Source: Allacma fusca (Eukaryota; Arthropoda; Collembola; Symphypleona; Sminthuridae). From it: a stretch of 64,000 nt of DNA. A program made the position numbers and the translations under genes. Location of the stretch: positions 49,239,402-49,303,401 of the forward strand of contig OX359249.1 of NCBI GenBank assembly GCA_947179485.1. Reading direction: 5' to 3'. The notes beneath the pieces are model-generated. The model was not told the DNA's origin. It did no database searches and saw only the letters and a program-made list of their open reading frames with translations. Below, in pieces: positions 1 to 64,000 of this stretch; within the stretch, counting starts at the first letter, position 1, and every line of letters begins with the position of its first letter.

Positions 1-423
1 TCCTCAAAACATGCGTTAAAACATTGTCAGAACCAGTTTTTCTGTAATTAATAAAAAGTTTATTTCTGCTGGAATCGAAACACAGTTGGTGGAACCTGCG
101 TGATTCCTTACTGTTCTCACCAGTTTCAGAAAAATTAATACCAATCATTAAGCTGTCAGTGGGGTTAAAATAGCCTTACGTAAATCCTCATTGTAAGTAC
201 CAGTTCTCTGTCAATTAATACCAACTGTAGTCTCGGTGTTCCGAATGGTGTCAGTAAAAAGAAAAGTTCTTTGATAATTTTCTGAACAATGCATTTTTGT
301 GGCACTTTTTGTTATAAACAGTAGTAATAAGGTGAGTATTTAATTAATCATCAATACTTCGGCAGTGTCGGTCGATTATTTTTATATTTTATATTATTAA
401 CCGATGCGTTTCAAATTGAAACA
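1..423. other. No gene recognised
   Basis: AT-rich sequence with short open frames only. I see no protein similarity, no convincing splice-bounded exon and no RNA gene. It leads into the transposon-rich block that follows. Confidence 0.5.
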
Positions 424-707
424 AATATCGTTATTTTGTCCTTCGATATCGTTATCGTCATTTTTGGGATGAACGATAACGATATTAACGATATTTAAAA
501 AATGCCCGATACGCCAATGCCTATCGATGTGCAATGTCTGTGAAAATTCCATTTTACACAGTGGAATTAATCCCTTGGCTAAATCAAACATGTTCAGATT
601 CTCGATACCGTATATCGTCGTTGAAGAGGCGAAATGGTCTACGTGCGCATGGTTTTTACAGCACAGTCCATTTTGCCTCTGCAACAACGATATTTAAGAT
701 ACGCCGA
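424..707. repeat. TATCGT/ACGATA motif array, probable transposon remnant
   Basis: The segment repeats TATCGT and its complement ACGATA (for example 425-430, 443-461 and 472-492). A longer unit, ACGATATTTAA followed by ATACGCC, occurs at about 488-515 and again at about 687-704 in the same direction. An imperfect hairpin lies at 625-637 and 668-680 (13-bp arms, one mismatch). The pattern resembles the motif arrays next to the ends of the complete hAT-like elements nearby. I could not find paired ends or a target duplication, so it is either a degraded element or a simple repeat. Confidence 0.45.
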
Positions 708-724
708 AGACGAATACCTACGAG

Positions 725-2022
725 CATACATGGGCACCCTCACGAGGGATTGAGGGATGCCTCGCCCTCTCCCTCGTCCTCGCCCTCACAAACTGCGAGG
801 GTGATGGCGAGTACACGTTGATTTTAGGCGCCCTCATGAACATGAGGGAGAGGACCTATGAATAGGATGTGAACGAAAGAGGGGGAGGCAGAGTACACAT
901 GTAAGCCCTCATGACCTTCTCTTACCTTAATCGTTAAGCGAAAATCATACATATACATATTTTTCTGTAGCAAGACCAACTTCATACCGTCTTAGGTACC
1001 TGGTTTATGGCCCTGTGCAAAAATCCCAGTTTTAATTTTTAAAAGTAAAAGGGCCTCTTGTTTAGGTTAAAATTTCTCATATTAAACTCCAGAAAAAAAT
1101 TTCATTTTAGGATGTCGGGGAGACATGATCATTTATAAACAAGGGCACCTGGGCTTTATATTTGATAAATGCTGTTTTCAGACCCTACTATTGTATATTA
1201 CTGGTATGAGGTTATATAACCTATTTGTGACTAATCTTTATTAACCAAAGACGTAGAAAACAGCTTTGATCAATAATAGTCATTTTCTGAGCTACTGAAT
1301 CGATTATAATGAAGAATTATTGTCATAGACCAACAAAAATGTTTTTTATAACAAAATATAGTAGTTTGACTACTGAATGTTTTCCATTTTCGCGACAATT
1401 AAAATATAAGGAAGTTATGCACTTTGTACCGATGAATTAGAATTTTAAACTTGTTTTTCACGTTATTTTCAGGACAAAATCGAAAGAACATTGTAAAATT
1501 TTCAAGTTTTTTATACTTTTTACAATTATGTCAATCACGAAACCTAGTATGTACCTGTACCCTAATACCTGTGTATAACCTGCACCAATAAAGGGCACTA
1601 TTTTGAATACAGTAGTTTATTTCAACAACAATTTTTTAAAAATTTGTTTTGAACGCTAGGTTGTAGAAAATTTTATAAACTTTGTAAGCTATCCAAAAGT
1701 TCCGTACGTTCAGAACTGGGGGGAATGTCGACACATATTGAAGTTGTCATATTTTAACCAAGTGTCAGCGAAAAAATTATTTGAAGGCAAAGGTATTGTA
1801 GTAAATTGTAGGGGGATTATTTACGTGTAATATAAAATAACGAGGGCCCTCATGAGTGCGAGGGAGAGGGATGTGTTTTAAAAGTAGCCCCTCACGAGGG
1901 CGAGGGCGAGGGCGAGGACAACCCGTAACGTGTTGCTCGATTGATGACGAGGGAGAGTGCGAGCAGGTTATATTCCATCCCTCGCACAATGAGGGAGAGG
2001 GGGAGAAAAACGCCCATCTATG
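725..2022. mobile_element. Non-autonomous hAT-like element with CCCTCG/CGAGGG arrays
   Basis: The left end reads CATACATGGGC and the right end is the inverse of CATAGATGGGC, an 11-bp terminal inverted repeat with one mismatch. The 8 bp CCTACGAG occurs directly before it (717-724) and directly after it (2023-2030). An 8-bp duplication is the hallmark of hAT transposases. Both ends carry arrays rich in CCCTC/GAGGG (about 735-880 and 1845-2010). The middle, about 900 bp, is AT-rich and has no coding capacity; a patch at about 1549-1600 repeats GTACCTG, like the array at 4879-5051. No transposase is present, so it must have been moved by an enzyme from elsewhere. Its right-hand 280 bp has a second, diverged copy at 5380-5665. 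The ends and duplication are seen directly; the superfamily call rests on duplication length. Confidence 0.82.
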
Positions 2023-2090
2023 CCTACGAGTCTGTTTTTTTCAAAAGAGCCATTCCCATAGTGAAGCATTTTTTTGGAATATGTACATAT

Positions 2091-3448
2091 CAGAGCTGCG
2101 TTCAAGTTCAAGTACAACTTGAATAGTTCAAGTGCGTATCAAGTTCAAGTCAAGTCAAGTGCAGACAATTTTATAACGTGAAACTTGAACATCAAGTTCA
2201 AGTGAACTTATAATTTTAACTTGAATTTTCAAGTTCAAGTTCGATCAAGTCCAAGTTAATAATTTATTACTTGATTTCAAAATCAAGTCAAGTTCAAGTA
2301 CACTGAATGGAAGTACTTGAATAAAACTTGAGTATAACTTGAATTTTTGTTAATGAAATCAAGCTTATCTCCTGCATCCAACTAAAAATAATATTGGGCG
2401 TCAATCATTATAATAATGACATCTTTGTTTGTTTTTATTCCACCGACATAAAAATTCTCCTCCACGATGCCCAGTGGTCCACATCGAGAATAATTCTGGT
2501 GTCCTGTTTGCATACTTTGAATAATTAAAAGTTCTGACTTATTATTTTATGAGGATGTTCTTGATTGAGGATCTTGTTCCATTATAAAAATGAAGTTATT
2601 GTTCTCTTCACCTGTTCTGAAGCTAAGAAGAAGTTTAGGAGCAATTTATTATTCCCTTTAAGCAGGGTTGGATTTATGGGGTGGCCCACCCTGGCCCGGC
2701 CAGGTTAAAACATTTAGGGCCAGGGTAAAAAAAAATGTTGACTAAGGCCCTCACATTACATGTGTAAAAGCTCAAACTATTTTGACGGTTGGGCCATGGT
2801 AAAAATTATTTTAATAATCCACACCTGCCTGTAAGAATAAGTTCTGCTAATATTAAGCATCAGATGAACAGCAAACAATCTTATAAATCAATATTGGTTA
2901 AGCAAAATTAACGACGACAAATATTCATGAATATAACTGCTGGTTACACTCACCAGCTTAGTGCAACACTAATGTGAACAGGCCAATAATACGATTGCTA
3001 CCCTCTAAATTGTGGACATTAGTAAATTAGAACACAATGTCTGCAATTATTTGATCAAATATTTTAAACTTTCTAGCAATTTTAAAGTAAAGAATATCAT
3101 CCGCATGCCGTTTAGTTTATCCTAATTACGGCCTAACCATTATCAGCTATAACAATTGTGAACAAAATTTCAAGCATTGTTTATTCATGCACAAAAAAAT
3201 ACTTGAACAATCAAGTTCAAGTGCAAGTTCACGTTCAAGTCAAGTTATGTATGCAACTTGAACGTCAAGTTATTATCAAGTCCAAGTTCTATAAAATGTA
3301 CTTGAAAAGCATGTACTTGAATACTCAAGTTGCTTGAAAAACTTGATTCATCAAGTACAAGTGCGGATACCTTGTTTAGAAATTTTTTCAAGTTCAAGTC
3401 AAGTTCAAGTCAAGTTGTCTAAAATAACTTGACTTGAACGCAGCTCTG
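2091..3448. mobile_element. Non-autonomous hAT-like element with CAAGTT arrays
   Basis: The element starts CAGAGCTGCGTTCAAGT and ends with the inverse of the same sequence. The 8 bp GTACATAT lies on both sides (2083-2090 and 3449-3456), a perfect target duplication. CAGAG-type ends with 8-bp duplications are typical of hAT elements. About 250 bp at each end (2091-2345 and 3200-3448) is almost entirely CAAGTT and AACTTG in both orientations, so the ends could fold on themselves. The internal part has no coding capacity and is itself interrupted by a small second element at 2663-2827. The exact target duplication suggests the insertion is not very old. Confidence 0.88.
2663..2827. mobile_element. 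Small hAT-like MITE nested in the CAAGTT element
   Basis: A 165-bp segment begins CAGGGTTGGATTTAT and ends with the inverse of CAGGTGTGGATTATT (11 of 15 positions agree). The flanks CCTTTAAG (2655-2662) and CCTGTAAG (2828-2835) match at 7 of 8 positions, consistent with an 8-bp duplication that has since changed once. Short GGCCC/GGGCC blocks lie near both ends. It has no coding capacity. It inserted after the surrounding CAAGTT element was in place, or was carried along inside it. Confidence 0.65.
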
Positions 3449-3528
3449 GTACATATAATGTACATACATACAATTTAAATAGTGTGGGTAATATTGAGGC
3501 CAAATATTTTTGGGCTATAACCAACCAA

Positions 3529-3558
3529 TCCCAAATTATTAAAAAAAATAATTTGGGA
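3529..3558. repeat. Perfect 12-bp hairpin
   Basis: TCCCAAATTATT (3529-3540) is followed, after six A residues, by its exact inverse (3547-3558). It lies between two transposon remnants and in no recognised gene. It may be part of a degraded element or a recombination-prone palindrome. Confidence 0.6.
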
Positions 3559-3701
3559 CTAGTTGAGCTGCAGCACGGTTCCAAAGAATGGAGCGTGAAA
3601 GGGCTTTCTGTTTACGGCGAAGGCGCTGCCCTTATATTACGTTGGCAGGGGCCTTCACTCCTCGTCCACTACAGCGAGCAAAGCAATGCTTGCATGCTGG
3701 C

Positions 3702-3869
3702 TAGGCTTCTACTGGGGACAATATTTTTGTCCCGGTGGAAATTCTGGCGCGTCCCGAAATTCTAGGGACAAAAAAAACCTTCCCGATTCAGTCCCGAAAT
3801 TACATGGTAACAAAAATTTTGTCACGAAACTGTCCCGATCCCGGTCCCGTCCCGAAAACCTCGGGACTA
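3702..3869. repeat. GTCCCG/CGGGAC motif array, partial hAT-like element
   Basis: About 170 bp containing many copies of GTCCCG and CGGGAC, plus GGGGACA / TGTCCC near the left side. Read on the minus strand, the right border begins TAGTCCCGAGG, which looks like a hAT terminus; on the left a TAGGCTTCTAC border resembles the TAGAGCTTCC end of the element at 13590. The two borders do not pair well and no matching target duplication was found, so I treat it as a fragment. Confidence 0.5.
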
Positions 3870-3914
3870 TATATGTGTATAAATTACCCGTTTCGGATAT
3901 CCTCCGATTTGACT

Positions 3915-4017
3915 GCCGGCAGATGCAAATATGCACTTTTTCCAAATTTTAAAATGTAGTATTCATGCTTCCCTTGAGCTTAGACTGTTTAAAAAGTGCA
4001 TATTTGCGTCTGCCAGC
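3915..4017. repeat. Short foldback repeat with 27-bp arms
   Basis: The arm at 3915-3941 contains GCAAATATGCACTTTTT. The arm at 3991-4017 is its inverse, with 2 mismatches in 27 bp. The spacer is about 49 bp. The size and layout fit a very small MITE. A target duplication is not clear. Confidence 0.6.
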
Positions 4018-4603
4018 ACTAAAAAAAATTGCATAGTTTCAAAAATGTGCATGTGTTTTTTTTTAAATCGGAAATTTTGATTTTACAATGGGGAAAAAAT
4101 CATGAGTGTAGTTGTTAATGGGACAATATATTTGAGATACCCAACTTTTTAATATTCAAATTGGTAAGGCTGTAATAAATTATTGTATTTTTCGGGTTTT
4201 TTCGGTTTTTTGACCTTCCCATTGGGATTTACGGTAAAAATAAAAGTGTAGATTTTTTTTCATTCAATTACGCATCTGATGGGCCCCATAAAAATATTTT
4301 ATACAATAGTGACCTTCACGGGTGGCCGTTTTCAAAAATACAGACTCCTACTCGATTTAATTTTCAGTTACTAGCCCCTTTTTATAATAATTATTCCGAA
4401 AATACATTCATTTACTAATAAATAAAAATTTCATATTAATCTGTTACTTCATTAACAGTCAAAACGACAAAATATAATTATAATGGACTGGCCTATTCGG
4501 CAACCGTTGAAAAATTTGTTACTACACATGTCTTATATGCAGTCTTTGAAGTGACTGTTTTAAAATGTTTGTTCTAGAAATCGAAAATAGTGAGGATTAG
4601 GTG
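4018..4603. other. No gene recognised
   Basis: AT-rich sequence between transposon remnants, without a supported exon, RNA gene or complete repeat. Confidence 0.5.
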
Positions 4604-4807
4604 GGTATTTTAAGAAAAGTATTGTATTTAAAATACAGTATTTTGTATTTGAGTATTTTAAATTTTCTACCAAGTATTGTATTTTGATTTGTATTTTAGC
4701 AATGTAACCGGGGGTATTTTACGTTGTATTTTGTATTTTCCATATTTTAATTCAGGTATTTTATTTTGTATTTTGGCATCGACGACCAAGTATTTTGCAT
4801 AGCTCTG
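4604..4807. repeat. GTATTTT/TTTTGTATT array with a hAT-like right end
   Basis: About 200 bp built from variants of GTATTTTGTATTTT. The right border, read on the minus strand, begins CAGAGCTATGC, which shares CAGAGCT with the complete element at 2091-3448. A matching left end and duplication were not found, so this is a one-ended fragment or a collapsed element. Confidence 0.5.
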
Positions 4808-4878
4808 GATTTTAGGTTGCACTTTTGCACATCAAGAGAGTAAACCAAAGTTGGATTTTTTTGCTGATTTCGAATAAG

Positions 4879-5051
4879 TGCCCCGGATGGGTACAAAAAT
4901 GTTTATCTGTACCTGAATACACAGTTTCACTTTTCGTGAACCTGTACCTGGTCCCAAACTAAATCGGGAGTACCTATACCTGCACCCGAAATGTACTCAA
5001 AAGGTTTTTGTACCCCGGTATATATTAAGAGTACCTGGGACTATCCGGGCA
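4879..5051. repeat. GTACCTG/GTACC array, short possible transposon
   Basis: The segment begins TGCCCCGGATGGGTAC and ends with the inverse of TGCCCGGATAGTCCC. In between are repeated GTACCTG and GTACC units. Imperfect inverted ends and an array again suggest a small hAT-like element. I do not see a target duplication. A related patch lies at about 1549-1600. Confidence 0.45.
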
Positions 5052-5379
5052 TATTCAAACGATTGGACTAAATTAAAGAATGAAAAATGAAACTATGAGA
5101 CCTATCAGTACTTAAAGTTTAATTTTATCCAAGGTCACTGGGGTCAGAAACAAGACACAAATTCAAAATTATCCACTGTTTCTAAATTAACAATTATTTA
5201 CAGCCTCGCCACATAACAAAATATTTTACTATCGTTTGTTGTGCCTTGGATGGGCTTTTCAGAGTTTCAGAGTGCTACTTAATACACTCCAGGATTGTGG
5301 ACAGGACCAAACAAGACACTAACAATAAGCAAAGGTGCAGCAACTCTGCTTCCAAAGCGAAATTTAACAATGAGAAGGG

Positions 5380-5665
5380 CACATTTTGACGCTGTCATAT
5401 TTTTACCAAGCATCCGTGAACATTTTGTTTGAACGTACAGAGATTGTAGAAAACTGTATGAGCGTTTATTTACGTGTAATATAAAATAAAGAGGGCACTC
5501 ACGAGGGCGAGGGAGAGGGGTGAATTTTAATATTAGCACCTCACGAGAGTGAGGTCGAGAACAATCCGCAACGAGTCGCTTGATTGATGACGAGGGAGAG
5601 TGCTTGTAGACTAAAATCTATCTCTCGCACAAAGAGGTAGAGGGAGACAAAAATGCCCATCTATG
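5380..5665. mobile_element. Right-end fragment of the CCCTCG hAT-like family
   Basis: This is a diverged copy of the right-hand part of the element at 725-2022 (about 1735-2022), in the same orientation. Shared landmarks in order are GTCATATTTT, TTTACGTGTAATATAAAATA, the GAGGG/CACGAGG array, TTGATTGATGACGAGGGAGA and the terminal ATGCCCATCTATG. Similarity fades to the left and no left end was found. Its outer end lies 230 bp upstream of the MRM3 start codon, so it may contribute to that gene's upstream region. Confidence 0.7.
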
Positions 5666-5895
5666 AGACGGAGACGGAGACTATCCACTCTTTCTTTCAA
5701 CTTTTTAGAAGAGAGGATTGCAGTGGGGAAGTTGAAACGTATTGAAAACCCAATAGAGTACGGTATCGCAGAGTAAGACTAATTCATGCGAGCGTAAGTG
5801 CGGCAAAGTTTGAATGCACACAGATGTGGAAGTGAACTAAGAAGAGCGATAGAGATTCACCACAAATCGGAAGATAAAGGGAATGTCTTAATATA
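5666..5895 (+). promoter_or_regulatory. Presumed promoter and 5' leader of MRM3
   Basis: The 230 bp between the transposon end and the MRM3 ATG must hold the leader, and probably the core promoter, unless an upstream non-coding exon exists. I see no clear TATA box. A stop codon (5875-5877) in the reading frame just upstream shows that the ATG at 5896 is the first available start. Position -3 of that ATG is A, a favourable context. Confidence 0.4.
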
Positions 5896-8800
5896 ATGAA
5901 AACGGGTCCGATTTTCAATTTCAACAATTCAGTGTCCCAAAAGTTATTCTGTCACTTAGCCAATGTGGGATCTAAGTTTTGTTGGCAAGGTGGCTGGAAC
6001 TCGTGGTTACATCATATTCCTATTGCCAATAAGTCCACTGGTAGGACTGCTCGAGAGCCAGTGAATGTTTACTTACCGGGTGAAGAAATTCCATCTCCAC
6101 GGAAACGGAATAGAGTCAAGTCAATTAAAATTACTTCTGATACTACTGGAAATTATCCTCTTCAAGGTTATCAAAATGGGGCAGAATCAGAGTTTAATAA
6201 AAGTACCAGCAATCCTAATTTCGTCAAGATACCGTTTGCAACACAATCGTTTCAGTAAGTCGTGTTACTGCTATGTAGTAATTATACAGATTGGTCATTC
6301 ATAACCCCAATGGATATAACCATTGGGGTTATATCCTGTAATTTTGTTTTACTTCGTATGTTCATTATTATTATGCAAGTGATTCAATTTTTGTGTCTAT
6401 TTCCTTAAAACGTTTATTGATTTCAGTGAGTCTATGACAGAAGCAGCAAATGTCCGTGAAAGGAAATTTATTTGTTTAGAGGGTCAGCGTCTTGTAGAGG
6501 AGGGCTTCAAGGCTGGACTGGAAATCCACAAATTATTCCTGCGGAAAACTATCAAGGAAGTTCCATCAAGATTAGCTAAGTTCGTGGAGCAACTGAATAT
6601 TTCAGTTTACCGTGTCAACGACACTGCCATTAAAAATTGGTCCGCACTGACGACACCACCCGGCATAGTTGGTAAGGGTACATTGTAGGTTCTTCTTATA
6701 GCATCGTCTTTCTGCAATATTCTGTTTTGTGTGTGCTGTTCTTTTATAGAGATGTACGGAAATGGATCTGAATCCTGTAATAAGTCTCGTAGCTGTAATA
6801 GTTATAGTATCTTTTTGATGTCTCCAGTTTCCTTCTTCGTAGACGCGGGGCTCTTTTTGTGATCGTTTACCCTCTTAGAGATCAAACGATAAGTAGCGAT
6901 AAGTAATGTTCTCAACTACCAACGTACTGGCTTTTACAGTGATGAAGTGAAGACGAATAATATAACCTCTGTTTAAAATACACGGACGCTCTTCCACACT
7001 TCCACGTGTTCAAATACAAGCATAACCTACTACAAGAGCATGAAACACACTTTGTTAGTGGATGGTAGGCGAGGTACCGTACCTATGCATGACATGCGAC
7101 AGATTGGTGCATTAAACTCCTTCTGCAATATAGTCTGCTTAAATTTTTGAAGCTGAAAGAGAATTAGTAGAAACAGCATTTCTTAGAGGGATCTTTCAGG
7201 AAAGAGAGTTAGACATCGTTACTTTTTCTTTCCTCCATTTAGTTAGCTTTATTGCAGGAAGACATTAAATGTGATGAATGAAAGGAGTTCCAGAATTCAC
7301 AGTCGGGCAGTGAACCATTTATTGAAGCTTGGTCTCTACTTTCCTAGTGTTAGAAAAGAAAACAGTTCCGTACTGGTGCCCTGAATTTTTTAGATAATAT
7401 GCATGTCTTTTACTCTTCTGTTATAGTAGTTCCTTCTACCGTGTTATAGTTTTGTTGTAACTCACGATTTTCAGTGAAGTATAATAATCACAACTTTTAG
7501 TAGTGAAACATATGTGAAAAATGACAACGTTAAGAGTATAACAATGATTTAACTTTAGTTTTCATCAAATCATCATTATTATTGTAAAAAATAATGCTTC
7601 ATTCTTTTTTTGGTATTCCTTTTGTTTTTTAAACATTTTTGCCTTTGGTTTGGTGAACATCTGTAGGGATCTTCCGAAAACCGATGGAGGAGATCACAAG
7701 GAAAAACCTGAAAAAAGGCATGCCTGTTACAGTCATTTGCGATAATGTCCGTGAGCCTGGAAATTTAGGATCTATTTTACGGTCAGCCGCAGGCGCCGGT
7801 TGTGAAAGCGTTTTATTATCAAAAGGTAAGGAAGTGGTTATGGTTATTGTTACATGTTGGTGTGCATGCATGCGTAACTTCAATTTTCGCATCCTTTTTT
7901 AATGAAATGACATCCGAGGTAGCTACATGCAATAATATAAAGATTGCTGGCGCAACTTAAACAGGTCACACGTGTTGTATGCCACTACCTTTTTTACTCA
8001 TTTTATAGATTCCAAACCGCGCTCTAAGTTAAGTTAATAATTTGCGCATACAATAAACCTTAGAACTTTGATTATGTAAGTTTGTTCCTTACCGTAATGT
8101 ACACGTGGTTGGCATGAAAACAGAAATGTGGTTGAAGAAGCAAAGGTAAGCTTGCAGAAAAATGTTTAAATTGAGTGGGAATACATACCAATTTTTAAGT
8201 CGCGAATACGAACATTCACTGTAATTTGATTTAGGGTAAAGATATATGTACTTCGGTTTGTGTTTAATAGCAGCAGATATCCAACATCCACTCTTGCTTG
8301 AATAATGCTTCGGCATATTCATCTTTACTTGAGAAGGTATGTACATGCTGGTACTCACTTTTATTTTTATCATTGCGCATTGCATGATATATATGTACAT
8401 ATATATTCAGCGTTAAGTTTTGTTTCTGAACCGTAGCTTTTGTACAATTGAGTAGGACGTTCTTAGAAGTCAAGAAAATTAGGACGAAATTTATTAGAGC
8501 CTTGAAATCACTTGAGAAATATAATTAATTTGCTGTGTGGCTTGAATTATTTGTCAAGTTCTTACAGAATTTCAATAGAAGTCTACTGAATTTCCTCTAA
8601 ATTTTGTATTTGCACAATTAGTTCTAATTGCAAGCATGCTATTAGTCGAGTATATCCTTACAACTATAAGCCTGCCGTAAATCGATTCATGGAGTTATTA
8701 TTCATTTACTCTTCCCCTGCTACTCTCTCACCTATGCTGTTTTTTCTTGTTGGAAATAGGAATCGACAAGGAGAAGAAAGATTAAAGGGAAAGCCACTTC

Positions 8801-11800
8801 ATTGACTATATATATACCAGTCAATAATTTTTCATGCATCACGCGATAGGATATTCAAGAAGAAAAATAATGCACTTCAAATACATATCAGTATTTTAGA
8901 CGGAATTTGTCTCTATATTTTGTGCATAACCTATAAGTAGATACACATAGCGTACATAGCATCAAGAAAATTTCTCATTGCTCAGGTCATGACTTCCAGC
9001 ACGTATGTTGGTCGCCAAGGTCTGTTTCACCTTATAAGCCAGTCCATATTTCACTTTATTTCCTTATCGTCTCATCAAATTCCTAGTCGTACCTTTATCA
9101 TGGGGCCCACCCTCTGATGGAACTCTTTTGGTCGGATTGAGCTAATACCATCATTTTGGAACATGACGAAAGGAAGACCTAGGACGTACTTGGCAAATGT
9201 ATTTTTAAGTCTGGAAGCTTCGCTTTCCTTTACTTTCACCCAATGGCACATCCATGCAACACATTATGATGCCTTCCGACTCACAAATAGGCCTTTCTTT
9301 CATCCTCGTATTTGACTGCTCCGCATCTTGTGGCCATATTTAGAGTCTATAACTTGCACCAGTGGATCTTCCACGACCTTTACATATGAACTCAATGCAC
9401 GTTGAAAATTCTAGGTGGTGGTATTCTGCGTTTTATTTTGGGAGGGGTGTATATATAATCCTTGTGTATGTCCTTGGCTCTCAAATATTACTGTTATTGT
9501 CATGGGTGAGGTTGGGGAAGCTCGAGTAAAGGAATAAAAAGCTGAGAACTTTTGTCTCTCCAAATTCGGTTTTATGATTAGTGTGTCTAGCAGTTCCAAC
9601 ATGTAAAGACTTGTACCTGGCGCAACGGTCTTCCATTTATGGGCATTGTGGATCACAGTATGCAATCAGAATTGGAAGATACGGAGGGTACATACTGTGG
9701 AATCAAGCTGGCCGTAGAGTTGGCTCATCAAGCTCAGGTGAGCTTACTTGAGAGAAATGGCAAAGAGGAAAATGGTTCCAGCCCACACATTTCTGATTGG
9801 GTGGAAGTTCTGGTTACATTTCAGCCGCGCGAAAGTCCCTACATATGTACATGCTGTATAAAATGCAACATGTCATTTACAACGACTTGTAATTTTGTGT
9901 TTAATTATTAGAAGCAGTAAAGCCAGCAATCCATTGTTATTTTAAAGCATCGTGTTCATTAACTGTAAAACATCGAAACAAATTTTTAGTGACGATCTAC
10001 AAACTACAATTCCACAGTTTCATCAATTAAGGCATCAGAAACATCACAGTCATCATCATCATCACTTGAGGTATCATCACAGGACCTTAAGTTTATAATT
10101 ATTGGATCTTGAAGCTGTTCAAAAAAATTATTATCAATTAAATTATCACGCTCCCACATTTGATTTTCGACATCTGTAGCATGTCTCACACAATATTTCC
10201 ACAAGTCAGCGGTGACCAATTCTACAACTTGTTTGGTTATGTCCAGTGTTTTTGAAATACCTCCAAACTTATTTTCTTTGCCGATTTTCATTTTAACATA
10301 ACTCCATACAAGCTATATCGGGTTTAGCTCGCAATGAGCAACAGGGAGCCACAAGATTTTAATGTTTTTCCCACTTTCCTCTGCAATTCGTTCAACTTCA
10401 AATTTGGTGGACACTGGATGCTCTTCGGATAATGCAATTAAATCTCTTTTTGTTGTTTTAGAGTCAGTTGGTATGGATATTTGTCTTCGCTGTAAGTTGT
10501 TTACAATATCTTGTTTCTTCCAATAGTACTTTGGCATAACAGTCTCAGCCACCTAATGGGGTAACAATTACCATTAACTTACTTGTTTACTGAAAAATCT
10601 ACAACTTTAATGAACAAAAGTATCTGTAGTTACTCTTATTCTGTGGTAAGGTGCTTGGTCTAAAACTACTACAGATTTTTCAGGGACGTTGTTGACCAAT
10701 AGTTTGAACCAGTTAATATAGTGTTCACCGTTCATAGATGATCGTCTGGCATAAAAATCAAGTGTTACTCGTCGAATTTCGGCAATAGTGAATGCGTCAC
10801 ATGGTATTGGTGTTTGCTGTGGTAGAAGTACTCTTGGTGGAATATTTTCTGAATTACCACAGTCATTTTTTCTCTTTTTACACTTCGCCACCGTGGCTGG
10901 TGATATTCCTAGTATTTCTGCAGTTTTCTCAAATGGTTTGTCGTACTTTTTCCAGAATTCATGACCTGGATGACCTAAAAGACTGTGAATATCGTGTTTC
11001 ACTTCCTTCAAAAATTCTAAAACTGTACAAATGACATCATCACTGACACGAGTAGTTGATGTATTACGTTTTGTCCTGTTGATTGTACTTGTATTACTTT
11101 CCATTTAATAACAATGAAGTTGTAATTTTATTCACATTAAATTAAAGCCAAGGGAACTACAATTACAGCACGTGTAGAATTTTATACAGCATGTACATAT
11201 CTAGGGACTTTCGCGCGTCTGAAATGAAACCAGAACTTCCACCCAATCAAAAACGTGTGGGCTGGAACAATTTTCCTCTTTGCCATTTCTCTCAAGTAAG
11301 CTCACCTGAGCTTGATGAGCCAACTCTACGGCCAGCTTGATTCCACAGTACTCCTTTCTTTTTACATATAGGAAGGCGAGGGGGATTTCACATTCATTCC
11401 ATCCAAACTTGCAGTATGTTCTCATTCCAATCCTCCCCCAGCTCTGAGGTAATCACCATTTCCCTTCACCTTGTGTTCCAGCGAACTCACACCTTTATTG
11501 AATGCACTTTGTAACACTTTGACATGTAAACCTTTACCAGAATATTGGGTGGGAAAAATTCATTTGGCTGTTGCCTTTGTTGTCTTACCCAGTTGTACAC
11601 AAATCTAAACCGGACCAATGAACAATTTTCACTACTGCATTCGAGGAAATGGGATTGCGTAGGTGTTTAATTAGAAGTATTAGAGGTTTAGGAGAAGCTG
11701 TAGAACTTTAAGTACCTAACTGTAATCGTATTACTTCCCAGACTGAAATATCCTACATTTACCAACGGATAATAACGAAATTGGTTTGATCGTTGGGACT

Positions 11801-12435
11801 ATTGGGAGTGTCTTTTATGTAATACGACTTACTTACTTGTAATATGTTTTATCTTTTTGATCGTGACAGGTTGTTGCGATCCCTGGGACTCAAAAGTTCT
11901 TCGGTCAGGATGTGGGGCTCAATTCTACATGCCAGTCATTACGAACTATCGGCTTAGCTCATTACTCGACAACATCCAATATGATTCCGGCTGTAGTGAC
12001 ACAGGCGAGGATGCAGTCTGGGACGGCAACGCTACCGAAAACTCCAGCGCGAGGGAAGTCGTAAGTGAAAGTAGCCCGACTATCACTGAGAAATCTTCAC
12101 CCTCATTTGCGTTGCTTCTTGCGGACAGTAACGACAGCCAAATAGATGCGAGGGAGCCGCTCCCTATTTTCTCCTATACAGATGCGGATTACCGGACGTT
12201 CAAGAAAATCTATCTTGTGGTTGGAGGCGAAACAGAAGGATTGAGTCATGACATTTTGCAAATAGCCGCCAATGTTAAGACTAGCATTCATTCTCGGATT
12301 CTCCAGCCAACTGTAGCCCGTTTGAGAATTCCACTCCTTCACAATATGGACAGTTTGAATTCTTCAAACGCATTTTCTATTATAGTTTATGAAATGTTGC
12401 GCCAGTTTCAGTCAGGAAAAACTGGAGTGTCCTAA
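5896..12435 (+). CDS. MRM3: Mitochondrial rRNA methyltransferase 3 (SpoU/TrmH family), 4 exons
   Basis: Exons: 5896-6254, 6427-6671, 7667-7825 and 11870-12435 (stop TAA). All splice sites are GT-AG (donors GTAAGT, GTAAGG, GTAAGG) and frames join exactly, giving 442 aa. Residues about 1-119 are a poorly conserved leader, plausibly containing the mitochondrial targeting sequence. Exon 2 encodes the substrate-binding N-terminal domain (ERKFICLEGQRLVEEGFKAG, ending TTPPGIVG). The catalytic SpoU fold shows motif 1 DNVREPGNLGSILRSAAG (about 227-244), motif 2 VVGGETEGLS (about 371-380) and motif 3 MDSLNSSNAFSI (about 414-425). These motifs form the knotted S-adenosylmethionine site. A Ser/Asp-rich linker separates motifs 1 and 2, a variable region in this family too. 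In vertebrates MRM3 2'-O-methylates a guanosine in the peptidyl-transferase A-loop of mitochondrial 16S rRNA. Orthology is inferred from GIF.KP, CCDPW.SKVLR and the motifs. Intron 3 carries an antisense transposon. Confidence 0.93.
6301..6332. repeat. Perfect 13-bp hairpin in MRM3 intron 1
   Basis: ATAACCCCAATGG (6301-6313) is followed by a six-base spacer and its exact inverse (6320-6332). It lies 46 bp after the donor of the 172-bp intron 1. In the transcript it could form a stable stem near the splice donor. It may also be just a tiny repeat. Confidence 0.65.
6672..7666 (+). other. MRM3 intron 2
   Basis: This 995-bp intron begins GTAAGG and ends CTGTAG. I see no other gene or recognisable mobile element in it. 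Confidence 0.85.
7826..9692 (+). other. MRM3 intron 3, part left of the transposon
   Basis: The 4,044-bp intron runs 7826-11869. This left part is AT-rich, with only short open frames and no recognisable exon. The MRM3 frame joins directly from 7825 to 11870, so no coding exon is missing here. Confidence 0.8.
9695..9865 (+). repeat. Left terminal inverted repeat of the Tc1-like element
   Basis: The segment begins CTGTGGAATCAAGCTGG and ends near CTGTATAAAAT. It pairs with 11178-11348 in inverse orientation, with 6 mismatches by hand count. This is long for a mariner-like element, whose repeats are often about 30 bp. Confidence 0.9.
10004..11104 (-). pseudogene. Dead IS630/Tc1-like DDE transposase remnant
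   Basis: Read on the minus strand from ATG at 11104. The first open part (165 codons, to 10607) has a helix-turn-helix around FEKTAEILGISPATVAKC, then jumps from IAEIRRVTLDFYARR to MNGEHYINWF. In intact relatives the stretch between those two holds the first catalytic Asp, so an internal deletion is inferred. VVVLDQAPYH supplies the second Asp. The next part (10552-10313) ends at HCELNPI followed by TAG, exactly where relatives have the third acidic residue (NPIE). The frame then continues LVWSYVKMKIGKENK and runs to an acidic tail ending at 10004. A short gap at about 10553-10606 also has stops; it may hide a tiny intron. Only one of three catalytic residues remains. Confidence 0.82.
11178..11348 (-). 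repeat. Right terminal inverted repeat of the Tc1-like element
   Basis: Inverse partner of 9695-9865. It ends GATTCCACAG immediately before the TA at 11349-11350. Confidence 0.9.
11351..11869 (+). other. MRM3 intron 3, part right of the transposon
   Basis: About 520 bp ending in the acceptor GTGACAG before exon 4. No other feature recognised. Confidence 0.75.
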
Positions 12436-12525
12436 TCGTAAGATTATCTGTAGATTTTTGCTTCGTAACCTTAACAAATGTATTTTGGAATGATTAAAAA
12501 TGAAGACTTCTTGAACGTATTTGAA

Positions 12526-12531
12526 AATAAA
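12526..12531 (+). terminator. Poly(A) signal of MRM3
   Basis: AATAAA lies 91 bp after the stop codon, a usual distance. It is the first canonical signal after exon 4, so cleavage is expected within about 30 bp downstream. Confidence 0.7.
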
Positions 12532-13581
12532 ATTGACTTTACCCTGTTCTATAGAAGCATATTACTCATGCTATTAAAATAATGACTATTCATTGCAATC
12601 GCTGTACATTATTTAAGTTTAAGCCTACAGTAAACCTCGTCTTACAATACAATAAGTGCATCATCGAGTAAGTTTTACCGATATACAAGATCGACTTTTT
12701 TTAGTTTGAGGTCTTTTAAACATTTCAAATTAAACATAATGGACGACAAGAATATTTTGTTCTACTCTCCTACCAATTAAGTTCTCTACCACTTTATTGG
12801 ACAATGGAAATGACAGCTCAAAACTAAACCTAATTTTAATGTGAGGAGAAAAATGAAAATAGTTTTAAAAAACAAAACGAAGACAGTTTTAAAACGTTCC
12901 CTGCTAAACTACAAAGCTAGGTAGGAAATGAAATCAGCATGCATTAATGGTTAATTGACAGTGGTACAAACTACCCACGGAAAGTAAATTCACCTTGCGC
13001 CATCCGGCCATACACTTATTACATAATAATAAGACTACATGATAGTATCTGTATAATGGTCTACAGCACAACAATTAGATACTCCAACCCCCGACCATTG
13101 TGTTTTTAAATGTTGCAAAAAATTGTTCCCTACTTCTATTTCTTTTAAAGGATTCTATTTTTACGATTGATTATTACATTTAAGTTTTATTCAGATGTCG
13201 GAATAGTGCAGGATAATTTTTCATTCCGTAGTAATTCAACCTCAGTAGTAGTTCCACCTCTAGTATTCAGCGGTGGTCGTTTTACGAAAAGCATATTTTG
13301 AAATCCAAAATGTAAAGTTTCAATCGAACTCACGTGCAAACACTACATGACAAAAAATCCAGCTTTCCAAAGCGTAAATTTTATAGAAATCATGAATTTA
13401 CCTGTAACATGATCTTAAAAAAAACTTTGGCTTTTTTCAAGCTTATAGAACCCAGAAGAGAAATTCCCGAAAGTTGGATTTTATGTGGTGTATTTTTTGT
13501 ACCTGAATCTGCTTACACTGCCAGTGTTAGAATGCATTTAAATTTCTAGAGTTATTACTATTTTTTTCGTAAAAGCAAACA
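12532..13581. other. No gene recognised
   Basis: AT-rich DNA between the end of MRM3 and the next transposon. Only short open frames without recognisable protein content. Confidence 0.55.
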
Positions 13582-13589
13582 GTGTGATG

Positions 13590-14570
13590 TAGAGCTTCCA
13601 ATGTGTTCAACATTTTTGTTCCGTACGAAATTCCGTTCCGTTCCGAAACCTACAAATAATATTGTTCCCGGTTCCGTTCCGGCTGTCGGGACATCGGAAC
13701 ATTTGAACTGACACCGTTCGGAACAAAGTAGTAAAGCATTTTTTCCGTTTCAGGTTGTGTTCCGTTCCGTATTATGCTAGTTTTTCCGTTCCGAACCCGT
13801 TCCGTTCCGAAATATCCCGGAATTTTTTACAACATATGAAATGCGTGTACAAATTACTGGCAACTTAATATATGTACATGATATACTTTTAATATAATTA
13901 TTGAATGCTAGGGAATGCTATTATTTAATTATATAAAATAATATTTAATAATAATTATGCCATATAAAAAGAACTACTTTTCAGCATTATATAATTATTA
14001 TTATTTATTTTTTAGCAATAAATATTTTTAGCGTGTGGACTTCAATGGCCTAACAGTGTTAATTTCCTGCAAGCTTGCTTCATTGCTGCTAATAATTTCG
14101 ATTTCAGAATTTTAATTTCGAGAAAAATCGTCCATGCCCATTTTTATTAAACAAAATTAGTTATTCTGTTGATTTTCATGGAAAACGATACTCGCATTAC
14201 ATATAAGCATTTGCGTAAATTAAATCTGTGTTCATTCAATTTCGCTATTTTGGCAAAAAACTGCTTACAAGCCAGAGCGATAAGAAATGTGTTTCCATTC
14301 TAGTTGAACGATGGCGCGACACTTCAGAAATTGTACCGGGATCGGTTCGGAACGGAACAGAACAATTCCGCTTTCCGATGACATAAATTATATGGGACAT
14401 TTTTCGTACCGATGCTCCGAACCGTCCCGGTCCCAATATTATCGGTACAAGTGCTCATGTTCCGGTTTTGTGCCGATTCAATGACGGAACCAAAAAGAAT
14501 GTTCCGAAATTGTTCCGTTCCGTTTCCGAACACGGAACTTCGGGATTTCGGAAACCCGAAGGAAGCTCTA
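13590..14570. mobile_element. Non-autonomous hAT-like element with CCGTTCC/GGAACGG arrays
   Basis: A 981-bp element that starts TAGAGCTTCC and ends GGAAGCTCTA, an exact 10-bp inverted repeat. GTGTGATG stands on both sides (13582-13589 and 14571-14578), a perfect 8-bp target duplication typical of hAT insertions. The left 230 bp and right 250 bp are filled with GTTCCG, CCGTTCCG and their complements. The central part, about 500 bp, is very AT-rich. No transposase is encoded. The ends share AGAGCT with the element at 2091-3448, but the array motif is different. Confidence 0.88.
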
Positions 14571-14578
14571 GTGTGATG

Positions 14579-17500
14579 CTGTGTTGAACTGTACTTATCG
14601 ATACAGTACAACAATCCGACATATCGTGGGAGATGCCGCCTCATTTAACCCCACACTTGAGAAATCTATGTAAAGTGGAACTGTGACCGACTTGTTGGAG
14701 CTAGAGTCAGAATATTTTGCAGAACGGTATGTTCCATGATAACATTTCATAAATTTGATCCAAAATGTTGATACGGTAAGCTAAGTCCAAAAATACATGA
14801 TGAGAACATTTTGAAAAATTAAAATTCTAAAAAGTTGCCAATCTATCTAAAGCCAACTTCATAATAACACTACGGCGAGGGTTCATACATAGCCACACAG
14901 AAGCCACATTAAATTTTGCTCCGTTACGTGGACAAAGCTGAAGAAATAAAGTTTAAAATAAACCAATGAATAAATTACACTTTTAGAATTAACCAGCCAT
15001 CATTTTTACAAATGGCAACCTCTTTTAATTTTGATTGCCATGTTAAACAACATTAAGAAATAATTATTTGGAACAAAATGAAACCATACACATACACGGT
15101 GAGTCGGGGAGGAATAAATGGACGGAAAGTGCGAGAGAGCCTCCAAGATGGAAGACATGACGGGATGGTGACAGCATAAAATGCCTATGTATATAAACCC
15201 GGCTTTCATAATGAAATGCTTTGGAAGTTTATGTCATCAGGTACATTAACGTAATATGTGCCAATTCGAACTGTCAAGAACAATTTTAGCTGATCAATGA
15301 ATAGTTCCCAACTCAAAATATAAATTAGTGTCTCCCAAAGAAAAGTGTCTTTATTTTTTAAAGTTCAGCTCCGAAATGGCGGACATAGTACGTGTCTCAA
15401 GTTATTTTGCAGTGACTCTGTAGGGATTGGATTGATGGCGTCCTGGTTAGTCAATAAATAAAAATGAGACAACACTAATAAGTATTGCTTTAAAAGGTTA
15501 GAGATTTTGCTGCCAGTGCAATTAGGCTGTACTAAATAGTAACAAATTTATTCCGTACAGTACGTACACACATCTAGATCAGAGGATAAATTTTGAACCA
15601 TTCCAAAGTATGAATCATAAGATGTGAAGATGCATGTGTTCATGGAAACATACTTGATCTTACTATTTGCCTAGTATCCACTACGACAGGATAAGTGTAG
15701 AATCTACTGTTTTGTATATTTATATCAACTAAGTACATGCACATACAGAAGTAGTTTGGTATTACCACTGATTCAGAATATGTATACCCTTCGTTGAACT
15801 AAGGCAGCGTAATGTGCCTCAAAGCAAATACAGAGAAAGCTTGCCAGGTCTACCGGAAATCAGTATGTCAGTCATGGAATAATACGATGGGATCAACAGG
15901 AAACGATATTGCCCGGGAAGCTAGCAAAAATGGCATTGGGACCCTTCTGCATTGCTAATGGATTTGTTTTAAAAATTCAATAAAGATGCAAATTTTTCCT
16001 GTACTCCAGTATAAGTATCTGCTGTGCACATCAGCATGTCCAGGAATACCGTTGGCGCTCATGACGAGAGATATGTTTGCAATGAAAGGTAGTGTATATC
16101 GTATGTCAAAACTCATGAATCCGGTAGAATGGCATTGGGAATTTTGTGGAAGAACAACTGCCACAAGTCACTTTCCTGTCATCATCCTCGCGATCAAATA
16201 AATAAGGAGAAAGCTCAAGACGTGAGATCTCTTTCAGCACGTGGCATAACTTACGATTTGGGTGTCTGTCGTGACAAATTTGGCGTATCTTGTCTACCAG
16301 GGCATTTTTATCATGAGCAGCGTCGTTTTTGAAACGGGGAAAAAGTTCACAGGGTTGTAGGGAAGACAATTCCTTAGTTTCTCATTTGCTTATCCCCTTA
16401 GAACGTGTTTGTGTTTTCCTTGGTAAGCTGAAAAGCTGAATGAAAATGTGATACTGCATAATTAATTATATGTAACTTAGGAGACATACTCCTATTAATT
16501 ATATGCCTGTATACATAACTAGTCTGCCAGTTGCCAGTAACCAGAGGGACCAGTTGGTGACAATATCCTTTTAACTCCGTTTTATGAAAAAGTTTCTACA
16601 AATATCCGTGCAGTGTAGTCAAATCTAATTAAACTCTTGGGTAAGTGACGGTAAACACACCGCAGGACTCCTCCATCCCTTTTCAACAGTGAAGTCGTCC
16701 AATTCTTAAATGTAGGTTACCCGTGTTTCAATTGGCTGCTGGCAGACTACGACTTGATTCTGTCATGTCAGAAGTTAGTGCCAGTTTTCTGGGAAAACTT
16801 GGTTGGTAATACACGATAAATTCATTACTGACAACTCTCTATGGTTGCCATATAGATAATTTATTTTTGGGATTTCAAGCTTATATGTTGCAGACGACAC
16901 AATTACTATGAAATTTCTGCATTGTTACATATACTGCAGTTTCCATTCACACATTGTGTAATGCGTATTCATGCAATCATTGCTACTCATTTATGCTGGG
17001 AACTTCCCTCAAAAGTTATGACTAGTTTTCAAATAAAAAATGGAGCAATGAGAAGCCATGGAAATCATGTAGTTTGACATTTTTTAACAACTATTAATAA
17101 TAGCTAAAGAGCCACAAAGTTTGAAACGCAAAGGTGTGCAAATGTGACGACTGACTCTAAAATTATAATGGGACATGTAAACTGGGAATTTGTCAATGAG
17201 AATACTGTACAATAATATAAGGACAATCAAAAGTACTGCTCGTATGTTGATTTTTGTTTCAGATTACCACCCTTTATAGTATTCGAGAATTTAACAAAAA
17301 TGTATATTTCCATGGATTGAATGCAATCTTTCCTCCCAGATATGAACATTCCTCTTATAAGTAATTAATCCTTGCTGAAATTATGCCTTTACCATAAATT
17401 ATTTACAATCAATATTTAAAAAATATGAATGATTTTAAATACCCGGTTATGTACACGCATTAACTCGATTCGGAATAAACAGTTTTCTATACACACTTCA

Positions 17501-20500
17501 ATTTTAGTTAGTAATTTAATTACATTCCCATTTGAAATTTAATTACAAAATTTCCCATCACTACTGCCTATAATATGTAATTTATTCATTCTAAAAAGCA
17601 GCTTCCGTCATGAGGACATTTCCACACAATAATAATTATTAGTATAAATACTACAGCATTTTCAGCTCAAATTTAAAAATGCATTAATTTATCTATAAAA
17701 ATCTATAATTTAAAACTACGAGTATTATCGTTGTATTGTAAGTGAAAGCTGGAAAGTTGGTATAGTCGTATAATTGTGGATCAAAATAACCACGGCCTTT
17801 TAAGGAATCAAATTTTGGCAAAATATTTTGTGTAATTAGTATTTTGTATTTTGTGTTTTTTGTAAAAATATTTGTAGAAATATTTTCTTTAAAAATAACT
17901 AATCTAATATTGCGGGTAATCTTTCGCATCACTCATAGAACTGGAGGGCACAAAATATGAGTTGCTTTTGAAATTTAATTACACTAGAAAGGATTTATTT
18001 TATAATTGGCAGTTCTGCATTATGCCTGACAACGTCAAATTTTTGCTGACTAGATACATCCTGTTTTACATTTAATTTGCAAATGTTTACTTAACTTATA
18101 ATAAAGTGCAAATAGAGATGTTTAAATGTTTACTTAACATCATTGAGGCCTCGAGGAGTTGTGACATTAATGGTTGCGAACGTGAATGAGCACCACCAAA
18201 CTTTTGCTTTTCATTTGTTTTATTAGGTAGGAGCTAAATCTTTGTTTCCAAACTATGTTATCTATGAGCAAAGTGGATCCGGAGCAATCCCTTCCAAATG
18301 TTTCGTTTGTAAATTCTAACTTTGTGATTTGAATAGACAATAGTCAAGTCAGGAGAAACGTGAACATATGCATTTTTGATTTAATGGTGGACAATAAAGA
18401 GTATGAGTAAATAGAGCTACAACCAAAATGGGACCAATCAAAAATATCGATGTTCTGGCATGTAAATAAGCTCATTAACTGTCGTTATCTTCTGCACTGA
18501 AATAAGTAAATATGTATAGTTGCCTGGCCCGTGGAACATCTCCATTCTGTTAAGTATAAAGTTCTTGTCACTTTTAATAATCCCAAAACTACGCTCAAAG
18601 AATTTTACTGCAGGGTGTGAACAAGAGTGATTATTTTCTATTGTTGTTCTGCAATATTGAGTGAAACCCCTGTTTGCTTTTCAAAACCCCGATTTGTGAC
18701 ATCCAGGATTTTTTTCTTCTGAAATTGGTACGAATGATTTTTATTTATAAAATAAGGACTCGTATTTAAACCGTTTACAAAAATAGTCACAAGCAAGAAT
18801 TTTTATTTCCCAAAATCTTTCGAATAAATCTCAGTACATATCACCCAGGAGACCAACAATAAGACCTTAAAGTTTAAGATATCATATAAAAGGAGTATTT
18901 TTTTTTTGCGGAATTTGACTTTCAACGTTGATTAGTTTTGTCAGCGACAAAACATTATATTTTGTCACTTTCCGTTTCATTAGCTTTAAATGGTAGAGGT
19001 GGCAAGTGATAGTGAGAATGATAAAAATTCGAATTTTTGAAAATACCAGCAATTGTGACAAGAACACTTTTCCGCCCCGTAACCGTTTCAGGAGGCTCAC
19101 ATCTTTCTTGTATTTAGATGCACAAATAGTTACATTCTTCAGAGTATACTTTGGCTCACAATAACATCTTAATATATTTGTACGTATTATTTAGTTGTTA
19201 CTTCACTTCACAAGCTACATTCCTCCATATGGTGTAGAAAAGTTTACATGTGTACACATGGAAACACTCCATTTCTTGTTTTCATATCTTGTTTGTTGTT
19301 GATGGCTTTCCCAGAGAGGAAACAATATGCACAGTATTTTGTCACCTGCTTTCCCTGCATTTACGAGATAGTGAGATATTGTTTATGTTTCATGTACATA
19401 GTCCCACATTTGCAACTATGACTCCGAAGGAAGTCTGTTTCAACTATTTTACGATGTATAATACACACACACACATACTACTGTACTCTCGGATAGGACG
19501 CTGGGAATTGTATTCACAATCAACGCCAGCTCATACGTAGCATATCTGCAGAAGTGTAGTACAATAAATGTTCTAAGGGAAAGCAATGACACTGGAAAGT
19601 TGAGAAACATGCTGGAGACGTTGGGACTTACTGCGTCCCAGATAAATTTCTTTACATCAAAAATCATTTGTCAACAAAACTTCGACTCTTAAGTATTCGA
19701 TAGGCGTCAGGAAATTTAGGGCAAACTGCATTTCAAGTTTTCACAGCATACACTAACTTACACATGTACACTTATACTTACATATACATACATTCATGCA
19801 TACAAGCATTTACAAAGTGAGATCTCGAGGATTATTATACCGCCGACGCATTCGTACAAGATACGTTCACAGAGCAATATTTTAAGTTTTTTTTTGGGAG
19901 TAGTGAAAGTAAATCACCACTGCTACTAGATACTTGCACTTACGTTGGAATAGTCTCCTGCAGAAATTTCATATTTCTTTGAGAAATAACAAGGGAACAC
20001 GTTGCCAGAGTTGAGAGCCAAAAACCTGTAAACTTCATCAATCAAAATTGTAGCGTTTATGGCGCCCTCTTTCTTCTCATTTGATCACTAGCTTGGATTG
20101 TTTTAGTTACTATTTAAATTCCTAAGTAAATTATTTCCTCCTACTGATATTTTGTTTTATGAAAGTACTATTTCTGTTTAAACTCAAAAAATTGCTATAA
20201 CTATAAGCTATGCCATAAGCATGCTATGGTACAGTTATATATATAATTATATATAAATAGCTAGTTATGCAAAACTCATTATTAATAGTTAGTATGAAAT
20301 GATACTCAATTTTGTCAGACCGTCATTTGGAAGGAGAAAATATAAGCATCTACAGGATTTAGGCCAAAGGATCTAATTCGTCGGGAACGAGACAATCCTT
20401 AAGACATTATGCAAGAGTAAATATATTATCATTGTAGATAAATTCACCCAGGACCGAATGCTGAGAAACAATGCGGGCGCCAAAACGGAAACGGACCCTA

Positions 20501-23500
20501 GAAGGTTATTGCTTTACGGAGCTTCTCATACATACACCATACATCTAAAAGTTGGAAAGTGTGACGGAAACTTGGCCGTAGTTTGTGTTTTTACTCCATT
20601 TCTCGACATGCTAAAATCAAATACATGTACGGCTGCCCTATTTTTATTGCTTGAGAGTCTATGCACGCCCTTCCATCTGATAATTCAGGCCCTAGACAGA
20701 CAAAACAGTTATGCATGAAAGTTTTCTTCCACGCATTTGTTGTATCCTCCAAGTCAATAGAGTATATTTTGTTACTCGCGAAAGAGTTCATATTTACATC
20801 ATTCCATTGCACACACACGTTGTCTGAAATAATTATCTGTGAGTAAGACTTCATTTTCGTATCATAACTTTTATAATCAGCCTCTTAAATTCTCATCACG
20901 CTTTGTTCAAACAATAAGATAGGGTCCGCATACCGAACAAGGTATATTAATTGGAAGAGCCAGAAAGGAGGAAAAATAGGATGCCAAATACTCTTTAGCA
21001 TGTCAGTGAGTGTAGCCAGGTTCCCGGAATACGTTCATTCAGAGCATACTAATTCCGGCTTGAAAACTTACAAAATCCGTCTGTGGAAATGCCTCCAATT
21101 TGCTAACCTCAAAAAATGTCTATTAGGGTAAACTCGTAAGTGAATTTCCCCTCTGAGAAATATCATCTTACCCTAATAAACAGGGAATCTGTCAACTGAC
21201 AAAATAAATCTTATTCCCGAATACACATATCTCCAGTGTCATTATTTATTGATTTCTCTCATGGAATTCAATGCAAGCACAAAATGTAAGTGGGAAATCG
21301 CTCATGATTGCGGCACCGGCTTTTCCAAATCTATCATTATATCATAAATTTGTTAACATTTCTCTAGCCACGATGTTTACCTCAAGTCAATTACACATGT
21401 TACATACGGGTCTTCGTAATGCTCAAGTTGACTTGTTGATTGTATAATGTTCCACAAGGAGTCATAAGTAAGCATATAGGTCCAAGTGTAAAAATAAATA
21501 TTGAATGCTGCATCTTGGCTTGAGAGACGCATCTATCCGTTTCTGTATAACTAACACGAGGAATCTTGGTAAGAATTTGCAGCTGGAGGATTGAGTCTCT
21601 TTGGCCGAAGTACACATTAGTCAGTAATTATGTTGATTTTTGGCTTCAGAGACATGGCCAAAACTTTTAAGTGATAAGAGAGTCATTTTTAAATTGCATC
21701 TCCAGGTTCAAAGAACAGATGATTGTACGTACGCTGGGAGTGCTAATAAGTTTAGCCGGGAGGGTTTCCGGGTGTCATTGCGAATATCTGTATCTTTTAT
21801 GTCGATGGGGAACAAATAAGTAAAAATGAAAGGTAGAATGGGTAAATTTGTTATTTGTAATTATAGGTATAATTTATGACAGTCTCAAATGAGGGTACTT
21901 GTGAGAATTTTGAGAGAATGTGGATTTAGTCAGTCCTGTTATTTACTTTATAGTAGCAAAACTGGTTGCTTTCTGAGTGAAATGGGAAGGGAGCTATTTC
22001 GCTATCTTCGAAGAGTTTCTATTTACCCGGATCATCCATAGATGCTCACAGGAGTTTCTGTTGTCAAAGAACCACGGATTGGAGGGAAATATTATTGAAA
22101 TGGGAGAATTCATGGGGGCAAGAGTCAGGAAGGTAAATAAATATCGAAGATTTTTATGAGGAAAGTAGAATCGAGGAGAGGGAAGTTCTAAAAATGGGAG
22201 CAGCATATACAGTTTATTGGTCTCCGGATCGGATCAGGAATCAGGATATGCGTGTAAATTTTAAATGTCAGGAACAGCCCGTCAAGGATGTCTAGGTGGA
22301 AGCGTTGAGTTGAATGCACGAGTGAGAAAAGAACCATACGAAGAGTCTTTTGGCTGGAAGGAATGAGAATATAGAAGATATAGGGACTGCAGCAAAGTCG
22401 TCAGAGGAAGATAAAGCAAGTTGCTTCAGCCAGATGTTAGGAGAGACCTGGTTTGCTCGGATCCTACAGTTTGTAAACTGTTATGTCCTTTTCTGACTCT
22501 ATATCCCAAATAGTGGTAAATCGAAGAAGAGTGGGATTTTTTTCCCCTCAAAACCCAAACTGGAGAGTTGAGTTAGAAGTTGGAAGCCTCTCCCAGCACA
22601 TCCTCTTGCTGGAAGAGAGCATTTAACAACCAAGCTGCAACTGTACACAATGCACTTAAAAGATGAACTGGAACTTACATACTTCGGCAGAGTATATGTT
22701 TAGCTGGGGAGTCTGAGATACTCGGAGGGAGTATCCATGCATGTCTGCATTAAGCTTGGAAAAGATAAAAGATTCCGAAGATTCTCGGTTTCCTATATAT
22801 TCTTCCTCAAACGGAATGGACTAGCCGTTCAGGGACCAACATTTCTATTTTCTCCCTCCTCCCGCTCTGGGCCTCAAACAAGATCGCTTTCAGACTTACT
22901 CTCATTGAGTTTCTCTTCAGGCTGGCCTCACTTGGATTTCTCTGGGAATTCCATCAAATTCTCTCGTACATATCGAATGTAGCGAAATAAATTTCCCAAA
23001 TCAATTCAATTCGGATCGCTTTCAATGACTTGGATTAACCCAAAGGCAATTACGACTTGCATTCGGGAAGCCCAGGGAGGACAAAAACCACTAAGTTAGT
23101 CTAAATATTAACAAATGTATCCACAAAGTAGTATCTATCTTCTCAGCTATTTATACAACATCAAAAGAGGGTTAGGAATGGAAGTCTTTGCAAAGGGACT
23201 TTATGTTTTGTCAAGTGAGGCATTCGATGTGCTACTCACAATCAGTTTCCGTGTGAGGTTCCTCTCATGCACATCTGCTTCATTTTTTGTCCTGAAGTTT
23301 TGTCTTGTAAACAAATAGACAAATATCTGTAGTTTCATTAAATCTCCCACATTTCTTTCCCTGCAGCATTCCCAAATCTTGAGCACGGATTAATTTTATG
23401 ACCTTGAGTGTGCACCAAAAATCTCTGCAAGATAATGAGCTCTCATTCTTATAGTTGTAGTACAAACAGTATATGCCCATTTTTCCTGCCGCAATTGTCT

Positions 23501-26500
23501 GCCGCAGGAGTCAATTCTACATATTATTATTAAACTATTTGATTAATATTTTTGATCCCTAACTGCCAACATATCCTTTGCATGTCTAATTGGAAGACCC
23601 TACTGTATGGGCATTAATTCAAACTATACATTTAAAAGGACGTCAACTTAGTCAATATCAATTAAAATATTATCTTTCCAACTTCAAAGGACTTTTGACT
23701 CCCTAATCCCCAGTCTTTCTATTAAAACCTATCCCATACAGTTGTGTGAGCATTTGTAAAAATGTTTTATTTCTAACTCAAGCGATGCTAACTTGCTTTT
23801 GTGTAAAGACCCTCCTTTATTTTAATCAAGCTATGTGACTCAAGTTGATATACATATGTAGGTAATTATACCAGGGGCGTTTGTTTTGGCTTAAAAGCCC
23901 ATGGCAAAAACAAAAGTATCCTCGTAAATTAATTTGTTCGTACTAAGTGAATGGAAAATACGGTATGGAAATCGGACACCACTACCCGGGTTCTTAGGTC
24001 ATTGAGACAAGGAGGGAGCCTTCCCTTTATAACAAATGCATAAATTACTAATCGGGAATGACCTCCCTTGTCTCTGAATTGAAATGGATTGATGGGAAAC
24101 TGGGAAATTCCGATTTAATGTTTTTTTTTCTCTCTCTCTCCTAGGTATGAGGACACACTCCTTCATGCATTCCTCCAAAGCTCGAGCTGAACAAAAGCTT
24201 TCGACCTATTTGAAATGAAACGAAAAGTGGAGGAAAAACTGAAAAGGATGCATCTCCATCACCCCTCATACGGAAATACCGTTCATACTTGGTCCATTGG
24301 ATGAGGCGCCTCAAACTCCTCACTGGATGGGTTTCATGAGGAAGCTAAAGACTAAACGAAACTATAAAAGCTAGCGTAATATTGATGCCAGGCACACAGT
24401 CGACTGTAAACCTTGCCTTACTGTAAGGCTGAATAAAATATGTTTTGGTTTCGTCGTTGTATTAAAGGGAAGTTGAGCGATTCCGAGGATGGAGATGCTG
24501 CTGCTGCTACTACTCAACTGCTCACCGTTTTGTTCACGTAGGTCTCTTTCCCATTTGGACTGATAGTCTTCTGTTTTCTTACGGCTCCACTCCACAGCTT
24601 CAGTTGCCAGTTACCTCTTGCCACGGAAGGACCGTGTGTGTGTGGCTCTGCTCCCGCTCTCAAGGAAGCAATCATTGAGAATAGTATTCTCTATTTGTCT
24701 TGGAAAGACTTGACTCATTTAAACTATATTCTAGGTTATTGTACTTCTCTCATGTTCAATTTATCTCACGAAGTGAATTGTTTACGAACACAGAGTGGAC
24801 GGAGAGGGAAAGACGGGAAACCGACAGGAAACTCCTCGGAGTTATAGAGTTGAGACAAAGTGTACTATTTACTTGTAAAGGGACAGAGGGAAATCCACGA
24901 CTCAGTCCCGGTAATTTTAGCAACTGTTAGTAGTCTGTTATCATTATTGTTTTCCATGGCATGGAGCTATCTTGGTCATGCCATGTGAATTCCGAGTTTG
25001 ATTTCCCAGCATTTGAGAGTCATAAACAGACCTTGATTTAAGGACTCTCGAGAATGTGGCTTTTGTTTGGCAAACAGTGAGCAATAACACTTGAGAGTCT
25101 AGATAAGTTTATTAATTTCCGGGGGACTCCTCCAAAGGAGAATCAGAAAGATACTTTGTGAAGGAGTGACATTAAAAAAATTGAATGCTCCCAGCCTGAT
25201 TGCATATCTCCAGTAATTTCTCTAACGACGACAATTCGTCGCTGAATTTACAGTGAGGTAAAACTGTACCCGAGACTGTAATCTCCTGAAACTTCAAAGG
25301 ATAAAAAGGACGAGTCAAGTCGGAGAGAGAGAGAGACTCAAAAAAAAAATCATCATCTCTTTCAGCCGACAGGTACTTACTTGGAAGGCGTGTGAGGCAA
25401 CGACGCGAAAATCACGGTGAAAATCAATGTGACGATTACATGAAATTGTCTGCAAGGTTTTACAACGGAATTCGTTGTAGCAAAGATCCAACTAATTTAT
25501 AAGCCAATTTCGTTACCTCTGAAACATTGGCCTAATCATTAAAAAGGACTTTATCCCAAGCCGCTGCCAACAATTCCATTTCAACTGTGAATAATTCACG
25601 AGGCTATAATTCTGAGTGCGTGCAAACTTCTGGAATCAAATTCGACATTGTTAACTACATATAATCATATGGGAGTAACATTTTTGAACCATTCACAAGC
25701 ATCTAACTACTGGAGTTTTAAGCTGACGGATTTCCGGATTTACAGTCTTACCATGTACTAGCCCGTCACATTTGTATGCATGCATGTTGAACAGTCATTG
25801 GAGTCATTGAATACCAAAGGAAATACTCGGTGAATTTCCTTTTCTCCTTTGGAATTATTTTCAAAGTGTAAAGGATTGAGGAGAGAGGAGAGTGAGACAC
25901 GACAGAGAGAGTAAAATCCCCGGGAAGAAAAATCTAAATCGACAGTTGGTGGCAACGGTGAATAATGGAGACATGTGATTTCTGTGACTGTCATCGGAAT
26001 CCCAATTTATTGTTCAATTCCAGTGCACAGTTGTTGAGAGGAAAACTTGGTGATTTTCCTATTCAAGTTCAAGAAAGCCTTGTGTGTATTCAATCTATTA
26101 ATCGTGAACAGTGTGTACTTCATTTAGTTGTCGAGGCTGGAGGTTAAAGTCTTCAACGACCTGACCCTACCGCCTTCCTCCGCTCACTTCGTCACAGTGC
26201 TGTCTTGGAGCTCTTCACATAACTCTTCGTCAAAGTTACTATCTCCCTTGTCATGACTTCTCTCTTCCCATGTGCCCCTATGCTTTCCCATGAAATCATC
26301 CAGTGACAGTTCACCTCCACAGTTTTTGATGTCAATAGCAACTGGATAGAAAAACCCGGAGACAAAAAAATAAGAACTATTGATAAAAATACGAACCTGT
26401 GACAAAATAAAAACAATAAACAATAGAAATTGACAAGCCAGGTTGCTTTTGAAGGCAGCAGGCATCATAGTCTCCACAGTTCTTTATTCCTCTTGATCTT

Positions 26501-27880
26501 GATTCCTCAGGAAAATGTCAAGGAGCAAGTTTTGGTCGGTCTGGACTTCCGTCTTTTTGGGTATGAAAAAACCATTTTCAGCATCTCTCTTGTAGTTGGC
26601 CGTGGGAGGTTCAGAGCCGTAGTTTCCAGTCTGTACCTTAGATACGCGAGATTGACGGAAGCGAACATACTTTTTTTTATGTACAACATGGTCACAATAA
26701 CAGAACGTTACAATCATTACAACCTATCTGAACTAAGTACGATTGGAGTAAATTTTACATGTACATATCTCTACCATGCATCGTTCAACTCCAACATTGA
26801 ATTGAATTTAATGTTATGAGCTGATACTGAAGATGAGCTTTTTAGCAGTTGATTGTGGCTTCGCCTGCATTTCATAACTTTGCTCATTAGAATATTTTTG
26901 AGCATGTACCACACATCATCTTGCCCACACACTCATGATTTATTACTTTCAAGTATGCAATTTATGGGTTATGTTTACATTAATGTTTGTTTTATACTGC
27001 GATGGATCATCGGACATCATTAAATATCACTCCATGGAGACAACAGACAACTGTCATGTGTGCAGTCCCTTTAATGCGCTTCAGAGACTCTTCTATGGAA
27101 GGAAATGAGACTGAGCACAAGCATGGTGTCATAGGCTTATACAGGAGGTTACTAGTGTACATATGTATGTATGCACGTAGGTCCGTGAGCACGGCAGTAT
27201 GTACGCACCACATGCACAATATTTGAGGGCTCCGTATAGCATACAAACGAGGGATGTTTGTACTTCATTTCTTTTCCTCAGGCAAGATTATCGCATTCGG
27301 TAAATTTCAGCAAACCTATTAATTCCGACTGTACTTATACATTTCCACTAAATGACTTGAGCAGACGCCATGCAAGTACTTTGAGGCATTTAAATGATGA
27401 GTAGATCGGGGTCTGAAGACCTGAAAACCTGAAGACCCATGGAGTCTCTAATGAAACATGCGTAGAGTATTGTAGGAAATAGAGAAGTCAGGATGTGAAT
27501 GTGAATGTGTAGTAGAGGGAGAGTGGGAGGATAAAGACGGATTGATGATTGCCAAAAAGTTTGTCAGAATTTTTCATCCAGCCAAATATTCACACGTTCT
27601 CTGCATTTTAATGATGACGCTCTCGGTGTAATGGTGCTCCGGTGCTGGGCGAATAGATAAAGACCTCCGTGGCAGCGGTGCTAGATGAGTGCTTGTCGAT
27701 GTTGATGCGATGGATGTTCACTCTGTGTATGTCTCAAGTGGAAGCGCAGAAGAGAAGTCTTACAACTTTTCTTCAGATGAACACATTAAGATGTTCAAGT
27801 CGAAAATTTCGGCGCATGGATTTTCTATTAGGCTTTATAAGTCAGACACTTTTTCTCTATTTCTTTCTCTTCCTCTACTA
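14579..27880. other. Long stretch without a recognised gene
   Basis: About 13 kb with many short open frames on both strands, none with recognisable protein content and none convincingly splice-bounded. Small hairpins occur at 21121-21178 (arms TATTAGGGTAA) and at about 24004-24074 (arms GAGACAAGG). It is intergenic DNA or intron of a gene whose exons I cannot see, possibly upstream intron of the TMEM132-family gene. Confidence 0.5.
21121..21178. repeat. 58-bp stem-loop with exact 11-bp arms
   Basis: TATTAGGGTAA at 21121-21131 and its exact inverse at 21168-21178. The spacing fits a very small foldback element. No gene context. Confidence 0.5.

Positions 27881-27905
<25 letters not shown>
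27881..27905. repeat. (TC)n microsatellite
   Basis: An uninterrupted TC run of 25 bp. Confidence 0.9.
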
Positions 27906-27911
<6 letters not shown>

Positions 27912-30523
27912 TTCAACTTGTTCGGGGAACTGGTGAGGCGTGCAACAATATACGTACATTGATGTTGCAATGTTAATAAGGCAAAACGTGAGCTCTCTTC
28001 GCACAGTTAGATTATTACAATCCTTACTGGCAAGTGCCACTTACAGTTTAATTACTCCGTTAAAATGCTAGGGCTGGTATTCAGGTCAATAAAAACTCAG
28101 GATTGGATTAATGATTATGAAACGACTCTTCGTCATCACGATGGGAAAGGATGATGGAATTAACTTCATATTTAGTTCTCTTTTCAATTTTTTTTTTGCA
28201 TTTATCCTTTGGTAATTGGCCCCTTTCATTTTCAAACTTTTCATCCTTTCCCGACGTCTTTATTTCTCCTACTAGTATTTTGTATCCCCGCCGTTGATTT
28301 CTATCTTCCCTCCTATGTACCATTTTATGACTTAATTTTACAGGGATGCAAATGCAACTCCCTCGACGTATCTTTTTTTCTAGCTATTACTGATAAATAA
28401 TCCTGATATTTAAATTCTACAGCTTCCAGGGTAATACTCCTCCCATCCACATCTGCACACCGAATTCCTTCTGTGCATAATCATTTGTGAAGCGTAATCA
28501 CGTGTGCATAACACAATAACATGCGCATTCAACTTCATAATAGGAATTCGGAGTAGATATGCCTGATTAAAGATGCAGTTACTATGGATCTGCAAATATG
28601 TAATTATATCTATCTGTACATCACTGCACACTTACCCAAGTTTCCCGTTTCTTTGAGGCATTGAAATGATGTCATTAGTGGCCTATGATAAATTTATTTT
28701 AAATTGTCGGAGATCAAAGAATCTTATTGTAGAAATAGGGAGAAGTCATAGAAAGGGAGTCTGCCACTGAGGCACAAGTAATAATTTAAGACCACTCTGA
28801 GCAGCATTTTATCGCTGTAAATGTCTCGTTTGGACATGCCATGTAAAATGCATATGATGCTTTCTAATCTTGATAGAATTATTATAAAATTTGACGTGGA
28901 GAGAATGGTCCTATCTTCTCGAGTCTCCCTGGAGGGAGTGTTTTTAATCAGTGACAGAATTTACAGTGACTCTCCCTTCACACTCGTATCGTAATGTTAT
29001 GATTGGGATTCGGGAAGCCGGCAAATGTTTATCAAGGGAGTTAGACTGCAAGTAATTTCTCAAACCAAGGGACAAACCCTCAGCAGAGTAGCAAAAGCCA
29101 TCTGACTACTGAATGAAAATCATGCTCCCTTGTATGCGAGGATACGATTGAATATATACCCCTTTTATAATTGAGCTTTGAGTTGATACGACCAGGGCCG
29201 AAAATACTGCAGAGGAAAAACGACAGAGACTGAGCGAGGAACAAAACGGGAGAGAAGAACAGAGCGCAATATGCGGTATGTATAAATTTAGTCACATCAT
29301 CCATCCATATCACATCTTAACGCATCTGTTTAATTCGAGAGGATAAATCGACCCAGTGGTGAGTAGACAGGCGAGATTTCGTCATCCTCCAACCATATGA
29401 TATCCTCATGGCGGCATCGCCAGAGACCATCGATGGGGGTTCAACTCCATGTACTCCTATATTTCTAATCAAATCTCACTCCATGCCTCAAAAGCATGTG
29501 GGCAACGAGTTAGACACACTGCATCCACCAACAACTAGTTATTCTTATTTCCACTCAAATCCTGTCATTCGCTCCCGTTCCATTAAACACGTTTCAATGA
29601 ACATGTATGATCCTCACGAAAGATATGAAAATTACATAAGAATGGGATATACCCATACACATCCTAGTTTTTAACAATGCCCTCATGAGAGACTCTCACA
29701 ATCACGTACATATGAACAACTGAGTTCATATTTTATTAGAAAAAGGAAATAAACTCAACTGTCCTCGTCTCATCATCTCATGACAAAAAGTTGAGCCTTC
29801 CGTCAGCGTCTGGCAGTGAGTAATATAACTTCCCATATGCATGCTCAACATACTATTGGACGCACTGTTAAACAGAGATTTTGTCGGGATTTTAAGTCGG
29901 ACCGCAATGGAGAGTAAATGGGAAATCGCCTGCCTACATCCCTCGTGAAATCTTCCATTATACAAGGAGTCTATTGTGTACATCACATCCATAGAATTGA
30001 TGGAATAACTTGGGATTTGAGCGAGGATATTATCATTGAGTCAATTGAAGTAAAACTGTGAGAGGAGAAGACAAAGTTTCTGCGGTAGTTAAGTTTTGAA
30101 AGGTAAAACCAGCATTAGGGAAGTATCTACACGTATGTGTATGGCCATTGACTGAAGGCATAGATACAGATGGAGACGGAAGGAGCAGGAGATAGGATAA
30201 CTACTATCCCTTACCACATACGACACCACAATTAAGTATAGGTCATCATTAGTCATCAATTCGGGATGCCACTGTATCCCTTTGTAGTAGAGTATGTATA
30301 CGTGCCTATTCATTTCTGCTCATTCTCCTCCACTTGGAAATTCTACACACTTTCCTTGTATCCACTTGTATACAATTGCACTCAAGTGACTCCAAGGATG
30401 CTACTGCAGAGGAAATAACCTGACTGATGCAGCTGATGTTGTTCATTTGCTACAAAAGAAAACATGATATCTGTTCGTAGTGCACAGGGCCGTCATCCTT
30501 CTGTTCCTATCCGGTTATCTGCA

Positions 30524-30527
<4 letters not shown>

Positions 30528-30582
<55 letters not shown>
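30528..30582. repeat. (CT)n microsatellite, 55 bp
   Basis: An uninterrupted run of about 27 CT units, one of the two longest in the window. It will appear as a Leu-Ser repeat in any translation crossing it, which is not coding evidence. Confidence 0.95.
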
Positions 30583-30585
<3 letters not shown>

Positions 30586-33332
30586 TCCCCGAGCTATGCA
30601 CAACAGCCTCCCAGTCTTCACTTCTCACTCTCACTTCTACAAACATAATGGGCTACCAGTGATGGGTTCCGTTTTGGAATCACATTATAAAATAATGTTG
30701 TTATCCCAGCAAATGCGAAAATGGTTTTAACATAATAGCCCTAAATCAGAGGTAGGGATTAGCAAAATCTAAAACTCTTTCCTTTCCCCATTACCTTTGG
30801 CTTCTCCCACTGAAGCCCTGACGTTCCAAGTGAGAGTAAGGATGGTAGTTAATAATAAATTATGCTCACTGTGACCCGTATCTCTATAAAAAGAATGGAA
30901 CCTAAGCGCTTATTGTAAGTGGCACCTACGACAGGAAGTCCCGCTTGTACCCGCACCATTTTTATGGTATATAGTCATTCATAAAATATTAAAGCTACGG
31001 CTCTCTTTTTTTTTTCGAAGAATTTATATTTACTCGTCTGTATATTTATACGGCGAAGCGGGTGTGTATCGCAGACCTACCCATGAAAATGGATTACTTC
31101 TTTTTGTGAGGAACCCCGATAATACTCTAATTTTGCTATAGCCATTTATTTTTTTTGGATACCACCAATAAAAGCTAAAGGCTTTGATGTAAAGCATTCC
31201 CGACAAGATTTGTGCACAAATAAAAATTAATGACACTCTGACAGAAATATAATTCAGGAAAAATTGACTCATGCTTTATCTTGAGTTATCATGGGAGTGG
31301 TTACCTATTATTGACGGCAACGATAACATTTTCTGGGTACTGTACTGCTCTCCTGTACTGAGGGGTTTAGTCGAAGTTTTTTTTTAATTAATTGCTTACT
31401 CGAGGAAATGACTCTGCCGTGAGAGAGGAGGCTGTAAATTTACATGACAAATGAGACTTGGGAATGTTTCACATTGATTTATTTCCGGACATAAAAAGAG
31501 TATTGGACTGACTAAGAAAGAGATGATGGTGGAGAGTGGAGAGAGACGGAGAGAAGCCGGAGCCGGAGGAAGAGAAGATGTTGGGCAGAAACATATTTTA
31601 GATGAAGAGAGTATGAATTTTCAAGTAAGGCAGAGCTGTTAACTCGCCAGGAAAAGAACGAGACAGGTCAGAGGCAATAAAAACATAGAAGGAAAATGTT
31701 GCAATTCCCCAGTCCAGTCCAGTTGATGCCATCCATCCGTATAAGTATGTATCGGTTCGATTCACTCCGAAATTATGTGGTAAGGATAATATTCTGTGAA
31801 CTCCCTGGCCCATGGACCTTCTCCTTTTGACTCTCATAAAACTGTATGTTTTTTTTATCTGGGAATAAACTGCATGATGAAAAAATAGGAAAAATTCAGA
31901 CTTCCTTTTGGCTGGTGACGATGGGCTTGGGATATAGTCTCCATGCCTGTGTGTAGCTCTAGACGTACGAACTAGCTTTTACTTTTAACACATTTGTACT
32001 TCTCAGAGAGCATTCCACCCCGAGACTGTCGAATGCAGTAGCGTCGCATCCCATTCTTCTTGATGTAAAATACACGCCGTATAAACGTCCAAGAGGAAGT
32101 ATTCCTCAATCCTCCGCTTCCAGTAGTCTGCACTACATTGCCCACCATAGCATGCATAAATTTCATGAACATTACAACCATACAATCCTGTGTTTATAAG
32201 GAGGCGAGCCCATGTCTATACAGAGAATACTTATTTACATGGAGATACTTACCGACCCGACAATTCATACCCGGATTTTTTCCGCAACTCGCTCTCTTAG
32301 ACGCCAAAACCATCGCATCGTATCAACGGAGCAGCGAGCAAGGACCGACTTCTCCTTTCTCCTCTTCCCTTGCTCTCTGACGCTTTCCCGGGTTTTTTTT
32401 ATTATGAAAATATTTCTAACGTTCACTCCCTCCTCCGACACAGACACCTCTCACACATACACACTTTGTTTTATTTCATGCGCTCTAACAGTCATTTGTG
32501 CATATACACTGCAAATAATATTTATATGGAGGAGCAGCTCGAATTGCTACAGTCACAGGCCGACAACATACTCACAAACAGTTTCCATCTCATGTTCACA
32601 TGTCAGAGCTGTTAGGTTTTGGCCTTCCAGTCCGTTCCATTTACTCGTTCATGGAAATTCTCTCTCCTCGCCCTATCCTAGGTATGTGTAGTACATAGCA
32701 GTGCACTCAAGCTGTGAGCATAGCAGGAGATACATAAAGTGAGCATCATGGCAGTACACATGAGCATCCAGTAAAACACTACTTATGAGGGACTATCATA
32801 ACAGTGCATATGTGCAGTTAGCACAGTAGTAAATAAGAGCATCTAGAAAAACATGAATATAAACATTGACTACTATATGGGAGTCCGGAGCATAGGAAAT
32901 CTTACGCGGATCGGCTAAAGCAATGTATTTAAGCAATGCGAACAAGAGTGCATACGAGGCTGGGGAATCGCTCTGAATAAGAGCATGTAGGCAGGGAAAA
33001 TTGGTAGGCTTCTCCCTCTGTACATTACATATATATATGGGAAGTGAAAGAATAGGCGAGTGTGAAAAGAGAAAACGGGCGAGGGCAATAGTACGAGTAA
33101 AGCCAAGGCTTGATACAGGAGAAGCTGTAAAGGGGGCAAGAGCAAATGAAACCAATGTATGCTTTCACAAAATAAGTCCGCTTTTACTGCTGCTATGCTG
33201 AGAAATGCATTGCCATTCTGACAACACAGTAGTCGTCCATAGGATACTTAGCCAGTCTACGGAGTAGGCGTAGTAGGAGACCCTGTATTGATTCTTTGGT
33301 AGGAGACATCGTTCCGAATCCTTTTCTCTTTC

Positions 33333-33355
33333 CTCTCTCTCTCTCTCTCTCTCTC
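33333..33355. repeat. (CT)n microsatellite
   Basis: A 23-bp CT run, followed by CACTCACTCAC. Confidence 0.9.
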
Positions 33356-36300
33356 ACTCACTCACCATATACACACCCGCATGTACGTAGGAATAGAGAT
33401 ATTTCGGGTCTGAACTAAAACCAAAGCACATGATCTCTCTATACTGATTTAGCTAGGAGGGAAGACTGACTTTAACTCAATGTGCTTGACAGTAAGATTC
33501 CTGTAGGAGCATTTTCGCCTCTGTCTCTTATATCACAACCGAAAGATATACTCATGCATTTTTTTTGTCACGGGTCTTCTAGCTTCAAGGATCGTCGCAA
33601 ATTGTCATAGTATCCTTAAGTATTCGCATGTAAAAAAAGAAATCCGACAAGCATGGAGTGTAGTTATGGGCATAAATTTTCTCATGGATATGCCTACATT
33701 TAATGCTCTTCTGAAAGAAAATAACATTTCGGAACTCATGTGAACTTCCCTCATATATGTGTACGAATATCTGGTGAGAGAATTGAAAATATGTACATAA
33801 GTATTAATGCAAAGCCTTTGAAAATCTATCCACTTATGCAACACCTCCTGGTGTATCCTTCTGAGGTTGTCCCACTGGTTTGCAACACCTTGCACATGCT
33901 TCCAATCTCACTATATTGACTCTATGCAAAAAGAAATAACTACTACTTTCATACGCATGGACCCGTAGGTACTTACTGGAACTTACGGATGCTTATCGCA
34001 ACGTGCCAGTATGTATGTACGCTCATGGGGCCCTCGGAAATGCATGCAAGGAAAGTTTATGTTCTTACTGGAAGTCTTTGCCTGTTGCAAGTATTTCCCA
34101 TTTGAAACTTCTTCCAAGATCTCCAGTCAGTTGACAATATGACAATACAGCTCAATATTTACGAACAAGTTGGCTGGGATCAAAAACAAATAAATTTCCA
34201 AATCTCCTTCCATCCCTTCGAACATTCGTCTTGGGAGTGCAATTACATAACAGGCGGCAGTTGGAGTGCATGCAAGGATCAGAAATGTTCACTTGTATGT
34301 ATATGCAACAAAATAGATATATGTATCTATTCGTACAGGGGAAATGCTGCTACTTCGATGGTTTTCTCAAAATCTTGGTTTCCGACCGAGCATACACAGA
34401 GCACACGAGTATAGGCTGGGCTCAGTTTGCTGTAGTCAAGACAGCCTATGTGTATGTAGAAATAAGGTAAACCAAGGTGAAAAGTCTTGAGAGAATTGCT
34501 TTCACTGATTTCGCCCTTCCCCATAATTACCTTTGAACTTACGAGGAAGTAACTCGGATTCTAAACTATGTCCCACTTAGTTAGTCGTCGAGGAAGGGTA
34601 TTTTGACAATAAATTCTTGCCTGAATACATCCCTGCCAATTATACATACTTTGAGCATTGTCCTATGGAAGGCAATAACAGCGACTGTGGAAAGTTGGGA
34701 GGGAGTCTGACTCTAAACCTAGATTGTTTAATGGAGCATTTTCAAGTTACTTCTGCCCCCTTCTTTGAGAGAAAATCAAATAGCGCTTAAATTCATTTAA
34801 CTTGCAAATATCATTGTGTCAGTTTGGTAACACTTCATTCAAAGAAATCTTTCTGAGGAGACCGACGCCTCTTGCAGTGCTTTGTGAAGGTCACTTTTAT
34901 TCCTTGACTTTTCTTATATGAACTAAATGCACCAAATAGTAAACACATGATGTTTGAACATTTTGTATGATTAAGCTATTAAAGCTCCATCATACGACGG
35001 GGACCGGTGGTCCGTGTAGTAAAGAAATGAGAAATGACATAATTTATGGGAGTAACTTTTGAAGGAAAAATTTTGCTCAAAGGAAAACAGAATAAAGTAG
35101 ACAGAATCGTCAAGAACCTTATGTATATCTATGTTTGCAATGTAGAGCACATGGACGTTTCTGTCATGTTGTTGGAGTCCTCTGCAAAATTAATTTCAAT
35201 AAACGAACAAGTTATTTCTGCATGAGACAATCTCCGAGTCAACATAAATTTCATGACATCCCCAGGAAATAAAACGCTTGACGTTGCTCCAGTGAAAGTT
35301 CTGAAGATCAACGGTAAAAAAAAAGCAGTGACAGTAACGTTGACAAGAAATCGGTGCAGGTGAAACTAAAAGAAAATTTTGCCAACTGACAATTAGTGAC
35401 AGTAATATAGAAGTTTCTCTGCATGTAGCCATTTCGCGCTTATATTTTATGCATAAATGATGGAAGTAGCCACGTGTGAAAATTGCGTGCCTGTGTAGGA
35501 TTCTTCAATCACAATTTGTTTCCAAGCCAATATCTTTAGCGAGACCCATTGATTTCTGTGTCAGAAAGAAAGAAATTATTCAGTGGATAAATGCTACTTA
35601 CAGAATGCTCACGTTAATTCCGTACTACATCAACTGGAAGAGGTAGCTCTGCCTGTTTTACTGTTTCCAGGCCAGGCTTCGATCGACTCAAATGATGTTG
35701 TCCATGGAGAATACTACCTTTCGGCTTTTCTGGGATGTGCATGCATTGTTACTGAAATGTGTTGCTCAGCATGAAATAGGATTTCTGTTCTGTTGACATC
35801 GTGACGATGGGAAACAAATCAACAATTAATTAGTTTATCTATTGAAAAGGCATTGTGCCCTAGGTTGTTGTCTCTGCATTAATTACTAGCTCATACTGAG
35901 TGAGTCTATTGATGGGGATGTCGTCGTTTGTTAGATATAGCATAGTTTTGTAGCCTTATTTTTCTCCGTCATCGCCATCAGTAATCGATAATCACTCACA
36001 ACAGCCAGGTACTCCATAATGCATTAGATTTTCTCAATGTGAGTATATGTACGTAATTGTGCAGGAACATAAGTATGGATGTAATTATTTGAGACTTGAA
36101 CGGGAGTACATGGTTCGTCTGTAGTTGAAAAGGTTTTCGATACATAATAAAGTACAAGCGCTTTTTCCCGGACGCATGAACTCTTCCAATTTGATTTGAA
36201 CCAACCAACCCTCTAGCATTTTTATAGGGAGAAATCCTTTCCATGTATTTTTCCTAACCATGTAGATACATAATCTCCTGTAGTATTATAGATGTTTGTC

Positions 36301-37306
36301 TTTTTTTTCCTCCCTTTCTCATTTATTTCAACCATCGACCTAAACTTCCCAGCCGGAGGTTGTTGCTACTTTTGAAGTTGTCGAATGACGGCTGTGTTTT
36401 CAATAAGCATGCATACAAATGTCCTTTAACAATACATATGTATTTACATTTTATGCGTACCTACGCTCCTGCGTTCCAAACCGTAATTGAGTGTCTTGAA
36501 AGGAATTGAAGTTCCCTTCAACTGGAAGCTAAATAAACTTACGGGGAACTCCACTTTAGCTTGTTTGAATTTTCAAAAAAAAAAAAAGACGAATCATAAA
36601 GTTGTAATTAGATCACATTTTCTTCAATTCTTATGTTGTGTGTCTATTCAGAGGATAGTAATGTAAAACAAATCTGTCCTCTTTCTATTTTTATTAGGCT
36701 GCAAACAAACAAACAAAATTATTTATTGTAGTAGCAATCGACACGCCTTTCTCAGGCAGTCATATGAGTGAGCACATATCTACATACATATGTAGTTACA
36801 CCTAAATAAAAGTCGTAAATTTTTTTCCTTGAATTCATTGTTGCATAGCAGGTAGGGCTGTAGCCCAGCTTACTTCTGAATGAAAGAGATTGCCAATCTT
36901 TGTGACGAAGTTGTGGAGGAAAAAGTTGTTTTGCAAAAACATGGAGACCCACTTAGTCTTAACGTAAGAATAGTTAATAGGACGAAATTTGATCCTACAT
37001 TATCTTGTTAGTTGATAATGCGTCTGTAGACTACTTTTGGACTTGATGGTATCTCATGTCTGAAGTTGGGCAGGGCACACGCAGATATCCCAAAGTACAT
37101 TTTTGTGGTAAGATTACTTCTGAAGAGGAAAAACCCATCACGAGACTCAAGTTGATTTCAATGTCTTGGCTGGAAAATGTGCGAATAAAAGGTGTAGGTA
37201 TGTACTTAAATGGTCTCTCTGTCTCCTTCAAGTGCTCGCCAAACAACTAATGATGACTGAGTTTGTGTGCGTTGGGGGAGAGATGGGATGAAGGAGCCGG
37301 CTGGAG

Positions 37307-37378
37307 TATATAAATTGGACAGTGTCTGACTGGTAACTGGGAGTGTAGTAGCAGGAAAGGGAAATAGAGTGCTCACAG
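37307..37378 (+). promoter_or_regulatory. Candidate TATA promoter with short non-coding first exon
   Basis: TATATAAA lies at 37307-37314. About 30 bp downstream a short segment runs to a good splice donor, CTCACAG before GTAAAT (exon end 37378). If real, transcription would start near 37337-37345 and the exon would be about 40 bp and non-coding. The nearest gene downstream on this strand is the TMEM132-family gene, whose first identified exon starts 2.1 kb further on. The link is inference only; no start-codon exon has been found between them. Confidence 0.3.
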
Positions 37379-39480
37379 GTAAATATTGGAATCAACTTCA
37401 TGAATAATAATTTGGCATAATGAGGAAAGCCTTAGTCTGCTTCTATTTATGAAGTTGCTATTCTATAAATATATCTACTTCACTTCGGAGGCTATTTACA
37501 AATACGTGTTTTCTACAGGCCGAGCCACAAAAAGCCCTATCACTGCTCCAGTTAATGTGTCTCTTCCATTCACTCTTGGGAATTCTCGTCTAGAGGTAAA
37601 ACTACTCCTCCTGAAGCATTTCTCAGTGCGGCAGCTCCCTCCTATTGTGTACTTTGTATTAAGACGAGCAAGTACTCGGGAAAGAAAGTCTCAGTTTAGA
37701 TAAAAACAGGTCCATAATAAAATTAAAAGCTCATAGAAAACCTCAAATGTGTTCAGCTTCAAGTCACTACTACTACCACAATGCCCAGGACTCGGCATAG
37801 ACACTTCCCAGATTCATGTTCACTCACATGTGCCTCTTTCAAGTTTCTACTCTTATCTATATATTCATATTTTACCATTCACAACACACACACACCCACA
37901 TGCATATAACATGTCAGCTTCACTTTTCCCTACAAGCCTCGTCGGCTAATTCCTACAAAACTATATTGGTGAGGAGTGTGGGGGGAGGAACGTAAGTGGA
38001 AGTGGATATGCTAAAGGTGATAACTGATAGTGCATAATAAGACGCACGGAACACTCACTTCCCTTTCTTTACTCCAAGGACGATCTTCCGTGTTGTTATC
38101 TCTGGGTTTTTGTAATTTGCCGACCTTTTCTTCCGACAAGAAAAATTCCTACGTTAACAGTCACGGAGCACAGCTGTGTTGTACTTAATGTCCTCATGCA
38201 TGTAGCACATACAACATGTTTTTTTTTGTGGTAGAGATGCCACCCAATCACCTTTAAGCTCACGACAAACTACAGCTCAGGTCTAAGTGCATTGTTCTGT
38301 TTTACCCGTAGTGCAAATGACTTTTATTAGTATTCTTCTGGAGCTGATTTTTTTACTGGGATTTTACAACATGCTAGCATGTGTAGCAACTTTTCATACA
38401 TACATAAATGGGAACACTCAAGTCTTTATAACCCTTCATAAGATCGGGTAAATCTTGAGTGGCTAAAAAATGAAACTGCCGGTTTATCTAATAAGGGGAA
38501 GGACTTTTAAGTAAGTAATTACGTTAAGTACACCATACCTATTTTAGGTAAATGCTTCTGTACTGTAATGCCGTTGTTGGGCCTGCTAAAACCAAAACTG
38601 CATTATTTCCTCCAAGAGTGCAAAGATACAGTCATAATCCTTGAAAGATTCCAAGTATGAAGTAATGTACTAAAGGGTGACTAGCACCGGAAGGATTGAC
38701 GGATATATCTAGATGTAGGCTTGGAGAGAAACTTTAATTAGATTAGTACATACGCTTGCATAAGTAACAATATTTGTCAAATACTGTAAACTGAATGAAC
38801 TCGTTGATCATTTGGGATGAATAAGTTTACAGTCTCGACTCATCGACAGCTTTGAGGAAACTGTGGTAATTAAGAATGATATCTAACGTTGCGTTATGCT
38901 TCTTCAGTTTAGTTTGCTTCGTTGAACATATGTCAAATACCTACAGTATTTGTATTTGGAGTGTCCACATTATATTGTGTTTAGGCATGTGTCTATATAT
39001 CTTGTCCAATCAGCATATGTATAAATAATTATACACACTTGCGTTTGGCAGTGCGTTTTTTGGTGCCAGCAAACAGTTGTGTATTAAAAGAATTTGGAGT
39101 TGCCAGGTACAAGTTGAAGTTGAATGGAATTATTTTTTGCATCATATAGCAGTACAGTAATACATGGTAAGGGTGCCTATATACATATGTAAGTATGTGT
39201 GGTATGAATAAAACGTATCTTTTGAAAATATTGTGAAGAAAAAGCGGAAGTATTTTTTGAAAATATCGTGTTTGTCACCTACATTGAACTTGTTTGTCTT
39301 TTTGCCTCCTTGTTTTGAAACATGAAATAGGTTGCTTCGAGAGTGGATGAATATGTTTTGGGAATATGTTTGAGGGATAATATTTCCCAGGAAACTAGGC
39401 TCTGAACAAGGGAGGAATGTTATTGGAGGACAAGTAGAGAAAAAACACTTGTGGATAATTTGATTATTTGAACATTTCAG
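37379..39480. other. No exon recognised upstream of the TMEM132-family exons
   Basis: Presumed intron or 5' flank. A possible acceptor/donor pair encloses about 37519-37594 but does not provide a start codon with a frame compatible with the next exon. The sequence ends in the acceptor ATTTCAG at 39480. Confidence 0.45.
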
Positions 39481-42400
39481 TGGCAGCCGCAGCTTCAGGA
39501 TTTGAAATCCATTTCGAACAGAAAGATAGTGGTTTCTTCATAAGACCATCCACGTCAAGCAGCCCGTCAAGTTCAGCTGGAGCCAGTAGCTCTTCAATTT
39601 CATCGACCTCATCTGAGGCCGGGGAGATTGGAGACTGGGAAAATGATCGCGGAGAACCCATCACCCTGACAACAGAACATTTTACTGTTCTCCCTTCAAG
39701 TCAACCAGTCTCGATCCGGGTCAACTATGGACCTTTCAGTACGAAACAGACGGTGCCGGTTCGACTCCTCGTTCCCGATCCTTTGGAAAATTCCCTTCCC
39801 AATGGAACGGCCACCAACTCTGAGCCGGAGATGGTCCCACCTTTGGACTTGAGTGCACATATTGTCACACCCACGGTTCCAAAAGATACACCAATTATCC
39901 GTGTCCTGTTCCATGCAGGGCAGACAGCTTTTGGACTGCCAATTCCTCCTCAGAACAGTCCCAGGGGCTCACGGCAGCAGGTGTTTATACTCTTCCATTT
40001 CCCTCAGTTCTTATTATGAACACAATAACTATATGCCCTGTACACATAATCCACATCTCTCTCTCTCAAGTCCTTGGTCCTTTGAACAAGTTCCCCATAT
40101 CCCATACATCTTACCCTTCATTTGTAGCAACCTTCCTTGAAAACGTTAACACATGGACTCTGAATCTGTGTCATTAATAATCTTGGGGTTCCATTGACAG
40201 TGAGCTACACCATAACCATACTTGTGTAATTCCCTATACAAGTACTTTTTTTTGACGTCAGGAGCTATTTACTGTTTGAGCCATGTATGGTGTATTTATG
40301 CGTCTCACTTACTGTGTTAGAAAAATTTTAAAGCAGATTTTATCGACGTAGCTCCAGTTCTCAATGGAAGCCCTTAAATGTTTTCATTTGACTACCTCAA
40401 CCTTTCCCTATCATGATGCTGGTGTGGGATACAATGTCACCAAAACAGTATACATAATCCCCTCTCCCTAAATATATTGCCGTGACCTAGACACAGCAAA
40501 CTTGATAATTTGAGAACTCTGGGACCCAGGAACGAATGAGTTGTGGTACAATGTAATACTCACAAAGGACATGATCCCGACACGAACCACTACAAACGTT
40601 CGTATGTCTGTAGATATCATATACACTCATACGTGTATGTACTTTAAAGGACACCATACCCTGACTTTTTTCACCTTCCAATTTCACATTTTGTACCTAC
40701 CCGTCTGCTAGGAAATGTTTTCCTCGTGAAGATTGTGGAAATCTTGCTATTGTCAATCCTTACCTGTTTAAAGTTTTAACCTGAGTTTAGTAGAAAGGAC
40801 AAATGCAATCATGAAGATAAGATTGAAGTTATGTAGCCGGATGACAGTTGCTTGAGACAAATGGTTTTATATTTATCAGTTTTGCATTCCTAGTACAAAC
40901 TACTATGGTTCAATGAGAATTTTTCTACAACTAAATTGTTCGGAATAATTTATCTTCGAGCAGGTTCACGGATGAAAGGAGAGATAACAACTGTACTTGA
41001 GTCAGGAATAACATGAGTATTGAATTGAGCAAATAAGAAACATGTAATAAATGGAGGGACAAGCTTTACTTGTAGTCATAGGTATAAATTCAAGTATCTG
41101 CATTGGAGGTACAGAGATGTAAAGTAGGAATAATATATTCTTAGAATTGACTTGATCTCTGATCTTTCCTGTGTGTACAAGTGACTGTGTAAAGGACTTT
41201 TCATGTTTGCTTGAGTCCTCAGTAGAAGTCTTTGTTCTTCAGACTGACTAATAAGTGCCCTTTTGTATTATATTGAAGACCGCTGGTGGTGGTGGTGGGA
41301 CACGACGATATCGAACCCGGCTTTGTCTGGTCGCTCAAGCAACAAAAAGTCAGGGAGATATTGTCACCTCAAGCTGCAGCCCTGACGCCCGTGACTCTAC
41401 TTGTCTTGCTGAATTAACTCTTCCAATCCACTGGTGGCCGGAAGCACCTACACCCAATGAAGACAATTCCAATGTTCCCATCAAACCGACGAAGATCCCT
41501 ATTCAGGTGATTATGAGATTGACTCTTCATATAATTATAGATAATCTGCATCACAATATATTATATAAAGTATTAAATCCTAACAATATTTTCCTCACCA
41601 TTTTTTTTTTTAAATCCCTTGGTTATTTTTTCTACACATCTCGAAATCCTTTACCGTGATATTGAAAATGTTCCAATGTTGAGACTTAATTGGAATCGGA
41701 GGTGGGACATCAATGTCTTCTCTTGCCCTGACCGCCTGAGAATTCTTGCCTGGTGCATACGCCTAGTTGAATGGATGTGTTTTTGATTCCATTACTTGCT
41801 CATTTGATTCTATTGCTTGTGCATTTGTGACTGTGAGAATTGTCAAAATCCCTTGCTGAGATCTCTTTCACTCCCGATTCGATCAGCAGGCGCCTTTCCT
41901 TGCACCATACGGAGAATTTTAAGGAGTGGGGTTTTCATCTCTCTCATCTTCTCTTGTTGTATGGACAATGGGTTTATTGTGAGCACATTTCATAAAATTG
42001 CTCCTTTCCTTGTATCTTTTCATCTTGTAAATTAAATACACCTACGTGCAAACACAGACTTGGCATATCTATGTATTTTCTCGAAAGGTACAAACAACAA
42101 TGGAGTGCACTCAAGTAAATAGCCAGACACAAACAAAGTTTTCAAAGTATATTATCCCTGTTTTTAGCAAAGTAATTCGGTATTCAAAAGTTTCATTTCT
42201 TTGATGTTTACTTACTTGTTCATACTAGGGAATGAGAGACCAAGTTGAGAGTCGTGCTTAAACCTGATGAGAGAGTTGCACAACCTTCTTGAAACATTCT
42301 CCCTTTTCAAGTGCACCTTTTCCCATCTGCATTTTGTGAGCCTACCGCAGGTGAAGGGAGAAGAGCACACAGTCGAAAAATCCCTCTCGATTTCCATATA

Positions 42401-45400
42401 CATAGGTATCATCTATTCTTGTGAAATATAAGAAAACTACATGTGCCCACTGAAGTAGACAAAGGGAATATCAAATCTTACCATGATTGATATTATTTGC
42501 AACATTTGATAAGTTCGGTTATCATTTGATTTCATTTAATATTCTTTGAGGGTCTGAAGCTCAAGGAGCCTGGTACACATAAGCAAACTAGGAAAATTGA
42601 GGATTTTAACAAATCAATATCGTTCCCATGTTACTAAATCCTTCAAACAGTCTTTATAGATGATATTTTTAAGCTTGTTTGCTTGTACCTGGAGCCTTTT
42701 ACATAGCCTTGCAGCCCGGGGAAAGATTTACTCCAAACCTCTTCTTCTACTTCAAATTCTTATTTGAATACGGAAAGATAAATGTTATTTCTGATAGAGA
42801 TGAAGTAAGATGTGAGGGTTTTGCTGCCCTGCTGAGAAATGCTCGGCCTATAGAATTAGATCAGAGTTTCTGCAAACTTTCAACTTGACAAAAAAAAATC
42901 ATTAATTCTAATTCAAGAGGACTCCTAAGAGAATTACGGAGCAGGTATGGGTAGCAAGGCCGAGCAGTCAATGTTTTTTTTGTATTTTCAAATGAATAGT
43001 CCTTATGTGTAAATGTCTGTTCACATATCTACGCATGTGGGAGGGATGGGATGGAGGATTATTTGTAAATACATACATATGTGCAAATAATAGGTGGTAA
43101 CATTGTTTGTGTAAGTAAACATATTTGGTAATCGTATGCATGGGGATGTTGGGGTGAGTAAAACTTGATCTAGCTTTACTGAGGCAACCTTAAGCCCCCC
43201 CAAGTGCGGTGAAGTACGGGTTTTGTTCTGGAGACAATTTTATCCTGTAAGCAAGTAGGATCACTTTTATGTATTTGGTGATATGGTTGTATTGTATTTA
43301 TAAGGGAAATCCGTCTCGAGAAGGAAATTCTAAGACAGAAGTTATGAGTACTTATTCCTGACACAAGGATAATACATTGAGGGTGTATGTATGTAGTTGT
43401 CGGGACGGGAAAAGCCGTCATCATTTTTCATGTCCGCTCTCTCTCACTCTGACTGTCGTCCTTAAAAAAATCTATAGGAACTCTCCAGAGTAACTGCCAG
43501 TCCTTTCCCATACTTACACATTATTGTGAGTTTTTGGAGGTGTTGCCGGAACCCGGGGACTCATCGTCAGTTGTAAAAGTTGATAAACTCCGCGCTAAAA
43601 GCAAATGCATTTCCATGTTTGCATTTCGACGGTATTTGCTGAGGTAGAAGGGTCTCGCTACCATTTTTCTCCCTATGTGTATCTCTATAATGTGACATTT
43701 ATTTTCTTCTCCGGTCCTGTATGAGTGCATTTATATGGGGAGGAGAAAAATAGGAGGGAGAGAGAGAGAGAGAGAGAACAAATATGTATGCGTCTGTAGT
43801 CGCACACACGCACCCACACGACACCGTTTGTTCTCTTGTTTGTATTTACCTCAAAATACGGTGGCAAATACTTATGAATCCGAATGGGTACATAGGAGGA
43901 CCGCCGCCAACAGCACTCCAAGGGCAAAGTGTAATGTACGGTCGTCCAGAGTAAAGCATGTTGGATTTTAGTATAATGTAACCTCATATTGCTTGGAATG
44001 ATGTTCTCAGGCTTTGGTTCAACTCTACAACGTGAAGTACGATCAGATTTTCCAATGCTTAACACAATGTATATTCTTTTGGATTTGTTACAATGTAGGG
44101 ACATAAAATGGTCCAGCCGGGCCAAACTATCAAATGCATGGGATAATGTACTGCCCCGGATGTAGAACTCTTTAATATGATATTTATGGAGTGGTGGTAG
44201 TTGGTGGCATGACTTGCTTTTGAAATTTCCCTAATTGAAAGTGCTCATATAGTTGGCATTTAGTAAATTGTTACTGTTTTCAATGGTACTTGTGAGTTAC
44301 AAGTTTATAATTTACCCCTAACCCCAGCCCGTTGGTGGTAACAGTAGCTGGGGTTAAGCCCATTTGTATACGTACGTTCCGGAGTAGATGTATCTTAAGC
44401 TGTATGACTTAGCCCTTCATGTACGTAATGTATACGTAAGTGTAAACAGAGGCAGCAGTGCAGATTATTTTGAAATAAATGTTGCTACATTTTCTGTTTA
44501 CCATCCATGTCCTCCAATATATCCAACTAAATAGACTAAGCCACTTGTGTCTCCTAAGGGATCCTCTTTTGTTTCTTTTATAGTTTTAGCTATGGATAGT
44601 TGAGTTCTCCGTTCCAACCACTCCTCCTCTATTGCCAGCTTCCACATTTCCCAATCTCTGGATGGGATTTTTCCTCAAGTATCTTTGTACATATGTACAA
44701 ATGCTCAGACACATCATTCTCGTTTGTTTTACCTTCCATTTTCATCCACATCTGAACCGGCTGGTAAATGGAGGGAAGTTGAGAGAAGTAGGAGCAAAAC
44801 TTATTCCATTGTTTATCGGTTCTTTGACATGTCCTAACACAAGAGAGATTTGAGGTGGCACAAGGAGGATTACATTGTCACGGTTCCTCTAATGTGAATC
44901 CATTTCTGCTATAAAATCTGAGGACGTGGATATCCTTCCCGTTTTTTATAACAGCAGCCCTGCCTTGTTTATCTCTGGAAATCTACCTTTTTGGAGAGAT
45001 CCTGAGCACACACCTGATTGCAGTGCCTGCCTTCTTGCGGATCTCTTACCTGCCAAGTGTCTATTTGTTTTATGCAAGTATCCCATTACACGCCAACTTA
45101 CTAACGCTCACGGATATTCCACTCCTATTGTTTTTCCCATCTAGTCTCATCGTTAGTTCAACGAAAGCAGATACTGTAGCTCTTGGAACGTATCCTGTAA
45201 TCATTAAACATCCAGCGGAAGATTAGGACCCTTCATAGAATTTTCAGCTCGAGTAAAGAATTTGGAAAAAAAATACTTGATCCACTTACATATGTAGCAG
45301 AGATTTTAGAGGAAAATCCAATATTATTGGCTTTGAGAATATTAAAAAGCGTTGTCTTATTATAAGGGAAGCGAAAATTTGGAAAATAAGATATTACAGG

Positions 45401-45976
45401 ATCTGAATGAATAAATATGCTCCTTCTGTATCTCAAGGTTTTTGCGAGTATCTGTCCAAGGTCTGTGAAGGGTTCATTATTAAATCTTCCAAATTATAAG
45501 ATCTATTGTTGAAATTCGATTTTCCTAGGTGTGAACGGGGGAGGGGATCAAATAGGAAATCTGGGAGATACAAAAAGAATGAATTGGACTTCGTGAACTC
45601 CGTGATAAACCCTGCTGTACCGTGAAGGGAAAATTGATTGAGCTAAATTTGAAATTTAATTTTGTTTGTAGGTGTCTTACGCCGTGTATGAGCCCGAGAA
45701 TGGACATTGCAATGAAATAGGCATGTCTACCACGTACAGCTATGGAATCCCAGGAGAAGGTTCGGGTACAAAACGGATTCAAATCCAGCCACCAACCCAA
45801 CTAGCAACGGTTGTCCTCACTAACGCTCAGAAATCCTACCGTGTGGTGAAGGCTGATGCCAGTGAGGCAGTGAAACTGCTTGTGCCGCAAGGGTCACTGT
45901 ATCCCCATGCAAAATTTTACATTCCTGTCATCGTCGGCAAACATGATCATCAGTGCATCGTCGCTTTCATCATGAG
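39481..45976 (+). CDS. TMEM132-family transmembrane adhesion protein, partial (3 internal exons)
   Basis: Exons 39481-39980, 41279-41506 and 45672-45976 join in one frame to about 344 residues. Exon A begins in mid-codon and shows GFEIHFEQKDSGFFI, a Ser-rich insert (PSTSSSPSSSAGASSSSIS), VNYGPFSTKQ and IIRVLFHAGQ. Exon B has a Gly run, then RTRLCLVAQA and CLAELTLPIHWWPEAP. Exon C has VSYAVYEPENGHC, a patch IQIQPPTQLATVVLT and VKLLVPQGSLYPHAKFYIPV. These match in order the N-terminal part of vertebrate TMEM132 proteins (YGPFS, VLFH, CVAEL..SWF, YYT.P..GDC). The family is type I membrane proteins with cohesin-like and Ig-like domains, expressed in neurons. Introns are 1,298 and 4,165 bp. The signal peptide and all later parts (Ig-like domains, membrane segment, tail) are missing from what I can identify. 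The donor after exon A (GTGTTT) is weak; the two others (GTGATT, GTAAGC) are weak and strong respectively. Confidence 0.87.
43758..43777. repeat. (GA)n microsatellite in the TMEM132-family intron
   Basis: A 20-bp GA run inside intron 41507-45671. That intron otherwise shows no supported feature. Confidence 0.85.
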
Positions 45977-46158
45977 GTAAGCAATGAATTTACGGCTTTC
46001 ATCAAAAGCTTCTCCCCCATTAACTCTCCTATTTTATATCATTACTCACTATTATTCCCCAAAAACCTAATTTATTCGGAACTTCCGATCTAATCGACAT
46101 ACTCAAAGTGAGGGATGCCTCCCTCCTGTGTAATTATATAGCATCTTCCTTACCTATG

Positions 46159-46179
46159 AAAAGTCGATAATCGACTTTT
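46159..46179. repeat. Short hairpin
   Basis: AAAAGTCGA (46159-46167) and its exact inverse (46171-46179) are separated by three bases, followed by a T run and ATCGAT. About 180 bp downstream of the third TMEM132-family exon. Confidence 0.5.
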
Positions 46180-48048
46180 TTTTTATCGATAGTTTTACGA
46201 ATTAAATCCAGTATTACATCAATCTCTTCCCATGACTCTTTTATACTACTTGGATCTCCTTGAGTATCAAAAAAAGAAGGCCCTAATTGAGCTGGACACT
46301 GGTTCCTGTAACAATTCTCTCAAGTAGTACAATAAAAAACAGTTTCCAGGTGTCAGGTTGTATTCCAGACGATTGTAACTGATTGGGAGTCATATTCAGT
46401 ACTTGTCAAGCATGTTCAAGTAATTTCTTCGAGAGCCCAAAACCGCTCAATAAGCCTCCAACAACCAACACCCATCCCTACAAGCCACACAATGATGAGA
46501 TGGAAGATTACATTCCTTTCGCAAATCAACGTATGTTTAAAATGTCACGAGGGAATAGTCGAGTGTTGGAAAGTACAAATCAAGTAGATATACTGAGGTT
46601 AGTTTTCCAGCATGTAAACAATGTATACATATGTAACTATGTATATGATACTATGAGGAAATGTAACAGTTACATGAAATCAATTAAAAATTGTGGAGGT
46701 ATTCCTGGCCGAGCTACACATAAATAAAAATTTAATGGAGGTATTTTCCTGACAGATAATTATAATAATTATACGTCGTCATATTAGTAGCATTGCTCAA
46801 CAATTCACATAGCATTAGTGGATGCGTAGGAGTTTGAAGTCATCCTTTAACGAGTGGGCCATCAATTCTGTTAATTTTTTTCGATCTTCAGGATTCATTC
46901 TTTCCTTAACCCCACGTGGGGTCCTTATGAAACGTCATAGTTTCTCTCCATCTATGAAATTTTCAATGCAGGAGCTGAGAGTATGTTTTTATTGAAATTT
47001 ATTTATATAATTACGCCTCCATGGTTGGGAACCTACGGGAAAAAGTGAATGCTCAAATTGCGTTGGTAAAAGCATGGCCTTTTGATGGGGTGCTAACTGA
47101 TTTGTGGGAAGTTGCTGTTCTAGTAATTGTGACTTTTTGCAAGTTCCCATTAGAGTAAATATTTGCTGGGATAAAAGCATTGCGTAGATTGTGTGTGGAG
47201 ACTGAGAGACGAGAATGCATATTTTTTGTCTAGGGATTTTGATTGAATAGTTTGACCTTTTTTAAATGCGTTTCATTCAGCTCCGTGTGTTATTCATTCT
47301 TTTAATCAGTTAGTGCATCAGATTGAAAGTGCATGGATGGAAGGAGAGAGGCAGTCTGAGTGAATCATTTTATTAACGTCCTACTACTCAGTACTCAGTA
47401 CTGTGTACAAATGTGAGTTGGGTTCATGTGTGGAGCCTTTATCTGAGCTTGTTTTGTGTGCATGTGAAGAATATTTGAGTGTGTGTATTTACTCATCCCA
47501 TTGACTCCGCTCGTGAAGCGCTACATGGACAGTACCTTCAAAGTGACAGAAGCGAAGTTGGATGTAGTTAGTGCGTAAGGTTGTCGAGACGAGTAAGGCA
47601 CATGAATCGAAGCATGAAATCATACTATTAGCCCGTCTCAATGTAAAATACTGTTTTTAATGCTGAGAGAAACGGCGTGATAAAAACTGGGAGTCTAAAT
47701 ATGGTCTTTCTCCTCCGGCTTTTCTCTCTTGTGTTGGAGCGTACGTCGTGTCGTAAATGCCAGGACGATATAAAAGTCTACATGTACATTTATAGCCGAG
47801 CGTTCTGAGGCAATGTGAGGAGAGATGAGAGAATGTTTTTAACTCATGTTCATTTCCATTCCGACGCACACACGGACTTGAAGTCTCTTGAAATCTGTAT
47901 AAATAATGATATTCATGATAATGAATGCGTGTAAAGGATGCAATTACAGTTTTTACTTGAGTGTCATTTTATTATCGTTAGACAACCTCAGCTCCACCAC
48001 AGTACAAGTTTGCAGGTACGAGGGTCTTCGTCTGCCTCTCTCACTCTT

Positions 48049-48069
48049 CTCTCTCTCTCTCTCTCTCTC
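48049..48069. repeat. (CT)n microsatellite
   Basis: A 21-bp CT run. Confidence 0.88.
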
Positions 48070-48495
48070 GTTGCCTGCCGTTGATTCTGCTCCACTAGAC
48101 TTTGTTACAAAGGGGTACTTATGCATGTACATGTGTGGCAGAGAGGTATCTCCCATATTATTATGTGAAAGGAGATGATCCAATGCCGTGCGGACTGGCG
48201 TTATGCCCGCAACATCATTTACAAGTTACACTCAGACTATTCACAGCTTTGACATATTTGAAGGCTGAGATGAGTATGTAGGAATGTTTTTGAGTTTATT
48301 CCTACCATTTGTGAAAGGAATTTGTCAGATGGAAATATGTGTACATACAAATGAATGGAGGAACCCTACACAGAGGAATACTTGGAAGGTTTAAAACAGT
48401 GTGGAATACTGTACCAGGACACTCATGGCGGCAGACTACTGCGAGCTAACCAAGTACATAAAGTGTGGTTTTAGGTTGGGGAACTGACTGAGAGT

Positions 48496-48516
48496 GAGAG
48501 AGAGAGAGAGAGAGAG
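48496..48516. repeat. (GA)n microsatellite
   Basis: A 21-bp GA run. Confidence 0.88.
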
Positions 48517-49170
48517 TCAGAGACAGAGAGTAGTGAAACCATCATCTTGTTCAACGCTAGTCAAATAACTCTACCATCTTCTTTCCAAGACTCTCTCAGA
48601 CGTTCCTTTTTTCCTTCACTTGTAAAATTGTTAGCTATTTCCTCTGTCTGTTTACAAAGCTGCCTTCCCATGCGCATCTATACTTGACTCTCCATGATTG
48701 TGTTTCTTATGCAATCATCACATATTGTAAACACCGGGGTTTTGTAAGTACATATGTACGTAAGTATGCATAAATGCACGTGTGTACACAAATTAAGCGG
48801 CATAATTATTCCTTGCATGGAGTAGCATATTATCAAATCTCCTGGTTCTGTAGTAGTGTAGCCGAGTGTGTAACGCTTGGAGAGGGAATTAAGTAGGAGA
48901 TTCCAACTTGAAATTAAGCATGTTGGGTTTCCCTTGGTAATTTCGGCGGAACACTTCTAAAGCAATGGTATTTCGCAGTCATTTAGTATCCTGTACGTAT
49001 GTGCTCCGCTACGAAAATGTTATGTGAATTAGTTACGTTAGGAAGTTCGAGTTTAAAATGAAGCTATAGAACCAGGCACATTGCACTGTCGAAGTCCAAA
49101 GGTAGCTTTACAATTCCAGGTACATACTTGTAAATACTTCCAGCACTACCGCTACAATGTTGGTTTCATT

Positions 49171-49190
49171 CTCTCTCTCTCTCTCTCTCT
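49171..49190. repeat. (CT)n microsatellite
   Basis: A 20-bp CT run. Confidence 0.88.
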
Positions 49191-49555
49191 GGAATGAAAA
49201 TAGCTGAGATCGTATGAAATTCTACCCTGTAGTTGCTCACCGCTCTCTCAACTCCCGCAACGGAGATATCACAAGTTCAGAAGTAGTTAGTTGTAGTAGC
49301 CCGGCCTTTATGTTCTAGCTACCTCCAAGAGTTGATTGTCAGGGCTATATCGTAGTGGGGAATAGAAAATAGGAGCTTAGAGTAGCGGTAATTCTGATCG
49401 CTTGTCTTTAGTGTGGACGAGTCTGTGTGTGGCTTAGCTTTTGAATTGGTAATCCAAAGGAAAAGCTTTTAAAGTTTTCTTGCACATGTACCTAGGTATT
49501 TATACACAGAGAGAGAGATCTGCTCTGTGCACATTGTACATATGAGCTCTGCAGT

Positions 49556-49573
49556 GAGAGAGAGAGAGAGAGA
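49556..49573. repeat. (GA)n microsatellite
   Basis: An 18-bp GA run, continued imperfectly to about 49580. Confidence 0.85.
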
Positions 49574-49701
49574 AAGAGAGGGAATGGAATGAACAGGCTG
49601 TAAAGACTCGGCGAAAACTGTTGAAAGTCAAGCAAATCACTAAATACTGAAAATAAATTTGAGAGAGGGGTCTGTGCTCACGTGGGGCCACCGGACATAG
49701 C

Positions 49702-49729
49702 CAGTCATTTAAAGCTTTTTAAATGACTG
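49702..49729. repeat. Perfect 12-bp palindrome
   Basis: CAGTCATTTAAA, the four bases GCTT, then the exact inverse. No unpaired base besides the four-base loop. No gene context apart from the presumed intron. Confidence 0.7.
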
Positions 49730-50036
49730 TTGCAAAGATCATGTAAAACTAAATGGTACTCACGATACATACATGGATACACGTGACGATCCTCACGGGG
49801 GAAAACATGAGCAGGAGTACATAATCCACCTATTCATAATTAAATTGCTTTATGGTTACAGCAACTTATTGCTGTGTAGGACATTTCCAGTGGATTCTCT
49901 GGCCTTTAGTTGTTGACTTTTGGCCTTCCTCCTCGCTGTCTGATACGATAGTTGTGGATATGCTCTCAAACCCCGCATGGTTCCAGGGAACAGATATACA
50001 CGTCGTAAAAAGGGACGTGCAATCTTCTCCCTACAA

Positions 50037-50066
50037 TCACACACACACATACACACACACACACAC
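50037..50066. repeat. (CA)n microsatellite
   Basis: A CA run of 30 bp with one interruption (CAT). Confidence 0.88.
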
Positions 50067-53000
50067 TCACTGTCTTACATAACAACTTGAGGCCTGACAA
50101 TATCCGAGTGTCTGCAGGTACATAACGATTAGGACAGATATTTCCTGGCCTGTAGTTGTTATGAAAGTTAGTGTATGTACATACAATTGTACGCACTTAC
50201 TGTAGTCAGTTACTCAGGTTTGCCGACACACACGCAGACACTTATTCTTCCAGGAAGGGTCGTAGTACACTTGTGTTGTTCCTTGTGTTGCTACAAGTGA
50301 TATTACAAACATCATGTTGGATCGGCATTGTATTTATTCATGTCATTCAGACTTGGATTCTTTGTGCAGGAATGAGGTGAATATTAATTTTCATGGATTT
50401 TCCTGGCTGCTCAGAAACTCTCTAAGGAAGGTTTCCTATTGGTCATTATTTAACGAAAGGACCATTTTCAAAATCCGAAGCAGCTTGGAACTCACTCGAC
50501 TGAACTTTATTGTTCTCTTCTTACTGAATGAAGCCAAATCGAAGGATTTCTGGGAAATTGAAATAGCATTTCCTTCCAAATTCAATTCCCACATGTTTCA
50601 TGCATCTCTGGACTCTGCTATTGTCACCCTCATTTTGTATTACTAATTTTCAAGGAAATGGGTAGACCGTTTTGTCCTGGAAATGCCTTGATTCACGGAT
50701 GCCTTGTCATTAGGAACATGTTTTTACTCGAACCATTTTCCAAGACCGCTCTCCTCCGCTCCCTCTAGTTCAGTAACAAATAAAAAAAAATACCCTTTGG
50801 CTAGCATTACAATGAACAGAACTGAATTTGTTCGGGAGTTTCGTACAAAAACGCACACACGTGATTACTTTGTATATGTTTAGATACATATAGCATACAT
50901 CCACACACTTGCATTAAATTCTCAAATATCATGTTAAGCAATGCAGATCTTACTGCAGCCAAAACAATTTTCATGTAATATTCAGGATATATGTAGGAAC
51001 ATAGAAGGAAGATTTATTTGATAGGAGGATACTGACGGACAGCGGAAAAGATGAGAAAAGTGATGTTGCTTTCGGATGATTATGTTTGGCAAGAGGAGTT
51101 TTCCGGGGACAGATATATGTCATACAGGGCAATGCAGTGTGGACGAGAGTACAAGAAAGTATGCACTGTGACATTGAGACTTTCAGGTATTTTATTGCTG
51201 TTGAGCCTATTGTCTCCCGGCGTATACATTGCCTTACCTCTATCGATTCCCTTGAGAGCAACTGCTCCAAATTGAACTTTTCAGCATGTACGCCCTTCCT
51301 TCCTTCCTATCATGTCCAGGTCTTTGAAAATAAACTTTTATCCAAAATATCCAGACATAAAAAATGCAAGCGAGAACGCCGTGGAGTTTCGTCATTCCTT
51401 CTGGAATAGCTGAGAGCTGGGGATGTACACTCACAGTAGTGTACATACTGACATATGTATATGCTCAATGCACCCATCATATTGTTTTAGCGATTGAGTC
51501 CATGACATTGCAGGGGATGGAATTGAAGGAAACATTGAGAGAGGGGAGATGTAATAGGAACGCATACCATCCGCATCATCTGGAGTTCTTTTCTTATTTC
51601 CTTTTATGATTATTGGCAAATACTTGATATTAGTGAGGTAGAAACAGGGAGGATATGACTCATGTTGCTATATACACTACTATACGTACTGATTGCTTCA
51701 AAAAATCATTGGCTTCTCAGATGATTTGCGCCCCACGTAATAACCTTCTTTCATTTCCTCTCAGAAAAATTTATAAGCAAGAAAAATTGCTCTTAGAAAC
51801 GCAAAATGGACTTTAGGAAAACTTGTGGGATAAAAAGTGCCTGCCTCATAATGTCAATGGGAAATTTGTATGCATGAATGAAGCCTGATCCAATTTTTAA
51901 AATTTCATTTGAGCGTAAATTGTTTGGTCGATATAAATATATGTAGATAGAGTCACATTCTATATACATACCTACATATGTATACGAGCAGGAGGAATTC
52001 ATAATCCTGCTGGGAGATTTTCCATTGGGATTTTCAAGAATCATTATCTATCCCTTAGAACATTATCATCCCATTACAAGGGAAATGGTAACTATAAATG
52101 GATGCAATTTTTATGAGGTAATTTTTTTTTCTTCTGAGTAGTCTTCTCTAACTCCAGGGATAATTTCTATACATCTCATACTAATCTATACCCTTGTGTA
52201 CATACTACGAAATTGATGTCTTTGAATTAACAAGAATGTTACCTTCAGTCGTAAATTGCAATACTTGTTTAATTGCTTGCAAAAACCTCAGGTGGTGGTA
52301 GTCCTACTGGAGGAATAGCCAAATAGCACTTGAGGACATATATGGGATTAATGCAGTCCTGTAGTCTGCAATTCCCACGAGATTAGATTAACGACGTAAT
52401 GTTCATGCTAAGAGATTGTTCCTTCACTGAATATCAATGTACTTGTTTTCATTTTTTTAAACCACCACTCACTCAGTAACTTGTCAGGAAGAGCAAGACA
52501 AAGCAGTGGTTGGAGGCAGGACTTCCAGTAGTTCTGGTAGTAGTTAACAAATCTGATTGCAATCTCATTCCACGGCTCCGTCCCAGTCATCAGGCACAGG
52601 CTTTTAAAAATACTGCTTCACATGTCGATGGATTAAATGCCTTCTTAAAACAGGTTGTGGAGGGAATGCTTCGGTTCATATGGAGGCCCTCTGGATCTCT
52701 GAATACAGGGAGCATATGCAATCAGATAACTAACAAGCCTATAGGAGGCCAAGTTTTGTTTTCCAAGTTATTTTTTGTTCCCTTCCTAGAGGAGAGTCAA
52801 ACTAAACTGAATTACTGTTAGGAAATTTAAAAACTATGAAAAATACTACACCTACAGGTTTAGAGGGAAACACTCTGAAATTCATTTTTCCAGATATGAC
52901 TCACTATGTAATTATAATTACTACATTTATCCAAATAACCAGACTCATCCCATCCACACTATTTTACAATATTTAATGTAACATTGTATTTTCCTATAAG

Positions 53001-56000
53001 GTTTCCAAGGATCCCAGGGTAATGGAGTTTTCCTCTTTCTAAATCCTTGTAAACTCATATTGTCTCGGAGTGCCCTGATTTAAAATAAGAACCGCCTCTG
53101 AATGGAGGTGCATAGGCTAGGAGACTCTTTGTAATTTGTATTTATGGATGTTTGGCTTTATTGATATTGCTCATTGTAGTATAAAAGCTATTGGGAAGTT
53201 GGTCGGGGTCACTTAAATGCTTAAATTTAATACGATGTCCGATCAGGAGTGGTGACAGAATTGTTTTTCCCATTGAATTAAATTACTGAAGCACAATTAA
53301 CCAACAAGTAGGGACAGAGTTAAGCAATAACAAACATGAGACGGACAAGAACTTTTAAGAGAGTGGAGCCAATAGTAAAATGATCGGATTGAGAAAACAG
53401 TAGCAATGGGAGTGTCGTTGTCCGTCGTCAATGTGGGATAGAAATGTGAATGAATACAGATCCCAATGCAGTAAATTGTACGTGTTGACAGGGAGAAGCA
53501 TCTATCTGTTGTTTACTATGTAACAGCACACCAATGGCAACTGAAAGATAGTGTGAATCATGTAGTAGTATAGTGTGAGTATTCATCAAGTGTGTCCAAC
53601 ATTAATGATGGCGTACAAAATCAGAACATGTAAACTTTCCCTTCAATGCCACAACTACAGACATTCATGTTCGGTAATGATTTATATTTGTATAAATCCT
53701 GGTAGGGTGAGTTCCTACCGGATGTTACATTGCGGAATTATTTCATACTTTCACGCAAATTCTCTGGGTTCATGTTAATGCTTTTGTTGTTTGTGGTTCT
53801 ATATTTAGGTTTAGATTGTACACAGATCTTACGCACAGTCAGTCATGCAGACGTTGATAAATTGCTGAGTGCTGATGAAGCTGTTGGAAGTGAGTCTCGT
53901 GCTTTACATAGGTATATGAGAAATCCCATACGAATGAGACCGTCTACAGGATTATTCCATTGTTTGTTATCGCTCTCCGAGCTAGAGTCCTGTACGTATC
54001 GAAGCAACCGCAGTAGAAGTTATTTCCAACTGAATTTCTAAAGCAGTCGATTTAAAACGGGAAGTTCTAAAGGAAAATTACCGATGAACGGGAGGCTCCT
54101 AGCAAAGCGCACCCGGTTGCCAGCGTTATTAGACGGAATTGTAATATAAATAGGAATAATTGACATTACTCTAGCCACTAGAAATCCTACAAGGAAGGAG
54201 CATGCTCCATTAGGATGGAGAGCAAATTTAAAATTTAACTTTACGACTGCAGTCCGCTGATGTTCGCACAAAGGCACTATGAATATTTAAAAGATGACAA
54301 AATTAAAACACTATTTCTGCAGAGTTAGTATTTGTCTAGGCTACTACGCAAATTATGATACCTGTGTAGTACTTAAATTATTAAATCTCCCCGGATCTCC
54401 CCTCTAGGTATTGCATGCATCATATTTTTCTGGGTTGTGGGGGTAATATCCCTATAAATCAGTTTTTTTGGGTAATTAACCGAGATTTGAGCTGTACACA
54501 TTAGGACACGTGCTAAACCAAAAATAAGTAAGTTGTGCTCAATGATAGTATCTCCGCCTTGCCTCCGCCCATTATGTGGCTTCTCTCCGGGTGACACCAA
54601 AAATAATTCTTTATGGGGAAACAATTCAAGTTTATTATTTTCCCAACAGTACCTGAACAATTTGGAATTGGAGGAGTTGGCTTGGTTTTGGGTAGCGGGA
54701 GAAAGGACTACAAACATTAGCCTGGAATTGCATTGTGGATTGAATGGCACTCTGGGACAACTAGGGGGGGGGATGGAAATTGTTGTAGTATATTTTATGG
54801 TTAAAAGCTTACTCTTTGTCTATATAATGGGAAGTATTAATTACAAATTACTTGAGCACTGAAACGCTCTGGAAAATTCTCCAGGCGAATTTCTCCTGTG
54901 TGTTTTCTCATTTTACCTTTACTCTTCAATGGTGCCAGTCCGAGGACTTGGAAGTAACAACACCCGGGCATCGTACCATTGACATATAGAAAGGAGGATC
55001 TTTTTGTGAGGGAACTCTCTTGTCCATGAAGTTACAGTTGTTGCGGGCTGCTTTTGGAGGTCTGGTTCATTACAGAGGGAAATTTGGTATACATACGGGA
55101 AATAGGGCCGTTGTTCTCAAAAGATCCTCGGCCTTCCAGTTGTGCCGTCGTCGTAAACAAGGGCATTAAGCTCGAATAGTAAAAAGACATTAAGTGTAGT
55201 ACGCACAAGTTCTTCATGTAAATGTGTTTCAGTTGGAAATGTCTACGGGTGTTGTCAGCAGTGTGCTTTTTCCCTCTCGGAGCTGTAATAGATAAACATA
55301 TATTTTCCGTCGGTGGTGTTCCATGTAAAATGGGATGAGGTACTATATAGCATCTCCTTTAGTTCTAAGCTGTCGTTGAGTTTTGCAAGCATTTGCATAG
55401 TATTAATCGTCAGTTTCGTAAATTTACGCAATAAGTATGATGATGTAGGATTTTGATGTGTGGACATTATATTTTACTGGGTTATGTAATTCCTCCTTGA
55501 ATTTTCTCTCTCCATCGCTCTCTCCATGCAAGGACGTTCGTCGGTTCCTCTGGAAAATTCAGCACGATTGAAACAAGTGCATACGGCTCAAGGAACATTA
55601 CCCAGTTTTATGCGTATAAATATAAACACAGAAGCTAAGGCTATGATAGAGAACAACTGGGACGGGGGGAATTTCTGGGATGAAATTTCTTCAAGTCCTG
55701 AAAGAGAGAGCTTTTCCTTGTTGTTTCCTCTTCACTTTTCCTATCATCTTGGTGAATCTTTTACTCCTGTTTAGACTCCGTAACTTGTACATATACAACA
55801 ATTATTACAGTTTAAGCCTAGAGTCCTAATCGTGTATCATGAGAGGAGTTGACTGTTATTCCCACAGTCTCGAGCCTCATCTTCTGTTCCAGTAGTTGGG
55901 TATCTCATTCAAGACACTCTCTCCTCATCTGGTGTGCTCCACGTAGGTCTAACTGGTTACACAGTTGGTGTATCTTAAGTATGAGCATTCTCTGACGAAT

Positions 56001-57440
56001 CATCACTGAATTCAAGTTGAAAATGTAGGATTCCCTCGGCCCATCGCTTACTCTCTGGGTGGTACCTTGCTTGACTGGATTTCATCTCTTGCAATAATCA
56101 TTTTTTATTAAGGTGAAGTTCTCTCGTAATCCTAGCTGTGGTTGTTTTCCCAGGTTCTCTAGGCTCTTGGGAACACATGGAGACACATATGGAGGAGCAT
56201 AAATATTTTTAATAAGACTTTCCTCCTGTCTCAACCTACTTTATTGTCTTGGTGAGAAGGTTTGGTTTAAATTTAAGTTTATTTATTTTTTTTGTAAGTG
56301 TATGGTTGGGAGAAAAACACAAGGAGCCAAATAATTATTATGCAATGTAATTTCAAAATGTGTATTAGGTTTCACATCGGCAATTGATAGATACATTTCA
56401 TTAGTTTGTTCTCCCTTTGTTTTGCCTTGTCCTGGTTGTGGTAAGACAAAACTGAAAGGCTGACAAGTTGGGCAGAAGTTTATGAGACTGAGAAGTGTTT
56501 ATTTCCATCTATTAAAGATATTGGTTGGCATCCCCATTATTTCATTAAACAAAGTCATTTGTTGTGTTTCTGACGAGCTCAGTATGCATAAGTCAACGAT
56601 GACAGGGAAATATTGAATGGAGAGTTTCAGCAATTATGAGCCCAGCCCCTAAACAATCAATTTCCCTGATAAAACTTCGTCATGTAAAAGATACTCCACA
56701 CACACACTGCCTTAGTTCCTGGCAGGGCTGCTTTTCTGCACTGTATAATTTATACTCAGTAGCTCGGGGGTCTCATGCAAGACCTGGTATAGTACCGGGT
56801 GAGTAAGGGAATGGTATACCCATCTGTGTACTTTCTGAGGGGCAGAGCGTCTGTATAGTGTTACGTTGACAGACAGGCTGGTTGTCCAATGGCTCCACTT
56901 AAGTTGGACGGAATGCTGGTGATTTGTGCTAAGTTGTTTCCCCATTATCTTCATAGACGAAGGGCTAATTTTTTTAAAAATTGTTATGGTTTCCACTTGT
57001 CACTCCGACTTTTATGAGACGGAGTTTTTTTTATTTACCATTACTTTTTTTCAAATTAGGGACATGTTGGGAACTCGAGGCATTCCAACGTCCGTATGTA
57101 CGGCTAGAGTCTCCTGCATGTTTGGTGGTCATTAGAGTCGGGCCCACATGAGCCAGGCTGCATGATCACAGTACGTTCTCCCAGTTGTGTGTTATTTTGT
57201 TTTAGGGATCTATTTCTCCTTTCCGTGTAACACTTTCCAGAACTTTCACCCTTTTCATTTAGCACGGAGTTTTCTCAAATATTTCCGTCATCTCCCGGCC
57301 TTGCTGTATCGAACTGGTCCCCAAAACCTGGAAACTATGAAAACTCAACAGAAAAAATCACTCCGGACTAAACTTACTGTGGCTGAGAAGATTATGTGGT
57401 AGTACAGATAAAGCTCTCATATGTACTTCCTCACACTCTG

Positions 57441-57463
57441 CACACACACACACACACACACAC
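57441..57463. repeat. (CA)n microsatellite
   Basis: A 23-bp CA run. Confidence 0.9.
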
Positions 57464-58324
57464 TCCACATTCTAATATTTCCTCTTGGTTTTTTGTCTTT
57501 GCGTGATTTTTGACTTGATGGTTATTTGTGAACATTATGACCACTGCCACTTTCCTCCAAATGTGAGCTCTCACAAATGTAAATAACAATGACGGTAAGG
57601 GCGGAATTGTGTGCGCAGTGTCAGGAGAAGTAGTGGAGTTGTAAACAAAGTCCGGTCCCGTTCTCTTTGATACAGTCCAAGTGCTGAGGAGCGGAAAGCT
57701 TTCCGCTACCTTGATCTGTCCGGTTAGTAGTATTAGACGTAACTTGGTATCATTACCCTGACAAAATAATTTATGGGAAGTGAAGCCTGGGCTAGGTTTT
57801 ATCCCCATTGTTTATTACTCCCTCCAAATCAGTCCAAGGAGATTGTTATTGTAAAGTCAAAACTTGCTTAGGCAGATGACTTACGACTCCCAACTAAGAC
57901 CTGTACATATTTTGGAAAATGATTTGAGATTTCTCGCATGCTACTCCAAATTCGAGGTTCCTTCACGATTACACATATTTTTTTCTTTTTAAATAGCAAT
58001 ATTCCTTCGTATGCTTTCCTTCATGGTATGAAGCTCTCCGCTCATGCGATCCCACTCACAAGTACGTGCAACATAACCCAATGGCTTTTTATAAAGTATC
58101 TAGACATAAGTAATACATATAGTCAAGTATGTGAGGGCAAGCATCATCATACAGGGGTATACTCTTGGAACCCCGTACGTGCACTTGCATTCTTCATGCC
58201 TCTAAGTGTAGACAAATTGTTCCTTCATATAAGCTTGGGGTGTTTACCTTAGCTGTGTAGGGAGTGGTATGTACGTATCCAAGTATAGGAATGAGAACGG
58301 AAGGAAATTCCACGAGAGTTGGTC

Positions 58325-58351
58325 GTGTGTGTGTGTGTGTGTGTGTGTGTG
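58325..58351. repeat. (GT)n microsatellite
   Basis: A 27-bp GT run. An imperfect CA-rich stretch follows at about 58884-58925. Confidence 0.9.
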
Positions 58352-61300
58352 AGCTGCACCGTTTCTTCCAGCCGTAATGCCATGAGTAAAGTCTAGCGTA
58401 CATTGTGCGTTACTAGAGCGTCTACAAATTTCCGTGGAAAGTTTCGGAGAGTAGTAGGAGTAGTATCCATCATTTAGTCCATTCGGTCGTTCCGTTTAGT
58501 CATTTCAGTCAGGCACACTGGCGTATATAAAATCATGATCAGAACAAGTAAACATGCTATGAATTCCAATAAAAATGATGGCAGAATACCAAAGTAGAAA
58601 CCAAAAGTGAGTTGACTTTTTCCTTATTCATGTGGCTACTGCTCCTCTTCCATTCTCCTATTCTTCATTCCTTTCAGTAACTTTTTTTACAACTCTTTAC
58701 TTTCTCCTATCATGGAGGGAAAGTGAGTGAGAAATTTATCTCTCTGTATTTACACCATTCCCTGTATCCCTAGCCTTTCTTAATCTCTTGGAATCCAGGC
58801 TTAGTCTCGCCATCAGTTGAAATTTTAATTTGCTCTGAAACATTCAAGCGATTTTTAACGTGTACAGGACGTGGAGATACATACTCACAAACACACAGAC
58901 GAACACACACACACACAAACACACATAAAACATTATTAACTCTTACTATGAAGCAGGGGCTATAAAGCATAGCATTCAATTTACTCTTTCCAGAATGTTT
59001 TCGACAGAAAAAGAAAGAGAGAAAATTTATGTTTTGCAAATTACTTTGTATAGGTATATCCATACCCAGTACCTTGATTGAAAATACAAGGTCGTCCAAA
59101 ATTACTTCCAGAAAGCCAAGGAAAATTACTTCGTCGGGGTGCTGAAGGAGAGTGGTCTCAATGTGAATGCTTGTACTTGAGTGGAATTATAACCCTATAT
59201 TTGCATATAGTGGGGGTGGGGGGAGGGATAGATATGTACATACACACTCATGTAATGTTAATGCCAAGTTGTGCCATAAATAATGTAAACTTCTGGGACT
59301 CTCTTATCAGGGCCTGTATGTAGGTGTGGAGAAGGGAGAGAGGAATCAGAGGAAAATCAAATCCACAGAGGTAGGAAAACAAAATAAAGTGCAGTTGTGT
59401 GGAAAAGTACGAAAAAAAATTTCATGCCTGACAGTTGATTTTGCGTGCTATTCTCTACCTCTCGTGAGTTTATTCCAATGCGAGTGAAGTATATACATGG
59501 TAGGAGCTACCACGTAAATGTCTTTAAGGCTGAGGAAAAGGCAAAATAACTTTGCCCCCCACATGTCCCTCCGTCACTTTCCTCACCTGAGAATGTGTGT
59601 ACATATGCAATTTGGGTTACTCTGTTTGAATAGATGAAAGGAGATCTGGTAGGCATGCAGGAGCAAATGGAGAAAGGAAATGGGCAAATGTAAACAAATG
59701 ATAAAAATATTTTTTGTCAGCTTTTCCCCTCTCGCTCTCAGACTTTTTCCTTTGCATTTCAAACACATGGTCGGGTAAGTATTTTCCTCACCATTGGGGC
59801 CCCATGCTTGATTATATCCAACCAAGGTCAGTATCTACGTAACTTTCCTGTCTACCCCAAGTTATAGTAACGATCGAGGAGAAAATGCCTCCAGAAAGAA
59901 TGGACGTCTGAGCTGGAGAGAGTCACTCTATAACATGTGTTCCAGAAATGCTACTACTTCAATACAATATAGGGAATATAATAATAATTATACTCCGACT
60001 ACACTCCATCCTCCGGGGGTTTCTTGGTTTTTATATATTTGGGAAACTACGTGGGAATGTAGGAGTTCACATCATACGGGGATATTTTTATCGAATTTAT
60101 ACGGACAAATTCCCTTGTCCTAGAAATAAGCAAAGAGTATACATACTCCAATGAATTTCTAAAATGCATTCTTTGTCAGGCCTAAAGAACGGCTTTGGTA
60201 AGAAGTTTTGGTGTGTACAAAACTCTTCAGGGGGGAAATTTAACTAAAGGAAATTCACATATATACATAATGCCGTAAACTTATTTGTGCTTTATGCACC
60301 ATGCACCCCACCAAATAGCATTGAATACTTAAAGTACCGGGGAAAAAATGTAGTCTTTGCTCGCTACAAGAAAGTGTGGTGCTCTGTGAAACTTTCCAAT
60401 GAGAAACATCAACAAAGGTTTTAACGGATTCTCACAATTTCTTCCCTCTTTCTCGTCGGTAACAGTATATAATTATGTAGTTATGCTCGGATACATAAAA
60501 ATACATGATTGGTAGTGCTTCTCAACAGAAGTGGTCTGCAGTACACGATTCCCTCGTTCGGTTTATCATAGATGTAGTAATGGTAGGTTGTTCGGAGTCC
60601 TTGTATAAACGATTATTACATTCATTATGAAAGGGCTGTATCTCTACAGAATTCCTACAACTTCATCAATAGCTGGATTTGGAATGTCAAGTATTTTTTA
60701 AAAGTTTAGATAAAAGTTGAAATATTTCCCCGTGCTTTTGTGTATGTCCAATCCTGTAGTTTGTATATCCCTGGATAATTGTGTAGTACTCTAAAAAAAA
60801 TCCTGTTTTGCTTTCCCCTTTCGTAAGCAGGTTAAGAATTACGTCGAAGCTCGGATCGGAAATATGAAATAGTGTTGCTCTAGCGCATACCCCAGGGCTA
60901 CTGAAACATCTTTTGATTTTGTATCCTTTTGAAGTATCTATCATAAGAAGTTAGATGGGATTGCATTTATTTGTGTGCTTTGTAATACTAACTGTCAGGG
61001 ATTCTTCATGCATGCTTTTACCCTCTTTTCATTCTGAGCGAAACCCAAAGTGAGTCAATTCCAAAAAAAAAAATGCGGAGACGGAGGTTTTGTATGTGGC
61101 CGCTCCGAAGATAGGAAACGAGTATTGACTAAACCAATGTAGGTTACAGACTCCGGTTCTCTAGTCCGAGAGTACGTGCATTTATCAGGTTTGCCATGAT
61201 CAAACCATGTCTGTGAGGAAGCTTGAGAAGTAAGCAGAAAATTTAATTATTAAGGTTGAAGCCAAATCTATTATTTGCTAATGTATTTATACTTTGCATT

Positions 61301-61507
61301 TGGAGGCTTAAAAATTCTAAAAAAGTTATACAAAGATAATTACCTATAGTAAAAATAAAATGTTTCCCTCGAAAAGGAAATCAAACTTTTACTATGTCCC
61401 ATGAGTCATTACTTCCGAGGGATTTCTGAAGAAATTAGAATGAAAAGTAATTCCTTCGGATATTTTGGGTACTATTTGAGAATTGGTAGCATTTATTTTT
61501 AAGGAAG

Positions 61508-62377
61508 TAGTGGTCCCGATCTTTCAATTCTGAATCAAAAAAACTCGATTCGATTCAATTCAATTCAATTCTGATTCATAATTTTTCGATTCAATTCAAA
61601 AGATGAATTGAATCATTTCATTCAATTCACTTCATGAATGAAATCACACGAAATGCCTTGAATCGCGATTCAAACGTGCATCGTATTTGTTTGCATATCC
61701 CGCTAAAAAATGCAGCTAGAAACGCACCACATTAAAAAACTCGCACGTGTTTCTAAGACACTTTTGTTGGAAAAACGGTTAGTCAATTATTTCGTAAACA
61801 ATAATTTTTATATGTTAATTACATCATTTATTATTAATTATTATTACAACATTTACTAACGGTGGAATTTAGGTCATAATGGGACAATTAATTAGCAGGC
61901 TATGCAACTCGAATTTTGCTAATGTTAAAGTCAACTCTCGGTAAAAGAGAAGCTCATGGCACCGGCAAAATTTGTCCCTTAAAACATTACCCCTTATAAG
62001 CAGTGTTATATGTACATTGTGTAAATGGGAATCGGGACTGTAAATCCCAATCCCTTACATCAAAAAATCACTTGTAAGGGTATCCCTTATATAGCGAAGG
62101 TCACTGTAATGACAATTTTATTGATAGTGCAACTGACTTATATTCTTCCGCTGTTTTATGTAGTCGTTATAAAATCCTTCAATAAAATGTTTATGTTACC
62201 ACCTTTTACTGTCTGAATGATTTGAATCATCATTCGATTCAATTCAGCACGCAGAAATGAATCAAATGGAATCCTGTGAATCGTGAATTGAATCGAATCA
62301 TTGTATGTCATTCAATTCATAAGCTGAATTGAATCAAAACGAAAATTTTGAATTGAATTGAAAGATTGGGACCACTA
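61508..62377. mobile_element. Non-autonomous hAT-like element with GAATTGAATC arrays
   Basis: An 870-bp element. It begins TAGTGGTCCC, with the inverted repeat extending about 23 bp with one mismatch to the TTTCAATTC motif. TAAGGAAG occurs on both sides (61500-61507 and 62378-62385), a perfect 8-bp target duplication. The terminal 150-180 bp on each side are made of TTCAATTC, GATTCAATT and their complements. The core is AT-rich with no coding capacity. It lies in the presumed long intron of the TMEM132-family gene. Same architecture as the elements at 725, 2091 and 13590, but a different motif and terminus. Confidence 0.88.
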
Positions 62378-62385
62378 TAAGGAAG

Positions 62386-63695
62386 TATTACTTCATTTCT
62401 ATTTATGAAAGGGATGTCTTCATTATTTTGAGAGATTTCCAGGATTTAGAATAAAAACTCAACCAATTGTGATGACTAGAAATAAAGGAACTTTTTTGAT
62501 GAAAAAGTCCCCAAGCAGAGGCACCAGCTATGTAATGTATGAAATTTCTAGAAAAACTCTTTCCTTAATCAAGGTCTGTACATGGCCAGAACCTTGATGT
62601 TAAATTTCCCGGAAAGAGCCAGAGTTTCTATTCCTGGAGTGATGGAGCTGTAAAAGAAGTTGCGTCGAAATTTTGTACAAGCTTGTTATTGTAACGCAGC
62701 CGGAGCTTACATTAATGCCAGCATTTGGTGGTGTTAACTTGAATTCCTCCAGTTTTTCACTTCCAAGGCTAAAGCCCCTTTGATACAAGACATGACTTTC
62801 TTATAGATCCAACTACCACTGCACTACTACTTGTACAGCATTTACGAATAGAGATACATACAGCCAGGGCAGGGTTGAGCTAAATAATTGTGACTTGGGG
62901 CATTTCCTACAATGCTTTCAATCCGAATTGTGTACAGACAGTACTTAGCATGGAATTTAGATATTTTGTCAAATAAAGTTGTAACCCCGTACATGTTGTC
63001 ATATCTCATGCCTGCCTAAAATGTAGTGGCTGACTGACTCCAAATGAGATTAGAAAAAACTGAAATTATAAGGAGGAGTTTTAACGTGAACTGGAGTGTG
63101 ACAAGTCACAATTGCCTGAGGAAACCCCACTTGGTGTATACTTTGTAACGTAGCTTTCATGAAGTCATCAACACCCGTCTTAACTTGTTATGCTCTGGTA
63201 CGTCGTGGCGTTGCTCAAACACGGTTGAGACGGTTGTCAGTGGGGAAGACAAACCCTCATCTGTACTCGGACGTGTAATTTAAGTGGATCTACTATATGC
63301 TTTGTGAAATGGAGGCAGGAGCGTCCTCAATCAAAATAAATAGACAAAGTTTGTCTGTGGATCTTTGAATGACTGTAGTATGAATGAAAGGAGCGTTTAG
63401 ACCCCACTATAGCTCCATACTGTATTTGAGGGGTTTTCGTGACGGTGGTTTCGCACTAGAAATTTTAAATCTTTCTCTGTCTCTTCCCTCATCATATCCT
63501 TAAATTCATGCTGTCAGGAAATCTGAAGATGGAAAAGTTTGAAATGATACTTGTGTAAACTTTATTTTCACATTCCTCAAGAATGACAGGACGGGGAGAA
63601 GTTGTCCGTCGGTATTTCTGTACTTATGTACATTTCCACTACCGTCTAGCTATACTCAGCCTCCACTATTTACTCCCGCAGTCTTAATACCCGCT

Positions 63696-63696
<1 letters not shown>
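62386..63696. other. No gene recognised
   Basis: Presumed continuation of the TMEM132-family intron. I see no supported exon or mobile element in it. Confidence 0.45.

Positions 63697-63757
<61 letters not shown>
63697..63757. repeat. (AG)n microsatellite, about 60 bp
   Basis: An AG run of about 53 bp without interruption, then one extra A and a few more units. With the run at 30528 it is the longest in the window. Confidence 0.95.
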
Positions 63758-63758
<1 letters not shown>

Positions 63759-64000
63759 TTTACCTTTGGCCGCAACTTACCCAGACACCCGGTGAATTAC
63801 TGTGACATTTTTACCACAACCAGAACCCACTATTTATTTTTTGAAAATTCCACACAAATTTTAGTTTACTTTAGCAACTCCAATCAACTGTAACAATATT
63901 GCTCTCAACGTCGTGTCACATTTAAAGACACAATTATTATTATTCTGAGACGTCCGGAGTTGGTCCCTCTGTCAGGGACGGACGACTCCCAATGTTTTCT
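63758..64000. other. No gene recognised at the window end
   Basis: Short AT-rich end segment with no recognisable exon. Confidence 0.4.

Follow-up and report, generated by a model that had tools for sequence, protein, structure and literature searches.

Four transposable elements in this window (the whole 64-kb stretch of DNA analyzed, C5:49239402-49303401) share one layout and carry four different short motifs in arrays at their ends. We consider it very likely that they are nonautonomous members of the hAT superfamily moved in trans, that their arrays are putative binding sites for the BED finger of a transposase, and that the motif switches per family, roughly with transposase descent. The preliminary description of this DNA had noted a motif that differs from family to family over a common layout; this holds for the four elements, and 12 motifs lie beside different transposase genes in the genome.

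Four elements with a common layout

All four elements lie on the forward strand. E1 (725..2022), nonautonomous and hAT-like, has the target site duplication (TSD) CCTACGAG and the terminal inverted repeat (TIR) CATA[C/G]ATGGGC, which matches at 10/11 positions, with CCCTC(G) arrays at both ends. The other three are nonautonomous hAT elements: E2 (2091..3448), with CAAGT arrays, TSD GTACATAT and TIR CAGAGCTGCGTTCAAGT (17/17); E3 (13590..14570), with CCGTTCC arrays, TSD GTGTGATG and TIR TAGAGCTTCC (10/10); and E4 (61508..62377), with GATTCAATT arrays, TSD TAAGGAAG and the 23-bp TIR TAGTGGTCCC[G/A]ATCTTTCAATTC, which has one mismatch. A scan that ignored the arrays and looked for an exact 8-bp direct repeat bracketing an inverted repeat, 120 to 4000 bp apart, gave eight matches in the 64 kb, and E1, E2, E3 and E4 were among them with these same borders. 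Twenty Markov-simulated sequences gave 0 to 2 matches each, with a top score of 8, which E4 (20), E2 (17) and E3 (10) exceed. E1 ties with the best simulated score at 8, and we accept it because the arrays and the genome copies carry it. Of the remaining four matches, one falls in E2's own array and another within an inverted repeat at 9693-11350; the last two are weak, with scores of 8 and 7.

Counted on both strands in the left 270 bp, the middle and the right 270 bp, the motifs are confined to the ends: CCCTC 11/0/12 in E1 (total 23, shuffle maximum 8), CAAGT 23/0/23 in E2 (46 against 11), GTTCC 13/0/8 in E3 (21 against 6) and ATTCA 14/0/14 in E4 (28 against 17). No coding remnants were found in E1 to E4 by tblastn at E 0.01 with 29 sampled dimerisation domains and two frames of the coding element L069 (below) as queries; the sole match of these queries in the window is 19 residues long, at 514-570 (E 0.008). 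A Pfam search of 16 long open reading frames of the window returned no transposase, and Rfam gave no match in the window at the gathering threshold. The original observation on the four elements is thus confirmed: 8-bp duplications, inverted ends, no coding capacity, and one motif per element packed near both ends in both orientations.

hAT elements make 8-bp target duplications, as all four elements here do, and have short TIRs beginning YARNG; those of the Ac group prefer TSDs of the form nTnnnnAn. The TIR starts of E2 (CAGAG), E3 (TAGAG) and E4 (TAGTG) fit, and that of E1 (CATA[C/G]) misfits at position 3. Among perfect TSDs, T at position 2 and A at position 7 occur in 6/6 and 6/6 for E2, 20/26 and 17/26 for E4, 7/9 and 3/9 for E3, and 11/27 and 13/27 for E1, a weak preference in the last case. 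A repeated short motif in both subterminal regions, as in the hAT superfamily, is present in all four elements. Of the MITE-like traits, absence of a transposase gene holds for E1 to E4, and many copies with uniform borders for E1, E3 and E4. The end and the weak TSD preference of E1 would fit another superfamily with 8-bp duplications, but, compared by eye, the CATAGATGGGCGTTT at its right closely resembles CAGTGATGGGCGTTT, the end adjoining the hAT transposase at L003, and we regard an origin of E1 outside the hATs as unlikely.

Further arrays in the window

Four further arrays, none assigned a strand, had been proposed as fragments of the same kind. The TATCGT array (420..523) marks the right end of an element that probably extends past position 1 of the window, with the TIR GCCAATGCCTA at 513-523, and window positions 21-524 are homologous to a full TATCGT element at L070:652-2868. 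The GTATTTT fragment (4604..4807) has the hAT-like right end CAGAGCTATGCAAAATAC and terminates at 4807, as judged by eye, in CAGAGCTATG; a similar array and end, again by eye, lie in L080. For the GTCCCG fragment (3700..3868; GTCCC six times forward, three times reverse) no pair of element ends was found. The GTACCTG array (4885..5052), possibly a short element, is weak: it has no clear TSD, GTACC occurs five times forward and once reverse in 4850-5070, and the 16 copies of the 7-mer in the window, where 4.8 are expected, lie mostly outside the array.

The window also holds the right part of a second E1-family copy (5466..5665, forward strand), 86% and 81% identical to 1817-1910 and 1901-2022, which is absent from the preliminary list.

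Copies across the genome

We searched the 392.7-Mb assembly (91 contigs) for copies of each element. These searches scored the best candidates only and are therefore silent on decay of the rest. E1 has 652 candidates; of the best 40 scored, 39 are full length and one reaches 1292 of 1298 bp, at 90-100% identity. E3 has 580 candidates; of the best 40, 38 are full length and two reach 980 of 981 bp, at 95-100% identity, and two other genome copies are 100% identical to the window copy. For E4, 33 of the best 40 among 716 candidates are full length, and its 23-bp end occurs exactly 338 times in the genome. The 17-bp end of E2 has 801 exact genome occurrences (a count of ends, not of full-length copies) and 0 matches in viral_contigs. 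Reversed-pattern controls for the E4 and E2 ends gave 0 each.

Perfect 8-bp TSDs flank 27/30 E1 and 26/30 E4 copies (the 30 top-ranking loci per family, counting the copy in the window), 9/10 of the best-scoring other E3 copies and 6/10 E2 end pairs chosen from 100 listed of the 801 ends. Genome copies with the same borders and duplications had been put forward as a check on the elements, and a lack of common borders, or arrays that are ordinary satellites, as grounds for rejecting them. The copies looked at share borders and duplications, and therefore neither ground applies to those copies.

Constraint on motif sites

In 28 other E4 copies and the window copy (of 30 fetched loci, L048, which is not full length, was left out), the fraction of variants is 0.0084 at motif sites, 0.0427 at other end sites and 0.0572 in the interior, so that motif sites vary five times less than neighboring sites. 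Of 330 shifts of the motif mask, 0 reach the observed difference, and this is unchanged without CpG sites. E1 motif sites differ in the same direction; 57/432 shifts reach the difference (95/432 without CpG sites), and the E1 constraint is therefore not significant. Taking the window copy as the reference leads to the same outcome (E4, p 0.0002; E1, p 0.11).

These data bear on a rival account, in which the arrays spread by descent and tandem growth, as cryptic simple repeats without a binding role, and families differ by drift. Related elements do have motifs in common, a tandem-repeat search picks up parts of the arrays in E2 and E4, the array at L007 includes a regular longer repeat, and the E1 constraint is not significant. 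However, the motifs stand in both orientations and are irregularly spaced, at either end of the element but never in its middle; no shift of the mask reaches the fivefold difference in E4; and two motif classes resemble measured hAT binding motifs (PMC10368747, PMC3143072). Together these make descent and drift alone improbable.

A coding partner for E4

In the genome search, one E4 end was located 3 kb upstream of a hAT dimerisation domain. This locus, L069, holds a 3,477-bp element (L069:232-3708) with the TSD GTCGAGAC on both sides and the ends of E4. It carries a GATTCA array at either end, and its transposase gene is split. The gene has a match to Dimer_Tnp_hAT (E 2.7e-13) and, after two exon halves are joined across a presumed intron, to zf-BED (E 9.3e-9); for its 459-residue frame, nothing in Pfam passed the cut-off, and the solved structures that it matched were weak and irrelevant hits. 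Judged from its sequence, L069 is an autonomous-type coding partner of E4, with the same ends and arrays. The first 304 bases of E4 are 84% identical to this element and bases 638-870 are 87% identical, and E4 therefore looks like an internally deleted relative of L069. It retains a 42-bp stretch (379-420) that resembles the last exon of L069 by blastn.

The expectation of an autonomous partner for each motif is thus borne out for E4, by an element with a BED and a dimerisation domain, but not for E1, E2 and E3, for which no coding partners were found; this counts against our explanation. Among 100 listed of the 801 E2 ends, all in the first 32 Mb of contig C1, none lies by eye near any of 150 scored transposase hits. 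The longest E2 end pair among these 100, L070, was considered as an autonomous E2 and rejected, since it proved to be a copy of E2 in which two other elements are nested, and no frame for a transposase was recognized in it.

Motifs beside transposase genes

To the four elements we can add a panel of 29 hAT transposase loci whose 3' side was read: eight from the first search, L069, 12 chosen mainly for long frames and eight mainly for last exons like that of L069. The panel is a non-random sample of the 150 scored hits, and for all loci except L069 the 3' end alone was read; candidates for the hAT dimerisation domain number ~860. An array was called where a 250-bp window held one 6-mer at least six times, a count that 280 shuffled stretches, never exceeding five, did not attain. 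By this measure 19 loci, and L080 by eye, have their own 3' array, making 20/29 with 12 motifs (10 if close variants are merged). The other nine (L001, L002, L071, L072, L073, L077, L079, L082 and L084) have no array in the stretch read, which also counts against our explanation.

The motifs are CGGATA (L074, L075, L089, L090), CGGATC mixed with CGGATA (L078), CGGTTC (L081), AACCGT (L076, and by eye L080, where it adjoins a nested GTATTTT element), GATTCAA (L069), CGATTC (L088), AACTGAAAC (L085), GGACCAG (L086, L087), GAGTACG (L083), TAGAATAG (L003, L004, L006), GTAGTGG (L005) and GAAGGA (L007, L008). Every array is richest in its own motif except at L078 (CGGATA 9, CGGATC 8) and L080, where the window scored fell on the nested GTATTTT element. 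With CCCTCG, CAAGTT, CCGTTCC, TATCGT, GTCCCG, GTATTTT and the weak GTACCTG, the genome has up to 19 motif families (17 with close variants merged). One or a few promiscuous transposases might instead move all families, with a host factor, or nothing, reading the motif, and the missing partners of E1 to E3 and the CAGAG start shared by the ends of E2 and, by eye, of GTATTTT, L007 and L008 would fit this, but the coding partner of E4 matches it in end and array and the 12 different motifs adjoin different transposase genes, which leaves such an arrangement with little probability.

Motif and transposase descent

Does the motif change in step with the transposase, with one clade per motif, as had been proposed? 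In a tree built on the short dimerisation domain, with 29 rows and 80 columns (an earlier tree had 21 rows), 7 of 24 inner branches are well supported, and there are long-branch warnings. The CGGATA, CGGATC and CGGTTC carriers form one clade in it (support 100/100), as do the AACCGT carriers (100/99) and the TAGAATAG and GTAGTGG carriers together with the array-less L072 (100/99). Protein distance correlates with array 5-mer distance across 16 dereplicated array-bearing loci (Mantel r 0.30, p 0.006), and nine variants of the test give r 0.24-0.43 and p 0.0025-0.037. Related elements share arrays by descent, and such a correlation is therefore expected even without functional coupling. The correspondence is not strict: L085 and L088 have different motifs with dimerisation domains 76% identical, and L069 and L088 have GATTCA-type motifs in common with domains 69% identical. 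Motif similarity thus tracks transposase similarity, but the rule of one clade per motif does not hold strictly, and the preliminary interpretation as a whole is partly supported.

The region that would recognize the motif was read for two families. The BED helix region is KGKGSTGNMGYHLQKNH in L091, upstream of the CGGATA locus L074, and KEYSARVSTLKNHLDRSH in L069, with GATTCA arrays; the two differ (n=2 families). A search for zf-BED listed 35 hits, by eye none of them beside the sampled array-bearing transposases, and a BED finger for the element of L081, sought in L092, was not seen by eye.

A possible route for motif change

In the mechanism we favor, a longer element with the same ends would supply transposase in trans to each nonautonomous family. 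The BED zinc finger of that transposase would bind to the arrayed motifs in the outer ∼150-250 bp at both ends, and would load many transposase subunits on both ends. The terminal inverted repeats would then be cut and the element pasted into a target, which becomes the 8-bp duplication. Between families the array motif would change as a whole, broadly following the descent of the transposases, with no change in layout or chemistry.

How such a change could proceed is suggested by mixed arrays. L070, the long E2 copy (TSD TGTTTAAT), has inside it a complete TATCGT element, L070:652-2868 (TSD ATGTTTAA; TIR 14/14; ATCGT 7/1/7 in left, middle and right), which itself contains a third, less certain element, L070:1464-2469 (TSD CTGGTGAG, ends 9/10). 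The ends of this innermost element hold TCAAGT 15 times, TCATGT 10 times and TCGGGT seven times, where shuffling yields at most 3, 4 and 2; all three motifs occur at both ends. The outer 300 bp of the E2 ends contain neither TCATGT nor TCGGGT. Its mixed arrays could represent either a composite site or intermediate steps in a switch of motif. Such arrays suggest that a switch can proceed via a phase in which two or three variants of the motif coexist.

It is tempting to read the whole panel as a record of hAT transposases re-targeted repeatedly in one genome (12 motifs, 10 merged), with dozens of sites replaced in both ends each time and the switch made via mixed arrays such as those of L070:1464-2469 and L078; we hold this tentatively, at somewhat short of an even chance. 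As part of this reading, mainly the bases beside the CGG core change within the CGG group; this would be a recognition code of BED fingers that can be read from the arrays. The question addressed is how the binding site of a transposase can change, given that dozens of copies of the site have to change along with it. Up to 19 motif families with near-identical copies stand in one assembly, so that a BED recognition code and the order of events could be tested without host differences; one genome thus serves as a natural panel for how transposases change the DNA they recognize. The arrays alone could also help to name transposon families.

Comparison with known systems

One of the closest known systems is Herves, a hAT element of Anopheles gambiae. 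According to PMC3143072, its transposase binds CGATTCAT, CG/AATTCAT is repeated in both ends, and its authors point out that the sequence bound differs from one hAT transposase and its element to the next. The arrays of E4, L069 and L088 hold the same core, (C)GATTCA, as this binding site; in contrast to Herves, the arrays here are dense (ATTCA 28 times in E4) and have sister families with other motifs. Similarly, PMC10368747 reports that in Hermes the BED domains recognize AAGT, repeated close to the left end, that Tol2 ends hold AAGT motifs and that most hATs are said to carry subterminal repeats. The CAGAG-ended E2 has CAAGT arrays, comparable to AAGT, and the arrays here are denser. When putative sites beyond the first 50 bp of the Hermes left end were mutated, about 70% of activity was kept, and therefore not every subterminal repeat need be a required site (PMC10368747).

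Maize Ac binds AAACGG, which is repeated in 200-bp subterminal regions (PMC3260210). Ac/Ds resembles the elements here in its short TIRs, 8-bp TSD, subterminal repeats and many nonautonomous derivatives, but PMC3260210 concerns one family and one motif, whereas here there are many motifs in one genome. Proteins domesticated from hATs bind diverse motifs, often with CGG, and the coelacanth has at least eight distinct specificities; for tested hATs, motifs match their own subterminal regions (PMC8097297). The CGGATA, CGGATC, CGGTTC and CGGAAC arrays here have the same CGG core, and the known proteins have hAT-derived BED and Hermes domains; they are mostly domesticated host proteins compared across species, in contrast to transposon arrays within one genome.

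In the openly accessible literature, judged by title or the start of the abstract, we found no description of a panel from a single genome that sets hAT motif arrays against the clades of their transposases. Motif differences between hAT elements are already known, and thus the kind of system is known; what is new here are the E1 to E4 families, the within-genome panel, the constraint on motif sites and the mixed arrays.

Other elements and genes in the window

A second copy of the family of E1, the nonautonomous hAT-like element with CCCTC(G) arrays in both ends, lies at window positions 5466-5665, where only the right part is present and the right end falls at 5665. Positions 9693-11350 hold an element whose inverted ends, starting with TACTGTGGAATC, are 181 bp long and 95% complementary. 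Its minus-strand frame of 165 aa had no match in a Pfam search, and by eye the predicted sequence looks like part of a DDE transposase. Two further stretches are likely exons of host genes, judging from their Pfam matches: 11776-12432 matches the SpoU methylase family (E 2.1e-11), and 39459-40016 gives a weak match, under the curated cut-off, to the TMEM132 N-terminal domain.

Related loci elsewhere in the genome

The hAT dimerisation domains of three transposase loci (L073, L077, and L079) are related to each other, and each is followed by NLS.EITL.RN, as identified by eye. No array was found in the 3' stretch read downstream of these domains. They may represent genes domesticated from hAT elements, or elements of greater age. 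At another transposase locus, L080 (C1:41976885-41977860), a GTATTTT element lies immediately outside the array-bearing 3' end of the gene. At L070:38-3497, three hAT-like elements sit one inside another, the outermost being a long copy of the E2 family (CAAGT arrays). Each has a separate 8-bp duplication and a separate array motif, with the identification least secure for the innermost one. In the assembly (G000), hAT dimerisation matches at C8:28181777, 28191590, and 28201403 have equal scores and are spaced exactly 9,813 bp apart, a pattern as in tandem duplication.
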